Positions 1-64,000 of a stretch of DNA of 64,000 nt are shown in pieces. This stretch comes from Prevotella sp. (GTDB lineage Bacteria > Bacteroidota > Bacteroidia > Bacteroidales > Bacteroidaceae), in assembly GCA_017554145.1 (NCBI GenBank), contig JAFZIZ010000007.1, positions 1-64,000 on the forward strand, read 5' to 3'. The notes beneath the pieces were generated by a model. That model was not told where the DNA came from and ran no database searches. It was given only the letters and a program-made list of their open reading frames with translations. Position 1 is the first letter of the stretch, and each line of letters starts with the position of its first letter. The position numbers and the translations under genes were made by a program.

Positions 1-200
1 CCAGGACCTAAGACTTTTGTCTGTAACAGATAATTGACGGGAACAGTCACCGTGAGCACGAAGGTCACAGCCATACCCAGACCTAATGAGGTCTTCACCG
101 TCTTCGACACAGCAAGGTAGGAACACATGCCGAGGAAGAAGGCGAAAATCATATTGTCCACAAAGATGGACCTAAACAGTAATGATATTGCGTGTTCCAT
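1..200 (-). CDS. nqrE: Na+-translocating NADH:quinone reductase subunit E (N-terminal part)
   Basis: Membrane subunit of the Na+-pumping NADH:ubiquinone oxidoreductase. The first 66 residues are present, starting [20 protein letters not shown] and including the conserved stretch [20 protein letters not shown]; the rest lies beyond the left edge. NqrE and NqrD are related multi-span proteins that together hold an Fe-S centre in the membrane. It is last of the visible nqrABCDE order on the minus strand, 3 bases after nqrD, so it is co-transcribed. nqrF is expected just outside the window. Confidence 0.95.
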
Positions 201-203
201 AAC

Positions 204-827
204 TTACTTCTCCTTATAAAAATATGCACGATGTACCCAAATCACACATCCCACGAGAATCAGTGCCATAGCAGGCATCGTCATCATACCGTTGTTCACA
301 TAGCCGAAGTCATAGACGCTGTCGGGGATAATCTGGAAGCCCAGCAACGAACCACGTCCGAGGAACTCACGCACAGCACCCACGATAACGAGAATCATGG
401 CATAGCCAAGACCATTACCCACACCGTCGAGGAATGAAGGCCAGGGCTTGTTCTGCATGGCAAACGCCTCCAAGCGTCCCATCAGGATACAGTTGGTGAT
501 AATCAGACCGACATACACAGAGAGCTGAACACTGACGTCATAGGCGAAAGCCTTCAGAATCTGAGAGACGATGGTTACAAGAGCAGCCACAACGACCAGC
601 TGCACCACGATACGGATGCGGTTAGGAATGGTGTTGCGGATAATGGAGATAATCACATTCGCAAAGGCGGTGATTACCGTTACGGCAAGACCCATCACGA
701 TGGCAGGCTTCAGCTGCGAGGTGACGGCGAGTGCCGAGCAGATACCCAATACCTGTCCAAGGATGGGGTGGTCGAGGTTCAACGGATTCGTGAAGACCTC
801 CTTATTTTGTTTACTGAATAGTGCCAT
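204..827 (-). CDS. nqrD: Na+-translocating NADH:quinone reductase subunit D
   Basis: Integral membrane subunit of Na+-NQR, 207 residues, the usual NqrD length. About six hydrophobic spans are visible, with conserved NqrD stretches NPLNLDHPILGQVLGICSAL near the N-terminus and NCILMGRLEAFA near residues 110-122. NqrD and NqrE form an antiparallel pair around an Fe-S centre at the electron/Na+ transfer site. It lies 3 bases after nqrC and 3 bases before nqrE, typical of one operon. No unusual features. Confidence 0.97.
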   Translation of the reverse strand: MALFSKQNKEVFTNPLNLDHPILGQVLGICSALAVTSQLKPAIVMGLAVTVITAFANVIISIIRNTIPNRIRIVVQLVVVAALVTIVSQILKAFAYDVSVQLSVYVGLIITNCILMGRLEAFAMQNKPWPSFLDGVGNGLGYAMILVIVGAVREFLGRGSLLGFQIIPDSVYDFGYVNNGMMTMPAMALILVGCVIWVHRAYFYKEK

Positions 828-830
828 AGT

Positions 831-1451
831 TTACTTCTCCTTCAATTTAGTAATATAAGCATTCAGACCATCGCGAAGCATATCGGATACACCGTTGGAA
901 GTCAGTGTAGCACCCGTGACACAGTCAACCTCAGAGTCTTTATTCTCCACTTTCTTCACTACGCCAATGGCAATCTTACCATCGTCAGCAAAGATCTTCT
1001 TACCCTGGAACTTCTCCTGCCAAGCCTGAGAGTCTTTAATCTCGGCACCCAGACCTGCAGTCTCACCCTCATGGTTGAAATAGGCGCCATAGATAGTGTT
1101 CAAATCATCATTGACAGCAATAAAAGCAGAGATACCGCCCCAAAGGCCCATGCCTTTCAGGGGGAACACATACTTCTTCTGTCCTTTGATATCACATACA
1201 TAATATAACTGGTCACCAGCCTTCTCTTCACTCTTCACCACCTCTTTGTACTTGGCTTCAGCCTCTGCGCCGTCCAAGCCACGGATGTTCAACGAGTAGA
1301 GAATCTGCTTCTTCACGTCGAGGGCCACATTAGCGTCCTGCATCGGTTTCAGTGCCTGATAGACGAAAGCCAGCAGGAAAGCCACGATGATGACAAGTAT
1401 TGCACTATATGCAATGATGTACGAATTCGAATTAGTATTTAACTTAGCCAT
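831..1451 (-). CDS. nqrC: Na+-translocating NADH:quinone reductase subunit C
   Basis: Na+-NQR subunit carrying a covalent FMN, 206 residues. One N-terminal membrane span (about residues 11-33) is followed by a periplasmic FMN-binding domain. Near the C-terminus the motif VTGATLTSNGV holds the threonine to which FMN is attached in this family (S/T-G-A-T). The gap to nqrB contains a 7-base-period array (GAATTAA units read in the coding direction) ending in GAGGTAA just before the ATG, so the repeat may supply a Shine-Dalgarno-like sequence, which is uncommon in Bacteroidetes. Confidence 0.97.
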   Translation of the reverse strand: MAKLNTNSNSYIIAYSAILVIIVAFLLAFVYQALKPMQDANVALDVKKQILYSLNIRGLDGAEAEAKYKEVVKSEEKAGDQLYYVCDIKGQKKYVFPLKGMGLWGGISAFIAVNDDLNTIYGAYFNHEGETAGLGAEIKDSQAWQEKFQGKKIFADDGKIAIGVVKKVENKDSEVDCVTGATLTSNGVSDMLRDGLNAYITKLKEK

Positions 1452-1487
1452 TTCTCTTACCTCCTAATTCTTAATTCTTAATTCTCT
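1452..1487 (-). repeat. Heptamer array in the nqrB-nqrC gap
   Basis: On the coding (minus) strand the gap reads GAATTAA, GAATTAA, GAATTAG, GAGGTAA, GAGAA, ATG. It is a short member of the 7-base-period repeats seen in many gaps of this window. The fourth unit resembles a ribosome binding site. Confidence 0.6.
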
Positions 1488-2625
1488 TCATACGTTTATT
1501 GATATTACGAGCCACCACAAAGTGGTCAATCGTAGGAGCAAACATATTACCAAAGAAGATGGCGAGCATCATACCCTCCGGATAACCGGCATTCATCACA
1601 CGGATGATGATAGCCATCGCACCGATGAGGAAACCATAGATATACTGACCTGTCTTCGTACGACAAGAAGTGACAGGGTCGGTAGCCATAAACACAGCAC
1701 CGAAGGCGAAGCCACCCATCACGAAGTGGTGCCACCATTCCATCGACTGACCCGTGCTCTGGAAGAGGAGTGCCAACAGGGCACCACCTACGAACACACT
1801 CAGCATCGTACGCCAAGAGGCGATGCCCGTCCACAGCAGGATGACAGCACCGATGGCAATGGCGATGAGTGATGTCTCACCGATAGAACCAGGAATGAAT
1901 CCCAGGGCCATATCCATGATAGAAGCATCAGGAGCGATACCCTGCCCTATCTGTCCCAGTGGTGTAGCAGCGGTGAAGCCGTCGGGCAAGGTGTTACCCA
2001 ATCCCAAGATAGAATCTTGGGACACCCAGATCTGATCACCTGTCATCTTGGAAGGATAGGCGAAGAACAGGAACATACGGGCTGCGATGGCAGGATTGAA
2101 GATATTCATACCCGTACCACCGAAAATCTCCTTACAGAAGATGACACTGAAGGCGCAGGCGAGAGCCAGCATCCACAGCGGACAACCGATAGGAATAATC
2201 AGCGGGATGATGATACCCGATACGAGATAACCCTCCTGGATCTCCTCGCCCTTCCATTGTGCCCAGGCAAACTCGATGCCGAGACCAACGATGTAGCTGA
2301 CGAGAATCTTAGGAAGTACGGCGAGGAAGCCATAGCAGAACACCTCCCAGAAAGACGCTGTTGCCAGTGTTCCTGCAGCGAGATAGTTCTGATAGCCGAT
2401 ATTGTACATACCAAACAGCATGGCAGGCATCAGGGCAATGACCACCATACTCATAATACGCTTTGAGTCAATCGCGTCGTGGATATTGACGCCCGTCTTT
2501 GCCGTGTCGTTGGGCACGTAAAGGAAGGTCTCAAAGCCGTCGAACACCGAGCGGAAGGCATGTAACTTACCACCCTCTTCGAAGTTCGGCTTTACCTTAT
2601 TGAGAAAATTTCTTAATGCGCTCAT
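1471..2625 (-). CDS. nqrB: Na+-translocating NADH:quinone reductase subunit B
   Basis: Large membrane subunit of Na+-NQR, 384 residues, with around ten hydrophobic spans. It carries covalent FMN and riboflavin and lines the Na+ path. The FMN-attachment region is visible as DGFTAATPLGQ, with the likely flavinylated threonine at residue 221. The conserved stretches GGTGMNIFNPAIAARMFLFF and MATDPVTSC are present. It starts 5 bases after the nqrA stop. Length and motifs are normal. Confidence 0.97.
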   Translation of the reverse strand: MSALRNFLNKVKPNFEEGGKLHAFRSVFDGFETFLYVPNDTAKTGVNIHDAIDSKRIMSMVVIALMPAMLFGMYNIGYQNYLAAGTLATASFWEVFCYGFLAVLPKILVSYIVGLGIEFAWAQWKGEEIQEGYLVSGIIIPLIIPIGCPLWMLALACAFSVIFCKEIFGGTGMNIFNPAIAARMFLFFAYPSKMTGDQIWVSQDSILGLGNTLPDGFTAATPLGQIGQGIAPDASIMDMALGFIPGSIGETSLIAIAIGAVILLWTGIASWRTMLSVFVGGALLALLFQSTGQSMEWWHHFVMGGFAFGAVFMATDPVTSCRTKTGQYIYGFLIGAMAIIIRVMNAGYPEGMMLAIFFGNMFAPTIDHFVVARNINKRMKRIKN

Positions 2626-2630
2626 AGTCC

Positions 2631-3974
2631 TTATGCGTTTTCTTTACGTAAAATGTTCAGTCCTTCACGCACGATGCGCTGCAACTCCAGTTTCGACGAG
2701 TCAACAAACTCAGCGAGGGCGAAGTCCTCAGGACTTACCTCATAGATACCCAGCGCCTCCTGACGGTCGATATCGCCTGCGATAATCGCCTTGATGAGGT
2801 ATTCACCATAGATATCCATCGGCAGCACCTTGTCATACTCACCACTCATAATCATGTGACGCTCACCACCCTTCACACGGGCATCGAGCGCATACTTCTT
2901 TTTACCACAGAGCCATGAGAAATAACTGCGGTTCACAGAGAACTGCTTGAAGCGTGGAAGAATCCATCCCAGCATCTCGTCGGCATCGTTACCCTCGGGA
3001 ATCACGGTAATCTCCGAGGTGTGTGCACCCAGGAATCCTTCCTTGGTAGTAGGCTTACCTGTCAGCACATTACCATTGATGATACGTACGTTCTTGTCAG
3101 CATCGTAGCTGTTGGAGAGTAATGTTGAGAGTTCCTCCCCTACGAGCATATCCACGTATGCAGGATTCGTAATCTCACTTCCGCAGAGCGCAACGGTACG
3201 CTTCAGGTCCACCTTACCCGTATTGAACAGACGACCGATAAAGAGCACGACAGTAGGGTCACCAATTGTCCAGACCACCTCACCCTTATTGACGGGATCA
3301 AGGTGATTCACCTGAACGCCTACGTTACCAGCAGGACACTTACCATCGAAGATGGTCACCTCTACATCCCGATAATTCTCGAAACTGGAATGAACACCAC
3401 AACCCAGATACGTCTTGGCAATCTTCGACAGAGCAGTAAGACCAGTCTGGAAATCACCCTCCTGTCCTTTGACCTCAAAATCGAAATCTGCTGCTAATGG
3501 CTTGTCCCTAAGGGCAGACACAAAAATGGATTTAGGCATCTGTGATGGATTCGTCGATACGGCATACGGCAACTGGTTGATGTATCCGAAGATACCAGCT
3601 TCCAACAATGCATCGATTACGGCTTTACCATCCATCTTAGAAACGTCCTTCTTGCCGAAGTCCGTAAACTCCTGCTGCGCATCGGCTTCCACCCTGACGC
3701 AGAGCACTTTTCTTCGTTCACCACGCACCACCTCACGGACCGTACCGCTCACTGGCGAGGCAAACTTCACTTCAGGATACTGTTTGTTGACAAACAAGGC
3801 ATCCCCGGCTTTGACTTTGTCACCTTCTTTGACAACGACCTTCGGCGTCACCCCCTCGAAATCGTCTGGCACCAACGCGTAGTGGCCATTTGATTTCAGC
3901 TGGATGCGCTTATTCTCAGCCTTGCCTTGCAGGTTGATCGTCAAGCCTTTTCGTAACTTGATTACATTTGCCAT
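2631..3974 (-). CDS. nqrA: Na+-translocating NADH:quinone reductase subunit A
   Basis: First gene of the nqr operon; a soluble subunit at the membrane face implicated in quinone binding. It has 447 residues starting MANVIKLRKGLTINLQGKAE, the typical NqrA N-terminus, followed by a lipoyl-like barrel (VVVKEGDKVKAGDALFVNK; SPVSGTVREVVRGERRK). It is divergent from the TamB-like gene across about 147 bases. A -7 element (TAATTTTG on the minus strand, 4014-4021) in that gap fits the operon promoter. Confidence 0.97.
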   Translation of the reverse strand: MANVIKLRKGLTINLQGKAENKRIQLKSNGHYALVPDDFEGVTPKVVVKEGDKVKAGDALFVNKQYPEVKFASPVSGTVREVVRGERRKVLCVRVEADAQQEFTDFGKKDVSKMDGKAVIDALLEAGIFGYINQLPYAVSTNPSQMPKSIFVSALRDKPLAADFDFEVKGQEGDFQTGLTALSKIAKTYLGCGVHSSFENYRDVEVTIFDGKCPAGNVGVQVNHLDPVNKGEVVWTIGDPTVVLFIGRLFNTGKVDLKRTVALCGSEITNPAYVDMLVGEELSTLLSNSYDADKNVRIINGNVLTGKPTTKEGFLGAHTSEITVIPEGNDADEMLGWILPRFKQFSVNRSYFSWLCGKKKYALDARVKGGERHMIMSGEYDKVLPMDIYGEYLIKAIIAGDIDRQEALGIYEVSPEDFALAEFVDSSKLELQRIVREGLNILRKENA

Positions 3975-4013
3975 TTATATAAATGTTTAAGAATAGTCGT
4001 GCAGAAAACGTTG

Positions 4014-4021
4014 CAAAATTA
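4014..4021 (-). promoter_or_regulatory. Probable -7 element of the nqr operon
   Basis: Minus-strand TAATTTTG matches the Bacteroidetes TAnnTTTG box, 40 bases upstream of the nqrA start. A TTG lies 22 bases further upstream as a weak -33 candidate. Confidence 0.5.
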
Positions 4022-4085
4022 ATAAAAATAGGTATAAAATGCGCAATTTTCCTCTGAAATATTCCAATGTCACAACTTTTTATCG

Positions 4086-4093
4086 TAATTTTG
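4086..4093 (+). promoter_or_regulatory. Probable -7 element of the TamB-like gene
   Basis: Plus-strand TAATTTTG in the divergent nqrA/tamB gap. Transcription would start near 4100, upstream of all candidate start codons (TTG 4122, GTG 4170, TTG 4179). No clear -33 element is seen. Confidence 0.45.
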
Positions 4094-4121
4094 TAGCAAA
4101 AATAGCGCGCAAAGAAATATT

Positions 4122-7100
4122 TTGCTATCTCTGTCTGACAGATTGACGCGCTCATCTATACAAAATCAAGTGAGGGTTTTGAAACATATTATCGGCAGAA
4201 CAATATGGATCCTGATCGGTCTGTATGTATTGTTTATTGGCTCCTTTCAAATCCCTGCCGTCCAAGAATTTGCCGGTAAGAAAGTCGCAGGACTCTTGGC
4301 TGAGAAGTTAGGCACCAGTGTACAGATTGGCAGTGTCAACCCCGGCGTTCTCAACCGACTGATTATCGATAAGGTCCGCATCCTTGACCAACAAGGTAAA
4401 GAGATGCTGACCATCAACCGTCTCGGTGTTCGTATCAATGTCTTCTCCCTGCTCAACGGAAAGATATCCATCTCCTCCGCACAGGTATTCGGAGCCCACG
4501 CCAACCTGTATCAAGCGACAGCTGATACGGATCCGAACTTCCAGTTTGCCCTCGACTCACTGGCCTCCAAGGACACGGATGACCAACAGCCGCTCGACCT
4601 GCACATCAACTCCCTCATCATACGTCACTCCAGTGTACGTTTCGACAAGCTCTATGAGCCAGAGACGCCCCAGCAGCTGAATCCTTCACACCTTCATGTG
4701 AAGGACATCACAGCCTATATCATCCTGAAGACCATGACGCCTGACACCCTGAATCTCAATGTCAAGAAACTCGCTTTCAAGGAGAAGTCAGGACTGGAAA
4801 TGGAGAAACTCACCCTCCAGTTTGACGGAGGACGCTCCCAGAGTCATCTGCATCAGATCAACATCAAGATGCCTGGCACCGACTTCACCATCAACGATAT
4901 GACGGCCAACTATCAGATGGAGGGTAATGCCATCCGTGTACCGTCATTGACCTACCAAGGAGAAATCAAGCCCTCGCATATCCGACTGTCGGACATTGCC
5001 TGTCTGCTACCCTCCCTGAAAACTTTCAACAGCACCCTGTCCGTCTCTTCACAATTCAAGGGAAAAGGCTATGATGTGGAGATACCCGACCTGAACATCA
5101 ACTCTTCTACGGGAGACATCGATATCCACTGTGACGGTTGGATCAGACAACTCAACCAACGTCCCCAATGGCATGCAAACCTCAAAGACCTGTCGCTCTC
5201 TGCCAAAACCATCAATTTCATTTCTGAGAACTTAAAAGGTAAACAGGTAGAGGTACCTCCCGTCATCGTCAGAATGGGTGACATCCATCTGACGGGCAGT
5301 GCCGACGGACACGGAACAGAACAGGTTGACATCCATCAACAACTCCATTCCAGCATTGGAGACGCCACCGTGCATTTTGCCATGAACGGACAACAGGAGT
5401 TTATGGGAAGTCTGCAGACGGACGGTATCAATCTCCGACAACTCTTGGACGACGAGAAGTTCGGTACACTGGCCACCACCATCGATCTGAATGGTAGTCT
5501 TGCTTCGAACAATACCCGTATCCATGCCCAAGGTACTGTCAGTAAACTGGAATACAATCATTATCTCTATCAGCATATTGATGTCAACGGCAGCTATGCC
5601 CCCAATGGCATCGAGGGAATGCTGTCTATAGAAGACCCCAACATCAACATGAACGTTGAAGGCATCTATCATACAGGCAGTCCGACCAAGGATATCCAAA
5701 TCAAAGCGACCGTCAAGGATTTCTCACCACAAGCCACCCATCTCTCCGAGCAATGGAAAGATGCCCGTTTCTCCACAGACATAGAGGCCACCCTGACCGG
5801 TTCCGACTTGAATAATGCAAAAGGATTCCTCGATATCAGTAACTTCACGATGAAAGCGACGGATCATCATTATGAACTGGATAACCTGCATATACAGACC
5901 GGCTATGACGAACAGACCCACTACCTGTTGCTGAACAGCGATTTCGCCAATGCGGAGATCAGAGGGGAGTTCAACTACCAGACACTGACGCAAAGCTTTA
6001 CCAACTTCCTCGCCAGCCAGTTGCCTACGCTACCTGGATTACCCCGTGTGAATCCTGATACACATAATAACTTCACCATCAATGCTACTATCCGCAAGAG
6101 TGACTGGCTGCAACACTTCGCCAGCATCCCCTTGACCATCACCCAACCGATTACCCTTCAAGGCTTTGTCAACGACAACCAGCGGAACATCAACTTGGAA
6201 TGCAATCTCCCTGCCTTTTTATATAACGAAAGCGGTTACCGCGATGGAGGCATTGTCATCACCACCCCCAACGATTCCGTGGTCTGTGACATGCATGTCG
6301 TCAAACTCATGGACAACGGCAATAACTTCGACCTGAATCTAAGAGGAAAGGCACATAACAACCACCTCATCAGCACCTTCTCGTGGGATAATCATGCTGT
6401 AGAACGGATGAGTGGAGTACTGAACAGTACGGCGAACTTCTTCATGACACCCGACGGAAAACAGGTTGCACTTGTCGGTATCAACCCGTCGCATCTGAAT
6501 GTGCATAACACCATCTGGCACGTTGATCCCTGTGCCATCTCCTATACTGACAAAAGACTGGAAATCAACGATTTCAACATCCATCATGGAGACCAGCACC
6601 TGATCATCCGAGGGTTGGCTTCGGAAAACAGCAACGACTCCTTGACCGTCAACCTGAAAGAGGTCGATGTCGACTATATCCTGGAACTTGTCAATTTCGA
6701 TGCCGTCAGCTTTAACGGCCTGGCCACGGGTACCGCTGTAGCAAAAGGGATCTTCGGTAAACAGTTACAGGCACATGCCGACCTCGTTGTCAATAACTTC
6801 AAATTCGAACACGGACGGATGGGAACGCTGGATGCGCACGTCAACTGGAACACCGAGAAAGAGCAGATAGATATCCACGCCATCGCTGACGACGGAAAAG
6901 ACGCGATGACCTATATCGACGGTTACGTCTCCCCCACCCACGACTATATCGACCTGGGTATCAAGGCAAAGGGAACCCATATCGACTTCATGCAGTCGTT
7001 CACCCAGAGCTTTATCAGCAAGGTGGAAGGACATGCCGATGGTGCCCTGCGTCTCTATGGCCCGCTCAGTCTGATCAACCTCACTGGAGAGTTGGTGGTC

Positions 7101-8576
7101 AACGGAGAGACACATGTCAAGACCATTGGCTGTACCTACCAACTGCGTAACGACACCATCCGCCTCGTACCCAATGAGATTGAGTTTGTCAGATGTCCTA
7201 TCTATGACATCCACGACCACCAAGGCATTGTCACAGGTGGTATTCACCACAACTACCTTACACAGATGACATACGACATCTACGTCAATGCCCAGAACCT
7301 GCTCGCCTATGACTTCCCGGACTTTGGCGACGAGATCTTCTACGGCACCATTTATGGGTCGGGAGATGTAGCGATTCACGGAAGGAGCAGAGAGGTCGTC
7401 ATCGACCTGAACGTTACCCCCCAGCCGAACTCGGTATTCGTCTTTAACGCTGCCAATCCTGATGCGATATCCAATCAGGAGTTCATCCAGTGGGGCCTCA
7501 AGGAGAAGACACAGGCACAGATTGCCGGATTGAAACTACAGAAGGAACCTCAACCCATAGAGGACCGGTCTGACATGCGCATCAATTTCCTCATCAACTG
7601 TACCCCCGCAGGTACGCTACGCTTGCTGATGGACAGTCATACCAACGACTACATCACCCTGCATGGTAATGGTGTGCTTCGCGCCTCATGGTTTAACAAA
7701 GGTAGTTTCCAGATGTTCGGCACCTATCAGGTGACAGACGGTACTTATAATATCACCATTCAAAATATCATCAAGAAGAACTTCACCTTCCAGGAAGGCG
7801 GTACGATTGTCTTCGGTGGCGACCCCTATGAGGCCAGTCTCAACCTACAGGCAGTCAACACCGTCAATGGTGTCTCCCTCAGTGACCTGAATGTCGGAAG
7901 GAGTTTCTCGAATACAGTACGTGTCAACTGTCTGATGAACATCAGTGGACAACCCTCCCAACCGATTGTCGATTTTGATTTGGACATGCCCAATGTCAAT
8001 GCTGACGAAAAACAAATGGTACGCTCCCTCATCAACTCTCAGGACGAGATGAACCAACAGGTACTCTACCTGCTGGCCATCGGACGCTTCTATCCGCAAG
8101 GGGCCAATAACGAGAATACCTCCCAACAGAATCAGACATCCTTGGCGATGCAGAGCCTGCTGTCCGGTACACTATCCGGACAAATCAATAGTCTCTTGAA
8201 GTCGGTTGTCAAAAGTAACGACTGGAGTTTCGGTGCCAATATCTCTACTGGAGACGAAGGATGGAACAACGCTGAGTATGAAGGACTTATCAGCGGTCGT
8301 CTGTTTAACAACAGACTCCTTATCAATGGTCAGTTCGGCTATCGCGACAACACGAGGACTGCCAATCCATCGTTCATCGGCGACTTCGATATCCGTTATC
8401 TGCTTCTGCCCAATGGTAACCTCGCCTTGAAGGTCTACAACCAGACCAACGACCGTTACTTCACCAAGTCAAGCCTGAACACACAAGGTATCGGCATCAT
8501 TATGAAGAAAGACTTCAACGGCTGGAAAGACCTCTTCAGCAAAAAGAAGAAAAAGAAAACCAAGAAAAAAGAATAG
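4122..8576 (+). CDS. tamB: TamB-like translocation/assembly protein (DUF490 family)
   Basis: Very large (up to 1484 residues) envelope-spanning protein of the TamB/AsmA-like superfamily, implicated in lipid transport or outer-membrane protein assembly between inner and outer membranes. It has one N-terminal anchor (TIWILIGLYVLFIGSF), a long beta-rich repetitive middle part and a C-terminal TamB domain (about residues 1000-1470; FDLDMPNVNADEKQMVRSLI is typical). It ends in a lysine-rich tail (KKKKKKTKKKE). The start is uncertain: no ATG precedes the anchor, and TTG 4122, GTG 4170 or TTG 4179 are possible. No TamA-like partner is adjacent. Family assignment is firm; exact role is inferred. Confidence 0.9.
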   Translation: MLSLSDRLTRSSIQNQVRVLKHIIGRTIWILIGLYVLFIGSFQIPAVQEFAGKKVAGLLAEKLGTSVQIGSVNPGVLNRLIIDKVRILDQQGKEMLTINRLGVRINVFSLLNGKISISSAQVFGAHANLYQATADTDPNFQFALDSLASKDTDDQQPLDLHINSLIIRHSSVRFDKLYEPETPQQLNPSHLHVKDITAYIILKTMTPDTLNLNVKKLAFKEKSGLEMEKLTLQFDGGRSQSHLHQINIKMPGTDFTINDMTANYQMEGNAIRVPSLTYQGEIKPSHIRLSDIACLLPSLKTFNSTLSVSSQFKGKGYDVEIPDLNINSSTGDIDIHCDGWIRQLNQRPQWHANLKDLSLSAKTINFISENLKGKQVEVPPVIVRMGDIHLTGSADGHGTEQVDIHQQLHSSIGDATVHFAMNGQQEFMGSLQTDGINLRQLLDDEKFGTLATTIDLNGSLASNNTRIHAQGTVSKLEYNHYLYQHIDVNGSYAPNGIEGMLSIEDPNINMNVEGIYHTGSPTKDIQIKATVKDFSPQATHLSEQWKDARFSTDIEATLTGSDLNNAKGFLDISNFTMKATDHHYELDNLHIQTGYDEQTHYLLLNSDFANAEIRGEFNYQTLTQSFTNFLASQLPTLPGLPRVNPDTHNNFTINATIRKSDWLQHFASIPLTITQPITLQGFVNDNQRNINLECNLPAFLYNESGYRDGGIVITTPNDSVVCDMHVVKLMDNGNNFDLNLRGKAHNNHLISTFSWDNHAVERMSGVLNSTANFFMTPDGKQVALVGINPSHLNVHNTIWHVDPCAISYTDKRLEINDFNIHHGDQHLIIRGLASENSNDSLTVNLKEVDVDYILELVNFDAVSFNGLATGTAVAKGIFGKQLQAHADLVVNNFKFEHGRMGTLDAHVNWNTEKEQIDIHAIADDGKDAMTYIDGYVSPTHDYIDLGIKAKGTHIDFMQSFTQSFISKVEGHADGALRLYGPLSLINLTGELVVNGETHVKTIGCTYQLRNDTIRLVPNEIEFVRCPIYDIHDHQGIVTGGIHHNYLTQMTYDIYVNAQNLLAYDFPDFGDEIFYGTIYGSGDVAIHGRSREVVIDLNVTPQPNSVFVFNAANPDAISNQEFIQWGLKEKTQAQIAGLKLQKEPQPIEDRSDMRINFLINCTPAGTLRLLMDSHTNDYITLHGNGVLRASWFNKGSFQMFGTYQVTDGTYNITIQNIIKKNFTFQEGGTIVFGGDPYEASLNLQAVNTVNGVSLSDLNVGRSFSNTVRVNCLMNISGQPSQPIVDFDLDMPNVNADEKQMVRSLINSQDEMNQQVLYLLAIGRFYPQGANNENTSQQNQTSLAMQSLLSGTLSGQINSLLKSVVKSNDWSFGANISTGDEGWNNAEYEGLISGRLFNNRLLINGQFGYRDNTRTANPSFIGDFDIRYLLLPNGNLALKVYNQTNDRYFTKSSLNTQGIGIIMKKDFNGWKDLFSKKKKKKTKKKE

Positions 8577-8583
8577 AAAGACG

Positions 8584-9480
8584 TTACTCGTCTTGATAGG
8601 CTTCCTCGCCTATCTGTTCACGGGCTCCAATGGTGAGTTTACGAAGATCATAGAAGGAGCCGTTATAGATATTGAAATCCACCGTTCCCTTAATACCCGG
8701 CAGACGTCCGGCATCCGTATGCTGCCAGAACTTCCAAGGTCCTTGATAGGTCACCTTTTCAACGTAATAGTGGGCTATCCAATAAGGATATTCATCAAAG
8801 ACGGGATCACTCAGGTATTTGAGCTTGAATTTATAATAGGTATAGATGATCGGTTTGACATGGTAATGCTGTTCCACGGTGAGAAGCCATTCATGGACAC
8901 TCGCCTTGAACTCCTCATCGGTTTGGTTCTTAGGTTTATGCTCCACATCCAGTACTGGAGGCAGGTCGCCATTCTCCAATTTCACGTTCTTGATAAAGTA
9001 CTCCGCTTGAGCCTTTGCAGGGGAATGGACACTATAGAAATGATAGGCTCCACGGGTGAAACCATACTCCCGGGCCTGATAGAAGTTATCACGGAAATTA
9101 TCATCAATGATACTGGCACCTTCCGTCGCCTTGATATAGACAAAACGGACAGGATGCTTATCAATCATCCCATTGTCTTTCAGTTCTGCCCAATCGATGC
9201 GTCCCTGATGATGACTGATATCGATACCGTGGATCTCATAGCCCTCAGGATAGCTGACATCACCATAGAGGGCACGCCAACGGAACCCAAAGGGACCGAC
9301 AAAGATATAATAGAAGAAAAAGATATATGCCGCTACGATCAAGCCACCGCCTATCCACCATGCCCAACTGGGAGTATGCTGCATGACACGCTGGAGTAAA
9401 CGAACCAAGAGCCCTGGCCGCTTTCGGCGGACAGGACTCGAGATACGTCGTTTATGTTGCGGTTTACGCTTAGTCGGCAT
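8584..9480 (-). CDS. Membrane-anchored GH25 lysozyme
   Basis: Predicted N,O-diacetylmuramidase-type glycoside hydrolase family 25, 298 residues. A basic N-terminus is followed by one membrane span (about residues 40-62) and then the GH25 barrel: HGIDISHHQGRIDW (first catalytic-region Asp), VYIKATEGASIIDDNF, GAYHFYS, and the DVEH motif that carries catalytic acids in this family. It probably acts on peptidoglycan from the outer face of the inner membrane. It lies 9 bases downstream of the phosphofructokinase gene on the same strand and may share its transcript. Confidence 0.92.
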   Translation of the reverse strand: MPTKRKPQHKRRISSPVRRKRPGLLVRLLQRVMQHTPSWAWWIGGGLIVAAYIFFFYYIFVGPFGFRWRALYGDVSYPEGYEIHGIDISHHQGRIDWAELKDNGMIDKHPVRFVYIKATEGASIIDDNFRDNFYQAREYGFTRGAYHFYSVHSPAKAQAEYFIKNVKLENGDLPPVLDVEHKPKNQTDEEFKASVHEWLLTVEQHYHVKPIIYTYYKFKLKYLSDPVFDEYPYWIAHYYVEKVTYQGPWKFWQHTDAGRLPGIKGTVDFNIYNGSFYDLRKLTIGAREQIGEEAYQDE

Positions 9481-9488
9481 AACAGTAT

Positions 9489-11123
9489 TTATGCTTGCTC
9501 AAGAGCCAGCGTACGTGTGGGCTGGTCACAGACCTCTGCAGGTCCCCAGTACTGGATAGGACCAGGATAGATATAAGCCGTCTTGCGAGCCCACTCGTCA
9601 CGATGAGCGGCAAACTCCTTGAAAGGAGCGCCGTCGAGTTCTACGAGGGCCTTGCGGATAACGGGTTTCATCTCACCAGCACGCTTCTCCATGTTCATCA
9701 TCATCGTGATGGGCACACCACCTGCAATCCACTGCTCTGCGGGCTTCGTCGTGTTCTTCACAATCGCCATGTAACCCGTCTTACCGTTAGCAATCAGCTG
9801 GGCTGCACTGGTACCGAGCGCATAGCAGTAGTCAGCATCGAAGTTAGAAGGAGCGGCACAACGTCCCTCATAGCCGAAGAAGTGGTGCTGTGTACCGAAC
9901 TTACCGACATACTTACCTTCCTTCTTCATCTTCTCGAGCTTCTGGGCTACCATCGTAGAGAGCAACTTCTCGGTCTCAATCAGTGATACCTGTACGTTTC
10001 CATGTGGGTCACGGTCAAGGGCGAGCTGACGGGCTACACCCACTGGCAGACTGTTGAACACCTTCAGGTTCTCCTCGGTAAGATGACTCTTGGCGAAGTC
10101 AACCTGCTCGTCGCGGCTAATCTCCTTAGCCTCTGGCAATGCCAGCACGTCGTTCAACTGAGCAATGAGTTTCTTGATAGCTGGGATGAATTCGATGACA
10201 CCCTCAGGGATGATGACGGTACCGAAGTTGTTACCGTCGGCAGCACGGGCACATACGGCCTGAGCAATATAGTCAACGATATCGTCAAGGCTCATACCCT
10301 TAGCCTCTACCTCCTCAGAGACCAGACAGATATTGGGCTGTGTCTGCAGAGCGCACTCCAAAGCGATATGAGAAGCGGAACGACCCATCACCTTGATGAA
10401 GTGCCAGTACTTGCGGGCAGAGTTACAGTCGCGCTCGATGTTACCAATCAGCTCTGAGTAAGTCTTACAAGCGGTATCGAAACCGAAAGAGGTCTCAATC
10501 TGGTCGTTCTTCAAGTCACCGTCGATGGTCTTCGGACAACCGATCACCTGTACGCCATAGTTCTTGGCGGCATAGTACTCAGCGAGTACACAGGCATTGG
10601 TATTGGAGTCATCACCACCGATAATCACGATTGCCTTGATGTCGAGTTCGCGGATAATCTCCAGACCCTTCTCAAACTGGTCCACCTTCTCCAACTTCGT
10701 ACGACCGGAACCAATCATGTCGAAGCCACCGGTATTACGATATTCGTCGATAATCTCGGATGTCAGTTCCATATAGTTGTGATCCACCAGACCGCCAGGA
10801 CCCAGGATAAAACCAAAAAGACGGTTCTCGGGGTTCAGTTTCTTAATCTGATCGAACAGACCTGTAATCACGTTGTGTCCACCAGGAGCCTGACCACCCG
10901 AGAGGATGATACCCACGTTCATCTTCTTCGTGTTAGCCTCTGTTGCGGGCTCAAACTCCACGATAGGCATACCATAGGTATTGGGGAACAACTTCTTGAT
11001 CTCTTCCTGGTCGCCCACACTCTGGGTTGGCTGACCTTCCTTGATTTTCACTGCGCCCTGAAGAGCCTTTGGCAATTTAGGCTGATAGGCTGCTCTTGCT
11101 TTTTGCAATGCACTCTTTTCCAT
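9489..11123 (-). CDS. pfp: PPi-dependent 6-phosphofructokinase (long form)
   Basis: Diphosphate:fructose-6-phosphate 1-phosphotransferase, 544 residues, interconverting fructose 6-phosphate and fructose 1,6-bisphosphate with PPi. GGDDS at residues 169-173 has Asp where ATP-dependent enzymes have Gly, which is diagnostic of PPi use. [12 protein letters not shown] (about 196-207) holds the catalytic region, and [10 protein letters not shown] is the substrate-binding signature. The ATG at 11123 ([10 protein letters not shown]) is preferred over an upstream in-frame start at 11180, because a minus-strand -7 box TAATTTTG (11168-11175) would place the upstream start at or before the transcription start. 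Confidence 0.95.
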
Positions 11124-11167
11124 AAAAACTTTATTTAATATTGAATGAATAATTCTCAATTGGCGCA

Positions 11168-11175
11168 CAAAATTA
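11168..11175 (-). promoter_or_regulatory. Probable -7 element of pfp
   Basis: Minus-strand TAATTTTG, 45 bases upstream of the pfp ATG. It supports the shorter pfp start. Confidence 0.45.
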
Positions 11176-11271
11176 ATCATTTTTCGATAGAAATAAGAAA
11201 GAAAAAGGGGTAATTTCTGCTTTTTAATATTTTTTTGTGATGAAAATCATGGCTAGTTGAAAAATATTCCG

Positions 11272-11279
11272 TATCTTTG
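11272..11279 (+). promoter_or_regulatory. Probable -7 element for the gene at 11322
   Basis: TATCTTTG matches the Bacteroidetes -7 consensus, 43 bases upstream of the ATG. No convincing -33 box at the usual spacing. Confidence 0.5.
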
Positions 11280-11321
11280 ACGAACGAACGGATTATTAAA
11301 CACATCAAAAGGAGGATTTTT

Positions 11322-11591
11322 ATGACAAACAAAAGAACACTGAAAAAACAAATCAATTTTATTTGCGAAGAACTTTTTGCAGAGTTCATCGCTGCCTCAT
11401 TATATGGCAACAACGCTAAGGAAGCTGATGTAGAGGCGATGCTTTTCACCATTGCCAGACTACAGGAGGATTTCGTTAGCCGTATCTCACATCCAGAGCC
11501 GGGAATGCCGGCAAAACAATATTATCAGGATCTCCGGAATAAATTCAGCGCACAAGTGAGCGAGATTCTTGACCAAATCAACAACCTATAA
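11322..11591 (+). CDS. Conserved small hypothetical protein
   Basis: Protein of 89 residues, MTNKRTLKKQINFICEELFA at the start, predicted mostly alpha-helical and soluble. I do not recognise a named family. The ATG at 11322 is chosen because a full AGGAGG sequence (11310-11315) sits at ideal spacing, which is rare in Bacteroidetes, and because an upstream TTG overlaps the -7 box. It precedes a PlsC-like acyltransferase by 6 bases and is probably co-transcribed with it. Confidence 0.75.
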   Translation: MTNKRTLKKQINFICEELFAEFIAASLYGNNAKEADVEAMLFTIARLQEDFVSRISHPEPGMPAKQYYQDLRNKFSAQVSEILDQINNL

Positions 11592-11597
11592 AGGAAC

Positions 11598-12155
11598 ATG
11601 TGGAAATCATTTTGCAACTGGCTATTATACAAACGCATGGGGTGGACCACCGAAGTGACGGAGGCTCACCCCGACAAATATATCATCTGCTTGGCTCCTC
11701 ATACCAGCAACTGGGACTTCATGCTCGGACAGCTTTATAGCGGAGCGGCTGGTTTCAAGAGCAATTTCCTGATGAAGAAGGAATGGTTTTTCTGGCCGTT
11801 AGGTCCTCTCTTCAGGAAACTGGGCGGCATCCCCGTATGGCGTTCCAAGCGTACGAGTATGACCGACATCTTAGCGGAGACTGCCAAGCAAGCCAAGACC
11901 TTTCATCTTTGTATCACCCCGGAGGGTACACGCTCTCCCAATCCCGAATGGAAGATGGGATTCTATTTCATCGCCCAAAAGGCAGGGATACCGATTCTTC
12001 TTTACGGTGTGGACTATGAGAAACGTCTCATTGAATGCACCAAGACCATCATCCCCAATGGTGATGTCGATACACAGATGCGTGAAATCAAACTTTACTT
12101 TAGCAAGTTCAAGGGCAAGAAACCTGAGAACTTTATGATAGGAGATGTTGAATGA
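11598..12155 (+). CDS. PlsC-like acyltransferase
   Basis: Protein of 185 residues related to 1-acyl-glycerol-3-phosphate acyltransferases. The catalytic HX4D motif is visible as HTSNWD (about residues 32-37) and the substrate-binding block as PEGTRSPNPEWKMGF. It probably acylates a lipid at the inner membrane; the exact acceptor is unknown. Its last four bases overlap the next ATG (12152-12155), so translation is coupled to the secreted amidase-like protein. Confidence 0.85.
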   Translation: MWKSFCNWLLYKRMGWTTEVTEAHPDKYIICLAPHTSNWDFMLGQLYSGAAGFKSNFLMKKEWFFWPLGPLFRKLGGIPVWRSKRTSMTDILAETAKQAKTFHLCITPEGTRSPNPEWKMGFYFIAQKAGIPILLYGVDYEKRLIECTKTIIPNGDVDTQMREIKLYFSKFKGKKPENFMIGDVE

Positions 12156-15037
12156 AAAAGAACGTTGTTGCGATACTCCTGCTGCTTGCATTTCATGGAG
12201 CGACCATGGTAGCGCAAGAGAAAACAGACGAGGAAAAGCTCAAGACTCAGTTAGAGAACTATTTCAAGAACTATAAGCCTGAGGGAACCATTATCATGAA
12301 GGCTCGCCTTTCCGACTTACAGACTGACGATGAGAAAGACTCCCTCTTCATCACGATTAATGATGTCTTTTCCGAGCAGACCTTCACCCCGGAATTGGTG
12401 GAACGTATTTATCAAGAGATTCGTCATGAGCTCCCACCGACCTATCAGGACTACCGTCTGAAGATCAGCACCCACGGCTATGAACTCAACGAATTGATTC
12501 CCAACAGACTGAAGAGACACAAGGACAAGGAACGCTATTGGAGGGACATCGACTACGATGGAGAACCGTGGGTCAAGAATATCTCCCAACCTGTGAAAGT
12601 CACCGAAGGACTACAGAGCCGGCACCTCTCCCTCTGGGCGAGTCACGGCAGGTATTTCGACAAGAAGAAACAACAATGGGAATGGCAGCGACCGAAGCTC
12701 TTCGGCACCACAGAAGACCTCTTCACCCAGACCATCGTTGTCCCCTACCTCATCCCGATGTTGGAAAATGCAGGGGCTGTTGTCTTCACACCGCGAGAGC
12801 GTGCCTGGCAACGCGAGGAGATCATTGTGGACAACGACGGCAACGAACGCAACTATATCGAAGCCACTGCTCAGGGAAAATGGAGAAACACTCCACTCAA
12901 CGGTTTCGCCTATCATGACTCCGCCTATGTCGATAACGAGAATCCCTTCGAGGCAGGAACGGCACGCATGGTGAAGACCACCAACAGCAAGAGCCGTTAC
13001 TCACTGGCCAGTTATCAGCCCGATTTCCCCAAGACGGGACGTTATGCCGTCTATGTGAGTTATCAGACCTTAGACAACAGCATCGACAATGCCGAATATA
13101 CCGTATGGCACAAGGGCGAACGCACCGTTTTCCATGTCAACCAGAAGATGGGAGGCGGCACATGGGTCTATCTCGGTACCTTTGAGTTTGACCAAGGCTA
13201 CAGCGAGTTCAACCGAGTGACACTGACCAACCAGAGTGACCAGAATGGTGTCGTGACGACTGATGCGGTCCGTTTTGGAGGCGGTATGGGTAATATCAAG
13301 CGAGGCGGCAATGTCAGTGGACTGCCTCGTGCCATCGAAGGTGCCCGCTATTATGCCCAATGGGCTGGTATGCCCTATGAGGTCTATAGCGGTCGACAAG
13401 GCACTGACGACTATGCCGACGATATCAACGTACGGTCGAATATGACCAACTACCTCGCTGGCGGTTCACCTTTCGTCCCGACGATGGAAGGACTGCATGT
13501 GCCCATCGAACTCTCCCTGGCCATCCACAGTGATGCAGGCTATGCGAAAGACGGTAGCGGACTGATTGGTACGTTGTCTGTCTGCACCACGTCTTCCAAC
13601 AATAAGAAGTTGGATGCCGGACTCTCCCGTCTCACCTCCCGTGACCTCTCTGATGCGCTGCTCTCCTATGTGATGGACGACTTGCAGAACAAATACGGAC
13701 GATGGAGCAAACGACAACTCTTCGACCGCAACTATTCCGAGACGAGAGAACCTGCCATGCCCAGTGCCATCTTGGAAACGATGTCACACCAGAACTTCCC
13801 CGACATGCGCTATGGACAAGACCCGAACTTCAGGTTCACCTTCGCACGTGCCATCTACAAGACCATCCTGCGCTATATCACAGAACTACACGACCAGTCG
13901 TACGTCATCACCCCGTTGGCTCCCGACAACTTCCACTTGGAACTCTCTAAGGACAAGGTGCAACTGCATTGGGATGCCGTAGAAGACCCGCAGGAACCTT
14001 CTGCCGACCCCACAGGCTATATCGTTTATACTGCCGTCGGTGATGCCGACTTCGACAATGGGACCTATGTGCGCAGCAGGGACTATGAGACGAAGCTGTT
14101 ACCCGACATCCTCTATCATTTCAAGGTAGTGGCAACCAACAAAGGCGGACAGAGTTTCCCGACAGAGACGCTCTCTGCCTACTATCATCCTGCTGCCAAA
14201 AAGACGGTGATGATTGTCAACGGTTTCCATCGTCTCTCCTCTCCTGCCATCCGCAATAACGACTTTGAACAAGGTTTCGACCTTGACGATGATCCGGGCA
14301 TCACCTACGGAACCACTGCAGGCTGGCTGGGTCGTCAGCGTTCCTTCGACCGTAAGAAGATGGGTAGCACGAAGGAGGACGGTCTGGGTTGGAGCAGTGA
14401 CGAACTGGCAGGTATGTTCATTGCCGGCAATGACTTCAACTATGTCACCACCCATGCAAAGGCTATTGCCTCTGCTCAGGAGTATAACATCATCAGTGCG
14501 TCGAGCCATGCAATAGAAGACGGGAAGGTCAAACTCAAGCACGCCGCCCTCGTCGATCTCGTCTTAGGACTGGAGCGCAACGACGGACATAGTCTGGTGT
14601 ATTACAAGACATTCCGTCCTACCATGCGTCGGGCATTACAGGACTACACCCGTCAGGGAGGTGCCCTGTTGGTCAGCGGTGCCTATATCGGTACCGATGT
14701 GGCAGGTGCTGATGAAGAGACGTTCTTGAGTCAGATACTGAAATGCAACTATGGCGGTCGTGCCACCATGGGAGGTAATGTCAACGGCATGGGTACTGAG
14801 ATACCCTATTACAGCACACTCAACGAGGAGCATTATGCTGCTACATCAAGTGATATTCTGCGCCCAGCAGGCACTGCCTTCTCCGCGATGCAGTATATCG
14901 ACGGGCAGGATGCCGCTGTCGCCTATAAAGGCAGCGACTACCGCTCCTTCACGATGGGATTCCCCTTCGAGTGTATCAAGACTGAGCAGAAGCAAGGCTC
15001 TATCATGCGAGGTATATTAAATTTCTTACTCAAATAA
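12152..15037 (+). CDS. Secreted multidomain N-acetylmuramoyl-L-alanine amidase-like protein
   Basis: Secreted protein of 961 residues with signal peptide (MKKNVVAILLLLAFHGATMVAQ). Visible parts: an amidase_3-like fold with LWASHGRYF near residue 153 and SLAIHSDAGYAKDGSG near residue 453, a golvesin/xanthan-lyase C-terminal-like domain inserted between them (FPKTGRYAVYVSYQTLDNS; TTDAVRFGGGMG), then a fibronectin-III-like domain (near 590-680) and a C-terminal flavodoxin-like/GAT-like region. Family members are annotated as xanthan lyase or amidase. Peptidoglycan or glycan hydrolysis in the periplasm is inferred. The gene overlaps the upstream acyltransferase by 4 bases. Confidence 0.75.
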   Translation: MKKNVVAILLLLAFHGATMVAQEKTDEEKLKTQLENYFKNYKPEGTIIMKARLSDLQTDDEKDSLFITINDVFSEQTFTPELVERIYQEIRHELPPTYQDYRLKISTHGYELNELIPNRLKRHKDKERYWRDIDYDGEPWVKNISQPVKVTEGLQSRHLSLWASHGRYFDKKKQQWEWQRPKLFGTTEDLFTQTIVVPYLIPMLENAGAVVFTPRERAWQREEIIVDNDGNERNYIEATAQGKWRNTPLNGFAYHDSAYVDNENPFEAGTARMVKTTNSKSRYSLASYQPDFPKTGRYAVYVSYQTLDNSIDNAEYTVWHKGERTVFHVNQKMGGGTWVYLGTFEFDQGYSEFNRVTLTNQSDQNGVVTTDAVRFGGGMGNIKRGGNVSGLPRAIEGARYYAQWAGMPYEVYSGRQGTDDYADDINVRSNMTNYLAGGSPFVPTMEGLHVPIELSLAIHSDAGYAKDGSGLIGTLSVCTTSSNNKKLDAGLSRLTSRDLSDALLSYVMDDLQNKYGRWSKRQLFDRNYSETREPAMPSAILETMSHQNFPDMRYGQDPNFRFTFARAIYKTILRYITELHDQSYVITPLAPDNFHLELSKDKVQLHWDAVEDPQEPSADPTGYIVYTAVGDADFDNGTYVRSRDYETKLLPDILYHFKVVATNKGGQSFPTETLSAYYHPAAKKTVMIVNGFHRLSSPAIRNNDFEQGFDLDDDPGITYGTTAGWLGRQRSFDRKKMGSTKEDGLGWSSDELAGMFIAGNDFNYVTTHAKAIASAQEYNIISASSHAIEDGKVKLKHAALVDLVLGLERNDGHSLVYYKTFRPTMRRALQDYTRQGGALLVSGAYIGTDVAGADEETFLSQILKCNYGGRATMGGNVNGMGTEIPYYSTLNEEHYAATSSDILRPAGTAFSAMQYIDGQDAAVAYKGSDYRSFTMGFPFECIKTEQKQGSIMRGILNFLLK

Positions 15038-15050
15038 AAACACAAGGCTT

Positions 15051-15398
15051 ATGTACAAGATTCAAACCAATTCGAGTGGTACGCGAAGCATTGATATCAG
15101 CGACCAACATTTAGAGACCATCGAGAAGTATCAGTTCTTCCGCGATCTGATTGACTCCAACGGTTATGTCGACGAGCAGGTGCTCGACAAACTGAAACTG
15201 AATATCCGTTCCCTATTAGAGTCGGATGCGGGCAAGGACAAGAACCTGCTGGACCTGTGCCTCGACGTCATCTATCATCACAACATGAAGGCCTACGGCT
15301 TGCAACAGCTCGTATTACTCTACATCAACTGGAAGAACCGTGGCAACGACAACCTCGGCATGACGACACGCTCCATACAGGGAACTCCGTTTAATTAG
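15051..15398 (+). CDS. Conserved hypothetical protein
   Basis: Protein of 115 residues beginning MYKIQTNSSGTRSIDISDQH, soluble and mainly helical, with no signal peptide or recognisable motif. It starts 13 bases after the amidase-like gene and is followed by a 7-base-period repeat array leading into ygiQ. Its function is unknown. Confidence 0.7.
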   Translation: MYKIQTNSSGTRSIDISDQHLETIEKYQFFRDLIDSNGYVDEQVLDKLKLNIRSLLESDAGKDKNLLDLCLDVIYHHNMKAYGLQQLVLLYINWKNRGNDNLGMTTRSIQGTPFN

Positions 15399-15464
15399 TT
15401 GATAGATAAGAGATAATAGTTAAGAGTTAAGAGATAAGAGATAATAGTTAAGAGTTAAGAGTTG
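15399..15464 (+). repeat. Heptamer array upstream of ygiQ
   Basis: Nine 7-base units (TTGATAG, ATAAGAG, ATAATAG, TTAAGAG, TTAAGAG, ATAAGAG, ATAATAG, TTAAGAG, TTAAGAG) run from the stop codon of the preceding gene to the ygiQ start. The same family, reverse-complemented, lies inside ygiQ at 16240-16295. Confidence 0.9.
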
Positions 15465-17258
15465 ATGATGTATAGGCTGACGGATTTTCTTCCCACTACC
15501 AAGAAAGAGGTCGACCTCCGTGGATGGACGGAGGTCGATGTGATTCTGTTCAGTGGGGACGCCTATGTTGACCATCCCTCTTTCGGCGTTGCCGTTATCG
15601 GTCGTGTCTTGGAGGCAGCAGGTTATAAAGTGGCGATAGTGCCGCAACCAGACTGGCACGGAGACTTCCGTGACTTCAAGAAACTCGGGCGCCCCCGTCT
15701 GTTCTTCGGTATCTCACCAGGCTGTATGGACTCGATGGTCAACAAATACACTGCCAACCGCCGTTTGCGTTCCGAAGATGCCTATAGCCCTGACGGACGC
15801 CATGATGCCCGTCCAGAATACCCCACCATTGTCTATAGCCGCATCCTGCGTGACCTCTATCCCGATGTACCTATTATCCTTGGTGGCATTGAGGCATCGT
15901 TGCGACGCCTGACACACTATGACTACTGGCAGGACAAACTGCGCCCATGTATCCTCTGCGATGCACCTGCCGACCTTATCTCTTATGGTATGGGCGAGAA
16001 GACCGTCCTCGAGATAGCACGTCGCTTAGACGAAGGACAACCCATCTCTGCCATGCACGACCTGCCCCAGATTGTCTATCTTGCCCAAAAACAGGACATC
16101 CCTGGTGGCATCACCGAACATGACATCGTACTGCATTCCCATGAGGACTGTCTGCGCGACAAACGGAAACAGGCCGAGAACTTCCGACATATCGAAGAGC
16201 AGTCGAACATGATTCATGCCCAAAGGCTGATACAGCCAATTAACTCTCAACTATTATCTATTAACTATTATCTATTATCTATTAACTCTCAACTCTACGC
16301 AGTAGTCAACCCACCTTATCCTCCCATGACCACCGAGGAGATGGATGCCTCCTTCGACCTACCTTATACGCGTCTGCCCCATCCGAAATACAAAGGGAAG
16401 CGCATCCCCGCCTACGAGATGATCAAACACAGTGTCAATATCCATCGCGGTTGTTTCGGCGGTTGTGCCTTCTGCACCATCTCTGCCCATCAAGGAAAAT
16501 TCATTGCCTGTCGCTCGAAGGAGAGTATCTTAAAAGAGGTGAAGCAAGTTACGCAAATGGCTGATTTCAAGGGATATATCTCTGACCTCGGCGGACCTTC
16601 TGCTAATATGTACGGCATGAAGGGACGCAACCCGAAGGCCTGTGAGCGCTGTAAGCGTCCGAGTTGCATTCATCCGCAAGTCTGTCCAAACCTCGATACC
16701 AACCACAGTGCCCTACTTGATGTCTATCGTGCCGTCGATGCCATCCCTGGAGTCAAAAAAAGCTTTATCGGCAGTGGGGTGCGTTACGACCTCATCCTGC
16801 ATCGCAGCAAGGACGAAGCCTCCAACCGTGCTGCCATGGAGTATGCCCGTGAACTCATCACGCGCCACGTCAGCGGAAGACTGAAGGTAGCACCCGAACA
16901 TACCAGTGACCGAGTGCTGAACCTCATGCGCAAGCCCTCCTTCCAACTGTTCTACGACTTCAAGCGCATCTTCGACCGCATCAACCGCGAAGAGCATCTC
17001 AACCAGCAACTTATCCCCTATTTCATCTCCAGCCATCCTGGATGCACGGAGAAGGACATGGCAGAACTTGCCGAGATCACCAAGAAACTCAATTTCCACT
17101 TAGAGCAGGTACAGGACTTCACCCCCACCCCGATGACGGTTTCCACCGAGACCTGGTACACGGGTTACAACCCCTATACAATGGAAAAAGTATTCAGTGC
17201 CCGCAGTCAGAAAGAGAAACTCGCCCAGCGTCAGTATTTTTTCTGGTATAAGAAGTGA
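15465..17258 (+). CDS. YgiQ family radical SAM protein with a repeat-derived insertion
   Basis: Radical SAM protein, 597 residues, of the UPF0313/YgiQ family. The CxxxCxxC cluster motif is in HRGCFGGCAFCTISAHQGKF, preceded by the family motif YAVVNPPYPPMTTEEMD. The N-terminal domain starts MMYRLTDFLPTTKKE. ATG 15465 is preferred to TTG 15462. Between RLIQP and YAVVNPP, where family members have a short turn, this protein carries INSQLLSINYYLLSINSQL, encoded by a 56-base heptamer array (16240-16295). Frame is kept. The stop codon lies inside a 17-bp copy of the tRNA-Arg 3' end. The reaction is not established. Confidence 0.9.
   Translation: MMYRLTDFLPTTKKEVDLRGWTEVDVILFSGDAYVDHPSFGVAVIGRVLEAAGYKVAIVPQPDWHGDFRDFKKLGRPRLFFGISPGCMDSMVNKYTANRRLRSEDAYSPDGRHDARPEYPTIVYSRILRDLYPDVPIILGGIEASLRRLTHYDYWQDKLRPCILCDAPADLISYGMGEKTVLEIARRLDEGQPISAMHDLPQIVYLAQKQDIPGGITEHDIVLHSHEDCLRDKRKQAENFRHIEEQSNMIHAQRLIQPINSQLLSINYYLLSINSQLYAVVNPPYPPMTTEEMDASFDLPYTRLPHPKYKGKRIPAYEMIKHSVNIHRGCFGGCAFCTISAHQGKFIACRSKESILKEVKQVTQMADFKGYISDLGGPSANMYGMKGRNPKACERCKRPSCIHPQVCPNLDTNHSALLDVYRAVDAIPGVKKSFIGSGVRYDLILHRSKDEASNRAAMEYARELITRHVSGRLKVAPEHTSDRVLNLMRKPSFQLFYDFKRIFDRINREEHLNQQLIPYFISSHPGCTEKDMAELAEITKKLNFHLEQVQDFTPTPMTVSTETWYTGYNPYTMEKVFSARSQKEKLAQRQYFFWYKK
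16240..16295 (+). repeat. Heptamer array inside ygiQ
   Basis: Exactly eight 7-base units (TTAACTC, TCAACTA, TTATCTA, TTAACTA, TTATCTA, TTATCTA, TTAACTC, TCAACTC). It is the reverse complement of the intergenic family at 15399-15464 and matches 20056-20083. It is read through in frame as a 7-residue periodic peptide. Confidence 0.9.
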
Positions 17259-17271
17259 TTCCGTAGGGATT
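17255..17271 (+). repeat. 17-bp copy of the tRNA-Arg 3' end
   Basis: GTGATTCCGTAGGGATT is identical to 17361-17377, which covers the 3' end of the tRNA-Arg gene, and lies in the same orientation 106 bases away. It overlaps the ygiQ stop codon. It resembles an attachment-site duplication, but only a terminator lies between the copies. Confidence 0.8.
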
Positions 17272-17309
17272 AAATATCCCTTACCCTGCCACGGGCCAAT
17301 CAATCAAAA

Positions 17310-17358
17310 TGCAAAATAAATAGCGAGCTAAAGTCAACTTTGCTCGCTTTTTTGCATT
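17310..17358. terminator. Bidirectional terminator between ygiQ and tRNA-Arg
   Basis: Stem AGCGAGC (17322-17328) pairs with GCTCGCT (17342-17348), extended by AAAGT/ACTTT, and is followed by a T run on the plus strand. A-rich sequence on the other side gives a U tract on the minus strand. It serves ygiQ and the converging tRNA gene. Confidence 0.85.
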
Positions 17359-17361
17359 TTG

Positions 17362-17436
17362 TGATTCCGTAGGGATTCGAACCCTAGACCCACGCCTTAG
17401 AAGGGCGTTGCTCTAATCCAACTGAGCTACGGAACC
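17362..17436 (-). tRNA. tRNA-Arg (anticodon UCU)
   Basis: The 75-nt cloverleaf folds on the minus strand: acceptor GGTTCCG/CGGAATC, D arm GCTC/GAGC, anticodon stem ACGCC/GGCGT with loop CTTCTAA giving anticodon TCT, T arm TAGGG-TTCGAAT-CCCTA, discriminator A and no encoded CCA. A bidirectional terminator follows. A 17-bp copy of its 3' end lies about 100 bases downstream. Confidence 0.95.
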
Positions 17437-17501
17437 GACCATTTTTTGAATTCGGGTGCAAAATTAATCAAAAAAGGGGAGAATGCCAAATAAAACCCTA
17501 T

Positions 17502-18560
17502 TTATTTAAAATTCTTCCTCACACCCTGCCACTCAGGGAACTTCATTTTCAGGTATTCGTCATCGAGGAAGAGGGCGGACTGTCCTACTCTACCTTTCAA
17601 CTGCCAGTCAAGCCATTTCACTACTGCCTTAGCATAGTTACCACCATGCTTTTCGTAATAGGTGCCGCTATGTCCGTCTTTGGAATTCAGCATCACCACA
17701 GGGATATTGTCGGCAATACGCTCGTAGTCCTTCTGAGCATTGGCGTAGGCGATGTCGCCAGGACCACCAATCATATAGAACATCGGCGTATGAAGGTTCT
17801 TCAGGTTCTCCTTGGTAGTACCCATCATCTCCATATCACCGATACCTGTGTTCAGCATCACGCAGGTCTTGATACGGGGGTCGTAAGCCACACCCAGCAC
17901 CTGGGCACCGCCACATGACTGTCCCATCGCTGCCACATGGTCAAGGTCGAGACAGTGGTAGTATTCTGAGCCTGCCTTGGCATTCTGCTCCGTCAACCAG
18001 TCGAGAACCTCGAGCAACATTTTGGGATAAGTACTGAAGACGGGGGCTGTCGGTTGCTGCTGCTTCTTGTTCTTCTTGGCAGCCTTCTGAGCCTCCTCAC
18101 GCTGCTTCGCCTGTGCCTCCTGCTGAGCCTTCCGCTCCTCGGCAGTCATCGGCAGGATCTTCTCCCCGTTCGCCATGATGACATCACCCTTGGTTTCAGG
18201 ATAAGCCGACCTCAACACACCACGCCACTGTGCCATCACATCGGCCTCGTCGTAAGGACCGATGGCTGCTGCCACATAGCCATAGGAAGCCACCTCGCTC
18301 AACAGCAGGCGCATCTCCACGTTATTGTTGAAGCAGGCACCGTTGGCATAGACGATGACGGGCAGTGCACCGTTCTTGGCCACAATCTCCTTCAGGTTCT
18401 GAGGACGATAAACCGTAAATCCAGGACAGGAAGCATCACCTACCACTTCCGACTTAAACGGTCCCGTACCACCTTCTTCTACCACTTGTTTCTGAGTTGT
18501 CTGGGCGTTCAGCCCCACACTCACAGCGATCATCATCGCCGTCAAAAATAATTTCTTCAT
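17502..18560 (-). CDS. Secreted alpha/beta hydrolase
   Basis: Periplasmic or secreted hydrolase, 352 residues, with signal peptide (MKKLFLTAMMIAVSVGLNAQ). The nucleophile elbow is GQSCGG (GxSxG) and a late histidine lies in KDGHSGTYYEKHGG; the fold resembles chlorophyllase/dienelactone-hydrolase-like enzymes. A Lys/Gln/Ala-rich insert (EERKAQQEAQAKQREEAQKA) sits before the elbow. The ATG at 18560 starts directly with the signal peptide, so the longer upstream start is rejected. It lies 16 bases after the priming sugar transferase on the same strand. The substrate is unknown. Confidence 0.82.
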   Translation of the reverse strand: MKKLFLTAMMIAVSVGLNAQTTQKQVVEEGGTGPFKSEVVGDASCPGFTVYRPQNLKEIVAKNGALPVIVYANGACFNNNVEMRLLLSEVASYGYVAAAIGPYDEADVMAQWRGVLRSAYPETKGDVIMANGEKILPMTAEERKAQQEAQAKQREEAQKAAKKNKKQQQPTAPVFSTYPKMLLEVLDWLTEQNAKAGSEYYHCLDLDHVAAMGQSCGGAQVLGVAYDPRIKTCVMLNTGIGDMEMMGTTKENLKNLHTPMFYMIGGPGDIAYANAQKDYERIADNIPVVMLNSKDGHSGTYYEKHGGNYAKAVVKWLDWQLKGRVGQSALFLDDEYLKMKFPEWQGVRKNFK

Positions 18561-18576
18561 ATTGCTATGTTTTATA

Positions 18577-19980
18577 TTAATATGCATGTTTGTCGTGCAT
18601 GATCATTTGTTTGAACGTCATCCAAAGAATACGGATATCCAGCCAACATGACCAATGCTCCATATACCAAATATCCCGTTTCACACGCTCTTCCATTTGC
18701 CACAATTCTTTCGTCTCCCCACGGAAACCCGTCACTTGTGCCCAACCCGTCACACCAGGTTTCACGAAATGACGCACCATATACTGGTCTATCTGCTTCG
18801 AATACATATCCGTATGCGCCAGCATGTGTGGACGAGGTCCTACCACACTCATATCTCCTATCAGCACATTCCAGAACTGTGGCAGCTCATCGATATTCAT
18901 TTTACGCATAAAATTGCCAAACGGGAATTTTCTGGGGTCGTCCTTCGTCGCTTGCAGTTTATCTGCATCCTCATTCACATGCATCGAGCGGAACTTATAA
19001 CACGTGAAGTCCTTTCCGTCCATACCTGTACGCAACTGTTTGAAAAATAGCGGTCCTGGGCTCTGCAGTTTCACAATCAGATACACGAATGGCAACATGA
19101 TACCTATGATGACTAATGCTATCAAGGAAAGCAAGATATCCACCACGCGCTTTAACAGCCTGTTCACAGGATTCTGAAGCGGGGTCCCATACGTTGTGAA
19201 TACCTCAATATCGTGGATATATTCCCTTTGCAGATTCATGCCTAAGGTCTCCACTGAGAGGGGGACAAAATAGAATTGGGTGACATGTTTGTCGCAATAA
19301 AGAGACAACTTTCTGACAATTTCCTTTTCCTTACGTGATATACTCACAAAGAGCTCATCACCGAAATCCGGCTCCTTACCCTCCTCAATGTCTGCCATCA
19401 ATCCCTGCAACGATCCCAAATAGTCTATTTGGGCATCGTCCAACGGTGTGTCAGAATAATAGCCTCGAAAACGATATCCCATAGTAGATTCGTTACGCAT
19501 CCGTTCAAAAATACGCCGTAGTTCTTGGTCAGAGCCCACCAAAGTCACCGATCTCGTGTTTCTTCCTAATTTGCGCAACCACTTCACTAAATATCTCTCC
19601 AACAGTCTCGCCACCAACAAAACTACATAGAATATGCCAGCAATTGAGAGGATAAGCCATCCTGCTCCGGTCCAAAACATCAGATGTCTCATGAGCAGAT
19701 AGGAAACAATTGCTTGCGTCAGCACCAGATAGCATATCGTTTGCAGAATCTGCCCTGCCGAAACATAGCGTTTATGAATGATGGTATGGAATTTCCATTC
19801 GGCGATGAGCAGGGCTATCATATTGATGATGATGAATATACGTTTGTTTTCCCAACTCCACTCATTTGGTTTCATGAATTCCATGATAAAAAAGAACAAG
19901 ATAGCAGCCAGCAACATGAAGTCGCCGAATGTCACCATCCAGAGAATCATATGGTTTGAATGGTTATTTCGTCTTCTCAT
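18577..19980 (-). CDS. Polyprenyl-phosphate sugar-1-phosphate transferase (WcaJ-like)
   Basis: Priming enzyme of exopolysaccharide synthesis, moving a hexose-1-phosphate from a nucleotide sugar to undecaprenyl phosphate in the inner membrane. It has 467 residues: about four N-terminal spans, a CoA-binding-like middle domain (VTLVGSDQELRRIF), a further span, then the catalytic bacterial sugar transferase domain with DFTCYKFRSMH, RKMNIDELPQFWNVL and GDMSVVGPRPH. The glycosyltransferase cluster lies 9 kb away, so the repeat unit is built from dispersed loci. A full promoter (CTTG, 19 bases, TATCTTTG) lies at 20009-20039 on the minus strand. Confidence 0.93.
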   Translation of the reverse strand: MRRRNNHSNHMILWMVTFGDFMLLAAILFFFIMEFMKPNEWSWENKRIFIIINMIALLIAEWKFHTIIHKRYVSAGQILQTICYLVLTQAIVSYLLMRHLMFWTGAGWLILSIAGIFYVVLLVARLLERYLVKWLRKLGRNTRSVTLVGSDQELRRIFERMRNESTMGYRFRGYYSDTPLDDAQIDYLGSLQGLMADIEEGKEPDFGDELFVSISRKEKEIVRKLSLYCDKHVTQFYFVPLSVETLGMNLQREYIHDIEVFTTYGTPLQNPVNRLLKRVVDILLSLIALVIIGIMLPFVYLIVKLQSPGPLFFKQLRTGMDGKDFTCYKFRSMHVNEDADKLQATKDDPRKFPFGNFMRKMNIDELPQFWNVLIGDMSVVGPRPHMLAHTDMYSKQIDQYMVRHFVKPGVTGWAQVTGFRGETKELWQMEERVKRDIWYMEHWSCWLDIRILWMTFKQMIMHDKHAY

Positions 19981-20008
19981 AGATATTACATGTAAGAAAT
20001 TTGCATTG

Positions 20009-20039
20009 CAAAGATACGAATTTTTTTTAATCTGACAAG
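20009..20039 (-). promoter_or_regulatory. Promoter of the priming sugar transferase
   Basis: Minus-strand -33 box CTTG (20036-20039), 19-base spacer and -7 box TATCTTTG (20009-20016) fit the Bacteroidetes sigma consensus. The ATG follows about 29 bases downstream of the -7 box. Confidence 0.75.
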
Positions 20040-20055
20040 GAAATACGCCAAAATC

Positions 20056-20286
20056 TTAACTATTATCTATTATCTCTTAATTCTTTGACCACGTCAAAGA
20101 AACCGTAAACCGTCAACTGTAAACAAGCTGACAGGAACCTGTCACCTGTCATCCATTTTGGTTCGTTTTCTCTGCGCCAGAGAAAATGAATGAAATTGCC
20201 TGATGACGGTTTGGTGAATTGTTCCATTTTTTGTAATTTCGCAGTCCGAAAAAAGACATACCAACATCAAAGACGTCTCATAGACT
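20056..20286 (+). repeat. Repeat-rich intergenic region with heptamers and three hairpins
   Basis: Heptamers TTAACTA/TTATCTA/TTATCTC (20056-20083) are followed by a perfect 9-bp hairpin with loop CAC (20081-20101), a second heptamer family (CCGTAAA, CCGTCAA, CTGTAAA; about 20103-20124), a TGACAGG hairpin (20129-20151) and another perfect 9-bp hairpin with loop CGC (20166-20186). A promoter with TTTG at 20210 and TAATTTCG at 20234 follows. Confidence 0.8.
20210..20241 (+). promoter_or_regulatory. Promoter of the gene at 20287
   Basis: TTTG (20210-20213), 20-base spacer, TAATTTCG (20234-20241): one mismatch to the Bacteroidetes -7 box. The ATG lies 45 bases downstream. Confidence 0.65.
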
Positions 20287-20697
20287 ATGAATAGCCTAAC
20301 GGAACCAGAAGAAGGTAGTTCGTTCCACTCGTTGCTGACGGAATTGCAGCAGCGAGTGGAGCACATAGAACAGTTCCTGGAAAACGAGAGGCCTAAGGCT
20401 AACAGCCTGTCTTATGATGTACTGAGTGCATTTATCCTTCCTGAACGGCGTAACGGTATTATGGATATATGCCGACGATTAGACTATTATCTGGTTCCTC
20501 ATCCTTCAGGACAATGGTTGCTTGAGTTTGACGTGGAGGGCAAACCAGCAAAGTTCCGAAAGACACAGGTGTACGAACGTCTTGCCTTGTTGTTACCTTA
20601 TCTGGAAGTGACCAAAGAATGGTTTTTCCTTTGGACTGCCCAGCATACAAACCTTGCTACATCAGCCTATACAGTCAAAAATATGATAGGCACCTGA
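20287..20697 (+). CDS. Hypothetical protein upstream of the VirE-like gene
   Basis: Protein of 136 residues beginning MNSLTEPEEGSSFHSLLTEL. An N-terminal heptad-like helix (LLTELQQRVEHIEQFLENE) is followed by a mixed region rich in Trp and Tyr. No family is recognised. It has its own promoter and directly precedes the VirE-like primase gene, which also has a promoter. Confidence 0.6.
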   Translation: MNSLTEPEEGSSFHSLLTELQQRVEHIEQFLENERPKANSLSYDVLSAFILPERRNGIMDICRRLDYYLVPHPSGQWLLEFDVEGKPAKFRKTQVYERLALLLPYLEVTKEWFFLWTAQHTNLATSAYTVKNMIGT

Positions 20698-20737
20698 AAA
20701 AAGACTATTCTGTGACTAATCTGCGACTAGTCTTTCC

Positions 20738-20769
20738 CTTGTTCCGCATTGTTTTTGTATGTACCTTCG
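20738..20769 (+). promoter_or_regulatory. Promoter of the VirE-like gene
   Basis: CTTG (20738-20741), 20-base spacer, TACCTTCG (20762-20769). It places transcription start near 20775 and so favours ATG 20788 or 20794 as the start. Confidence 0.65.
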
Positions 20770-20787
20770 CAGCATCGAAAAACTATA

Positions 20788-22911
20788 ATGCGTATGATAC
20801 AACAGAAAGTAAGTTTATTCCAGAGCCTGACGAGTGTGCCGAGTAAGGCAGTAGGACTGGAGGAAGTGGCACGGCTGATTCAGTATGACAGCCACGTAGA
20901 AAGCAAAACGGAAAGTTACCGTCGGATGGTCGCGGTGCTGGGCAAAGAGAAAGCCGACGAGGAAGTGAAGAAGAAGTCTGTGCCAGCCTTCTCAGTGGGC
21001 GTTCTGTTCGACGGAAACGGGCGCGGGGCAGCGAACGTGTTGGGATTTACCGGCTTGGCGCTATGCGATATTGATCATATCGCGGCCTCCGCCGTAGATA
21101 CGGCATTCGCCAAGGCGAAGGCTGACCCGCATACACTGATGGTCTATCGCACCATTAGCGGCAACGGACTACGCATCATCTACAGATATGTCAGGGATGC
21201 CGCTAACCCCTCAACGCTAACCGCCATATCATGGCGGGCTGCTTTCCTGAAGGGTAACACCTACTTTGCCAGACTGGTGGATCACGACTACGACGCGCAA
21301 TGTACGGACTACTCACGGCTTAGCGGACTGGCACACGACGACGAGGTGTATGTGAACTGGGAGGCGGAGCCGTTTGTCGTCAGCGACGAAGAGATCCTTG
21401 CTGCCAACTTCGACGGACGTGGCGAGAAGGGTAAGCCCCGCAAGGAGTATGCGGCAGGTACACACACGGTATCGGTGGAAGAGGCTTGGCCACGAGTGGA
21501 GCAGACGCTCGCTAAGCGGCAGATGGTTTATCAGAGCGGTCATCACCACGACTACGTGATGCATGCGGCATTCCTCTTCAACCGCTACGGTGCAGACCTG
21601 GACGAACTGTTGCAGTGGGCGGCGCAGGAATGGAGCGACTACGAGACGAAGCAGCGCGAGGCGACTATCCGCAGTTGCTATAAGAAGACCGACGAGCACG
21701 GTACGTGGCGACTGAACCGACAGGGACGCAAGGCGAAGGAGACCTCGATGATCACCCTACCCGAGATACGCCAATGGCTCAACGGACATGTGGAGGTGGT
21801 ATATAATTTGGTGACCGACATGACGATGTATCGAATCAAAGATGCTAACGACTGGCAGCAGTTGGATGAGCGGGTACTCTGTTCCATTCGTGGTCAGATA
21901 GCGGCGGACACCGACAAGCGCGTACTGAAACAGGACGTGCGCGACGTGCTGAGCTCGGACTTCTCGCGGCTCTCCCACCCCGTGCGTGAGTATGTCGAGG
22001 CTTTGCCCTCGTGGGACGGGAAGGACCGCGTGAAGGAACTGTGTACACATCTGGAGTGCGCGGAGCCCGACTATTTCGAATGGACCCTGCACAAATGGCT
22101 GGTAGCGGCAGTGGCGACATGGATGAACGACCTGTCGTCCAACCATGAGATCTTCGTGTTAATCGGTTCGCAGGGCATCTACAAGACAACATTTTTCCGC
22201 CACCTCTTGCCCCCACCGCTCAGGATGTATTTCTGGGAGAATGCCCATAACTCGTTCTCGTCGAAGGACGACCACCTGGCACTGGCGGAGAACTGTCTCG
22301 TGGAGATTGAGGAGATAGACTTGCAGAGTCCACGCGACATCAGTGAGCTAAAGGCACTCGCCACCTCAGAGAAGGTGAAGGAGCGACGGCCCTACGCACG
22401 CTTCCGCGAGGAGAGACACCGTCTCGCCTCCTTCTGCGGCTCGGGCAATCAGGAACGGTTCCTCAGTGACGACACGGGCAACCGACGGTGGCTCTGCCAC
22501 AAGGTGAGTCATATCGACGACCCTCGCACGTGGGCTTTAGACTACGACCAGTTGTATGCCCAGTTGCGCGACGAACTGCGGCAGGGCTTCCGCTACTGGT
22601 TCGACCCCGACGAGCAGCAGCGCGTAGAGCAGCATAATGAGCCTTTCCGCATTGAGAGCGACGAGGAGCAACTCATCCGCAGTCGGTTGCGCAAGCCCCG
22701 TGTGGGCGAGAAGGTCACGCTGATGAATTCCACCATGATCTGCCAGTACCTCAATGGCGCAATAGGACGAGGACTGTCAACAAGAAAGATAGGTATGGTT
22801 ATGACAACGCTGGGATTTAAAAAGGTACATACCAGACAAGGATGGTTTTATGAAGTCTACCAGATACCTCTTGACCAGATACAGGCCACGTTGGCTATTT
22901 TACCCTTCTGA
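20788..22911 (+). CDS. VirE-like primase/helicase-type protein (BT_4734-like N-terminus + VirE domain)
   Basis: Protein of 707 residues. The N-terminal part (about 1-190; GLALCDIDHIAASAVD, TISGNGLRIIYRY) matches the BT_4734/VirE_N domain, a primase-like fold. A middle linker has ASLWER-like helical sequence (LDELLQWAAQEW). The C-terminal VirE/D5-like ATPase domain carries a P-loop-like GSQGIYKTTFFRHLLPP, acidic strand CLVEIEEIDL, and GSGNQERFLSDDTGNRRWLC. Relatives occur in phages, plasmids and satellites as replication proteins. The ATG at 20788 is chosen because the promoter covers the longer TTG start. The following gap holds an 18-bp perfect inverted repeat. Confidence 0.85.
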   Translation: MRMIQQKVSLFQSLTSVPSKAVGLEEVARLIQYDSHVESKTESYRRMVAVLGKEKADEEVKKKSVPAFSVGVLFDGNGRGAANVLGFTGLALCDIDHIAASAVDTAFAKAKADPHTLMVYRTISGNGLRIIYRYVRDAANPSTLTAISWRAAFLKGNTYFARLVDHDYDAQCTDYSRLSGLAHDDEVYVNWEAEPFVVSDEEILAANFDGRGEKGKPRKEYAAGTHTVSVEEAWPRVEQTLAKRQMVYQSGHHHDYVMHAAFLFNRYGADLDELLQWAAQEWSDYETKQREATIRSCYKKTDEHGTWRLNRQGRKAKETSMITLPEIRQWLNGHVEVVYNLVTDMTMYRIKDANDWQQLDERVLCSIRGQIAADTDKRVLKQDVRDVLSSDFSRLSHPVREYVEALPSWDGKDRVKELCTHLECAEPDYFEWTLHKWLVAAVATWMNDLSSNHEIFVLIGSQGIYKTTFFRHLLPPPLRMYFWENAHNSFSSKDDHLALAENCLVEIEEIDLQSPRDISELKALATSEKVKERRPYARFREERHRLASFCGSGNQERFLSDDTGNRRWLCHKVSHIDDPRTWALDYDQLYAQLRDELRQGFRYWFDPDEQQRVEQHNEPFRIESDEEQLIRSRLRKPRVGEKVTLMNSTMICQYLNGAIGRGLSTRKIGMVMTTLGFKKVHTRQGWFYEVYQIPLDQIQATLAILPF

Positions 22912-22920
22912 TTGAGCCAT

Positions 22921-23036
22921 GTGTGACAGATGTGACAGAAGAAATAGTAACTTTTATATAAAGGAAAACATTTAGTCTGGGACTAAATAATTTCCTATAG
23001 AGAAAGTTGCAAAAAGTACTGTCACATCTGTCACAC
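22921..23036. repeat. Nested 116-bp inverted-repeat structure
   Basis: Outer arms 22921-22938 and 23019-23036 are perfect 18-bp inverted repeats, each made of a tandem TGTGACAGA motif. Nested inside are AACTTT/AAAGTT (22949-22954, 23003-23008), AGGAAA/TTTCCT (22962-22967, 22991-22996) and ATTTAGTC/GACTAAAT (22970-22977, 22981-22988, 3-base loop). All arms nest without crossing, so one long cruciform or RNA hairpin can form. Confidence 0.9.
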
Positions 23037-23131
23037 TACCTTCAAAAATAAGTCATATATTAAGCAAGCATAAGTTATATACTTACGACCCGTAAACACT
23101 ATACTAATCACCCTAAAAGCATATATCAAAA

Positions 23132-23314
23132 ATGAAAGCAATGTTGAAACAAGAACTGGCGGATGCTGCCGGAGTGAGTCTGCGTACGCTGCATCGCTGG
23201 TGTCTGCCGTATCGTGACGAACTGCTGAGGATGGGCTGGAAACCCAAACATAAGCTGCTGCAACCGAATATTGTCAGATTTTTGGCGGACAAATTCTGCA
23301 TTGAACTACCTTAG
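23132..23314 (+). CDS. DUF4248 family small helix-turn-helix-like protein
   Basis: Protein of 60 residues: MKAMLKQELADAAGVSLRTL, then HRWCLPYRDELLRMG and LLQPNIVRFLADKFCIEL. The first half looks like a helix-turn-helix (ELADAAGVSLRTLHRW). DUF4248 proteins of this size recur next to VirE-like and HU-like genes in Bacteroidales. A regulatory DNA-binding role for the neighbouring module is inferred. Confidence 0.8.
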   Translation: MKAMLKQELADAAGVSLRTLHRWCLPYRDELLRMGWKPKHKLLQPNIVRFLADKFCIELP

Positions 23315-23350
23315 TCGGACAGTGTCGGACAGTGGACTTCTCCAATATCG

Positions 23351-23358
23351 TACCTTTG
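23351..23358 (+). promoter_or_regulatory. Probable -7 element of the HU-like gene
   Basis: TACCTTTG exactly matches the TAnnTTTG consensus, 93 bases upstream of the ATG. No good -33 box is seen. The leader then contains a heptamer run (ACATCTA, ACATCAA, ACATCAA) ending at the ATG. Confidence 0.5.
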
Positions 23359-23450
23359 CATTGTCACAGAAACACTGTGATGATGGCATGACGAAGCCTT
23401 GCGCGCAGCCCACCTCATCCATCCGACATCTAACATCAAACATCAAAACA

Positions 23451-23996
23451 ATGATCAAGTACATTCTGAAGAAATGCAAGAACGTGAAATCGGCCGTCTT
23501 CGGCAAACAGTTCGCCTATCCGGTCGTAGAAGAGACGCTCGACCTCGATGCCCTCGCCAAGCACATGTCGCAGCACAACACCCCTTACTCCAAGGGTATG
23601 ATCCGTGGCGTCCTCACCGACATGGTACGCTGTATCAAGGAGGTATTGCTGGAGGGTAAGAACGTGAAGATCGACGACCTCGCCATCTTCTCCATCGGTA
23701 TCAAGAACGCCAAGGGCGGTGCAGAGAGCGAGGAGGACTTCAACGTCTCGAAGAACATCAAGAGCGTGAAGCTCCGTGCCCGTGCCACTGGTGAGCTCAC
23801 CGCCAAATCACTCAATCTGGAGGCAACGCTGAAACGTGCCACTGCCCTGACGGGTACCACTGGCAGTGGTGGATCTACAGATTCAGGGAATAACGGATCT
23901 ACGGATTCAGGGAATAACGGAACTACGGATTCGGGGAATAACGGAAACACCGGTGGTGGCGGTACCGACCCGAATGTAGGTGGTGATGATCATTAG
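23451..23996 (+). CDS. HU-like DNA-binding protein with Gly/Asn/Ser repeat tail
   Basis: Protein of 181 residues. The HU/IHF-like domain (about 1-130) includes GMIRGVLTDMVRCIKEVLLE and the strand KNVKIDDLAIFSIGI. The tail has three near-identical STDSGNNG units followed by GNTGGGGTDPNVGGDDH, encoded by 24-base tandem repeats (about 23873-23940) and likely variable in copy number. The ATG at 23451 is chosen; the longer reading frame upstream would include the promoter. It belongs to the VirE/DUF4248/HU/smalltalk/lysozyme module. Confidence 0.85.
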   Translation: MIKYILKKCKNVKSAVFGKQFAYPVVEETLDLDALAKHMSQHNTPYSKGMIRGVLTDMVRCIKEVLLEGKNVKIDDLAIFSIGIKNAKGGAESEEDFNVSKNIKSVKLRARATGELTAKSLNLEATLKRATALTGTTGSGGSTDSGNNGSTDSGNNGTTDSGNNGNTGGGGTDPNVGGDDH

Positions 23997-24009
23997 GCCA
24001 AAGGCCTAA

Positions 24010-24155
24010 ATGAGAAATGAAGAATGAAGAATGAGGAATGTGGAATGATCGGCTTTGCCGATTGTCAATGATAAATGGGAAATTCCTCATTCGAACATCG
24101 CAGCGAAGCGAGAATAATTCAACACTCAACACTCAACATTCAACATTAAAAGATT
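24010..24155 (+). repeat. Mosaic repeat upstream of the smalltalk gene
   Basis: Heptamers (GAATGAA, GAATGAG, GAATGTG; 24013-24048) run into the hairpin ATCGGC-TTT-GCCGAT, then a segment ending AACATCGCAGCGAAGCGAGA, then CACTCAA/CATTCAA heptamers up to the ATG. Positions 24036-24131 match 55471-55566 with one mismatch in 96 bases. Positions 24094-24115 recur inverted at 24282-24303, so this 22-bp arm and its partner flank the smalltalk gene. Confidence 0.9.
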
Positions 24156-24251
24156 ATGAAGAAGGAAGTAGTTAAGAAAATCATTCAGATCGTCATCACG
24201 ATCCTCACCGCCGTTAGTTCCACACTGTTCGTACAGAGTTGCTATCGCTAG
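24156..24251 (+). CDS. Smalltalk protein (31 residues)
   Basis: Very small protein, MKKEVVKKIIQIVITILTAV at the start and ending FVQSCYR. A basic N-terminus followed by a hydrophobic helix and a short SC tail matches the Bacteroidales smalltalk family, found between HU-like and lysozyme/amidase genes as here. It may be a single-span membrane peptide or lipoprotein-like; its function is unknown. It is flanked by 22-bp perfect inverted repeats at 24094-24115 and 24282-24303. Confidence 0.8.
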   Translation: MKKEVVKKIIQIVITILTAVSSTLFVQSCYR

Positions 24252-24377
24252 TGAGGAATTACGAATGACGAGTGAGGAATGATTCTCGCTTCGCTGCGAT
24301 GTTAAATTATTAATTCTCAATTGATCATCGCCGCAGGCGACCATTCCACACTCAACATTCCACACTCAACATTTAAA
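24252..24377 (+). repeat. Mosaic repeat between smalltalk and P5-like genes
   Basis: Heptamers (GAATTAC, GAATGAC, GAGTGAG, GAATGAT) follow the smalltalk stop. Next come the inverted 22-bp arm (24282-24303), a short hairpin TCGCC-GCA-GGCGA and heptamers CATTCCA/CACTCAA leading to the next ATG. Confidence 0.8.
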
Positions 24378-24824
24378 ATGATGAAGAACGGTGAAAGAGC
24401 CAGGGGGTTGCGCAACTGCAACCCCCTGAATATTATCAAGACGAAGAACACGGTGTGGCTCGGACAGATCCATACCGAGTCGGAGAAGACCTTCTGTCAG
24501 TTCTCTCGTATGGTCTATGGCTGCAGGGCAGCGTTGAAACTGCTCCGTACGTACTACACGAAATACGACTGCACTACCCTCCGCAGGATTATTGCCCGCT
24601 GGGCACCTGAGACGGAAAACAACGTGCAGGCGTATGTCCGTAATGTCAGTCGGATGACGTGTATCGGAGCCACGACTCCCCTACCCCCGATGAAGCCAGA
24701 GACCAGGGAAATCTGGTGTAAGATAGTCCTCGCCATGGCGACCGTCGAGTGCGCCCTCGACGCCGATGGTCAGGAGCAACTCCAAATCGACATCGAAGAT
24801 GCCTGGTGGATGCTGAATCCATAA
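24378..24824 (+). CDS. Phage P5-like/lysozyme-like protein
   Basis: Protein of 148 residues starting MMKNGERARGLRNCNPLNII. The motif RGLRNCNPLNI, a later FCQFSRMVYGCRAALKLL and IIARWAPETENN match phage virion-associated lysozyme-like proteins, often annotated structural protein P5 in Bacteroidales. It probably degrades or binds peptidoglycan. No signal peptide is present. It is the last gene of the module and is followed by a strong terminator at 24834-24867. Confidence 0.8.
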   Translation: MMKNGERARGLRNCNPLNIIKTKNTVWLGQIHTESEKTFCQFSRMVYGCRAALKLLRTYYTKYDCTTLRRIIARWAPETENNVQAYVRNVSRMTCIGATTPLPPMKPETREIWCKIVLAMATVECALDADGQEQLQIDIEDAWWMLNP

Positions 24825-24833
24825 CAAAACAGA

Positions 24834-24867
24834 ATGAGCAGTCACATCAATGACTGCTCATTTTTTT
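24834..24867 (+). terminator. Rho-independent terminator after the P5-like gene
   Basis: Perfect 11-bp stem ATGAGCAGTCA/TGACTGCTCAT with loop CATCAA, followed by seven T bases. Confidence 0.92.
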
Positions 24868-24899
24868 ATTTTAAACTGTCAACTGTCAACCGTAAACAC

Positions 24900-24924
24900 G
24901 CTGACAGGAATATCTCCTGTCAGC
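24900..24924. repeat. TGACAGG hairpin (REP-like)
   Basis: GCTGACAGGA (24900-24909) pairs perfectly with TCCTGTCAGC (24915-24924) over a 5-base loop. It is related to hairpins at 20129-20151 and 29315-29341. It sits beside heptamer runs (CTGTCAA, CCGTAAA before it; ACTTCAG after it). Confidence 0.8.
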
Positions 24925-24960
24925 CCTACTTCAGACTTCAGACCTCATCTCTTATAAACG

Positions 24961-25071
24961 AAAAATGCGTATTTACGCAAAAAAAGTAAATAGAAAACTT
25001 GGTACTATCATTAGAAAGCAGTATCTTTGCAAACAAAAAATGCGTATTTACGCAAAAAAAGTAAATAGAAA
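24961..25071 (+). promoter_or_regulatory. Promoter flanked by two 36-bp direct repeats with a palindrome
   Basis: Copies 24961-24996 and 25036-25071 are identical over 36 bases, each containing the palindrome TGCGTATTTACGCA. Between them lies a promoter: CTTG (24998-25001), 20-base spacer, TATCTTTG (25022-25029). The first copy abuts the -33 box and the second runs from the 5' leader to the ATG of the ATPase gene. The arrangement looks like paired operators. Confidence 0.85.
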
Positions 25072-26330
25072 TGGAAATAAAAAGAGACCTGCATCTGAAT
25101 AAACTCATTGACAGTAAGCACAATGGGATGATAAAAGTTGTAACAGGAGTTCGACGTTGTGGAAAATCATATCTGCTTTTCAATCTCTTCTGTCAGCATT
25201 TGAAAGAAGAGGGCGTTGCAGAAGACCACATCATTAAAGTTGATTTGGAAGACCGCCGTAATAAAGCACTTCGTAATCCCGATGCCTTACTTAACTATAT
25301 AGATAGTCACATGACAGACAAGCAGATGTATTATATCCTGCTTGATGAAGTGCAGTATGTGGACGATTTCGAAGATGTACTGAATAGCTATTTAAAGATA
25401 GAGAATGCGGATGTTTACGTAACTGGAAGTAACTCGAAGTTCCTGTCTAAGGATGTGGTTACGGAGTTTAGAGGACGGGGAGATGAGATTAAGATTGCTC
25501 CACTTTCTTTCCGTGAATTTATGTCCGTGTTTCAAGGTAACAGAGAGAAAGCCCTGGAAGAATACATGCTCTATGGAGGCCTTCCTAAAGTCGTGACTTT
25601 TGATACACCCGAGAAAAAGGTTGAATACTTGAAAGGTCTCTTCAAAAAAACCTATCTGACAGACATTAAGGAGCGATACAAGATTAAGAATGATGATGAC
25701 CTGGAAGAATTAATAGACATCATTGCTTCTTCCATTGGCGGACTTACCAATCCTACAAAACTGGAGAATACATTCCAGACTGTGAAGCATAGCGACATAT
25801 CACATACAACCATCAAGTCTTATCTGGATATTCTACAAGATGTCTTCCTCGTTGAAAAATCCGTTAGATATGATATCAAGGGGCGCAAATATATCGACAC
25901 TCCAGCAAAGTATTATTTCTCGGATTTAGGACTGCGTAATGCCAGACTGAATTTCCGTCAATACGAGGAAACACATCTTATGGAGAATCTGATTTACAAC
26001 GAGCTTCGACTACGCGGTATGAGTGTTGATGTTGGAGTAGTGATAAAAAACGAGAAGGATGCCAATGGAGTGAGTGTGCGGAAGCAGTTAGAGGTTGACT
26101 TTGTTTGTAACCAAGGGAATCAGCGATATTACATACAATCAGCGTTGCGTCTACCTAATGAAGAGAAGCGTAAGCAGGAAGTCCGCAGTCTAAAGGACAT
26201 CAACGATAGTTTCAAAAAGTTTGTTATTACTGAAGACTTGATCAGCCGGTATCTTGATGATGACGGTATTACATATATGAATATTTTCGAGTTCCTTCTA
26301 AATGAAGAAAGTTTAAGTAATGGATATTAA
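25071..26330 (+). CDS. AAA ATPase with DUF4143 domain
   Basis: Protein of 419 residues. The N-terminal AAA_14 domain carries Walker A GVRRCGKS (about residues 24-31), Walker B YYILLDEVQYVDD and sensor VTGSNSKFLS; FREF and YGGLPKVV are typical. The C-terminal DUF4143 domain (about 200-360) has a nuclease-like fold in this family. Such ATPases are frequent and often mobile in Bacteroidetes; their role is unclear. The gene stands alone, with a promoter framed by 36-bp palindromic direct repeats, suggesting autoregulation. Confidence 0.88.
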   Translation: MEIKRDLHLNKLIDSKHNGMIKVVTGVRRCGKSYLLFNLFCQHLKEEGVAEDHIIKVDLEDRRNKALRNPDALLNYIDSHMTDKQMYYILLDEVQYVDDFEDVLNSYLKIENADVYVTGSNSKFLSKDVVTEFRGRGDEIKIAPLSFREFMSVFQGNREKALEEYMLYGGLPKVVTFDTPEKKVEYLKGLFKKTYLTDIKERYKIKNDDDLEELIDIIASSIGGLTNPTKLENTFQTVKHSDISHTTIKSYLDILQDVFLVEKSVRYDIKGRKYIDTPAKYYFSDLGLRNARLNFRQYEETHLMENLIYNELRLRGMSVDVGVVIKNEKDANGVSVRKQLEVDFVCNQGNQRYYIQSALRLPNEEKRKQEVRSLKDINDSFKKFVITEDLISRYLDDDGITYMNIFEFLLNEESLSNGY

Positions 26331-26394
26331 GAAGATATGCGCCATACCGTGCCACACAAACTCTATAAGCAGCTATCTATTCCGTCACTCCGTT

Positions 26395-26500
26395 TATCCC
26401 TGAACCTTGAACCATGAACCATGAACCATAAATGCCCTGAACCAAAAATTTGCCCTGTCAGCCCTACTTCAGCCTTCAGACCTCATCCTTCGTTCACAAC
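26395..26500 (+). repeat. Heptamer and 45-bp repeat region after the ATPase gene
   Basis: Three TGAACCA-type heptamers lead into a 45-base segment (26415-26459) that recurs with one mismatch at 29350-29394 in the same orientation. TGTCAGCCCTACTTCAG (from 26456) matches the segment at 24920. The two 45-bp copies bracket the AbiE pair and the RAYT gene. Confidence 0.85.
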
Positions 26501-26503
26501 CTG

Positions 26504-27463
26504 TCATCTCTGAACTATATTAAGTATCTCTGTCATACTCTCCTCTATTTCTTCCGGTAATGGTATAGGACGATATGCTAGTTGGCCAAGTTCATCAGAA
26601 TAATAGGTACTCAATTCTTTCCATAGTTGCGGGAAGTTTTTAAGCAAAGGAGCATCCTCAATATTCATTCTTTGCCAACCTTCCGGAGTATCAAACACTG
26701 ATTGATCGTGCCGCCAAAGATCTTTTAGATCTGACACGAAGCCCTGACCGAGATAATCACGACATTCTGTATCGTTCGACAATGCATGAAGATCATAAAA
26801 ATGGCGAATTTTCTCTTTTAATCCTACAATGGGCTGAGGTGTGAAAGAAAATCGCAGTAAGGACACCAACTTCTCACAAACTGTACGACGTTTGTCAAGG
26901 ACATTCAGTTCAAATGGTGCCATATCCCACTTTTCAATAAGTTGTTCTTTACCAGTTTCTCTTAAAAACTGCGTGATAAAACTCTCGATCTCTAATTTTA
27001 CATATGGATACGGATTAGCAAAAGAATTAATCTCCACAATGACATAGTTACCAAGAAGTTTCATACGCGGGTCACTCCCTAATAACATACTTTTGTAAGA
27101 GTAATAGGTCTTTCTATACCGAGAACCTTTACTGGTCTCTCCCGGCATGTCTGTTTCAGGAATTCCCTTTGTCATTCCTTTACTTACCTTTGAAATTAAG
27201 GTCTTAATTTGATTACCATTCATCCCCTCAGCAAGTACTGCGACATCAATGTCACTTGAAAAACGATCTATAAGCCTGTAGCCCTTGGACAAAGAAGTTC
27301 CACCCTTCCATACTGTATTGTTTGCCTGTGGGGTCTTGGAAAGTTGTTGTAGAATTTTGGTTATCCAATAATCCTTCTCTATATATATTGGAGCAATATT
27401 AAGATGTTCAGAAGTAGCACGGATAGCATCGGAGAACTGCTGTATATTATTGTCAAGCGTCAT
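26504..27463 (-). CDS. AbiEii-type nucleotidyltransferase toxin
   Basis: Protein of 319 residues of the AbiEii/AbiGii family, the toxin of type IV toxin-antitoxin systems that can act in phage abortive infection. The nucleotidyltransferase signature is WKGGTSLSKGYRLIDRFSSD followed by IDVAV (GGTxLS and DxD). IYIEKDYWITKIL near the N-terminus is also typical. Its start overlaps the stop of the upstream antitoxin gene (27460-27463), so the two are coupled. Confidence 0.9.
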   Translation of the reverse strand: MTLDNNIQQFSDAIRATSEHLNIAPIYIEKDYWITKILQQLSKTPQANNTVWKGGTSLSKGYRLIDRFSSDIDVAVLAEGMNGNQIKTLISKVSKGMTKGIPETDMPGETSKGSRYRKTYYSYKSMLLGSDPRMKLLGNYVIVEINSFANPYPYVKLEIESFITQFLRETGKEQLIEKWDMAPFELNVLDKRRTVCEKLVSLLRFSFTPQPIVGLKEKIRHFYDLHALSNDTECRDYLGQGFVSDLKDLWRHDQSVFDTPEGWQRMNIEDAPLLKNFPQLWKELSTYYSDELGQLAYRPIPLPEEIEESMTEILNIVQR

Positions 27464-28182
27464 ACGATTTTAAAGTTTTCAGTGGATAATACTTTTGGAG
27501 TCAGACCTACTTTATATACTGTAATTGGGTTGAGCGTGTCTCTCAACGCCCGTGCCTTATCTTCACCATACAAATCTTCAATAATGGCTCCAGTAACAGC
27601 CCTTGTCATGGGAGTATACTTCATGGCAAGTTTAATTAATAAATCGACTTTTTTTTCATCGAAAGACTCTATAACTGCTTTGATTCTATTGTATGAATTG
27701 TCGGGCGTGGAGTCTGGAATACGCTTAATACTTTTGATTGAATCGAGTAATTGAAGCAGAGGAATGTTAATCTTGGTTATCGTATTTGCTTGCTGAACAA
27801 AACGAATTGAAAAAACACCTCTACGAGTATTGTTCTTTTTCCCTTTAACACCAATCTCAATAATGTTGGAGATTTGTGTGGTTAAACCTAACTGCCCAAA
27901 AATGGAAACACCAGTTAGATAACCTATTACCTGGCCATCTTTTTCCAGTAGATCCTTTACAACTTCTTCCTGACTAGGTTTTAGGCTACCGAACATTGTT
28001 TGTTTCGGTTTATAAAATCGCCCCTTAGAAAGCCGCTGGATTACACCAGTATCAGCCATACGGTTCAATTTGCGTATAACATTAGCACTGGACTCAGGAG
28101 GCAATCCTAAGTCCCGATACGTGAAAACATAGTCTGTACGGAATGAATTCACGACTTGCTCTATCGTCTTTGACTGTAGCAT
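27460..28182 (-). CDS. AbiEi/DUF6088-type antitoxin
   Basis: Protein of 240 residues starting MLQSKTIEQVVNSFRTDYVF. The N-terminal winged-helix region (TYRDLGLPPESSANVIRKLN, then RMADTGVIQRLSKGRFYKPK) is typical of AbiEi-like transcriptional autoregulators. The ATG at 28182 is chosen because a -7 box TATCTTTG lies at 28210-28217, which excludes the longer start. The antitoxin precedes the toxin, as usual for this system. Confidence 0.85.
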   Translation of the reverse strand: MLQSKTIEQVVNSFRTDYVFTYRDLGLPPESSANVIRKLNRMADTGVIQRLSKGRFYKPKQTMFGSLKPSQEEVVKDLLEKDGQVIGYLTGVSIFGQLGLTTQISNIIEIGVKGKKNNTRRGVFSIRFVQQANTITKINIPLLQLLDSIKSIKRIPDSTPDNSYNRIKAVIESFDEKKVDLLIKLAMKYTPMTRAVTGAIIEDLYGEDKARALRDTLNPITVYKVGLTPKVLSTENFKIV

Positions 28183-28209
28183 ATAATACTTTTGAATAAT
28201 AATCCGGTG

Positions 28210-28217
28210 CAAAGATA
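28210..28217 (-). promoter_or_regulatory. -7 element of the AbiE operon
   Basis: Minus-strand TATCTTTG followed by GC, about 27 bases upstream of the antitoxin ATG. Confidence 0.6.
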
Positions 28218-28245
28218 TATATATTGTCTCGTTTTTAAGCCACAA

Positions 28246-28498
28246 AACTAGACAAATTTTTTAAACAGGTTGAAATTTAACATTTTCATCTGCTTATAAA
28301 ACAAATTTCCTCATTATATTATTGTCCAAATTCTCCCATTAACGAAACAACGCTGAAAGGTTATCACCTCCCAGCGTTGCTTTCTTCGCTCTTTTAATCA
28401 AAGAACCTTTATGATTTTACCTATTCTTCTATATTTTTCGTACCTTTGCAAAAATTTAGCAAACATCAGACTTCGTACTTCTAACATCATACATCTAT
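28246..28498. other. Divergent gap between AbiE operon and RAYT
   Basis: Contains a hairpin CAACGCTG/CAGCGTTG (28348-28355 and 28372-28379) followed by a pyrimidine-rich run, a -7 box TACCTTTG (28441-28448) for the RAYT gene, and heptamers (ACTTCGT, ACTTCTA, ACATCAT, ACATCTA) ending at the RAYT ATG. Confidence 0.6.
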
Positions 28499-29293
28499 AT
28501 GGCCCGACAACCACGTAAATCCTCTGGCACTGGTATTCATCATATCATGATGCGTGGCATCAATCACCAAAACATATTCTATGACGAGGAGGACTACTAC
28601 CAGTTTATCAACACCCTCGACAGGATGCGTGTGCGCTATGATGATGACGGACTACCCTGCGGTACCAACTATATCCTCTATGCCTACTGCCTCATGCCCA
28701 ACCATTTCCATCTGCTCATCCGTGAACGCGAGGACAGTCTGGGAATGGCTGTGAAGCGCATCAGTTCCTCATACGTCTATTACCACAATCACAAGTACCT
28801 ACGCGACGGACACCTGTTCAAGGAGCGCTTCAAGTCGGAACCTGTCAACGACATGGCTTATTTTACTACCTTGCTTCGCTATATTCATCAGAACCCGGTC
28901 AAGGCAGGAATTGTCAGCAATGTAAAGGACTACGAGTATAGCAGTTGGGGGGAATATACCGGACAGGTGGACCCTGTCTTCCGTCTCTGTAATATTGAGA
29001 CTGTTCTAAGGCGCATCCCTTATACAGACCTGAACGCCATTGTCAACGAGCCCCTACCAGATAGTTTTACAAGCCTCGATGATGACAATGAACGGCCGAA
29101 GTTCAGACTTTCTGACGATCAAGTGTGGCAGAACATCATCCAGATTACCCAAATAACCACTGCCACAGAATTTCAGCGACTTGACAAAGAGAGAATGAGA
29201 GAAGCTCTTAGAGAACTGAAACACCTGGGAGCATCTGTCAGACAGTTAGAGAGACTCACGGGACTTGGAAGAGGAATCATTCAAAAAATATGA
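28499..29293 (+). CDS. REP-associated tyrosine transposase (RAYT, Y1/HUH family)
   Basis: Single-strand DNA transposase of the IS200/IS605-related REP-associated group, 264 residues. The HUH motif is in CLMPNHFHLLI and the tyrosine-helix region in YVYYHNHKYLRDGHLFKERF. LRYIHQNPVKAGIV is a family hallmark. The C-terminus has a helix-turn-helix-like tail (LGASVRQLERLTGLGRG). Known relatives act on short palindromic repeats. Here TGACAGG hairpins lie directly downstream (29315-29341) and elsewhere in the island, and 45-bp direct repeats bracket the region. Confidence 0.92.
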   Translation: MARQPRKSSGTGIHHIMMRGINHQNIFYDEEDYYQFINTLDRMRVRYDDDGLPCGTNYILYAYCLMPNHFHLLIREREDSLGMAVKRISSSYVYYHNHKYLRDGHLFKERFKSEPVNDMAYFTTLLRYIHQNPVKAGIVSNVKDYEYSSWGEYTGQVDPVFRLCNIETVLRRIPYTDLNAIVNEPLPDSFTSLDDDNERPKFRLSDDQVWQNIIQITQITTATEFQRLDKERMREALRELKHLGASVRQLERLTGLGRGIIQKI

Positions 29294-29406
29294 TGACAGG
29301 TGATTGATGACAGTGATGACAGGAACCTGTCCCCTGTCATCTCAAATCCTGAACCATGAACCATAAATGCCATGAACCAAAAATTTGCCCTGTCCCCTGT
29401 CATCAT
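29294..29406 (+). repeat. REP-like hairpin and 45-bp repeat downstream of RAYT
   Basis: GATGACAGG (29315-29323) and CCTGTCATC (29333-29341) form a perfect 9-bp stem with a 9-base loop. The sequence TGACAGGAACCTGTC is shared with 20129-20143. The 45-bp copy at 29350-29394 follows. Confidence 0.85.
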
Positions 29407-30138
29407 CTATCCGAATAATCTCTCCCACAAAAATCTCGGAGGAAACAGCAGCCCGGCTTTCAAATATCTTTTTCGAGTATGCGGTTCCTTCCACATCCTA
29501 TACACAAACCGAAGGTTCATCCTGTCCATCCATGCTGGATAATAATTAATCATATTCTTTGATATCTGGTGAATAAACCCACCACATGTAAAACCAATTC
29601 CTTGATAGCCAACCTTCTTCACCTTCAATAGAAACTGCTCTTGCATGATGACACCCATGCCTACTATTAAGAAATCAGGATTTATGTCCACTATATGCCT
29701 TGCCTCCTTATCTTTCTCTTCCTCATTGGCAAAGTAGCCATTTCTATAACCAACGATATTAATTCCTTTATATTTTTCACGAATGATGATTACAGCCTGC
29801 TCCACCTGCTCCTGTTTCGAAGCTACAATATACACTGATTTGCCATTCTCTGTTGCATAGTTCAACAATTCTGGAGCTAATGAAGTCATGTCGAAACTCC
29901 TCCTTGTCACTTTTACACCATACAATAGTTTGATGGCAGACACTAATAATGAACCGTCAGCAAACACCCCATCCATCTGGCAGAACAAATTCTTATGCTT
30001 CAGTGCATCCAGATACGATACTGGATTTAGAAACGAATATATCTTTCCACCATCCGTCTCTCCGTAAGTCCATAGATTCGTAAGTTCTGGACTCCGTTTC
30101 TCCGTTTGTATAATTATATCAACCAGTTTAGAATTCAT
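29407..30138 (-). CDS. WecG/TagA/CpsF family glycosyltransferase
   Basis: Glycosyltransferase family 26 protein, 243 residues, adding a sugar (ManNAc-type in characterised relatives) to a lipid-linked acceptor at the membrane. Conserved blocks: MDGVFADGSLLVSAIKLLYG, VYIVASKQEQVEQAV, NPDFLIVGMGVIMQEQFL and NYYPAWMDRMNLRFVYRMW. It is the last gene of the exopolysaccharide cluster and overlaps the previous gene by 11 bases. Confidence 0.9.
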   Translation of the reverse strand: MNSKLVDIIIQTEKRSPELTNLWTYGETDGGKIYSFLNPVSYLDALKHKNLFCQMDGVFADGSLLVSAIKLLYGVKVTRRSFDMTSLAPELLNYATENGKSVYIVASKQEQVEQAVIIIREKYKGINIVGYRNGYFANEEEKDKEARHIVDINPDFLIVGMGVIMQEQFLLKVKKVGYQGIGFTCGGFIHQISKNMINYYPAWMDRMNLRFVYRMWKEPHTRKRYLKAGLLFPPRFLWERLFG

Positions 30139-31006
30139 CTATATGTTTGTTTTTCAGGAAGCAACATGCTGGTACATCTTTTTCATACGCCTCAGTTCCC
30201 TCTTGAAACTTTCGAGCAAAGACACAACCTGAGCCCATAATTTCATCAAGATCCTCCATCGTAATAATCCTTGGCGATGCTTTCCGATGGTCAAACCTGA
30301 CATATCTAAGATTACCATCCTTGGCAAATTTGAAAATCTTTTCAGAAGAAGCCAATATCATCTGCTTATAATGCTCATCGCTGCATGTTGTCTTTTCAAA
30401 CATGTACCTATATTGAGCATACTTATCCACAATCTCCTTGACCGCTCTCAGCGTTAGGCTGCACCATTCAGAGCCGTATGCATACTTGATGGGCGCATGT
30501 TTCAATCTATCTATAATGAACCATTGTGACAGCAATAACAATCTCCTCATCAGATTCTTGAACGCATTGTTTTTTCTCCCGCGTACAAAGAAATGATAAT
30601 ACTTAATTCGCTTCTTAAATATGGAGTTATATCGTACGTCTATAAATTCCTCATCTCTGCCATTAAAGAATTCATGTATACTATCCTGGCTCATTACAGG
30701 CAAATCACTGCCAGACAGCAGATGAACATACTGATAATTTACACCCGTTTCCAACACCTTATTGTAGAGCTTCACCTCCGCATCGCATAGTGAAACATCA
30801 CTCCACTCTACATCAACAGGATTGTCTATGATATGCAGATTGGAGACCTTTGTCCTTACGTCTCCAATCCGATTAAACTCTGCAAAGCCCTTGGCATCAA
30901 CATGCAGATAGATGTCATTCCTTTCATCATCAATCAACTCTATCAGCCTTTGCAACAGCCCCCATTTGTCATGAGCCAATATGCAATATGCATGTTTGGA
31001 TTCCAT
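30128..31006 (-). CDS. GT14-type beta-1,6-N-acetylglucosaminyltransferase-like protein
   Basis: Protein of 292 residues related to core-2/I-branching enzymes: YCILAHDKWGLLQRLIELID, DIYLHVDAKG, HLLSGSDLPV and EWCSLTLRAVKEIV are characteristic. It probably adds a branch sugar to the polysaccharide repeat in the cytoplasm. It starts 3 bases after the pyruvyltransferase-family gene upstream. Confidence 0.88.
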   Translation of the reverse strand: MESKHAYCILAHDKWGLLQRLIELIDDERNDIYLHVDAKGFAEFNRIGDVRTKVSNLHIIDNPVDVEWSDVSLCDAEVKLYNKVLETGVNYQYVHLLSGSDLPVMSQDSIHEFFNGRDEEFIDVRYNSIFKKRIKYYHFFVRGRKNNAFKNLMRRLLLLSQWFIIDRLKHAPIKYAYGSEWCSLTLRAVKEIVDKYAQYRYMFEKTTCSDEHYKQMILASSEKIFKFAKDGNLRYVRFDHRKASPRIITMEDLDEIMGSGCVFARKFQEGTEAYEKDVPACCFLKNKHIDEF

Positions 31007-31009
31007 CTC

Positions 31010-32092
31010 TCAACCCCTCAACTCTTTTGCCAAATACTCCAACGAACGGTTCTTTTCATACTCAATCTTCCCGTTCACCAGCTGATAGTCAATCGTACAA
31101 TCCATCATTTCCCCCATCTTCGATAGGTCTGTAACAATTCTGCTTTCTAATTCGAACTGCTTCAACAAGTACGTTAGCTTCTGGTTGTTCATCTCCCGAA
31201 CTATTGTGCAGAACGGCTTATTGTATTTGATAGAGAACACGCTCCCATGAAATGTGTCTGTCACCACGTATGCAGCATCTCTGAACCATGCCAATACCTC
31301 AAACGGTGAAGGCACCACCACATCGTCACACCACGGGAAATAGTGTCCTATTGACAACAACCTTAGCCTCTTCTTCTTGGCAAAATCCTGTATCGCGGCA
31401 ATTTCCTTCTCGTCAGAGATACGTCCAGGATAGGAATAGACAATGATATAGTCACCCTTATGCTCCTTTTTAGGCATAAACTCTGAATAGTCGTATATCA
31501 GCACTGGATCCACATGCATCAGTGGTTCCTTGCCTGTCAACGCCATCACCACCTGTCGGCTATTCTCGTCTCTTACAGAAATCTGGCTAAAATTCTTGTT
31601 CAACATTCTGCCAACCTCATCCTTCAGCCCCAACTGCAGCAATTTCTCTACCGTTGTTGCGCCAAAAGAGGCTGCATAACTAATAATCTTATCTGCATCT
31701 ATTCCCTCGCCATATAGTTGTGACGAGAATCCGAACCATGTCTTTTGTGCACAATTGAATACCTCATCACTACCAATCACCACAATGTCATGATGTTCCA
31801 CCGTTCTTCCACTCTTCACACCAAGATAAGGCAAAAACTCCTTCGAGAACCGAGTCTGAAACTGGTAGATGGTCTTAAATCTTTTCAAAAAGTCCCAACC
31901 CCACAGTCGCTCCACAAGTAACTGCATCTTATGCAGTTTCCCCTGCTTATAATCACCTATCTGTATGCCAGGAATGATGTTCACAAAGTCACACTCATGT
32001 CCCAGCCCCTCAATGTTTTTCTTGAGCGAGAACGCCTGCAAAAAAGAACCATAGTTCTTCACCTCCTGCATCGAAAGAATTCCTATTTTCAT
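31010..32092 (-). CDS. Polysaccharide pyruvyl transferase family protein (copy 1)
   Basis: Protein of 360 residues of the CsaB/WcaK-like family, which transfers pyruvate ketals onto sugars in characterised members. Visible blocks: GILSMQEVKNYGSFLQAFSL, VIGSDEVFNCAQ, ISVRDENSRQVV and VVTDTFHGSVFSIKYNKPF. It is one of four family members in this cluster and the most distant from an Fe-S partner; it follows the MenD-like gene. Confidence 0.88.
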   Translation of the reverse strand: MKIGILSMQEVKNYGSFLQAFSLKKNIEGLGHECDFVNIIPGIQIGDYKQGKLHKMQLLVERLWGWDFLKRFKTIYQFQTRFSKEFLPYLGVKSGRTVEHHDIVVIGSDEVFNCAQKTWFGFSSQLYGEGIDADKIISYAASFGATTVEKLLQLGLKDEVGRMLNKNFSQISVRDENSRQVVMALTGKEPLMHVDPVLIYDYSEFMPKKEHKGDYIIVYSYPGRISDEKEIAAIQDFAKKKRLRLLSIGHYFPWCDDVVVPSPFEVLAWFRDAAYVVTDTFHGSVFSIKYNKPFCTIVREMNNQKLTYLLKQFELESRIVTDLSKMGEMMDCTIDYQLVNGKIEYEKNRSLEYLAKELRG

Positions 32093-32105
32093 ATATCTCC
32101 TTTCT

Positions 32106-33884
32106 CTAAACTTTTTTCCCTAATGACGTTGCTATTTTTTTTGCAGTTTCTTCTCCTATTGTTTTTTTTATAAATTCCTTACTATGGCGAATGATTTCTG
32201 ATTGAAAATCTTTTGGCCTACTTATATCGAAGAAATCATAGATACAATCAGCATCTGTTGTCATCTCCGTAAAAACCTCATAGAAGATTGGCTTTTCCGA
32301 ATCTTTAACCATAAATTGAGGTAATGCTTTGTCAAAAGAATCTTTATCATGAGCAGACAAATAGATGAAATTATTCTCTTTCACCCAACCTTCAGCTTTT
32401 GTTGAATGCCTCGCGGTTGTATGAAGATCACTATATTCATCTTTCCATGTCTGGTTAAAATAGAATTCTTCACCACCATGATTATTAATCATCAAAATTC
32501 TCAGGTTATTCCCTATATGTCTGATACGAAGCGCATTCATATCATAGAAGAATGCCAAATCTCCAATAACCAAAAAACAAAGTTCCGATGACCCATTAGA
32601 TTGCCCAACAAGAGATGATAGACATCCGTCTATACCGAAAGTTCCTATATTTGCAAAGACATTGATATTCTTATTTAGATTAAAGAAATTTGTAATTCTA
32701 ATGCTGTCATTAATACTAAGATGTAGAGTTGAGTGTTCAGGAATTGACTTAACGACTTTTTCTATTGCGTAAATATTGCTGTATTCGAATTCAGGATAAG
32801 ATACTCCAGAAGTATATTGAGTAATTGTTTTATAATATAGTTTGTCATTTGTGTAATCAGAATCTGAAAGTTCTATCATTCTCTCGAAGAAATAAGTTTC
32901 AGGACATTCAAAAATGTTCGTTATGCTTTGGAACATATCAACAACTTTCCCCGCTTCTTCAATAGACCAATGTTCAAATTCCCCTTTATATTTCCTTAGC
33001 ATTTCTTTAACACCACCATATACATTTCCACCAAACGAGATAACAATATCAGGTAGCATTGACTTAAACTTTGCAATAGTGATATACCTTGTATCCATAG
33101 CAACAGAAACGTTAATTCCATTCTGGCATTGAACATTGCTCATGTGGTCTATACAAATGGTGGCATTGAATTTTTCAAAGAATAAATTCAACAACTCATT
33201 TAATCTCTCAGAATAGTGATTTCTTTGACCTACAATTACCATGATACGCCTTGCCTTGTGTAGTTTTTCGCCATGAGCCTTCCATTGTTCCTTTGATGAT
33301 AGGATTTCAGTACGTTCAATCTTTATCACATCTGGAAGTTTTTTGACATTAAAGGAATTGTTATATGAGCGCATTGGAATATTAATATGCACAGGCCCAG
33401 AACCACGATGATTTAATTCCAACAAAGCCTCATTGACTAATCTTTGACAATATATCCAATCCTCTTGATTATTTATTTCAGATGGCAGGTTTACAGATTT
33501 TCTAACGTGTCTATCAAACATTCCTACTTGGTCTATCATTTGGTCTTCCCACTGTCCTAACATTTGAGGATTTCTGTCACTTGTCAAGACAATAATGGGA
33601 ACGCTTTGATAAAACGCTTCAGCCACAGGAGGCCAATAATTACAAGAAGCGGTAGAAGCTGTACACGATATGACAACTGGTTCCTGTACTTGTTGTGCCA
33701 ATCCTAAAGCAAAATATCCAGCACTTCTTTCATCAACAACAGAATAACATTTAAAAAATGGGTCTTTCTCCACTGAATGCACAAAAGGAACATTTCTGCT
33801 ACCAGCGGATAAGACACAATGGCTGATGTTCCACTTCTTGAGTAACGCGATAATAATCTGATAACTCTTTAATTCTGTATACAT
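32106..33884 (-). CDS. MenD-like thiamine diphosphate enzyme
   Basis: Protein of 592 residues similar throughout to SEPHCHC synthase (MenD). The PYR domain has VLSAGSRNVPFVHSVEKDP and VVDERSAGYFALGLA with the cofactor-activating Glu; CTASTASCNYWPPVAEAFYQ and VLTSDRNPQMLGQW follow. The PP domain has VIGDLAFFYDMNALRIRHIG and NNHGGEEF. No other menaquinone genes are near, and it lies within the polysaccharide cluster, so a carboligase or decarboxylase step for an unusual sugar decoration is more likely than quinone synthesis. ATG 33884 (MYTELKSYQ) is chosen over a longer start that overlaps the upstream gene. Confidence 0.82.
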   Translation of the reverse strand: MYTELKSYQIIIALLKKWNISHCVLSAGSRNVPFVHSVEKDPFFKCYSVVDERSAGYFALGLAQQVQEPVVISCTASTASCNYWPPVAEAFYQSVPIIVLTSDRNPQMLGQWEDQMIDQVGMFDRHVRKSVNLPSEINNQEDWIYCQRLVNEALLELNHRGSGPVHINIPMRSYNNSFNVKKLPDVIKIERTEILSSKEQWKAHGEKLHKARRIMVIVGQRNHYSERLNELLNLFFEKFNATICIDHMSNVQCQNGINVSVAMDTRYITIAKFKSMLPDIVISFGGNVYGGVKEMLRKYKGEFEHWSIEEAGKVVDMFQSITNIFECPETYFFERMIELSDSDYTNDKLYYKTITQYTSGVSYPEFEYSNIYAIEKVVKSIPEHSTLHLSINDSIRITNFFNLNKNINVFANIGTFGIDGCLSSLVGQSNGSSELCFLVIGDLAFFYDMNALRIRHIGNNLRILMINNHGGEEFYFNQTWKDEYSDLHTTARHSTKAEGWVKENNFIYLSAHDKDSFDKALPQFMVKDSEKPIFYEVFTEMTTDADCIYDFFDISRPKDFQSEIIRHSKEFIKKTIGEETAKKIATSLGKKV

Positions 33885-33951
33885 AATTGTGATTCTTTGA
33901 TAATTGATTTTTATAAGAACTCTTATTCTGTTTGAGGCGAAGGATCCATCT

Positions 33952-34956
33952 TTACTTACCTTTAACAAATTCCATATATACCTTTTCTAGTTTTTCCACC
34001 ACATTATCATCAGAATAGTTAGTAATGATATGCTCTGATAACTTAGGTTGAAAGGTGTTTCCATCTAGAAAGAATCTTACAGCTTTCCCTATCTCGTCAA
34101 CACTATAAGGGTCAACGGTCTTTGCTAATCCATTAAAATACTCCTTTGGTCCTCCAATATTAGTAATCACAACGTCACATCCAAGAGTTGCAGCTTCAAG
34201 TGCAGCAAGACCCACTCCCTCAATAAAGCTAGGGAGTGCAAACACCTTTGCATTCATGCAGAGTTCATGTTTCTTCTCGTCAGAAAGATACCCCAGATAT
34301 TCCGCATAATGCTTGCCTTTCATCCAAGAGTCAAACTCGGCCTTTTCTGATTCCTTCAACATTCCTCCCAGAACGAGGCGGAACTGGTATTTCTCTGATG
34401 CATCAATCAGCCGTTTTACGTTTTTCCCTGTGGCGCCCAACCGACTTATATGCAAGCAAAAATTATCTCTTTCTAACGAGAAGGGTACACTTTCGGTTCC
34501 ATTGGAAAGCATGACCACTTTGCATTTTTCAGAATCATATCCAAAAACATTTCTCATAACATAAAGTTCATACTGGCTTCTCACCAGACACCCTTTTACT
34601 GAATTCCTAATTCTGCGCAATGCATAGAAATTATTATATGTCCTCAAATGTTCACTTCCAAAACGAGAAAAGATCTTATATGTTGAGAAAGAATAATGAG
34701 GATCTTTATCAAAAATAGGTGCAATAACGATATTCTTTGTTTTCGTTTCCAAGCCTCTGACATCATCAAGCAGATTAATAGGCTTTCCAAAAAGCTGAAC
34801 GATATCATATTCGCTATAGTCAACGTAGTTCCAACTACTTGTCAAGTCCACCTGATGCCCTCTGTTTTCCAAGATTTTTTTCCACGTAAATGCCTGGCTC
34901 ACAATGCCGTCACCCCTCGATACCCGCAACCGATTGAAAAGAAACGCTATCTTCAT
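33952..34956 (-). CDS. Glycosyltransferase, GT4-like
   Basis: GT-B fold retaining glycosyltransferase, 334 residues. The N-terminal half starts MKIAFLFNRLRVSRGDGIVS. The sugar-nucleotide-binding half has FALPSFIEGVGLAALEAATL, the E-x7-E motif of Glycos_transf_1. It probably extends the lipid-linked repeat unit. It lies 4 bases downstream of the pyruvyltransferase gene at 34961. Confidence 0.88.
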   Translation of the reverse strand: MKIAFLFNRLRVSRGDGIVSQAFTWKKILENRGHQVDLTSSWNYVDYSEYDIVQLFGKPINLLDDVRGLETKTKNIVIAPIFDKDPHYSFSTYKIFSRFGSEHLRTYNNFYALRRIRNSVKGCLVRSQYELYVMRNVFGYDSEKCKVVMLSNGTESVPFSLERDNFCLHISRLGATGKNVKRLIDASEKYQFRLVLGGMLKESEKAEFDSWMKGKHYAEYLGYLSDEKKHELCMNAKVFALPSFIEGVGLAALEAATLGCDVVITNIGGPKEYFNGLAKTVDPYSVDEIGKAVRFFLDGNTFQPKLSEHIITNYSDDNVVEKLEKVYMEFVKGK

Positions 34957-34960
34957 ATCC

Positions 34961-36136
34961 TTAATTCTGTTTTAAAGCCGTTTCGAGGAAACCTATAGAT
35001 TTCTTCTTCCATTCATTTAATACACTATTGACCGATTCAAAGTCTATCTCCAACTGCTTAGGTATTTCCAAATCCTTAAGCTCATCATAAACAATTCTTG
35101 ATTCCAATCCTGTTATCTTTAGAATAGATAATACTCTACTGTTCATCATACTCACAGGGTTGACCAAAATTGTAAAAGGAATATTGAAGTTAATAGAGAA
35201 TGCCGTACCATGAAAACTATCTGTTACAACATATTTTGCATTCGACAATAAACCGACCCACTCTTCCGGTCCTATTTCATAGAAATGAATAGTGCCGTCA
35301 TTAGGTTCTTCAATATAATTACTCTTAATATTCACTACTGTCAGATTAAGCTGCCTTGCAATACCGATGGCCATCTTACGAATATGTGGAGAGCCAGAAA
35401 GTGTATAAATCAACAGGTAATTACCTTCCACATCTGGGAACTTAGCCACTTCTTTCTCCCATTCTTCCTTTTGCAAAAGAAAAGTCGGATCAAGAACAAC
35501 CTCTGTCTTTCTCTTCCAATACTTCATAATCAACTCTGCTCCTTGAAGTTCCCTTACTGATAGCACATCTATGTTCCTAATGTATTCTCCATATATCTTT
35601 CGCATTCTTCTAGGGATTTCATAGATACTGATACTGGCCGCATATGATATCTTCTTGGCATTATATTTATTTGCAAACATCAAGAAATAAACATCAAGTC
35701 TGTCTGTATGGATATAATTCCATATCTGATCACTACCTGCTATATATGTGTCATACGGGAGATCCTCTGCCACAGTTATTTCATCAAGTGTATAATACCG
35801 ATTAGAATGCCTTACTTTCTCATCAAAAAAAAATTCGAACAACTTATGCTTATTCGCTCTCTTTTCTTTGTAATCTACCTCAACTCTCATCCGTTTTTTT
35901 GTCTCTTTGGATTTTGTATAAATGGCTAAGAGTCCTTTGAATCCATATCTCTTTATGCGCATTTTAATAGATCCCCAAATAACATCAGGATTACGTTTCA
36001 TGTCAATATGTCGTTTTTCCAAATTAACGACTTCTGCATCGTAACCAAGTTTATTCAATTTCCATTGAAGAGCAAAAGCTTGCAACTCCGCACCATAATT
36101 ATCACACTTGGCGTATGTTATAATTCCAATTTTCAT
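34961..36136 (-). CDS. Polysaccharide pyruvyl transferase family protein (copy 2)
   Basis: Protein of 391 residues: GIITYAKCDNYGAELQAFAL, IAGSDQIWNY, SYAASISIYEIP, LSVRELQGAELI and VVTDSFHGTAFSINFNIPF. It overlaps the stop of the Fe-S protein gene by 4 bases (36133-36136), forming one of two Fe-S/pyruvyltransferase gene pairs in the cluster. Confidence 0.9.
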   Translation of the reverse strand: MKIGIITYAKCDNYGAELQAFALQWKLNKLGYDAEVVNLEKRHIDMKRNPDVIWGSIKMRIKRYGFKGLLAIYTKSKETKKRMRVEVDYKEKRANKHKLFEFFFDEKVRHSNRYYTLDEITVAEDLPYDTYIAGSDQIWNYIHTDRLDVYFLMFANKYNAKKISYAASISIYEIPRRMRKIYGEYIRNIDVLSVRELQGAELIMKYWKRKTEVVLDPTFLLQKEEWEKEVAKFPDVEGNYLLIYTLSGSPHIRKMAIGIARQLNLTVVNIKSNYIEEPNDGTIHFYEIGPEEWVGLLSNAKYVVTDSFHGTAFSINFNIPFTILVNPVSMMNSRVLSILKITGLESRIVYDELKDLEIPKQLEIDFESVNSVLNEWKKKSIGFLETALKQN

Positions 36137-37350
36137 TTTCCCAGTTTATAAGTAATTGTTTTATACACATTATACAATCCCAAAGTATATATTATATTTT
36201 TTAAATATTTATTGACATAATACTTTACGTTTTCTTTCTTTAATAATTTGTATTTGATGGAATAATCCAATAAAGAAAAGTTCTCATCCAAAAAATCCTT
36301 AACCGCACTATCTCGGAATTTTGGTCTTTCAACAGGAGATTTCAAATTTTCATTCTCTATCAAAGCTTCTCTCAACTCTCTTTCCTCGATATAAGCATGT
36401 TTTTCGAGTTCGTTGAGTATATTTTTCATCTTTCCGCTATTATCCAATACTAAAGATACCCCAGAAGACACATTTTTCTTAAAAGGTATCCCATGTCTAC
36501 CTATGCCCCAGAAGTCTGCAATGGTGAAATCGCCCACTCTATTTAGGTTTGCATATTGACATCTGAAACAGCTTTCCCTATATATGAGCCCTTTGAAGAA
36601 AGCACTCATATAGGCGTTGTCCTCTTGCTCCAATAATTGCCATTTCGTTTCCGCAAACTTGACAGCTGGTCGATAATCCCAGCTGTCAAGTTTGCGGAAA
36701 CGAAATCCCGTTACAATCCCATTCCCATTATTTAGACGAATAGATGCTTTTAGTTTCTCTAAATAGGCATTAAATACATTATGGTTTGGGACTCCATGAC
36801 ATACAAGATCAAGGGTTATCAAATTGTCTTCGCCCCGTTTCCCGAGAAAAGCATATAATCCAGCAACCTGGCAAGGTGTACCCGTGAACAACACCTTTTT
36901 CCCAGAACGGAGTTCTCGCTTTACTTCTTCATAGCAATCTCCTATTACACTTTGTACATATTTTGAACTACGCAGTTTATCCAAATCGTCCACATTGTCT
37001 ATCTTTGTATGGAACACTTGAAAGGTCTCATCTATTGTTGCACCAAACACCACACCTTTGTGTGCCAAAACATAACGAGCAAATAGCGAAAATGCTCCGC
37101 CACTACTACTATTTTTCCTGTCTGCATAGTTAATAATGGCATACGCCTTCTGATTCTTGTGATTAGAATTCAAAGGATTAAGGACAGGACATTTATTCTC
37201 ACATAGCCCACACTCCATGCACCGTGACGCATCTATCTGTGGCATAAGAAACCCTTCATCATCAGCAAACATAGTAATAGCCCCCTTTCCACATAGGTTG
37301 GCACAAGTAAAACAGCCAGTACAACTATAGTGACTTGCTAATAAAGGCAT
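36133..37350 (-). CDS. F420-hydrogenase-beta-like Fe-S protein containing a perfect inverted repeat
   Basis: Protein of 405 residues. Two N-terminal 4Fe-4S motifs (CTGCFTCANLC and CMECGLCENKC) are followed by the FrhB N and C domains (SSSGGAFSLFARYVL, RSSKYVQSVIGDCY, FTGTPCQVAGLYAFL, CHGVP, ADFWGIGRHG). Such proteins accompany pyruvyltransferases in many exopolysaccharide clusters; their reaction there is unproven. Codons for FRFRKLDSWDYRPAVKFAET form a perfect 28-bp inverted repeat (36642-36669 and 36679-36706). Confidence 0.88.
   Translation of the reverse strand: MPLLASHYSCTGCFTCANLCGKGAITMFADDEGFLMPQIDASRCMECGLCENKCPVLNPLNSNHKNQKAYAIINYADRKNSSSGGAFSLFARYVLAHKGVVFGATIDETFQVFHTKIDNVDDLDKLRSSKYVQSVIGDCYEEVKRELRSGKKVLFTGTPCQVAGLYAFLGKRGEDNLITLDLVCHGVPNHNVFNAYLEKLKASIRLNNGNGIVTGFRFRKLDSWDYRPAVKFAETKWQLLEQEDNAYMSAFFKGLIYRESCFRCQYANLNRVGDFTIADFWGIGRHGIPFKKNVSSGVSLVLDNSGKMKNILNELEKHAYIEERELREALIENENLKSPVERPKFRDSAVKDFLDENFSLLDYSIKYKLLKKENVKYYVNKYLKNIIYTLGLYNVYKTITYKLGK
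36642..36706. repeat. Perfect 28-bp inverted repeat inside a coding sequence
   Basis: Arms 36642-36669 and 36679-36706 are exact reverse complements with a 9-base loop (TCGATAATC). The reading frame stays open through both arms. Confidence 0.97.
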
Positions 37351-37817
37351 TATTTTTTACTTGATTGATGAATATGTGCAGGAATTCCAACTCGCACTTT
37401 TATGAATTTAGCAGGAACTCCACCCCAAATCTCTCCAGCTGGGATGTCTTTAGTCACAACACTCCCCGCTGCCACAATAGCATAGTCACCAATTGTAACA
37501 GGAGCACATATACAAGTATGGGCTCCAATAAATACATGGCTACCGATATGAACCTCCCCCTTTACAAAATGATTGCAACTTCTTGGATTTGGTTTTAGAT
37601 AGTGAGTCAGAATGGTTGTCCTCATAGTTATTGAACTATTATCGCCAATATAAATCAGATCAGGGTGCAGCGTGTCAAAAATTACTTGTTCTCCCACATG
37701 ATCATGTACGCCAATCCTTACCCCTCCCCATTTTACGAGTAAGGGTCTCATTTTTTTTGACGGCCAAATACTCCATTGAGAAATAGCCAAAAAGAAACGT
37801 TGAAAAATTCTTTTCAT
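37350..37817 (-). CDS. LbH-type acetyltransferase
   Basis: Protein of 155 residues starting [20 protein letters not shown], with hexapeptide repeats forming a left-handed beta-helix ([40 protein letters not shown], then [11 protein letters not shown]). It likely O- or N-acetylates a sugar in the repeat unit. The ATG at 37817 is preferred to an upstream TTG. Its last base overlaps the ATG of the Fe-S gene. Confidence 0.88.
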
Positions 37818-37840
37818 ATATGAATAAGATTCGGGCAAAG

Positions 37841-38770
37841 TTATTTAAATTCTCGCATCTTATGCATTTGCTTGCGCATAATTTTATATATAGGTGGAAT
37901 AGAATAAAGAATGTAATATCCGACCATTCCGATGGAAAATATTGACATTAATGCCCTTTTACTATACATCCTCGCATCCTTAAAATTCCCTCCATGTGCA
38001 CTACTCATTGCCATACGCTTGTTTTGGGCATAGGAAATGGATTTTCGTTCATACTCTGACAAATCATAGCTCACGAGAATTTTATCAAGCACCATTTGGG
38101 TGCCCCTCACATTACGTTTGTATGATCTGCTAATCGAATCATGCCCATCTCTATAGATATCCAATAATGGAGTGTCAATATAATAAATATGTGCAATTTG
38201 TGCCACTCGAATCCACATGTCATAATCCTGTCTGGCAGGAAGAGCTTCGTCAAACAAACCAGCATCAATAATTGTATTTTTTTCGACAACAACTGAAGAA
38301 GTTGGACCAACCAAGTCTCTGAAAAGGATTGATTTGGATATATCACCCTCCTTGAAACCTTTCTTTGAGAATTGGAAACGACCTGTTTTAGTTCGGATAA
38401 AATACTGTACGGAAATGAATTTTGCGCTCTTATTATTAATACACTTCACAACTTCTTCCAGAAATATTGGATACCACTCGTCATCTGAATCTAAAAAGGC
38501 AATGAAATCTCCTGTAGCAGCCTTAATACCAGTGTTTCTTGCGTGGTTTGCACCCATATTTTGGGGATAGAACTCAAATTGAACTTTTTCAGAATATTTA
38601 TTCTGTAGTTTCTTATTTATATCCGTAAACTCATTTCCACCATTGTCATCTACCACGATAATTTCGTATGGCTTGTAATTTTGCGCCAAAACTGACTCAA
38701 TTGTACGCGTCATCACCTCCTCACTTGTCTTGTATGAGGGGATTACAACTGAAAATTTAATATCACTCAT
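37841..38770 (-). CDS. Family 2 glycosyltransferase
   Basis: GT-A fold protein, 309 residues: [26 protein letters not shown] (first Asp motif), [20 protein letters not shown] then DSDDEW (metal-binding), and [15 protein letters not shown]. It builds the exopolysaccharide repeat. Its ATG overlaps the stop of the frameshifted acyltransferase gene. A decayed copy of its first 20 codons lies at 39898-39959. Confidence 0.92.
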
Positions 38771-39776
38771 ATTTTACAAATACTTTTCATTGGCCTATAA
38801 ATAAAAATGACAATGTAATAGATTGTCAAACTGAATACGATGCCTATAATAGCAGACGTACACCAAGATAATTCTCCCAGCATCCTTATACAAACAGCCA
38901 TTGCAGCATAGTGCAGGAAATATATGGGTAGGGTATTTCTCCCTATATAAGTCAAAGGATCACGGATTACAGCTATTGAACTTACGTAACTGCATACATT
39001 CCAACCAATATAAGAAAAGGAACACAACATGAATATTTGTAATAAAACAGGCCAGCCATATATTCCCGTTATTGACCCCCAATGATTAAAAGAGAAATAA
39101 TACCATACTGTCATACCTACCATAGAAATAATCCACAAAACAATTTTATAACGCAGCTTTTCCAATTTATTCATACTTAACACCTGCTTTGCTAAGGCAA
39201 AATAAAAACATCCACGTAATGGCAACATAATATTATGAAACATATAATGTGGAAAGAACTTAGGGTTAAATGCAAAAACAGCAAGACCTAATGGTAGTAT
39301 AATAAGCCATTTTTCAATTTTATTTCTCCTTGCTATAACGACAATCAAAGCATAGAAGATCTCCGCGAAGAAGAGAGACTTGATGAACCATAACTGCGGA
39401 AGAAACGGTTCTGTCTCACCAATACTAAACAACAGTGTCCTTACGATTTGCACCAAATATTCTTTCCATGAATAGGCGGTTTCATAAAACCCTAATCCAA
39501 ATATGACGTTGTGTAAGATAACTATTGGCAAAGCATATTTCAGAAAAGGGATATATAAGCTTTTTATACGCTTTTTTATGAATAGCAAAAGGTGGGGGGG
39601 GTAAAATATGCATTCTCTCTACACGTCATTCCAGAGATGAGAAAGAACAGTGGCATATGTATGAAATAAAACATCGCCTTCATGTGGATAGGGCATGCCG
39701 TATGACCAACCACTACCATGATAATGCCGATGCACTTTAGCATATCTATTTCTAAGATACGATTATCGGGTGTCAT
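38767..39776 (-). pseudogene. Acyltransferase 3 family membrane protein, frameshifted at a C8 tract
   Basis: The N-terminal piece (ILEIDMLKCIGIIMVVVGHT, FYFIHMPLFFLISGMTC; 39576-39776) and the C-terminal piece (KSLYIPFLKYALPIV onward, about eight spans; 38767-39588) are one O-acyltransferase of the OafA-like family, with the catalytic His in VVGHT. They are split at eight C bases on the coding strand (39594-39601). With nine (or six) C bases the frame would be continuous. The current state is therefore OFF, and slipped-strand phase variation is likely. The short reading start at 39588 is not a true gene start. Confidence 0.85.
39594..39601 (-). repeat. Homopolymeric G8/C8 tract
   Basis: Eight G on the plus strand (eight C in the coding direction) at the frameshift in the acyltransferase gene. 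Confidence 0.95.
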
Positions 39777-39779
39777 TTT

Positions 39780-39959
39780 CTATTTTTTCAGATTTTAATG
39801 ACTAAATACGGCATATATTGGGGCGCTGTTCAAAGCCTCTCCTACTACATTAATAATACGTAGGCCAATATCTTGAACTCCTTTATTCTCAATATATTCA
39901 TCATTTCCTCACTTGTTTTGTTTGAGAGGGATTACAACTGAAAAGTTAATATCACTCAT
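39780..39959 (-). pseudogene. Gene relics including the 5' end of a family 2 glycosyltransferase
   Basis: 39898-39959 aligns with the start of the intact GT2 gene (38709-38770) with a few mismatches and a one-base insertion, and begins with an ATG overlapping the TGA of the upstream glycosyltransferase. Beyond it a short open stretch (reading YIENKGVQDIGLRIINVVGE on the minus strand) runs to a stop near 39798 and resembles the tail of another gene, not identified. Confidence 0.7.
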
Positions 39960-40942
39960 ATTTTTTCGTGTATTTTTTTAACAAAGCTATCCCATGAGTT
40001 TTCATGGATAAAAACACTCACTTTTTGGGGATTTATACTTCTATTTGATTTCAATAACTCCAGAAGCTGATTAAAAGAGTCATACGTTATACACAGACCC
40101 TGTTCTGACAAATCATGAAAAGCGCCACGATTGGGACCTATAGGTGTACCGCCAAACAATATGGTATCAATAAGTGCCCCTGAACTTGACACACTTTCAC
40201 CAACATAAGGAAACAATACATAGCGGGATTTTTTACAATACGAAGCTATTTCTGAAAAATCGGCACGTCGTTCTTCAAATACAATATGGTCATTACAAGA
40301 TGATTTCACTTTATTAATATACTCTTTATCCGATCCACTTCCAATGATCCGTATTTTAATATCTGAATATTGGATTTCTGATTTAGATATGAATTCAAAA
40401 ATACCTTTATATGGGATAATACTACCCCAAATAAATATATCGTCTTGAGCCAAAACACTGTCATTGCTTTCAACGTGGTGTGTCTCGACTGGGTGGCAGA
40501 GATAGATTACTCGTACCATTGCTTTTTTCTTGGCATACTCTTCTGCTTCTTTAGAGTGAGTAACAATTAATGTGGATAGATGAAAGAGCAGCCATTGTAT
40601 CGAAGAAGAATAAAAGTCCTCTCCATAATGAGGATGAATATTGTGGAACATCCATACAATTTTTTTTCCTCGTATTTTGACAACCAAAATTGCTAATATC
40701 ACCATCACCCATTGGAAGAAAGCACCTCTGAAGGTACTTACGTTCTCAATCCAATTGTAGATATTTACATCAACTTGGAAAGCACGTTTTAGTACGACCC
40801 ATCCTATAGCACCCTTAGGTTTTCTATTATCAGCCTCCAATACTTCAAAGTATTGCCCTAATGCATTTTTATAATTAACGGAATAAGGATTAGGATATGT
40901 TCCTGATTTACCTGCTGATGGATAATAATAAAGTTTCTTCAT
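39956..40942 (-). CDS. Glycosyltransferase, GT-B fold
   Basis: Protein of 328 residues starting MKKLYYYPSAGKSGTYPNPY. An internal hydrophobic stretch (GAFFQWVMVILAILVVKI) precedes VWMFHNIHPHYGEDF; the C-terminal half (DDIFIWGSIIPYKGIFEFIS, RYVLFPYVGESVSSSGALID) fits GT4-like enzymes. It lies 3 bases after the beta-helix protein gene and is part of the polysaccharide cluster. Confidence 0.8.
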   Translation of the reverse strand: MKKLYYYPSAGKSGTYPNPYSVNYKNALGQYFEVLEADNRKPKGAIGWVVLKRAFQVDVNIYNWIENVSTFRGAFFQWVMVILAILVVKIRGKKIVWMFHNIHPHYGEDFYSSSIQWLLFHLSTLIVTHSKEAEEYAKKKAMVRVIYLCHPVETHHVESNDSVLAQDDIFIWGSIIPYKGIFEFISKSEIQYSDIKIRIIGSGSDKEYINKVKSSCNDHIVFEERRADFSEIASYCKKSRYVLFPYVGESVSSSGALIDTILFGGTPIGPNRGAFHDLSEQGLCITYDSFNQLLELLKSNRSINPQKVSVFIHENSWDSFVKKIHEKI

Positions 40943-40945
40943 TAG

Positions 40946-43168
40946 CTAATTTCCCTTTGAGAACATACTTCTATAACTCCAATCGTAAAGTGACATAATT
41001 GCACACGTATGCTGTTCGCCATCGACATGTATATAATTTTTATTTAGTAAACTCATATCAGCTGCTGTCTTTATACCATAAAGGTAAAAGTCCGTATAAA
41101 AGCGGGCTATTTGTGAATATGGCATAATCGTTTGGGTTTCTTTTTTATTCAAGTTTTGTTTATAACATTTTCTTATAACATCAAGTTTATATTTCTTTCC
41201 GCCCAAACACTGTTTAGCTGTTTTAAATAATAGCCCAATCTTGTTTTTATAGTTTAAAGCTGGTTTATATTTCTGACGAAAAATGTACGAACCTTTTATT
41301 TCTCCTTCATGATAGCAATTCCACCAGACATTAGTTCGAGCACAAGATGGCGCCATATGTAATGAGCCACTTGAATTTATATAAGCAAAACCGTATATGT
41401 TTTCAAACAAGTTGTATGAAGGAGGACTCATCGGGCCTTCGGAGAATCCATGAAAATCAAAATCAACCGGCTTAAAACATGGATTAAGATACTTAACTTC
41501 TGAAAATACATTACCGTAAGCATTACCCTCACCTCCCATCATGTCGGCATAATGATTGTAGAACACTATGTCTCGAAACAGATTGTCACAAGCATGTTCA
41601 TATATTTTTACACCCTGATGACCATCATGTCCTCTAAAGGTTAAGTGTTCGCATGAAATATTACGAGAGTCCATCACATAAAGAGGATTAGTAAAGTTTT
41701 CGAAGATGACATTTTCTATATTTCCATGTGCTACACGTTTCATGTTTATCCCATTCCATCCATAGTCCATTTCCTGTGCCTGAGCCACACTATAATAACG
41801 CTTATGGCCATGGTGTCGGAACATACCATTCCATTTACTACTTAGTATGAGATTTCGGATGACAATATTCTCCAGCATAGGAACATTAAAAACTGCGGGC
41901 TCATAAATTATATCACTATCTCGCCATTGCGGTTGTACCAGTCTTATGGTATGCGCATCTATCACTTCTTTAACCTCTACTAACCATTGGAAACTTGGAG
42001 CCTCCTCATCGCCAGCCCTCGAGGCAGCCTGCCATTCAGGACGAATAACATCTTGTCCAAGAATATCTTTCAAAAGAGATGCTTCGTGATCTGTATTATA
42101 GAGTCCCAACATGATATATTTACTAACTTTGCTCGCATCCTCAACATAAAGCAAATCATCACCCTTTTTGCTGGTTCTTATAACCTTTGTTGCATAATTA
42201 GGAATAAGTATCGTTCCATCGCTTCCAGGATCAGACATGCTGAAACTTCTCATTATAATATTCTTTCTTTTTCTAAACTGCAAACCAAAAAAGATATTAC
42301 TTTTTTGAATTGACTCACCTGTTGTGATAAAGAATGGCGAGAGCCAAGGATTTTGCTTTCCATGAACTGTAGAACCACAATTTATCAACTCTGCTAAGGG
42401 TCTGCCTTTTTCATCAAGTTCACCAGTCAAAACAATATTACTATAGTTTATTTGCAAAAATTGTTTCTTCCCTTTCCTATTAAACATATATCTACCTTTA
42501 GGGAAATAGATAATACCCCCATTCTTGCTTCCTACCTCATCAATTAGTAATTGTAGCTTATCAATCAAATCTTCTCCAGTATTAGGTATTATCTTATAAT
42601 TTGTGACGTCATACAAAGGTAATTCATTGATATTAATATAGTTTCCTGCATAAGCAAATACTGGCATATCCTGAGGTATTTCCAATTCTACGACCTCTGA
42701 AGTATTGGAAGGCATTTCACGCTTCAGATATTTTGCCAAAATGAGTGAGTTTCGGTAAGGAACACCCAACTTAACATTTCTCACATACCAGCCTGTCAGG
42801 ACAAACGGGAACACAACTTCAATATTGATCACATATAATATAATCGCAATTGAAGCAACTACAATAATTCTGAATAATATAGTACCAAAAGCACTACTTA
42901 TGCTATGCTTCGACAAGAGAAGTTCTGACAAAAAAGCAAAAGAGAGACACATAAAAGTACTTATGAAGATTCCGATAATACTACGATCTGTAATAATAAT
43001 GCCAACAACAACGAAAAGTGCAGCAATAAAAGACACGACCTGGGGCAATCTTATCTTGTAGTTATATTGGCCAAACAAAAGAGAAAAATCCTTATTATAA
43101 ATTTGCAGGCCAACTATCCAGAATAATAATGCAATAAAAATGTGATATATCATAATCTTATAAGCCAC
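40946..43168 (-). CDS. Membrane-anchored pectate-lyase-like beta-helix protein
   Basis: Protein of 740 residues. About five hydrophobic spans fill residues 1-135. The rest looks like a right-handed parallel beta-helix of the pectate lyase superfamily: GGIIYFPKGRYMFN is the usual first-turn motif, and later turns include NIVIRNLILSSKWNGMF, RNISCEHLTFRGHDGHQ and NLFENIYGFAYINSSGS. It may cleave, epimerise or bind the polysaccharide made by the cluster. Joining a multi-span membrane domain to this fold is unusual. It overlaps the upstream pyruvyltransferase gene by 11 bases. Confidence 0.8.
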   Translation of the reverse strand: MAYKIMIYHIFIALLFWIVGLQIYNKDFSLLFGQYNYKIRLPQVVSFIAALFVVVGIIITDRSIIGIFISTFMCLSFAFLSELLLSKHSISSAFGTILFRIIVVASIAIILYVINIEVVFPFVLTGWYVRNVKLGVPYRNSLILAKYLKREMPSNTSEVVELEIPQDMPVFAYAGNYININELPLYDVTNYKIIPNTGEDLIDKLQLLIDEVGSKNGGIIYFPKGRYMFNRKGKKQFLQINYSNIVLTGELDEKGRPLAELINCGSTVHGKQNPWLSPFFITTGESIQKSNIFFGLQFRKRKNIIMRSFSMSDPGSDGTILIPNYATKVIRTSKKGDDLLYVEDASKVSKYIMLGLYNTDHEASLLKDILGQDVIRPEWQAASRAGDEEAPSFQWLVEVKEVIDAHTIRLVQPQWRDSDIIYEPAVFNVPMLENIVIRNLILSSKWNGMFRHHGHKRYYSVAQAQEMDYGWNGINMKRVAHGNIENVIFENFTNPLYVMDSRNISCEHLTFRGHDGHQGVKIYEHACDNLFRDIVFYNHYADMMGGEGNAYGNVFSEVKYLNPCFKPVDFDFHGFSEGPMSPPSYNLFENIYGFAYINSSGSLHMAPSCARTNVWWNCYHEGEIKGSYIFRQKYKPALNYKNKIGLLFKTAKQCLGGKKYKLDVIRKCYKQNLNKKETQTIMPYSQIARFYTDFYLYGIKTAADMSLLNKNYIHVDGEQHTCAIMSLYDWSYRSMFSKGN

Positions 43169-44258
43169 ATTGTCTTGTTAGGAACTCCATAGACTCTTTT
43201 CTCTTATCACCTATGATAGGGGTAACCTTAGAATAGTCGATAGAAGAAAGATAAGTTTCAAGATTTGTTTCTCCAGAATAATATTTTCTGTCTTCCAATC
43301 CACATAAATGCAAGAGCCCATCAACTCTACTTGTAAAACGATTAGGCATAATACTCACAAAGTCTTTCTCAAAGTTAATTGAAAAAGCTGTACCATGAAA
43401 AGAATTTACCACAGTAAAAGAAGCACCAAGGAATAATGCGACAAAATCTGATGGGCTTGTATTTTTATAAAATATATCACAATTTATAGTTTTCTTATTT
43501 CCTATACCCAATAGTGCTACTTTTAGATTTCTTTTTTTTGCAATATATTGTGCAACATAATTAATTTCATCAAATTTCTCATTACTTACATAATAGCATA
43601 GTAAATAAGGAGATGAAAGAGATCTTGGTGAAGCTATTTTTTCCCATTCTATCCGGTTTAATAAAAATGTAGGATCCAATACAAGTTTTATTTTATTCGA
43701 CGTAATTCCTAAGTTTTGTAACACTTTTATTGCGGACAATTCTCTTACCGAGATAGCCTTATAAGATTCGAGAAGCATCTTAGTCTCCTCTCTCTCTTCT
43801 TCAGGGAAATCAGCCATTCCGATACTTGCAGCATAAGCAATCTTTTGTGCTCCCAAAGGGGCATAAGCCATATAGAAAGTCTTATCAATTCCTCTATTAT
43901 GCACAGAATTCCATACTTGATCACTGCCTGTCATATAAATATCAGCAATTGGAGGATCTTTAACAATTGAAGAGTATCCTACATAGTGCTGGGGAGTAAG
44001 ATATTGTTTTATTATTGTTCTTTGTCTTCGTAGTATAATAGCTCTTCCAATCAAGCCTTTCCAATAACTTGGCCAATGCCAAGGAGTAATTTTAGTAAAG
44101 CTAGCCCAGAACAACGACTTCACATCTTGTGATGGTCTGCTATAGTCAATATATTCTACTTTGTGTCCCCATTTCTCAAGTACCTGTGCTAAGGCAAATG
44201 ACTGAAGATAAGTACCAATATTAACATTGTCTATAATTGTTATAACACTAATTTTCAT
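43158..44258 (-). CDS. Polysaccharide pyruvyl transferase family protein (copy 3)
   Basis: Protein of 366 residues: VITIIDNVNIGTYLQSFALA, MTGSDQVWNSVHN, IAYAASIGMADFPEEE, ISVRELSAIKVLQNLG and VVNSFHGTAFSINFEKDF. It overlaps the Fe-S gene stop by 4 bases (44255-44258), the same pairing as 34961/36133. Confidence 0.9.
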   Translation of the reverse strand: MKISVITIIDNVNIGTYLQSFALAQVLEKWGHKVEYIDYSRPSQDVKSLFWASFTKITPWHWPSYWKGLIGRAIILRRQRTIIKQYLTPQHYVGYSSIVKDPPIADIYMTGSDQVWNSVHNRGIDKTFYMAYAPLGAQKIAYAASIGMADFPEEEREETKMLLESYKAISVRELSAIKVLQNLGITSNKIKLVLDPTFLLNRIEWEKIASPRSLSSPYLLCYYVSNEKFDEINYVAQYIAKKRNLKVALLGIGNKKTINCDIFYKNTSPSDFVALFLGASFTVVNSFHGTAFSINFEKDFVSIMPNRFTSRVDGLLHLCGLEDRKYYSGETNLETYLSSIDYSKVTPIIGDKRKESMEFLTRQCGL

Positions 44259-45457
44259 TTTCTATGCTTATTTAATAACCTTATAAGAAAAAAACCTATT
44301 GGCGACCATTTGATTTTTCTTTTATAATATGATTTATAAAATAAGAATGGATTATAATTATCCAGAAAAGAATCTCTGAATGCATCAAAGTTAGAAAAAG
44401 CACTCCAATAAGCATTCTTACGTCCTTCTGGCATTACAGAACTCTGGCGTAAATTTCGATTGCTCGTCTGCAGGGCATACTCCATATTACTTATTACATA
44501 GGTCGTTTTATCCTTAAGCATCTCCCAGATGTTCATGCCTTTTTTATTATTAATGATAACAAGTGACACTCCAAAGTGCAATGTTTCAAAAACATGGAAC
44601 TTTTTAACCCCCCAATAATCTGCGAGGGTTATGTCTGATACTCTATCAGGACAAGCAAAGGGACACTTGTAGCAATCCATTCTAAAAAGATATCCTCCGA
44701 GAAATGCATTGAAATATGATGTCATATTTTTATTAAGAATATGCCTATGCTTCATTCCTCTTTTGTCCACAGAAGAAGAAGAAGAAGAACATGCCCAGCC
44801 TGCGATACTTTTGTCACGGAAATTCCAATCAACAATTTTTTCTTTAACATCCTGTTCCATACCTTTCACAAAGCGATTAAACACTTTCTGAGAAGGTGTA
44901 CCATGACAAATCAAGTCTGATGTCAATAATGTAGGATAATCTTTTCGCAAAAAAAGTTTTAGCCCTACTATTTGGCATGGAGTTCCTGTAAAATAAACCC
45001 ATTTCCCCTGCCTTAGGTAGCTCTGTGCCTCTGTAAATGTCTTTCCTATTTCAGAATGCACATATTTACTTCCGCGTAGAAGCTTTAAGTCTTCGATTTT
45101 ACTAACTCCAATATGATGACATTGCAAATTTTCATCGAAAGCCGCACCAAACACAATGCCTCCTTTATGAAGAACATATTCGGCCAGCAAGGAGAAAATA
45201 CCACCAGAACTGCTTTGCCTAAGGGTTTCCCTGTCTTTCAATTGTGCAGCCACCACCTTAATGTGATGTTGCTTCAACTCTTCCGCATGCCATGAAGGGC
45301 ACACTTTTTGACAAAGTCCACAATCAATACAAGCCGCCTGATTGATTTCTGGATAGCTAAATCCCTCATCGTCTTCTTTAAAGGCGATTGCTTTCTTTGG
45401 ACAAACTTGCTCGCAAGCCCTGCATTCGAAGCACAGCTTTTCGTAAATCTGTTTCAT
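44255..45457 (-). CDS. F420-hydrogenase-beta-like Fe-S protein (second copy)
   Basis: Protein of 400 residues with two 4Fe-4S motifs (CFECRACEQVC, CIDCGLCQKVC) and FrhB-type blocks (SSSGGIFSLLAEYVLHKGG, LRGSKYVHSEIG, YFTGTPCQIVGLKLFL, CHGTPSQKVFNRF, LADYWGVKKFH). A serine run (SSSSSS) is encoded by a (TCT)n trinucleotide tract at about 44771-44790. Its start lies within the 3' end of the Wzy-like gene (80-base overlap). The role is presumed linked to the paired pyruvyltransferase. Confidence 0.88.
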   Translation of the reverse strand: MKQIYEKLCFECRACEQVCPKKAIAFKEDDEGFSYPEINQAACIDCGLCQKVCPSWHAEELKQHHIKVVAAQLKDRETLRQSSSGGIFSLLAEYVLHKGGIVFGAAFDENLQCHHIGVSKIEDLKLLRGSKYVHSEIGKTFTEAQSYLRQGKWVYFTGTPCQIVGLKLFLRKDYPTLLTSDLICHGTPSQKVFNRFVKGMEQDVKEKIVDWNFRDKSIAGWACSSSSSSVDKRGMKHRHILNKNMTSYFNAFLGGYLFRMDCYKCPFACPDRVSDITLADYWGVKKFHVFETLHFGVSLVIINNKKGMNIWEMLKDKTTYVISNMEYALQTSNRNLRQSSVMPEGRKNAYWSAFSNFDAFRDSFLDNYNPFLFYKSYYKRKIKWSPIGFFLIRLLNKHRK

Positions 45458-46652
45458 TTAAACACCTTCCATTCTTCAACTTGTTCTTTCTGATACTTTG
45501 TTCGACCAAATACAGGTACAACATTGTTGGAACCACGTTTCGAAGTTGCTGACCAAAGAAATCGAAAAAGGCAAGCTCAATTAAAATGACCAAATAAAGT
45601 AATAATGACAAATCTACAAATTTGTAATTCTTTATAATCTTATAAAAAATCAAAATGTAAGGTAAAAGTCCGATTATACCCACCTTGGAAAAATATCCAA
45701 TAAATCCACAGTCTGATTGGTATATTTTATAATATTCTGACAACTGACTTATTTTTGCAGACAAAGCAGATTCACCATACGGAATTCCAGCACCAAACAA
45801 GTAATACAATGGGGATCCGTTGAAATCATATATAAAATGGCGTGCAGCAATAAACCGAATAAAATCATCATTGCCTAATTCATTTGCAGATTTTTCATTC
45901 AGATCAATCATAATATTAGGCAATATATAAAATAAAGCTATTAATAATGCTGCTAAAAATAATTTAGGTAAAAAGGAACTTTTCCCCTTGCCAAATAGGA
46001 AACCTAATGCAACAACACTTACTGCCGCATATATATTTTTGCGAGCTACAAAGAAAACTATACCAACAAAAACTACAATTATAAATGCTACATTTTCCAT
46101 CAGATTCTTACCATCAAGGATTTTTTGTAGCAAAAGTGTAAAACAAAGCATACAACAGTAAATACCATAAACATACATTCTCCAAATACCCATTCGCTGC
46201 TCAACGGTAGTATTATCTTCTTTCTCAATACGACCACAAAAAAGATAGTTTGGATAGGTGAATTGCTCTATTATTTCAACGGCAGTGAAAAAGAGAGATA
46301 TATAAAGTAACATTTGAAAAACAAATGAATATTTTAATTTTAGGTAATGAGCCATAAAATACATGCCTACTGCATAGCAATAAAACATAGAGCCATAGAA
46401 AGAAGATATGGGGCTTTGTCTATATAACACATATGATGAAAGGGCTGAAAACACAAATGTTAGCAAAAAGAATATCATCTCATTCCGAAACAAATATTTT
46501 TTATTGTTTATAACAAGGCAATATATGGAAAAAAGAAGAAGACAGAACCCTACAATTGTTGTAAAACCTCTATGGCCAGGCAATTCCATCCAAGGCCTAA
46601 ACGAGAAAAAATCTATGCTCAATAAAATGAGCAGAACGTACAAATATTTCAT
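45378..46652 (-). CDS. wzy: Wzy-like O-antigen/polysaccharide polymerase
   Basis: Integral membrane protein of 424 residues with around ten to twelve spans and a large polar loop near residues 255-310 (DFNGSPLYYLFGAGIPYGES, where FGAG-Y-E resembles the Wzy_C loop). In the Wzx/Wzy pathway this enzyme joins lipid-linked repeat units in the periplasm. Sequence conservation in this family is low, so the call rests on topology and context. The ATG at 46652 overlaps the previous stop (ATGA). The 3' end overlaps the Fe-S gene by 80 bases. Confidence 0.78.
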   Translation of the reverse strand: MKYLYVLLILLSIDFFSFRPWMELPGHRGFTTIVGFCLLLFSIYCLVINNKKYLFRNEMIFFLLTFVFSALSSYVLYRQSPISSFYGSMFYCYAVGMYFMAHYLKLKYSFVFQMLLYISLFFTAVEIIEQFTYPNYLFCGRIEKEDNTTVEQRMGIWRMYVYGIYCCMLCFTLLLQKILDGKNLMENVAFIIVVFVGIVFFVARKNIYAAVSVVALGFLFGKGKSSFLPKLFLAALLIALFYILPNIMIDLNEKSANELGNDDFIRFIAARHFIYDFNGSPLYYLFGAGIPYGESALSAKISQLSEYYKIYQSDCGFIGYFSKVGIIGLLPYILIFYKIIKNYKFVDLSLLLYLVILIELAFFDFFGQQLRNVVPTMLYLYLVEQSIRKNKLKNGRCLNETDLRKAVLRMQGLRASLSKESNRL

Positions 46653-47860
46653 TTGAGACAAATAGATTTTAAAGTATCCTGCATCATCTGATTATATCGC
46701 TCTGTCATTTCTAAAGCATGTCCCTTTACATGCTCTATGGGAAACGATTCTACAAGTTTAACTACTTCATCAGCTTTTACATTGCACATGTCTCCATTAA
46801 TCATTTTATGACAATCGGCCACACCAAATTCCCTCATGATATGTTCAACTTTGCTTGAACCATCATCAATTTTCTTACCGAAGAAATTGGTGCGTCCCCA
46901 GTTATCTATACTAACGCACGGAACGGCATTATGCAAGCTAACCACTATCGGATGCATATTACTACCTACATAAGCAGATGCATACTTTATTAGTGCGAAC
47001 CAATCATCAGGAGGTAAGGGCAATCCTATCTCATAATCAAAATGATGATTGAACTTTACACCTGTGGGCACGGGAAAAGCTACGCAACTCATACTTCCCT
47101 TTGCAAAAGATTCTTTCAGTTCGTCAAGCATCGTAATAGGAAGAGACTGACTTTTCAGGCACACTAAAACATATTTTTCAGGTAATTGATATTTTTCTAA
47201 TATTTCTTCTCTACTTTTTATAAGTTCGGGAGCATTGCTATTAAAGGCAAAAACAGGGTCAGGGGTAACAGGAACATCTCTTCCACTGATACATTTCACC
47301 ATCTGCTGTGTCCATGTATCACGAACAGAGATGTATCTGAATAGCGAGAGAGCATTACGCATTTTACGCTTTGTTAGATACCCTATGTATTGATACTCTG
47401 AGTTCTGTGATGATACAGACATCATTGCACAAGGTGTTTTGTCCGCAAAACCCACTCCCCAAAAAAGATTTGGAAACCTTTGTTCTTCTAAATAGCGTTT
47501 TAAACCTATACCATATTTCTTTGATAGTTTGAATCGTGAAATAAGAGGATGGTGCTGTAATACAGCATCTGAACCGATAATAATAGCCTCTATTTGATGA
47601 CGTTTTACAACCTCCAGTAATTGTTCGGCATTATGACAAAACTCTGTTTGATTCTCTATGTACTTATTTACAAATGCCAAATGTGTCTTCAACTGCGGAT
47701 TGTCTTGATGACTTTTCCATATAGCATAGTTCTTTTCTGACTTATAATTTATAAAAATCGGAGTGTGTCCGTGTTTCTTCAAATACAAATATGTTGAGAC
47801 TCCTTGAAGATTGGCTCCAAAATTGAGCCAATTATAGAAAGTCATTATTCCAATTCTCAT
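46649..47860 (-). CDS. Polysaccharide pyruvyl transferase family protein (copy 4)
   Basis: Protein of 403 residues, more divergent than the other three: GIMTFYNWLNFGANLQGVST, AIIIGSDAVLQH, WGVGFADKTPCAMMSVS, ISVRDTWTQQMVKC and YVGSNMHPIVVSLHNAVPCV, where the usual SFHG is NMHP. That change at the family signature may alter the donor or acceptor. It sits between the LbH acetyltransferase and the polymerase. Confidence 0.85.
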   Translation of the reverse strand: MRIGIMTFYNWLNFGANLQGVSTYLYLKKHGHTPIFINYKSEKNYAIWKSHQDNPQLKTHLAFVNKYIENQTEFCHNAEQLLEVVKRHQIEAIIIGSDAVLQHHPLISRFKLSKKYGIGLKRYLEEQRFPNLFWGVGFADKTPCAMMSVSSQNSEYQYIGYLTKRKMRNALSLFRYISVRDTWTQQMVKCISGRDVPVTPDPVFAFNSNAPELIKSREEILEKYQLPEKYVLVCLKSQSLPITMLDELKESFAKGSMSCVAFPVPTGVKFNHHFDYEIGLPLPPDDWFALIKYASAYVGSNMHPIVVSLHNAVPCVSIDNWGRTNFFGKKIDDGSSKVEHIMREFGVADCHKMINGDMCNVKADEVVKLVESFPIEHVKGHALEMTERYNQMMQDTLKSICLK

Positions 47861-47869
47861 ACGTGACTT

Positions 47870-48424
47870 CTAAATAATGTGAATGTTTGATTTTTTATGA
47901 TTATAGCCATTCTTATATTCCTTTTCTTCTCTATGACCAATTACCTTAGCTGGTATTCCACCTACAACAGTATATGGCGAAACATCTTTTGTAACAACCG
48001 CTCCTGAGGCCACTACTGCACCATCACCTATCGTTATGCCTGGTAGAATGATAGAACGGGAACATATCCAACAATGCTCGCCGATGTTCACAGGAGCTCC
48101 TTTTGCACAGAAATACGTGTCATTATAATCATGGTTTAATGTCCAAATTATGGCTTCATATGCAATAACAGTCCCTTTACCAATTGTCAGACCTTTCCGT
48201 CCATCCAACAACACCTTGGGACCAATTGTTACCCCCCCCATCAAGGTGACACCCTTTGGATTTCTCACCTCTATACCTAGATTAAGGTGAATATTTCTAT
48301 CCATTTTCACCCCTAAAATTTTATATCCCAACCATCGGAGCGACAAACTCGGTATATAGGGTATAATGACAATGGAAAGCCATTTGATTATCCCCCTAAC
48401 TATTCCTTTGAATCCTTTCATCAT
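47870..48424 (-). CDS. LbH-type acetyltransferase carrying a G8 tract
   Basis: Protein of 184 residues: a hydrophobic N-terminal stretch, then hexapeptide repeats (GVTIGPKVLLDGRKGLTIGK, APVNIGEHCWICSRSIILPG, ITIGDGAVVASGAVVTKDVS) and the Wca/Cys-E-like ending YTVVGGIPAKVIGHRE. Likely a sugar O-acetyltransferase. The coding strand has eight G at 48232-48239 (codons for MGGV), in frame here. One slip would truncate the protein near residue 64. Confidence 0.88.
   Translation of the reverse strand: MMKGFKGIVRGIIKWLSIVIIPYIPSLSLRWLGYKILGVKMDRNIHLNLGIEVRNPKGVTLMGGVTIGPKVLLDGRKGLTIGKGTVIAYEAIIWTLNHDYNDTYFCAKGAPVNIGEHCWICSRSIILPGITIGDGAVVASGAVVTKDVSPYTVVGGIPAKVIGHREEKEYKNGYNHKKSNIHII
48232..48239 (-). 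repeat. Homopolymeric C8/G8 tract in the acetyltransferase gene
   Basis: Eight C on the plus strand, read as ATGGGGGGGGTA in the coding direction. It is the same tract length as in the frameshifted acyltransferase gene. Confidence 0.9.
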
Positions 48425-48482
48425 TCAATAATAATCTTTATGTCGTTATATCATCTTTTGAAAATATTATAATTGAAATAAT

Positions 48483-48590
48483 TCATAAGAATCCCAATAC
48501 ATCAGTATGCAAAGTTATAGCATTATGTTTACAACCATGATAACATGCAGCACATCCACAACAATCTTCATGGTGTTTAATCTCAATCAT
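48483..48590 (-). pseudogene. Relic of a third F420-hydrogenase-beta-like Fe-S protein
   Basis: A 35-residue reading frame begins MIEIKHHEDCCGCAACYHGC and continues KHNAITLHTDVLGFL before a stop. It is the first ferredoxin-like motif (CxxCxxCxxxC) and the following EGF-L-type segment of the proteins at 36133 and 44255, then nothing. Its ATG overlaps the stop of the Wzx-like gene (48583-48590), as expected of a once functional coupled gene. Confidence 0.8.
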
Positions 48591-50112
48591 TCTTTAAGAG
48601 TCTTTTCTTTATAATATTTATCAGCATTTTCCTTTCTTGGGATGTAATACCAAAGTAAAACACAGATATTGTTGTTGATAATAAACACAAGATAAGTATA
48701 ATTATCAAATAGGCAATAGTATGCGGCAGCATATTATAACAAATAAAAGGAATAACAACAGCTACAATTGTTACAGTTGACATAATAATCAACTGAATAA
48801 AATATCTTATTACAGGGAAATCTACAAGTCTATTTATAAGAAAGACTCTTAATATCAGACATATAATTGAAAGTAATAATGAAATCCAAAAAACAGTATC
48901 AGGGGCATAACCAACTTTAAGAAAACAATAAGACAGAGGAACATTCAACAACAAAACCGTTGAAACCGTTGTCTGATATACTTTTAATTTTCCAATAGCC
49001 TGTGCTAAAGTCATCAGAGGATGAGATGTTGAATCCACTATTGTTATTAACAATATTAGCCTTGTGAACAGAATGGAATATGAGGGAGACTGTCCCAACC
49101 ATAGATTAATGATTTCCGGAGTCATTAACAATATAGGAAAGGAGACCAATAACATTAGATAATACGAATATCGAGTACTGCTTAAAACTAATCTATACGT
49201 ATTATCAATATCTCCTTGTGCATAGTACTTAATAATTTGCGGTCTAAATGCTATATAGAAATTAGAAAAAAACTGACTGGTGGCGTGGCTAACTTGAACC
49301 GCTATTGCACGAGAAGCATTTACAACAGGTGAAAAAAACATATTGATAACGATATTCAATCCCTGAGTTTTTAGAAGAGTTGAAACAGAACCATATAGAT
49401 TCCAGCCAGAAAATGAGAGAATTTCTTTAAAAATCTTCTTTTCTCGTACAAAAACAAAATGACACTCTAAAAAATTCCTCATGCAATAAATACGGTAGAT
49501 CATTGTGATGGCAAGTTGACAAGTCAATATCAAGGATCCATACGAAATAAGCCTATCAAAAGGAACTATCGGCAAAAGAAAAACAATAAAAAGTTTTAGC
49601 GAGACATCCAAGATACTTACATAAGCATATACATTCATTCGCTCATGAGCAATAATACATGCATTATAGGGATTTACTAACAATGTATTCATACTTGCGA
49701 TAATAGATAGTTGAAAAACCCAATTTGCAGCTTTTAGACGTTCAGGAGGTATCACTAGATGCGTATTCAAAAACCATACGCCAATTGTTTCACCGAAGAA
49801 TAGCAGTATTATACATAGCATCAAGTATATCAGCATACTTGTGCTGAAAACGACTTTCAAATTTTCAATATTACCCTTTCCTAACTCGTATGTAAGGAAA
49901 CGTTGAGTAGAAACAGACATTGCGCCATTGAGAAGCCCCATCATGACAACAATGCCACCTACGACATTATAGATACCATAGTCTTCTATCCCTAACACCT
50001 TTAGAACTACTCTACTTGTATATAACGAGATTAACATTACGAAGAATGTCCGTATATACAATAACAAAGAGTTCTTGGCAATGCGCTTATTGTTGACTGA
50101 AGTATCGGTCAT
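48583..50112 (-). CDS. wzx: Wzx-like polysaccharide flippase
   Basis: Membrane protein of 509 residues with around twelve to fourteen spans, of the MATE/MVF-type polysaccharide exporters: NSLLLYIRTFFVMLISLYTS, VLGIEDYGIYNVVGGIVVMM, AMSVSTQRFLTYELGKG. It would flip lipid-linked repeat units across the inner membrane. It is the first gene of the 29-50 kb minus-strand cluster. The upstream gap holds GATGGAA-type heptamers. No antitermination (UpxY-like) gene is visible. Confidence 0.9.
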   Translation of the reverse strand: MTDTSVNNKRIAKNSLLLYIRTFFVMLISLYTSRVVLKVLGIEDYGIYNVVGGIVVMMGLLNGAMSVSTQRFLTYELGKGNIENLKVVFSTSMLIYLMLCIILLFFGETIGVWFLNTHLVIPPERLKAANWVFQLSIIASMNTLLVNPYNACIIAHERMNVYAYVSILDVSLKLFIVFLLPIVPFDRLISYGSLILTCQLAITMIYRIYCMRNFLECHFVFVREKKIFKEILSFSGWNLYGSVSTLLKTQGLNIVINMFFSPVVNASRAIAVQVSHATSQFFSNFYIAFRPQIIKYYAQGDIDNTYRLVLSSTRYSYYLMLLVSFPILLMTPEIINLWLGQSPSYSILFTRLILLITIVDSTSHPLMTLAQAIGKLKVYQTTVSTVLLLNVPLSYCFLKVGYAPDTVFWISLLLSIICLILRVFLINRLVDFPVIRYFIQLIIMSTVTIVAVVIPFICYNMLPHTIAYLIIILILCLLSTTISVFYFGITSQERKMLINIIKKRLLKND

Positions 50113-50204
50113 AGGAAATGTTAAATGTATGAAGTTGTTAAGATGGCTGATAATGCTTTACTAATGATTCTCAAAAGGGTTCGGGCAGGTCTATAAAACA
50201 GTTA

Positions 50205-50282
50205 TATGGAAGATGGATGATGGAAGATGTAAGATGTGGTTCGATGGAAGATGGAAGATGGATGATGGATGATGGAAGATGT
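50205..50282 (+). repeat. GATGGAA heptamer array
   Basis: Runs of GATGGAA/GATGGAT/GATGTAA/GATGTGG units with 7-base period between the Wzx-like gene and the four-helix-bundle gene. The same family is found inside that gene at 50586-50620. Confidence 0.88.
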
Positions 50283-50731
50283 TACTTTCCGTCTCCACCA
50301 TTCTCATCAAGTTTCTTGCATCTGTGAGTTAATACCTTGACTAGTTCCTCTGCATCTGTATATATACTCTTAAACTGTTCGTCTGTAAGATAGCCGTTTC
50401 GATGCAGCAAGTCAATCCAGTAGAGCGACTCGCGTGCTTCTTTGAGGGCAATGAAGCTCTTCGACTTAAAATCTGCTCTGCTTATAGCATTACATGCCTC
50501 CGCATTATTGGCTCCGATACTCGTTCCCGACCTTAATAATTGGTTACAGAGTGTCGCGACCGATTTAAGATGAACGGGAACTCGTGATGGAAGATGTTTT
50601 ATGGAAGATGGAAGATGTTGTTTGGTAGGAACATCATTGGCAGCTTGCTCTAACAGGTAATCATTGAGCTTGATTACTCTGTCGGCAAAAGCCAAACATT
50701 TGTCCTGTATCGCTTCGCTAATCTCACTCAT
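50282..50731 (-). CDS. Four-helix-bundle (23S rRNA-intervening-sequence-type) protein with repeat insertion
   Basis: Protein of 149 residues. Family blocks CLAFADRVIKLNDYLLE, CNQLLRSGTSIGANNAEAC and ADFKSKSFIALKEARESLYW are clear. Between the first two, where family members have a short link, there is TKQHLPSSIKHLPSRVP, encoded by five 7-base units (50586-50620) identical to those in the gap next to the gene. The frame is kept. These proteins occur both in rRNA intervening sequences and as free-standing genes; their role is unknown. No reverse transcriptase is near, so an Avd/DGR function is not supported. Confidence 0.85.
   Translation of the reverse strand: MSEISEAIQDKCLAFADRVIKLNDYLLEQAANDVPTKQHLPSSIKHLPSRVPVHLKSVATLCNQLLRSGTSIGANNAEACNAISRADFKSKSFIALKEARESLYWIDLLHRNGYLTDEQFKSIYTDAEELVKVLTHRCKKLDENGGDGK
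50586..50620 (+). repeat. Heptamer array inside the four-helix-bundle gene
   Basis: Five units: GATGGAA, GATGTTT, TATGGAA, GATGGAA, GATGTTG. It matches the family at 50205-50282. Confidence 0.88.
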
Positions 50732-50756
50732 ACTGGTTTATTATATTTGTTTGAAA

Positions 50757-50824
50757 GTGGGCGCGGGGTTGCCATTTTTTTAACCTTTTTTCTTATGAGA
50801 GAGTTGGCAAACACCCGCTCCCAC
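50757..50824. repeat. Imperfect 20-bp inverted repeat upstream of the four-helix-bundle gene
   Basis: The arm starting GTGGGCGCGGGGTTGCCA (50757) pairs with the arm ending CCCGCTCCCAC (50805-50824), about 17 of 20 positions, around a T-rich loop. It may be a structured leader or the end of a small mobile unit. Confidence 0.65.
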
Positions 50825-50909
50825 TGTTTTAACATCTCCTACTTCAATGACATTGTCACTTTCTTGAATAATAACAAAAGCCTGTTTACTATCTTATGAC
50901 AAGATCGTG

Positions 50910-51683
50910 TTACCTCTTTTTATCATTGTTGAATCTCTGCATAAAGAAATCTGCCTGCATGATATTCTGAAGTTCAAAGATGCTTTCATTACCTTCTGCT
51001 GGGAGGAGAACCTTTCGGCTTTCTGACTGCAGGAATGCCATTCCTTTTGCATTAAATGCCAGAGGAAATACCTCCAAATAGAATAGTTGACCGAACATCC
51101 AAAAAGAATACACTCCAGTTTCCATCATCGTGCTTATGACATTCTCGTGCATTGACAGATGTGGATGCTCCATATCCTTCTCTACCAGTACTATGTTATT
51201 GAAAGCATAAAACACCCGCAAGTCACCTACATCATATCGAGCATACTTACGCACAGCATCAAACATAGGATGATTAGCATTCTTGGTCTCTTCATGGTAT
51301 TTCTGAAGGAACATTTCGTACAGCGATCGCTTAAATTGACGAGTTAACGTCCTTTCATTGAAACTTCTTTTAATTCGTATGGTATGAATACTATGGTGAT
51401 AAGTAAAAAAAGCTGAACTGAATTTCTTATAGGAGTTTTCATCCAGATGACTCAGAAAAAAACGGTAACATCCAAAAATCTCCTTAAAAGATGCATCTAT
51501 AGAAGGTACACCTGCCTTTGGAGCCTTTCCGAAATAATGATTACACTCATCGCACACATCAAAGCCTATTTCCTCGCTTCCCAATGATCGAGGGAAAACA
51601 TGTGGCCGGGTATAGAAAGTCGTTTCTGGTTTTTCTTTACCACACCAAATGCATCGACCTGTATGTGCATATTCCTTCTGCAT
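50910..51683 (-). CDS. HNH-like zinc-finger protein
   Basis: Protein of 257 residues. The N-terminal CIWCGKEKPETTF, then HVFPRSLG and CDECNHYFGK form a CxxC-H-CxxC arrangement like HNH_5 endonucleases. The remaining 200 residues are helical and of unknown type. It may be a DNA-targeting enzyme of an accessory or defence locus; no partner gene is recognised. Confidence 0.7.
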   Translation of the reverse strand: MQKEYAHTGRCIWCGKEKPETTFYTRPHVFPRSLGSEEIGFDVCDECNHYFGKAPKAGVPSIDASFKEIFGCYRFFLSHLDENSYKKFSSAFFTYHHSIHTIRIKRSFNERTLTRQFKRSLYEMFLQKYHEETKNANHPMFDAVRKYARYDVGDLRVFYAFNNIVLVEKDMEHPHLSMHENVISTMMETGVYSFWMFGQLFYLEVFPLAFNAKGMAFLQSESRKVLLPAEGNESIFELQNIMQADFFMQRFNNDKKR

Positions 51684-51768
51684 ATTCTTCTGTTCGTTTA
51701 GTTCCAGATCATTGCAGTAATATAGAGACTTTGCTCATTACGAACTCACGCAGGGAAATCTTTGCATT

Positions 51769-52053
51769 TTATTTAACACCCATTATCTCATCCCGCATCA
51801 TAAAGGCAGGTTGCCTTTTCCTGTATATACGTGGTTCAAAGAGTTGTTTTGAGTCAATAGGCGGGACGGTTACAAGACTGAGGCGGTTATGAGGTTCTTT
51901 TGGCTGTGGTCTGAATATCACTCCTTTCTCCTGAAAGAGTGCCATCGTATGCTCGAAATTCTCTCTTACTTCCTTATGTCTAACATTTGTAAAGATATTA
52001 CGTTCTCCTGGCAGGTTGCAGAAGTTTACATTAGCTGCATTAACGAAACTCAT
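51769..52053 (-). CDS. Hypothetical protein (third gene of mini-operon)
   Basis: Protein of 94 residues, MSFVNAANVNFCNLPGERNI at the start. It overlaps the preceding gene by 4 bases. It is rich in Arg, Pro and Asn, with no recognised domain. It is tightly coupled to the two small genes upstream. Confidence 0.6.
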   Translation of the reverse strand: MSFVNAANVNFCNLPGERNIFTNVRHKEVRENFEHTMALFQEKGVIFRPQPKEPHNRLSLVTVPPIDSKQLFEPRIYRKRQPAFMMRDEIMGVK

Positions 52054-52283
52054 GGTTTTGTGCTTAATAGCGAAATGGTAGTTGTGAACTCCGTCACTAT
52101 TGCACTAAGATCTGGGTTGTCATTGCGAACGATGATCGCGGCATAGTTTTCAATGCCCTCGTCATCTATCAAGGATGATGCTACAAATGTATATCGTGTT
52201 TTGCGTTCATATGTAGAGAACCAACGTTCGAAAAGTCGATTACGGAGTGCCTGTTTCTTGTCGCCCGTCTCATAATGTGACAA
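52050..52283 (-). CDS. Hypothetical protein (second gene of mini-operon)
   Basis: Frame of up to 77 residues. The first visible start is a TTG (52283) overlapping the end of the previous gene by about 14 bases; no in-frame ATG lies near the N-terminus. Sequence such as YTFVASSLIDDEGIENYAAI and IVRNDNPDLSAIV suggests a small beta-rich protein. The family is not recognised. Confidence 0.5.
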   Translation of the reverse strand: MSHYETGDKKQALRNRLFERWFSTYERKTRYTFVASSLIDDEGIENYAAIIVRNDNPDLSAIVTEFTTTISLLSTKP

Positions 52284-52413
52284 CGTAGTTTGCCTTCAGA
52301 CCTGTACGCTCTTCATAAGCGGATTTCATCTTCTGCTCAAGTTCGGCAACTGCATTCTTTTTTGTTTGCTTGGCTGCCTTAAAACGACGCAATGCTTCTT
52401 CTTTAGTCATCAT
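52270..52413 (-). CDS. Small hypothetical protein (first gene of mini-operon)
   Basis: Protein of 47 residues: MMTKEEALRRFKAAKQTKKN, then AVAELEQKMKSAYEERTGLK and ANYVVTL; basic and helical. A complete promoter (TTTG 52470-52473, 20-base spacer, TATCTTTG 52442-52449, minus strand) lies about 30 bases upstream. It heads a three-gene group of overlapping small genes, a layout often seen in small regulatory or toxin-antitoxin units; function not assigned. Confidence 0.65.
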   Translation of the reverse strand: MMTKEEALRRFKAAKQTKKNAVAELEQKMKSAYEERTGLKANYVVTL

Positions 52414-52441
52414 ATATACATCTATATTTAAAAATCTGGTA

Positions 52442-52473
52442 CAAAGATAGTGAAAAACTGGATATGCTCCAAA
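52442..52473 (-). promoter_or_regulatory. Promoter of the three-gene mini-operon
   Basis: Minus-strand TTTG (52470-52473), 20-base spacer, TATCTTTG (52442-52449). Confidence 0.7.
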
Positions 52474-52495
52474 GATTTATTGTTCATTTCTATTA

Positions 52496-52692
52496 ACCAC
52501 GGATCAAACTAATCTAACGAATCTTTTTTTTATGTAGATGACAATCTTTGGAAAGATTGCTTTATTCTTCAATAAAGGTTGATATTTTTCTAAAGTGCTT
52601 CTGAAAGTTAACTTTCAAGACACTTAAGCTAAATATAAACTTATCATCTACATAGATTTCTATTATTCGTGTTATTAGGATAATTTGTGGTT
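52496..52692 (+). repeat. ~200-bp structured repeat, copy 1
   Basis: It begins ACCACGGATCAAACTAATCT and ends in GTGGTT, giving imperfect terminal inverted repeats, with inner inverted ATGTAGATGA motifs. Inside are hairpins CAATCTTT/AAAGATTG (52542-52559) and TGAAAGT/ACTTTCA (52612-52627). Copies 2 and 3 lie at 52951-53152 and 53542-53744. Confidence 0.88.
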
Positions 52693-52950
52693 CTGAAATA
52701 TTGAATGGAGAGGTGGGGAGTTGCCTTTGGTATACAATTTTCCCTCTCCCTTGCTACCGTGGTTTTGGGGGTGGCGAGGGACAGGGTTCTGGTTGCCAAA
52801 AGGGTATAGGTCAACTATTTTCCACCTCTACACGAGGGACGAAGTCCCGTAGATTCAATAGGCATAGTGTTCTATAACGTTACAAAAGTACAACAAATTT
52901 TTAAAATAGTAAACTATTTTATAGTTTATTTTCATTTTATTTTAAATTTA
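52693..52950. other. Gap between repeat copies 1 and 2
   Basis: No gene is recognised. It holds a G-rich stretch near 52765-52790, a short hairpin AAAATAGT/ACTATTTT near 52904-52921 and otherwise AT-rich sequence. Confidence 0.5.
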
Positions 52951-53152
52951 ACCACGGATTACTCGAATTTAACGAATCTTTTTTTTATTGTATATAGATG
53001 ACAATCTTGGAAAGATTGCTTTATTCTTTGAATAAAGGTTGATATTTTTTTGAAGCATCTTGAAAGTATACTTTCAGAAGTGCTTCCAATAAATATAAAC
53101 TTATCATCTACATTAACTCTCTCTTATTCGTTTGATTAGTGAGATTAGTGGT
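52951..53152 (+). repeat. ~200-bp structured repeat, copy 2
   Basis: Same ends and internal order as copy 1; it ends 3 bases before the GxxExxY stop codon. Hairpins CAATCTT/AAGATTG (53002-53018) and GAAGCATCT-TGAAAGT/ACTTTCA-GAAGTGCTTC (about 53052-53086). Confidence 0.88.
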
Positions 53153-53155
53153 CGC

Positions 53156-53527
53156 TTATAATATTATGCGCTCTTTTTCAAGTTCACCTGGACGACCGAA
53201 GTTCAGTAGTAAGCCAAGCTTATAGCCTGTGGCATGAAGGTAGTTATATACCTGAGATCGGTGAACGTCATCTATTGCGTTTACCGCCTTCAGTTCAACA
53301 ATTATCTTCCCAAAACACACAAAATCTGCTTTGTATGTTTGCTTAAGCTCAACACCATCATACTGGATTGTCAATTCTTTTTCGCGTTCATAGGGTATTC
53401 CTTGACGCTGAAATTCTATTTCAAGTGCTTCTTGATAGACAGCTTCAAGGAAGCCGTGACCAAGGGTGTTATACACCTTGAATGCTGCTCCTATTATTTT
53501 GAAACTCTCTTCTTTGTAAACTAACAT
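53156..53527 (-). CDS. GxxExxY family protein (PD-(D/E)XK nuclease-like)
   Basis: Protein of 123 residues. The name motif is in LGHGFLEAVYQEALEIEF (G-x2-E-x2-Y), and the nuclease-type acidic residues are YKADFVCFGKIIVELKAV (D, ExK). The C-terminus YLHATGYKLGLLLNFGRPG is typical. Function is unknown; family members are widespread and often associated with repeats. Here repeat copy 2 ends 3 bases before its stop and copy 3 begins 15 bases before its start, so the gene is neatly bracketed by ~200-bp direct repeats. Confidence 0.92.
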   Translation of the reverse strand: MLVYKEESFKIIGAAFKVYNTLGHGFLEAVYQEALEIEFQRQGIPYEREKELTIQYDGVELKQTYKADFVCFGKIIVELKAVNAIDDVHRSQVYNYLHATGYKLGLLLNFGRPGELEKERIIL

Positions 53528-53541
53528 TGTTTTTTTTATTG

Positions 53542-53744
53542 ACCACGGATCAAACGAATCTAACTAATCTTTTTTTTATTGTATGTAGATGACAATCTTT
53601 GATAAGATTGCTTTATTCCATGAATAAAGGTTGATATTTTTCTGAAGCATCTTGAAAACGAGTTTTCAGAAGTGCTTCCAAATAATAACAACTTATCATC
53701 TACATAGATTTCTATTATTCGTGTTATTAGGATAATTCGTGGTT
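53542..53744 (+). repeat. ~200-bp structured repeat, copy 3
   Basis: Same layout. Its hairpin TGAAAAC/GTTTTCA differs from the TGAAAGT/ACTTTCA of copies 1 and 2 at two base pairs, with both sides changed so pairing is preserved. Confidence 0.88.
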
Positions 53745-53768
53745 CTAAAAGACTAAAAAAGAAAAACT

Positions 53769-53933
53769 TTAACCGAAGAGGTAGGCGGCACAGACTAAGA
53801 GGACCATGAGGAGGGCGAGGACGAAGAGGGAGAGCTTCAGCCATTTATCGGTCTTGTGACGGAGCTTGATACTCCGGAGGCTACGCTCCTTAAATATAGA
53901 GGCGTAGTCCTTCCGATGGTGATGATGGGACAT
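53769..53933 (-). CDS. Small single-span membrane protein of the export locus
   Basis: Protein of 54 residues: MSHHHHRKDYASIFKERSLR, then a basic amphipathic stretch and a C-terminal span LKLSLFVLALLMVLLVCAAY. Heptamers (CTTAACT/CTTATCT/ATTAATT in the coding direction) run right up to its ATG. It follows wza on the same strand and may be an accessory of the polysaccharide export complex; no family is recognised. Its codons read cleanly from ATG to TAA. Confidence 0.7.
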   Translation of the reverse strand: MSHHHHRKDYASIFKERSLRSIKLRHKTDKWLKLSLFVLALLMVLLVCAAYLFG

Positions 53934-53934
53934 A

Positions 53935-54060
53935 TAAGAGTTAATAATTAATAATTAATAATTAAGAGTTAAGAGATAAGAGTTAAGAGATAATAATTAA
54001 TAATTAAGAGTTTACTGTTTACCGTTTACTGTTTACCGTTTACTGTTTACTGAGTCCCGT
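53935..54060 (+). repeat. Heptamer arrays between wza and the small membrane protein
   Basis: TAATTAA-type units (53940-53968), TTAAGAG/ATAAGAG units, then GTTTACT/GTTTACC units to the wza stop. Three heptamer families lie in tandem. Confidence 0.88.
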
Positions 54061-54867
54061 TTACTTGAGGATGGTGTAGAGGAGGGAGGCGAGGGAGACG
54101 AGGATGCTGGTGGAGGTGAGCCAGAGGGAGGTGGACTGACCGATACCAGAGTTGCGTGCCTTGACCTTATTGGGCTCTACATAGACGATGTCGTTCTGCT
54201 GCAAGTAGTAGTAGGGAGAACTGATGATGTTGACATCATTGAGATTGAGGGTATAGACATTCTTCTGACCATTGTACTCCTCGCGGATGAGTTTCACACG
54301 GTCACGGACACCATAGATGGTGAGGTCGCCTGCTTGTGCCAATGCCTCGAAGATATTGATCTTCTCATTACCTACCGTGAAGACACCAGGACGGGCGACT
54401 TCGCCAATGACCGAGATCTTATAGTTCGCCATACGGACGGTGACGACCGGATTCTCCTTGGCATTCAGATAAGGAAGGATCTTGTCGTGAATCATCGTCT
54501 CACACTCGGACTTGGTGAGTCCTCCTACATGCAGTTGACCCAACACAGGGAAATTGATGGTGCCGTCGTTGCCCACCAGATAGGTCTGGAGCGCACGGCT
54601 CTGACCAAGATTACGACCGCCATTCGACGTATTCAGTGCCGTAGAGACTACCAAGTTGAAGGGTTCTGCTGCCTCTGGATTGACGGTATTGACGGTGATG
54701 GTCAATACATCCTTAGGCATGATGCGGGCATCGTAGAGATAGGTGGAACGGGCGGCATCAAACTGGTCACTATTCTGGATATAAGCGACATTCTTAGATG
54801 AGGAACAGGAGGATAGCCACAAGGCGACTGTCAGAAACAAGACGCTAACAATCAAATTCTTTTTCAT
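54061..54867 (-). CDS. wza: Wza-type polysaccharide export lipoprotein
   Basis: Outer-membrane polysaccharide exporter, 268 residues. A lipoprotein signal (LWLSSCSSSKNVAYIQ, lipobox Cys near residue 21) is followed by the Poly_export domain (DARIMPKDVLTITVNTVNPE) and SLBB domains (YKISVIGEVARPGVFTVGNE, NIFEALAQAGDLTIYGVRDR). A C-terminal hydrophobic segment (TSILVSLASLLYTIL) is typical of Bacteroidetes members. It lies two genes downstream of wzc on the same strand. Confidence 0.93.
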   Translation of the reverse strand: MKKNLIVSVLFLTVALWLSSCSSSKNVAYIQNSDQFDAARSTYLYDARIMPKDVLTITVNTVNPEAAEPFNLVVSTALNTSNGGRNLGQSRALQTYLVGNDGTINFPVLGQLHVGGLTKSECETMIHDKILPYLNAKENPVVTVRMANYKISVIGEVARPGVFTVGNEKINIFEALAQAGDLTIYGVRDRVKLIREEYNGQKNVYTLNLNDVNIISSPYYYLQQNDIVYVEPNKVKARNSGIGQSTSLWLTSTSILVSLASLLYTILK

Positions 54868-54899
54868 ATCTATTTTATTTTCTATTTTAGTTGCTTCGA

Positions 54900-54931
54900 A
54901 GTTAACTCTCTTACATCTTACATCTTACTTC
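54900..54931 (-). repeat. Heptamer array upstream of wza
   Basis: In the coding direction GTAAGAA, GTAAGAT, GTAAGAT, GTAAGAG units lie between the HAD-like gene and wza. Confidence 0.7.
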
Positions 54932-55381
54932 TTACTTAATATTAAGGAAGCGTTTCCACCATGGACGATGGTGGTGATGACGGGTGCCATAGTCTTTCTC
55001 GCCTGTGGCTGCCTCATGGATGAGCTGGTGCCACTGCGTGCCATGGCTGACCATGCGATAGATGGTACCCCAGTCGGGGAGACCTCCGAGGTTACGGTCG
55101 TCGATGAAGATATCGGCCTTGACCTTACGACTGAAATGGTCGTTATTACTGACCGTCTCTTCGGGATAGTCGCGATTGACGGCATAGAACTCAATGCCCC
55201 GTTCACGACACCAGTTGACGGCGTCGTCGAGCAACTTGCCTTCTCTTACCGACCACAATATCAACTGATGGTGCTCTGCCATGAGCATCCTCAGCGTCTG
55301 GACGGCGAAGGGCTTCTCTTCGCCAATCTCAGGATAGCGGTGGTCAACAATCGTTCCGTCGAAATCTACTGCAATGGTCAT
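54932..55381 (-). CDS. HAD-like phosphatase (BT_0820-like)
   Basis: Protein of 149 residues starting MTIAVDFDGTIVDHRYPEIG, with HAD motif I (DFDGT), a motif II-like LILWSVREGKLLDDAV and late acidic motif KADIFIDDRNLGGLP. The active-site Asp residues are present, so phosphatase activity on a sugar phosphate is plausible but the substrate is unknown. It lies between wzc and wza. Heptamers precede its ATG directly. Confidence 0.85.
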   Translation of the reverse strand: MTIAVDFDGTIVDHRYPEIGEEKPFAVQTLRMLMAEHHQLILWSVREGKLLDDAVNWCRERGIEFYAVNRDYPEETVSNNDHFSRKVKADIFIDDRNLGGLPDWGTIYRMVSHGTQWHQLIHEAATGEKDYGTRHHHHRPWWKRFLNIK

Positions 55382-55384
55382 AAT

Positions 55385-55672
55385 CTGAATTAGGAATTAG
55401 GAATGACGAATGACGAATGTGGAATGACGAATGTGGAATGACGAATGTGGAATGACGAATGTGGAATGACGAATGTGGAATGATCGGCTTTGCCGATTGT
55501 CAATGATAAATGGGAAATTCTTCATTCGAACATCGCAGCGAAGCGAGAATAATTCAACACTCAACATTCAACATTCAACACTCAACATTCAACACTCAAC
55601 ACTCAACATTCAACACTCAACATTCAACACTCAACATTCAACACTCAACATTCAACACTCAACATTTTTATA
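55385..55672 (+). repeat. Large heptamer and hairpin mosaic between wzc and the HAD-like gene
   Basis: About ten GAATGAC/GAATGTG units (55390-55482), the hairpin ATCGGC-TTT-GCCGAT, a unique-looking stretch, then about sixteen CATTCAA/CACTCAA units (55554-55665). Bases 55471-55566 match 24036-24131 with one mismatch, 31.4 kb away. Confidence 0.95.
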
Positions 55673-58222
55673 TTACTGTTTAACGGAATCATCATTCTCT
55701 TGACCATAGTGGGACTGGGCGTAGCGGCCGTACTGGCCGTAACTGCCATAGTTACCATAACCATAGCGACCGTAGCCATAACGGCCATAACCGTAGCGAC
55801 CGTACTTGCCGTAGTTGCCATAACCATAGTAGTAGCCGTACTTACGACGTGACATGTCGATGCCGTTGAGGACGACACAGGCATTCGGCAACTTGCCTTC
55901 CTTCGAGAGGTTGTTGAGCAATCCAAAACTGGACTTCGGCGTGTAGTCGGCACGACAGATGAGGACACTCACATGCGCATGGGCGGCTATCTGAAGGGTA
56001 TCGGTGACAAGACCGACAGGTGCCGTATCGAAGATGACATAGTCGTATTGCTGCTGCAACATATCAACAATTTGCTTGAAATTGTCGCGGGCTAACAACT
56101 CCGTGGGATTGGGTGGCACAGGACCTGCCAACAGGAGATCGAGGTTGTCGTTCGTGCCAGACTTCACAATCTGTCGCTGGAGGTCTTCCTCTGTCACCTG
56201 CTCTTTCGTCAACAGCAACGAGATGCCCAGACTGGTGTCGTGGATACCAAAGAGACGACCGAGGGCAGGCTTACGGATGTCCAAGCCACAGAGGATGACT
56301 TTCTTGCCCAACAGCGCAAAACTGGTGGCGAGGTTAGCAGCACAGAAGGTCTTTCCCTCACCCGAGGTGCTGGAGGTGAAGAGGATGACTTTCTCGTTCT
56401 CCTTCAACATGAACTGGATATTGGTACGCAGCGAACGGAAAATCTCATCCATCTGCGTGTTCTTATTCTCATGGACTACAATGCCTGCTGAGGTCTTCAC
56501 GCTCTCACTCGCCACAGCGACATCGGCAATGACGGGTAAGTCCGTGAGACGCGCCACATCCTCATGACCTTCAATCTTATAACGGAAGAGGTTGATAAGC
56601 CAGATAATCAATAGCGGGAGCGCGAATGCCAAAGCGATGGCACCTATAATGACCATCATCTTCTTGGGCTTGACCTTACCTTCGTAAAGGGGCTCATCTA
56701 TCAGTTTACCCTTATCCGCCGTTGCTGCCTGCTCGATGCTGTTTTCCTCGCGCTTCTGAAGCAGCAAGAGATAGATGCCCGACTTTACATCCTGCTGGCG
56801 ACCTATCTCGGTCAACACACGTTCCTGAACGGGGGCACTGGAGATTCGTCCCTGGTATTTGCCATACTCGGACAGGATGCCCTGACGATTGATCTCCGCA
56901 GAACGACGTGCCTGCTGCAGGGCGGTCTTGATGCTCGACTCGAGGCTTTCAATCGTTTCCGTCAGTGTCAGCACCTGGGGCGACTGCTCACTGGCTGCCG
57001 TCAACAGGCGGTTGCGATCCTGCACAGCCTTGTTGTAACTGGCAATGAGTTGCGTGGTCGTGCCGTCGGTGAGTCCTACGTTCGAAGGAATCAGCTGGTT
57101 CTTGTTCTGGGGATTGTTGACATACTCCCGAAGGAAATCAATCAACCGGATCTGCGCGTTGGCTTCCGACAAGCGAGTAGAAAACTGACTGGACATCTGA
57201 ACCGCCTGCGACACATCAACGGGCAGCCCTGTCATCGCCTGGGAACGCTTATACTGCTCTATCTTGCCTTCGGTGGAACCTAACTCCGCATCGATCTTCG
57301 CCAAACGGTCGTTGATGAACTCCTCGGTACGAAGGGCTATCTCGTTCTTGTCGGTATTCGCCTGACGATTATAACATTTTTCCAAGCAACGAAGAAAATC
57401 CATACCCCGCTGAATATGCTTGTCCGTCAACGTGACCATCGCAATATCGGTGAGTTTGGAAGTCGACTCCACCGTCATGGCATTCAGATAATTAGTTGCC
57501 ACCACCATCGGAGGACGAATCGTTACATAATAGACATCGCCAGACTTGAAATCATATTGCGGAACCTGTGTCATCGTGAGGGTACCAATGGGTGTCTGCT
57601 GGGAAAGCGGAAGCGCCCGGACTTTTTTGGTAAAGGTCGTTACATGATTGGGACCTTGATTGACAGTTCCCTCCACGAGATAACTATCGCTCTTCCGAAC
57701 GACCTTCATCTTCACAGTCGAAACAGCACCGCCCTCGATATATGATTTGTCGAGGCTATCGAGATGAACGGGGTCCATCTCGACCCTGACGGGCTGCTTG
57801 CCATAGACCAATGCATCCCTTACCCTACCCTCACGGTAATATTCAGCATAGAGCTTCAGGTCCTTCACTACATCCCGGAGCAGGACGCGCGACTGAAGCA
57901 CTTCCACCTCATTGTCGATACCCGAGGAATTGGTCATGAAACCCATGTCTGCCATATTCGACAGCATCTGGGAAGCATTGCGGCGCGAACGATTCTGGTC
58001 TTCTTTGATGAGCAGACGCGCGGAAATCTTGTAGGTAGGCTCCGTATAACGAAGATAGAGGAATGCTCCGCAAAGGAAGATAATCAGCGAGAACAGGAAA
58101 TACTGCCAGTTGAGCACCAACATGGCAAATATGGTGGCGAAATTAAACCTGGAGCGAGAACTCTCACCCTCTTCCAACAAGTCCTCCAATTCATCGAGGG
58201 AGATCTTCTTTTCTTCTGACAT
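55673..58222 (-). CDS. wzc: Wzc-type polysaccharide co-polymerase/tyrosine autokinase
   Basis: Inner-membrane protein of 849 residues controlling chain length and export. Two spans (about residues 33-52 and 520-540) frame a periplasmic coiled-coil domain with the Wzz signature. The cytoplasmic BY-kinase domain has Walker A FTSSTSGEGKTFCAANLATS, Walker A' VILCGLDIRKPALG and Walker B YDYVIFDTAPVGLVTD. The C-terminal tail is extremely Tyr/Gly-rich (repeated YGRYGYG units, over 15 tyrosines), the expected autophosphorylation cluster. A consensus promoter lies at 58261-58291. Confidence 0.95.
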   Translation of the reverse strand: MSEEKKISLDELEDLLEEGESSRSRFNFATIFAMLVLNWQYFLFSLIIFLCGAFLYLRYTEPTYKISARLLIKEDQNRSRRNASQMLSNMADMGFMTNSSGIDNEVEVLQSRVLLRDVVKDLKLYAEYYREGRVRDALVYGKQPVRVEMDPVHLDSLDKSYIEGGAVSTVKMKVVRKSDSYLVEGTVNQGPNHVTTFTKKVRALPLSQQTPIGTLTMTQVPQYDFKSGDVYYVTIRPPMVVATNYLNAMTVESTSKLTDIAMVTLTDKHIQRGMDFLRCLEKCYNRQANTDKNEIALRTEEFINDRLAKIDAELGSTEGKIEQYKRSQAMTGLPVDVSQAVQMSSQFSTRLSEANAQIRLIDFLREYVNNPQNKNQLIPSNVGLTDGTTTQLIASYNKAVQDRNRLLTAASEQSPQVLTLTETIESLESSIKTALQQARRSAEINRQGILSEYGKYQGRISSAPVQERVLTEIGRQQDVKSGIYLLLLQKREENSIEQAATADKGKLIDEPLYEGKVKPKKMMVIIGAIALAFALPLLIIWLINLFRYKIEGHEDVARLTDLPVIADVAVASESVKTSAGIVVHENKNTQMDEIFRSLRTNIQFMLKENEKVILFTSSTSGEGKTFCAANLATSFALLGKKVILCGLDIRKPALGRLFGIHDTSLGISLLLTKEQVTEEDLQRQIVKSGTNDNLDLLLAGPVPPNPTELLARDNFKQIVDMLQQQYDYVIFDTAPVGLVTDTLQIAAHAHVSVLICRADYTPKSSFGLLNNLSKEGKLPNACVVLNGIDMSRRKYGYYYGYGNYGKYGRYGYGRYGYGRYGYGNYGSYGQYGRYAQSHYGQENDDSVKQ

Positions 58223-58260
58223 ATTGTAATGATACTTATGCTTCTATTAGTTTTATGGTG

Positions 58261-58291
58261 CAAAGGTAAATAAAAAAGACTAATTCGCAAA
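58261..58291 (-). promoter_or_regulatory. Consensus promoter of wzc
   Basis: Minus-strand TTTG (58288-58291), 19-base spacer, TACCTTTG (58261-58268): an exact match to the Bacteroidetes consensus, 39 bases upstream of the ATG. Confidence 0.85.
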
Positions 58292-58342
58292 GCTTTGTAT
58301 TCAATATTTTAACAAAATCACGCCAAAAATCCCCCAAACGAC

Positions 58343-58380
58343 AATATCTCCCATAGGAGATATGCCCTACGGGAGATATT
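58343..58380. repeat. Alternative-pairing palindromes between wzc and the phosphohexomutase
   Basis: AATATCTCCC (58343-58352) can pair either with GGAGATAT (58356-58363) or with GGGAGATATT (58371-58380), so two competing hairpins are possible. No long T run follows. Confidence 0.7.
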
Positions 58381-58404
58381 CATTAAGAAAAATTCTTACC
58401 AAAA

Positions 58405-60150
58405 TCAGTCGAGATTCAGGCTCTTCTTGATGGCCTCAATCTTGTCATTGGCAGCCTTCGTGCAACGCTCGTAGCAATCGCCACACTTGAAGGAGGGATC
58501 CTTGACTTCGGTATAGAACTTAATCTTCGGCTCGGTACCTGAAGGACGGACAGAAACTTTCGTACCATCCTCGCAGAACCACTGAAGCACATTGGAGGTG
58601 TCGGGCATGTCGAGTTTCTCCACGCTGCCGTCAACCTTCTTCGCCTCCAAGTTCTTATAGTCCTTCCAGAGCACAATCTTCGAGCCACCCAGGTCCTTCG
58701 GCGGGTTCTCACGGAAGTTGGTCATCATCTGCTTGATCTCGTCAGCACCTGTCTTACCTGGACGTACGACATTGATGGTGAACTCGCGAGAGAAGCCATA
58801 CTCAGCATAGATGTCCATCAGTACATCATAGAGCGTCTTGCCCTGATCCTTGGCCCATGCCGCAATCTCACAGATGAGACAGATAGAGGCAGGCGCATCC
58901 TTATCGCGCACCTTATCGAAGGGCAGGAAACCGAAGCTCTCCTCACCACCACCGATATACTTCTTCACGCCTTCGGAAATCTTGATCTCGCGGGCAATCC
59001 ACTTGAAACCTGTGTAGCAGTCGCGTATCTCTACCCCATTCCTCTTGGCAATCTCTGCAATGACCTCGGTGGTGACGATGGTCTTCACCATGAACTCGTT
59101 GCCCTTCATCAAACCGAGCTTCTTGCGGTTGGTGATGATATACCAAGCGAAAATCATCGCTGTCTGGTTGCCATTGATAATCTCCCACTCGCCCTTCGGA
59201 TTACGAACGACGATAGCGAGACGATCGGCATCTGGGTCGGTAGCCACCACAAGGTCGGCATTCAGACGCGTACCGAGCTTCATACCCAGCGTCATCGCCT
59301 CGGCATTCTCAGGATTCGGAGAGATGACCGTGGGGAAGTTACCATCGACCACCATCTGCTCAGGAACGACATGGATGTTCTGGAAGCCCCATGAACGGAG
59401 TGACATCGGAACGATGTGACGACCTGTGCCATGCATGGCAGAATAAACGATATTCAGGTCTTTCTGGCGCAGGATGACATCCTGATCGACCATCGCCTCC
59501 TTGATGGCAGCGATATAGTCCCAGTCCATCTCACCACCGATAATCTCGATGAGTTCCTTGTTGCCCTCGAACTTCACGTCCTCAATCTTCACCTTGTTCA
59601 CCTCGTCGATGATACCAACATCATGAGGAGCGAGCACCTGAGCACCATCATCCCAGTAAGCCTTGTAGCCGTTATACTCACGAGGGTTGTGAGAGGCAGT
59701 CACATTGACACCTGCCTGTGCACCCAACTGACGGATGGCAAACGAAATCTCCGGTGTAGGACGCAGGCTCTCGAAGAGATATACCTTGATGCCATTGGCA
59801 GAGAAGATGTCAGCCACCGTCTCAGCAAACATACGTCCGTTGTTACGACAGTCATGACCTACCACAACGCTGCTCTGCTTGCCAGGGAAAGCCTTCAGGA
59901 TATAGTTGGCAAAACCCTGTGTCGCCATACCTACGATATACTTATTCATACGATTCGTACCGGCACCCATGATGCCACGCAGACCACCCGTACCAAACTC
60001 GAGGTTCTGATAGAAAGCATCTACCAATGCCGTCTTGTCGGGATTGTCCAACATCGCCTGTACTTCCTTACGCGTCTCCTCGTCAAAGGCTGGAGAGAGC
60101 CATTCCTTCGCCCGTGCCTCGCACTGAGCAATCAATTCGTTATTTTCCAT
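58405..60150 (-). CDS. Phosphohexomutase (phosphoglucomutase/phosphomannomutase family)
   Basis: Protein of 581 residues. The phosphoserine loop is TASHNPREYNGYKAYW, the metal-binding loop ATDPDADRLAI, the sugar loop GGEESFGF and the phosphate-binding loop RPSGTEPKIKFY. It interconverts hexose 1- and 6-phosphates and supplies sugar nucleotides for the polysaccharide cluster and central metabolism. A -7 box TATCTTTG (60188-60195, minus strand) precedes it. Substrate preference cannot be read from the sequence. Confidence 0.93.
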   Translation of the reverse strand: MENNELIAQCEARAKEWLSPAFDEETRKEVQAMLDNPDKTALVDAFYQNLEFGTGGLRGIMGAGTNRMNKYIVGMATQGFANYILKAFPGKQSSVVVGHDCRNNGRMFAETVADIFSANGIKVYLFESLRPTPEISFAIRQLGAQAGVNVTASHNPREYNGYKAYWDDGAQVLAPHDVGIIDEVNKVKIEDVKFEGNKELIEIIGGEMDWDYIAAIKEAMVDQDVILRQKDLNIVYSAMHGTGRHIVPMSLRSWGFQNIHVVPEQMVVDGNFPTVISPNPENAEAMTLGMKLGTRLNADLVVATDPDADRLAIVVRNPKGEWEIINGNQTAMIFAWYIITNRKKLGLMKGNEFMVKTIVTTEVIAEIAKRNGVEIRDCYTGFKWIAREIKISEGVKKYIGGGEESFGFLPFDKVRDKDAPASICLICEIAAWAKDQGKTLYDVLMDIYAEYGFSREFTINVVRPGKTGADEIKQMMTNFRENPPKDLGGSKIVLWKDYKNLEAKKVDGSVEKLDMPDTSNVLQWFCEDGTKVSVRPSGTEPKIKFYTEVKDPSFKCGDCYERCTKAANDKIEAIKKSLNLD

Positions 60151-60187
60151 ATACTATTGTTTATGATAGTTGTTTTAGATTCTATGG

Positions 60188-60195
60188 CAAAGATA
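60188..60195 (-). promoter_or_regulatory. -7 element of the phosphohexomutase gene
   Basis: Minus-strand TATCTTTG, 38 bases upstream of the ATG. Confidence 0.55.
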
Positions 60196-60250
60196 AGAAA
60201 AAAATCGAAAACCAACACCACTTGTGTATGAATTTTCGATTTTTTTAGCA

Positions 60251-61444
60251 TTATAAGGTTTTCATCACCCTGTCTATCTCCTCAAACTGTTTTCCCATAT
60301 TCAGGTTGAGATAGATGCGATAGAGGGCTGGTGCCCACTTACGTTTCTCATCGGGAGCCAACTTACGATACGCCTCCATATACGGACGGGCATCCATATA
60401 CAACTTCTGTATCTGCGTGCGATAGACACGCGGCTGGTTGCGCTGGTCGAGAGCCAGTGCCTGATTGAGTCTTGCCGTGGCAATATTATAATAGGCCTCA
60501 GCAAGCGTATCGTTCTTGCTGATAAGCTGTTCACTCAACTGGATACAGTCATCGTAACGCTCGAGATTCAACAGCGCCACCGACTTTGCCAGGAGGAAGA
60601 GTTGCGAGTCAGGACTCATCTTCAGCGCCTGTTCTGCCACAACCAATGCCGAGTCGGGGCGGTTGTTGGCATGATAATAATCCACCAGACGAGGGAAGAA
60701 ATAGGCAAAATCAGGATAGCGACCAAAGCCTCGTTTCAGGGTCTCTTCATACGCCGCATCGTTATGCTGCCAGCGATAGGCCTCACAGACATACTGCAAG
60801 GCAAACTTCGCCTTGGCAGTATCACGCTCTGCCAGTTGACGATAGCGCAGCGTGCGCTCAGCATCCTGCATCTTATAACCCGTATATGTAGCCCAATAGG
60901 CCGCCTCCGGCATACGAACATCCTTCTGTAGATAATCATAGCCCGTGAAGAGCGGCATCTTATCAGTCTCCAGATAAGTCTCGAGAAAGTCGTAAGCCTG
61001 CAGATAGTCCTCCTTCCGCACATAGTAGGTACCCCCAAAATAGAGGTTCGGGCGCAACTGGTCGAGCAATGTCGCATGGTCGTCGCGATAGCGCAGCTTC
61101 ACCCTACCCTTCGCGTCGGGCATAGCATCCAACGTGTCGAGGGTTCCTGCGATGGCATAGAGGCGACGAGTGAGATTGAAGAAAGCAGCAGTATCATATT
61201 CCTGCTTCAGATACAGTTTCTCATTGGCTGCCTCGTATTGCTTCGTAACAGCCTCAAACCATGCCAGATAGATACGTTCATTCGTCCGATGACTCGGATC
61301 TCGCAAGAGATCGGTCATCAGCTTCTCAGCCTTTTCCAAATCCTTCCCACTCTTGATATAAGACCGTGCCTGACTGAGCTCTTTCTTCTGAGCCATCAGG
61401 CACGGTGTTATCGTGAGTAGAAAGAGAAGCAGAAATGCTCTCAT
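60251..61444 (-). CDS. Secreted TPR protein 1
   Basis: Protein of 397 residues with signal peptide (MRAFLLLFLLTITPCLMAQ) and several tetratricopeptide-like helix pairs (DSALVVAEQALKMSPDSQLF, LAEAYYNIATARLNQALALD). Probably a periplasmic or membrane-associated scaffold. Its ATG overlaps the previous gene's stop by one base, so it forms an operon with the second TPR gene, and both follow gyrA. Confidence 0.8.
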   Translation of the reverse strand: MRAFLLLFLLTITPCLMAQKKELSQARSYIKSGKDLEKAEKLMTDLLRDPSHRTNERIYLAWFEAVTKQYEAANEKLYLKQEYDTAAFFNLTRRLYAIAGTLDTLDAMPDAKGRVKLRYRDDHATLLDQLRPNLYFGGTYYVRKEDYLQAYDFLETYLETDKMPLFTGYDYLQKDVRMPEAAYWATYTGYKMQDAERTLRYRQLAERDTAKAKFALQYVCEAYRWQHNDAAYEETLKRGFGRYPDFAYFFPRLVDYYHANNRPDSALVVAEQALKMSPDSQLFLLAKSVALLNLERYDDCIQLSEQLISKNDTLAEAYYNIATARLNQALALDQRNQPRVYRTQIQKLYMDARPYMEAYRKLAPDEKRKWAPALYRIYLNLNMGKQFEEIDRVMKTL

Positions 61445-62655
61445 TAACGCATCTCTGCTTGAGCAGCCTTCGTTCTGGGATCGTCCTCACCATACAGGCC
61501 ATAGTATGCCTGATAGCGGTTGTAACCCCAGTTAGCCTGGTGCTTGTCGGGATCCAGTTCCTTTGCTCTGTCGAAAGCCTCAACAGCCTCCTGGAAGAAC
61601 TGCTTACGCTTGGCAGTATCATCGGAATTACCAGCCTGAACATTCAGACAGAGTCCGAGATAAGTCTGGATCACAGCATTCTCAGGATTGGCGGCAGCAG
61701 CCTTGCGAAGCCAGTTAGCTCCCTCTTCGGCGTTATTGTCGGCAATAGCCATCATACCCTTGTTGGCCAAAGCAGTATAGCTGTTAGGATACTTAGCAAG
61801 GTGGTTGTCGAGCAGAGCTGTCTGAGCAGCCTTGTCCTTCATACCATCATACATGCTGAAGAGTGCATCGAGCACGACATCATTCTCAGGATCCTGATTG
61901 TAGGTAGCTTTCAGGGTCTCAATGAACTGCAGAGAGTCAGCCTTTGATGTCAAAGTAGAACGATGTGCATAGAGCTTAGAGTTCAGGGCATCCTTCTTCA
62001 TCTCGGGATCCTGCATGGCGATGTCGAAATACTTGTCGGCACGAGCCAGATCCTTTTCCTCGAAAGCATAACGACCTGCAAAATAAGCCACCTGTCCGAT
62101 ATAAGCCTTCTCGGGCTCGTGGTTCTGCTCTGCGAAGAGAGGATCGGAAGAAGAATCCAAGAATGCACCCCAGTACTTCAGGGCAGCACCCACGTTGTGG
62201 ATATGAGCCATGTCCTGACCGATGTTCACCAGATGAGCACGGAGAGGCCAGACACGCTCAGCGTTCTTCTTGTCGAACTTAGGAGCCACCTTACCCTTGG
62301 CATTGGGAAGCTGGTCGTACTTGTTACACTCAAGAGCGGCATTGATAGCGTTGCAGATACCATCGCCCAGACCCAGCGTGTCGTATGGCTCAATCTTGCC
62401 AGTACCCAACTGCTGGTTAGCCTGATTCTGAGCTATCGTACCCGTTTCCTTAGTGACCTTGTTCATGGCGAGGTCGACTAACTTATTGTAAGCGGCCGCT
62501 TTTTCCTCATCATTAGCGAGCTGGGCAGTCTTCATCAACTGAGCTGCCTCCTCATAAGTCTTCGCTTTTTTGATAGCCTTCAAAGCGTCACTGTCACCGG
62601 CAAAAGCCGTAGCGCTTGCTACGAACATCATTGCCATCATCATTACTTTTTTCAT
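61444..62655 (-). CDS. Secreted TPR protein 2
   Basis: Protein of 403 residues with signal peptide (MKKVMMMAMMFVASATAFAG). TPR-like repeats: AYIGQVAYFAGRYAFEEKDL, LDNHLAKYPNSYTALANKGM and AAAANPENAVIQTYLGLCLN. It is related in layout to the following TPR protein and may be an ancient duplicate. It starts 28 bases after gyrA. Confidence 0.82.
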   Translation of the reverse strand: MKKVMMMAMMFVASATAFAGDSDALKAIKKAKTYEEAAQLMKTAQLANDEEKAAAYNKLVDLAMNKVTKETGTIAQNQANQQLGTGKIEPYDTLGLGDGICNAINAALECNKYDQLPNAKGKVAPKFDKKNAERVWPLRAHLVNIGQDMAHIHNVGAALKYWGAFLDSSSDPLFAEQNHEPEKAYIGQVAYFAGRYAFEEKDLARADKYFDIAMQDPEMKKDALNSKLYAHRSTLTSKADSLQFIETLKATYNQDPENDVVLDALFSMYDGMKDKAAQTALLDNHLAKYPNSYTALANKGMMAIADNNAEEGANWLRKAAAANPENAVIQTYLGLCLNVQAGNSDDTAKRKQFFQEAVEAFDRAKELDPDKHQANWGYNRYQAYYGLYGEDDPRTKAAQAEMR

Positions 62656-62683
62656 AAGCTTTTAATATTGGTTGGTTAAACTT

Positions 62684-64000
62684 TTATTTATTTTCTGAAG
62701 ATTCGGAATTTTCGGAAGATTCTGAAGATTCGGAAATTTCTTCATATTCTTCCTCTGCCTGAGCATGCATGACCTTGCAAACACTAGCGATAGTATCGTT
62801 TTTCTTTGCCAGGTTAATCAGACGAACACCCTGGGTGGCACGACCCATCACACGGACATCAGCCACCTTCAGACGGATGAGGATACCCGACTTATTGATA
62901 ATCATCAGGTCGTTCTCGTCGGTCACTACCTTGATAGCCACCAGACGACCCGTCTTCTCCGTGATAGCGAGCGTCTTCACACCCTTCGTGCCACGCGCTG
63001 TCTTACGGTAGTCCTCTACCTCAGAACGCTTGCCATAGCCATTCTCAGAAACCACCATGATGGTCTCCTCGTTAGGATCGTTGACGCAGACCATACCTAC
63101 CACCTCATCGTCACCACCGTCGAGACGCATACCAATCACACCGGTAGATACACGTCCCATCGTACGTACCTGATCCTCATTGAAGCGAACGGCACGTCCA
63201 TTACGGTTGGCCAACAACAGTTCATTATTTCCATTGGTCAGACGAACGCCTACCACCTTGTCGCCCTCATTGATATTGATGGCAATCACACCTGCTGCAC
63301 GTACATTCTTATACTGGTTCAGACAGGTCTTCTTCACAATACCGTTCTTCGTAGCGAAGACGACATAGTGGGAGTTCAGGAACTCTTCGTCATTGAAGTT
63401 CTTGATGCGCAATACCGCATTGATGGCATCATCAGGCTCAATGTTCAGCATGTTCTGGATGGCACGACCCTTCGAGTTCTTGTCACCCTCGGGCACCTCG
63501 TAACACTTCTGCCAGTAGCAGCGTCCCTTCTGGGTGAAGAAGAGCAGTGTGTTGTGCATCGTGGCAGGATAGATATACTCGGTAAAGTCGTTGTCGCGAT
63601 GACGGGCAGCCTTCGCTCCTACTCCACCGCGTCCCTGCTCGTGGAACTCATCAAGCTTCGTACGCTTGATATAACCCATGTGCGAGATGGTGATCACCAC
63701 AGGATCATCGGGATAGAAGTCCTCGGCATTGAACTCGTGGTCGAACGGGATAATCTCCGTGCGACGCTCGTCACCATACTTCTCCTTCACCTCGAGCAGG
63801 TCGTTCTTCATCACCTCCTTACAACGCTCGGGATTGTCGAGAATCTCCTGCAACTCAGCAATGAGTTTCTGCAAGTCGTCAAACTCCTGATGGAGCTGGT
63901 CGACACGCAAGCCTGTCAACTGAGCCAGACGCATATCCACGATTGCCTTTGACTGGAGCTCATCGAGTTCGAAGCGAACTTCCAAGTTATGCTGGGCATC
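62684..64000 (-). CDS. gyrA: DNA gyrase subunit A (C-terminal 439 residues)
   Basis: The C-terminal part of GyrA; the catalytic Tyr region lies beyond the right edge. Visible are the end of the breakage-reunion domain (QSKAIVDMRLAQLTGLRVDQ) and the six-bladed beta-pinwheel: HISHMG-like repeats, GyrA box QGRGGVGAKAARH, later GVIGMRLDGGDDEVVGMVCV and GRLVAIKVVTDENDLMIINK. The tail is a Ser/Glu-rich acidic stretch (SESSESSENSESSENK) encoded by short repeats. Reading is open to the window edge. Confidence 0.95.
   Translation of the reverse strand, partial: DAQHNLEVRFELDELQSKAIVDMRLAQLTGLRVDQLHQEFDDLQKLIAELQEILDNPERCKEVMKNDLLEVKEKYGDERRTEIIPFDHEFNAEDFYPDDPVVITISHMGYIKRTKLDEFHEQGRGGVGAKAARHRDNDFTEYIYPATMHNTLLFFTQKGRCYWQKCYEVPEGDKNSKGRAIQNMLNIEPDDAINAVLRIKNFNDEEFLNSHYVVFATKNGIVKKTCLNQYKNVRAAGVIAININEGDKVVGVRLTNGNNELLLANRNGRAVRFNEDQVRTMGRVSTGVIGMRLDGGDDEVVGMVCVNDPNEETIMVVSENGYGKRSEVEDYRKTARGTKGVKTLAITEKTGRLVAIKVVTDENDLMIINKSGILIRLKVADVRVMGRATQGVRLINLAKKNDTIASVCKVMHAQAEEEYEEISESSESSENSESSENK

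Follow-up and report, generated by a model that had tools for sequence, protein, structure and literature searches.

Heptanucleotide tandem repeats are known from cyanobacteria (STRR), Beggiatoaceae and Xanthomonas (TAACTGA, PMC4679880; GGGAATC, PMC4692102), and these two papers indicate that the STRR, TAACTGA and GGGAATC heptamers are, like the arrays in Prevotella, tandem 7-nt repeats found at many loci, mostly intergenic, often near start codons and sporadic among taxa. Unlike STRR and TAACTGA as described there, the Prevotella arrays comprise many unit families per genome, with dialects that differ between species and hairpin-cored composites for some, and in two genomes a large share of them lies in frame inside conserved enzymes. 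PMC4679880 reports that 13 of the TAACTGA sets within ORFs overlap a stop codon, with most of the others close to the end of a protein or in a short hypothetical one, and that in-gene repeats mostly have a unit length divisible by three. TAACTGA was not among the window units listed by TRF and lag scan.

Other dispersed repeats share some of these features. Rickettsia palindromic elements (PMC10969869) are likewise small repeats that occur in frame in unrelated genes, but they form defined families of palindromes roughly 150 bp long, whereas only some Prevotella arrays have an inverted partner. The tandem repeats of Borgs (PMC9879509) are, as in Prevotella, fast-evolving, present in gaps and ORFs, a source of new protein segments and able to form a hotspot in a conserved protein; their in-ORF units, however, are divisible by three and essentially unique to each region, in contrast to the Prevotella units, which keep their length of 7 nt within genes and are common across loci. 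The earlier note on this DNA knew of no description for the lineage; we likewise found no Prevotella report in the literature, although five other Bacteroidetes carry TAACTGA heptamers (MacGregor 2015; PMC4679880). Heptamer repeats are already known elsewhere, and the Prevotella combination was not found in print; new here are heptads in frame within CDS, genome dialects, different heptads at the same site across species, and hairpin-cored arms for some arrays.

We analysed a window of 64 kb (the whole stretch of DNA under study) from the genome of a rumen Prevotella assembled in 38 contigs and estimated to be 83.5% complete (G000), together with genomes of relatives (G008, G019 and others) and sampled loci or stretches (L numbers). 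Arrays were detected by TRF and a lag-7 segment scan, and genes, including their starts, were called with our own codon-usage caller. We found 23 exact lag runs of at least 9 for period 7 in the window, compared with 0-5 for any other period from 2 to 13; the signals at lags 14, 21 and 28 are harmonics of 7. The earlier note had reported genome-scale 7-base repeats, and 14 of the 15 places it named carry heptad arrays by TRF and lag-7 scan (Table 1), with 24340 recovered by TRF alone, as period 14, and 28470 (ACATCAA/ACATCTA) too degenerate for both (lag-7 score 6.0).

Table 1. Heptad arrays and associated features mapped in the window.
Position	Strand	Feature	Evidence
1454..1485	.	Heptad array TAATTCT between two minus-strand genes	TRF, lag-7 score 14.6, gene calls
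15396..15463	+	Heptad array GTTAAGA/GATAAGA/GATAATA filling the spacer from the upstream gene's stop codon to the ygiQ start	TRF, lag scan, spacer comparison
15465..17258	+	ygiQ-like radical SAM gene (presumably ygiQ), host of an in-frame array	tblastn of relatives, 25-sequence alignment
16242..16296	+	Heptad array CTATTAT, CTATTAA, CTCTCAA inside ygiQ, in frame	Lag scan, comparison with relatives
20056..20124	.	Two heptad arrays (TTAACTA/TTATCTA; AAACCGT/CAACTGT) adjoining hairpin GCTGACAGG...CCTGTCA	TRF, lag scan; hairpin by eye
23420..23447	+	Heptad array ACATCTA/ACATCAA directly 5' of HU-HIG gene	TRF, lag scan, gene calls
24008..24150	+	Composite element copy 1: (GAATGNN)n arm 24008-24047, hairpin core 24045-24122, (NNCATTC)n arm 24119-24150
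24256..24373	.	Further element: reverse partial core 24277-24328, arms GAATGAC and CATTCCACACTCAA	TRF, lag scan, core search
24874..24947	.	AACTGTC array, hairpin with reverse GTAG, ACTTCAG array	Lag scan; hairpin by eye
26398..26432	.	Heptad array TGAACCA	TRF, lag scan
50206..50281	.	Heptad array GATGGAA/GATGGAT, with an additional short array at 50601-50617	TRF, lag scan
53935..54052	.	Single in-phase array passing from TTAAGAG/TTAATAA to GTTTACT/GTTTACC units	TRF, lag scan
54909..54937	.	Array TCTTACA/TCTTACT between two minus-strand genes	Lag scan, gene calls
55387..55666	+	Composite element copy 2: arm 55387-55482, core 55480-55557, arm 55554-55664; fills the gap between two minus-strand genes

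Across 27 blind 20-kb stretches of the window's genome (540 kb), 65 arrays have period 7, compared with 0, 1, 10 and 6 for periods 5, 6, 8 and 9; they occur in 21 of the 27 stretches, and a Markov shuffle of the same stretches yields no period-7 array, indicating that tandem 7-nt units exceed chance, as in long simple sequence repeats and STRR. Outside called genes the counts are 26 for period 7 versus 0, 0, 9 and 2, which is the excess in gaps that had been proposed as a check, and the period spectra of the window and the blind stretches support the repeated unit families described earlier. A constant unit length holds for the window's genome but not for all relatives, since in G019 arrays of periods 7 and 8 are equally numerous (35 each; 34 and 31 without stretch L262, which was classed as blind and contains one earlier-matched place), and G008 has 18 with period 8 and 16 with period 9. 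A stretch counts as blind if it contains no earlier-matched place; the sorting was done after fetching, which biases the counts of G010 and G016 downward: G016 and G010 have 0 arrays in blind stretches (140 kb and 180 kb) but 12 and 5 in hit-bearing ones (60 kb and 20 kb), and all stretches together give 5 (G010) and 12 (G016) arrays per 200 kb.

Repeats with a unit length not divisible by three are generally considered unfavourable within genes, since they disrupt the reading frame. The earlier placement of the arrays in non-coding gaps is correct for part of them but fails for 39 of the 65 blind G000 arrays, which lie in frame within called CDS despite a unit length that is not divisible by three; within the window, the array inside ygiQ encodes about NSQLLSINYYLLSINSQLY, and many relatives are shorter at this site. 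In-CDS arrays of period 7 number 39 in G000 versus 1, 1, 4 and 1 for periods 3, 6, 9 and 12, and 24 in G008 versus 21 for these four periods together, whereas only 2 of the 35 period-7 arrays of G019 are in CDS versus 4 for the four periods. The rule that in-gene repeats mostly have triplet-multiple units is thus broken in G000 (39 vs 7), with G019 (2 vs 4) fitting it better. Of the 416 genes called in the blind stretches of G000, 27 contain a 7-nt array, and the hosts include YgiQ in the window and CTP synthase, GMP synthase, MiaB, PrmC and MurF in G000 or relatives; the array-bearing CTP and GMP synthases, which are essential enzymes, belong to relatives. CDS arrays leave on average 2.81 (G000) and 3.00 (G008) of the six frames open versus 1.85 and 1.88 for gap arrays, while in G019 openness is alike (3.62 for 26 gap arrays, 3.50 for 2 CDS arrays) and both CDS arrays are purine-rich. 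In a weak structure prediction of YgiQ (25-row alignment, mean pLDDT 65.8; residues 261-270 mean 58), the array residues, about 256-272, would lie between predicted strands 251-255 and 273-277, compatible with a loop.

For 41 of the 116 in-CDS arrays, an orthologue spanned the site; 17 of these arrays are insertions, 14 have an orthologue with its own array and 10 show no change in length, so that some sites reflect change in place rather than insertion. These 14 arrays, seven on each side, belong to five proteins and have the orthologue's array at or near the site, with arrays placed by linear interpolation to within about 60 nt; in MurF, the arrays of the two orthologues fall in neighbouring loops rather than in one loop. 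By eye, the L012/L231 protein has arrays at a matching motif. The 17 insertions and the inserts in the CTP and GMP synthases of relatives, which appear as gaps in the alignment to the solved enzymes, agree with the in-frame insertion into conserved genes that is a trait of Rickettsia palindromic elements and MITEs. We rejected split genes or translational skipping of arrays, since none of 165 gap arrays with a foreign protein match (261 tested) separates two halves of one protein among the proteins of the sampled stretches; this comparison, the orthologue comparison and the flank and inverted-partner comparison pool blind and hit-chosen stretches.

An artefact of metagenome assembly or gene calling might be suspected with 38 contigs, 83.5% completeness and gene calls from our own codon-usage script, but arrays of this kind recur at orthologous sites and in named genomes whose assemblies are independent. 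One or more period-7 arrays were present in 23 of the 80 named ygiQ loci that came from other assemblies, including Prevotella sp. tf2-5 (L045) and strain MN60 (L056), which makes an assembly artefact unlikely. Furthermore, 8 of 10 scanned array-bearing proteins exceed the NCBIfam cut-off of a well-known family, and with two aligning to the solved synthases we find this explanation hardly credible.

Upon comparing orthologous junctions, we observed arrays in the spacer upstream of ygiQ in 10 of the 34 named loci with an anchored spacer (the remaining 46 of the 80 being left out), and relatives carry other heptads there. Two species with 94.6% identity across 9.6 kb of alignment differ in a 40-bp array located precisely between ygiQ and the upstream gene, and the close relative L070 is without any ygiQ array. 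Inside ygiQ, L083 has an armed insert that is missing in L076; the length difference between their spacers, 27 nt, does not correspond to whole 7-nt units. One junction or protein site can, from these sequence comparisons, carry different heptads in different species.

The units themselves are not free to vary. AACTGTG repeated three times exactly occurs in 3 of 200 genomes of the genus (20, 25 and 1 matches) and in none of the other 197, and GTTAAGAG repeated three times in 15 of 200, with up to 21 matches; overlapping matches within one array were counted separately, and the 20 AACTGTG matches sit at 14 places. As regards a link to phages, exact triplets were present in 3, 0 and 12 IMG/VR stretches, which may be phage or host DNA. 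Distant arrays within a genome have a canonical heptamer in common in 157 of 2017 pairs (G000), 861 of 5695 (G008) and 107 of 557 (G019), compared with 229 of 7085, 100 of 2275 and 39 of 3815 pairs between genomes, and none of 200 label permutations by stretch reaches the observed difference. Within-genome sharing (7.8, 15.1 and 19.2%) exceeds the 1.2-4.1% of column-permuted nulls; the contrast for G000 is modest, at 7.8% within versus 3.2 and 4.4% between. One copying or slippage mechanism acting on varying sequence, as earlier proposed, is plausible, but the units form largely genome-specific families common to distant loci, and local slippage alone is therefore insufficient. Independent origin of every array through slippage during replication, with 7 nt as the preferred step and no exchange between loci, is compatible with the harmonics and with changes in arm length, and heptanucleotides are the commonest category of long repeats in most surveyed genomes, for which a polymerase-contact length has been proposed (Mrazek et al. 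2007, as summarised in PMC4679880). The sharing of units between unlinked loci above the nulls and the confinement of exact triplets to few genomes nevertheless make it improbable.

An origin through reverse transcriptase, a telomerase-like activity or mismatch-repair deficiency appears very improbable. An RNA-templated copier would fit short templated repeats at many sites, but RVT_1 has no match in array-rich G000, G008, G014, G015 and G019, nor in array-poor G004, while it matches in G003, G010 and G016, and we rejected reverse transcriptase as the source because it is absent from the five array-rich genomes tested. Loss of mismatch repair was rejected since all nine genomes examined have mutS above the cut-off.

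Some arrays are the arms of hairpin-cored elements; most G000 arrays are not. The two composite copies in the window have cores with 1 mismatch in 78 and arms of 40 versus 96 nt and 32 versus 111 nt. Such arrays could all be expandable arms of small hairpin-cored transposable elements moved by a transposase (compare Rickettsia palindromic elements, MITEs and REP doublets), with solitary arrays as remnants. Consistent with this, the core has four further matches in G000 besides the query, with heptads adjoining it in L266, L267, L268 and the reverse copy at 24277; the CTP synthase of G008 has left arm, core and right arm all in frame; and the armed ygiQ insert separates L083 from L076. Inverted partners, which are in excess in G008 (19 of 155 arrays, 6.1 expected), show little excess in G019 (9 of 85, 6.2) and none in G000 (1 of 136, 1.0), while direct partners are equally enriched (4, 15 and 22 in G000, G008 and G019, versus 1.0, 5.3 and 6.9 expected), and the inverted-arm element was rejected as a universal architecture because inverted partners in G000 are not above chance. 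Non-array flanks are common to another sampled array for 9 of 136 (G000), 43 of 155 (G008) and 37 of 85 (G019). The cores at different G008 loci look unrelated by eye. Hairpins of the window adjoin heptads and a Y1 transposase, also by eye, resembling the dispersed hairpins of REP/RAYT and MITE-type repeats (PMC3733652); the REP/RAYT repeats, however, depend on a genomic RAYT transposase, whereas Prevotella heptads are abundant where the window transposase is undetected. We rejected a RAYT/Y1 transposase as the driver, as the window's Y1/RAYT-like protein has no match in array-rich G008, G014, G015 and G019 (90, 65, 79 and 91% complete); PF01797 is absent from G008 and G019 and just over the cut-off in G014 and G015. 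As a general account, movement by hairpin elements is unlikely.

Regarding placement, gap arrays with an edge no more than 6 nt from a CDS end, either start or stop, number 15 of 24 in G000 (13.0 expected), 41 of 78 in G008 (17.5) and 12 of 30 in G019 (3.8); the earlier statement that many arrays end at a start codon therefore survives as frequent abutment on CDS ends, start or stop, in G008 and G019, but G000 is near expectation. Divergent gaps have 0.16 arrays per kb versus 0.73 for tandem gaps in G000, 0.37 versus 1.51 in G008 and 0.60 versus 0.59 in G019. In tandem gaps, the sense strand of the array is rich in purines in 14 of 19 cases in G000 and 15 of 22 in G019, with no strand preference in G008 (30 of 63). 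A cis-regulatory role, as leader sites for an RNA- or DNA-binding protein or as translation-coupling spacers, would fit the abutment in G008 and G019 and the purine-rich sense strands, but we consider it quite unlikely, given the absent strand preference in G008, the thinning in divergent gaps of G000 and G008 (though not G019), the unit sequence that is not conserved at orthologous junctions, and L070 without its ygiQ array. Gap placement, strand preference and junction comparison demonstrate no regulatory role, and no support was found for the spacing-based function suggested earlier, with arrays thinnest in the divergent, promoter-bearing gaps of two of three genomes and more than half of the blind G000 arrays in CDS.

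Overall, the arrays have 7-nt units in largely genome-specific families at unlinked loci, occupy co-directional gaps and in-frame enzyme sites, and are gained, lost or replaced at the same site between species. We favour, at a probability of roughly 0.5, the reading that they are interspersed micro-repeats, common though patchy in Prevotella and mainly tolerated, selfish or neutral, which change in 7-base steps and are seeded by a putative copying process. The arrays would grow and shrink through slippage or unequal exchange, and new sites would be seeded by copying short stretches of existing arrays, through template switching or microhomology-guided insertion, and in part by hitching on hairpin elements. 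They would persist where selection tolerates them, in spacers, signal peptides and protein loops; inside genes, selection would maintain an open frame and favour one strand, and arrays may occasionally be co-opted as coding sequence. Slippage cannot be very fast, because non-triplet arrays in essential enzymes should frameshift when slipping. A bolder reading, possible but tentative, is genome-wide rewriting with a 7-nt step, in which a putative template-switching or ssDNA-insertion activity overwrites existing heptad sites with the current unit vocabulary, giving concerted evolution without common flanks and continually re-encoding loops of essential enzymes by a spreading micro-repeat.

In practice, the arrays may confuse gene calling and assembly in rumen metagenomes. 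Additionally, these Prevotella provide a natural setting in which to test how new protein loops and signal peptides originate from repeats, why bacteria favour a step of 7 nt, and how micro-repeats can spread between unlinked sites.

The earlier note had named heptad arrays, that is, tandem 7-nt units, at 15 places in the window, and 14 of these were recovered by TRF and a lag scan, with only the place at 28470 failing. Exact lag-7 runs of at least 9 numbered 23 in the window, versus 0-5 for each other period from 2 to 13. The host genome (G000), of which the window lies on contig 1, comprises 2.8 Mb in 38 contigs at an estimated completeness of 83.5%, and the closest named relatives of the window's ygiQ-like gene are from rumen Prevotella. 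The proposed genome-wide excess of period 7 over periods 5, 6, 8 and 9 was borne out in 27 stretches of 20 kb from G000, none with a place matched by earlier array searches (blind stretches), in which a fixed score returned 65 period-7 arrays versus 0, 1, 10 and 6, respectively; after Markov shuffling, these stretches yielded 0 period-7 arrays. We also observe in G000 a distinct repeat class with 22-bp spacing and short hairpins (CCGAAGAGG, TTCCCACGTTGGGAA), 15 of them at period 22 in 540 kb, and in the window an ordinary, triplet-compatible tandem repeat near the 3' end of an HU-HIG gene.

By the same count, 109 period-7 arrays were found in 436 kb of a second genome, G008, and 35 arrays of period 7 and 35 of period 8 in 414 kb of a third, G019. 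Blind stretches of G016 (140 kb) and G010 (180 kb) contained no period-7 arrays, and stretches bearing a previously matched place contained 12 (60 kb) and 5 (20 kb), respectively; G003 has 6 in 80 kb and G004 has 1 in 78 kb; pooling four genomes from other families gave 1 in 190 kb. Since the counts are uneven between genomes, heptad arrays are patchy within the genus. At least one period-7 array is present in 23 of the 80 named ygiQ loci (up to 10 kb per locus). The period-8 arrays look heptad-like (AAAAGGGT, TTTAGGAG, ATGAGGTT, TTGAACTC). The heptad triplets described below also occur in IMG/VR contigs (L271-L285, with ten arrays in L277 alone), which may be phage or misclassified host DNA. 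Excerpts of published accounts describe heptamers as the commonest long-repeat category in most genomes of an earlier survey and report that Beggiatoaceae, cyanobacteria and five Bacteroidetes have TAACTGA arrays close to start codons (PMC4679880), G-rich heptamers in Xanthomonas and Nostoc (PMC4692102), and a high short-repeat density of Bacteroidota in a tree-wide survey (PMC12699852). Our literature search, with most subscription journals outside its coverage, returned no description of heptad arrays in Prevotella, of heptads lying in frame across core enzymes, or of genome dialects, by which we mean unit vocabularies largely particular to one genome.

The array units are not random heptamers. 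A canonical unit is common to 7.8%, 15.1% and 19.2% of distant array pairs within G000, G008 and G019, respectively, versus 1.0-4.4% of pairs between genomes and 1.2-4.1% with unit columns permuted; the within-versus-between difference, weakest in G000, was attained by 0 of 200 label permutations by stretch. In a whole-genome pattern search across 200 genomes of the genus, three consecutive AACTGTG units matched 20 times in G008 (14 places), 25 times in G150 and once in G197, with no match in the remaining 197. Triplets of GTTAAGAG occur in 15 of the 200 genomes, the top four having 21, 15, 11 and 9 matches and G000 having 2, where overlapping matches within one array are counted separately and the 11 matches represent two arrays; the backwards control, by chance another heptad family, peaks in other genomes (14 in G189, 12 in G126). 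One window array changes from TTAAGAG units to GTTTACT units while keeping the same phase.

Units also differ at the same site. The spacer from the upstream gene's stop codon to the ygiQ start is heptad-filled in the window, and 10 of the 34 named loci whose spacer could be anchored also have heptads there (46 loci without an anchor left out), with units varying by species (GTTGAGA, GTTGAAA, AGAGGTG/AGAGGTA, AATTCAT, TAAAAGC and others). In two further loci, L046 and L051, the spacer looks period 8. The ygiQ loci L070 and L071 share 94.6% identity over 9.6 aligned kb, yet their spacers show a clean 40-bp array difference, and at a second site, the start of a lipoprotein-like gene, their heptads are quite unlike. 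Single arrays are possibly regulatory; regulation as the rule is argued against by the site being kept while the sequence is not, by arrays being scarce in the divergent gaps of two of the three genomes, and by the absence of an array in a near relative.

Coordinates of arrays, hairpins and associated features
Feature	Position	Detail
Composite elements	window 24008-24150; 55387-55666	arrays form inverted arms round hairpin core
In-phase array with a change of units	window 53935-54052	
TGACAGG...CCTGTCA-type hairpins	window 20124-20155; 24897-24947; 26440-26490; 29290-29400	
Y1/RAYT-like transposase	window 28499-29293	PF01797, 29.7 bits
HU-HIG gene repeat	window 23871-23945	24 bp, about three copies
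22-bp-spaced hairpin repeats (G000)	L012:2324-2455; L019:11467-11548; L209:1101-1152; others	
Period-8 arrays	G019 stretches L245-L263; G008 L243:2554-2649, L235:11460-11560	
Lipoprotein-like signal-peptide segment	L070:6930-7030 (reverse strand)	SGFWLLVVGFWLLVACGDE, encoded by GGCTTTT/GGCTGTT heptads; L071 sequence unrelated
Seemingly array-coded signal peptides	L227:18688; L237:18215	by eye
CTP synthase insert (G008)	residues 454-485	holds both arms; between blocks aligned to solved structure
GMP synthase array (G019)	residues 177-188	at end of insert 149-182
GMP synthase second insert (G019)	residues 449-483	no evident heptads
Large array-rich protein	L014:6353-9727 (G000); L238:11669-15190 (G008)	

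Next, we considered arrays inside genes, called by codon usage, with an array counted only if fully inside a CDS. This applies to 39 of 65 blind arrays in G000, 24 of 109 in G008 and 2 of 35 in G019, and the called CDS that bear a period-7 array number 27 of 416, 15 of 328 and 2 of 316, respectively. The frame-safe periods 3, 6, 9 and 12 account for 1, 1, 4 and 1 in-CDS arrays in G000, 3, 8, 3 and 7 in G008, and 0, 2, 0 and 2 in G019. Elsewhere, excerpts describe Rickettsia palindromic elements as small in-frame repeats (PMC10969869), and Borg tandem repeats as creating new protein segments, only unit lengths divisible by three occurring in ORFs (PMC9879509). The hosts are ordinary enzymes, with 8 of 10 array-bearing proteins scanned passing an NCBIfam cut-off: CTP synthase (G008), GMP synthase (G019), and MiaB, PrmC, RsgA, CbiD, the glutamate synthase small subunit and MurF (G000). 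In the same scan the protein of stretch L221 fell below the cut-offs and resembles response regulators, and that of L012 had no family match. CTP synthase shows a history: its loop is short in G000, carries an approximately 11-residue AACTGTG insert in G150, and in G008 has the same arm together with a core and an inverted arm. Among 116 in-CDS arrays, with blind stretches and hit-chosen ones pooled, 41 could be compared with a spanning orthologue in another sampled genome. These comprise 17 insertions, 14 arrays whose orthologue also carries an array there or close by (seven each side, five proteins), and 10 that leave length unchanged. The sense strand of in-gene arrays is mostly pyrimidine-rich in G000 (27/39) and G008 (20/24), with 0/2 in G019, and in-gene arrays exceed gap arrays in open frames in G000 and G008, but not in G019. 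Of 261 gap arrays tested, 165 had a foreign protein hit, and 0 of these split a gene. An extreme array hotspot is one large orthologous protein with no fewer than six heptad arrays in G000 and five in G008, some of which match in position. The YgiQ structure model was too weak to place its array segment.

Hairpin-cored composites are a minority of arrays. The two window cores have 1 mismatch over 78 positions and their arms measure 40 versus 96 and 32 versus 111 nt; therefore, either the number of units evolves more quickly than bases are substituted, or arms have been exchanged. Four further core matches besides the query were found in G000. Inverted partners are in clear excess only in G008 (19/155 versus 6.1 by chance; G000, 1/136 versus 1.0), and direct partners are enriched as much. 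Non-array flanks are common to another sampled array for 9/136 arrays in G000, 43/155 in G008 and 37/85 in G019, and the low number in G000 suggests that its units travel mostly without flanks (approximately 30% of the genome sampled). By eye, TGACAGG...CCTGTCA hairpins lie near the window's transposase and recur beside several heptad arrays, and near 24900-24930 the reverse reading gives GTAG followed by a hairpin, as in REP elements. As drivers, a single RAYT-like transposase and a reverse transcriptase were not supported, nor was MutS loss as a cause.

Slippage accounts for the length change, not for the dialects. We favour the reading that these are tolerated selfish arrays, in which short array stretches would be copied to new sites and would change in steps of 7, with selection for frame and strand acting as a filter.
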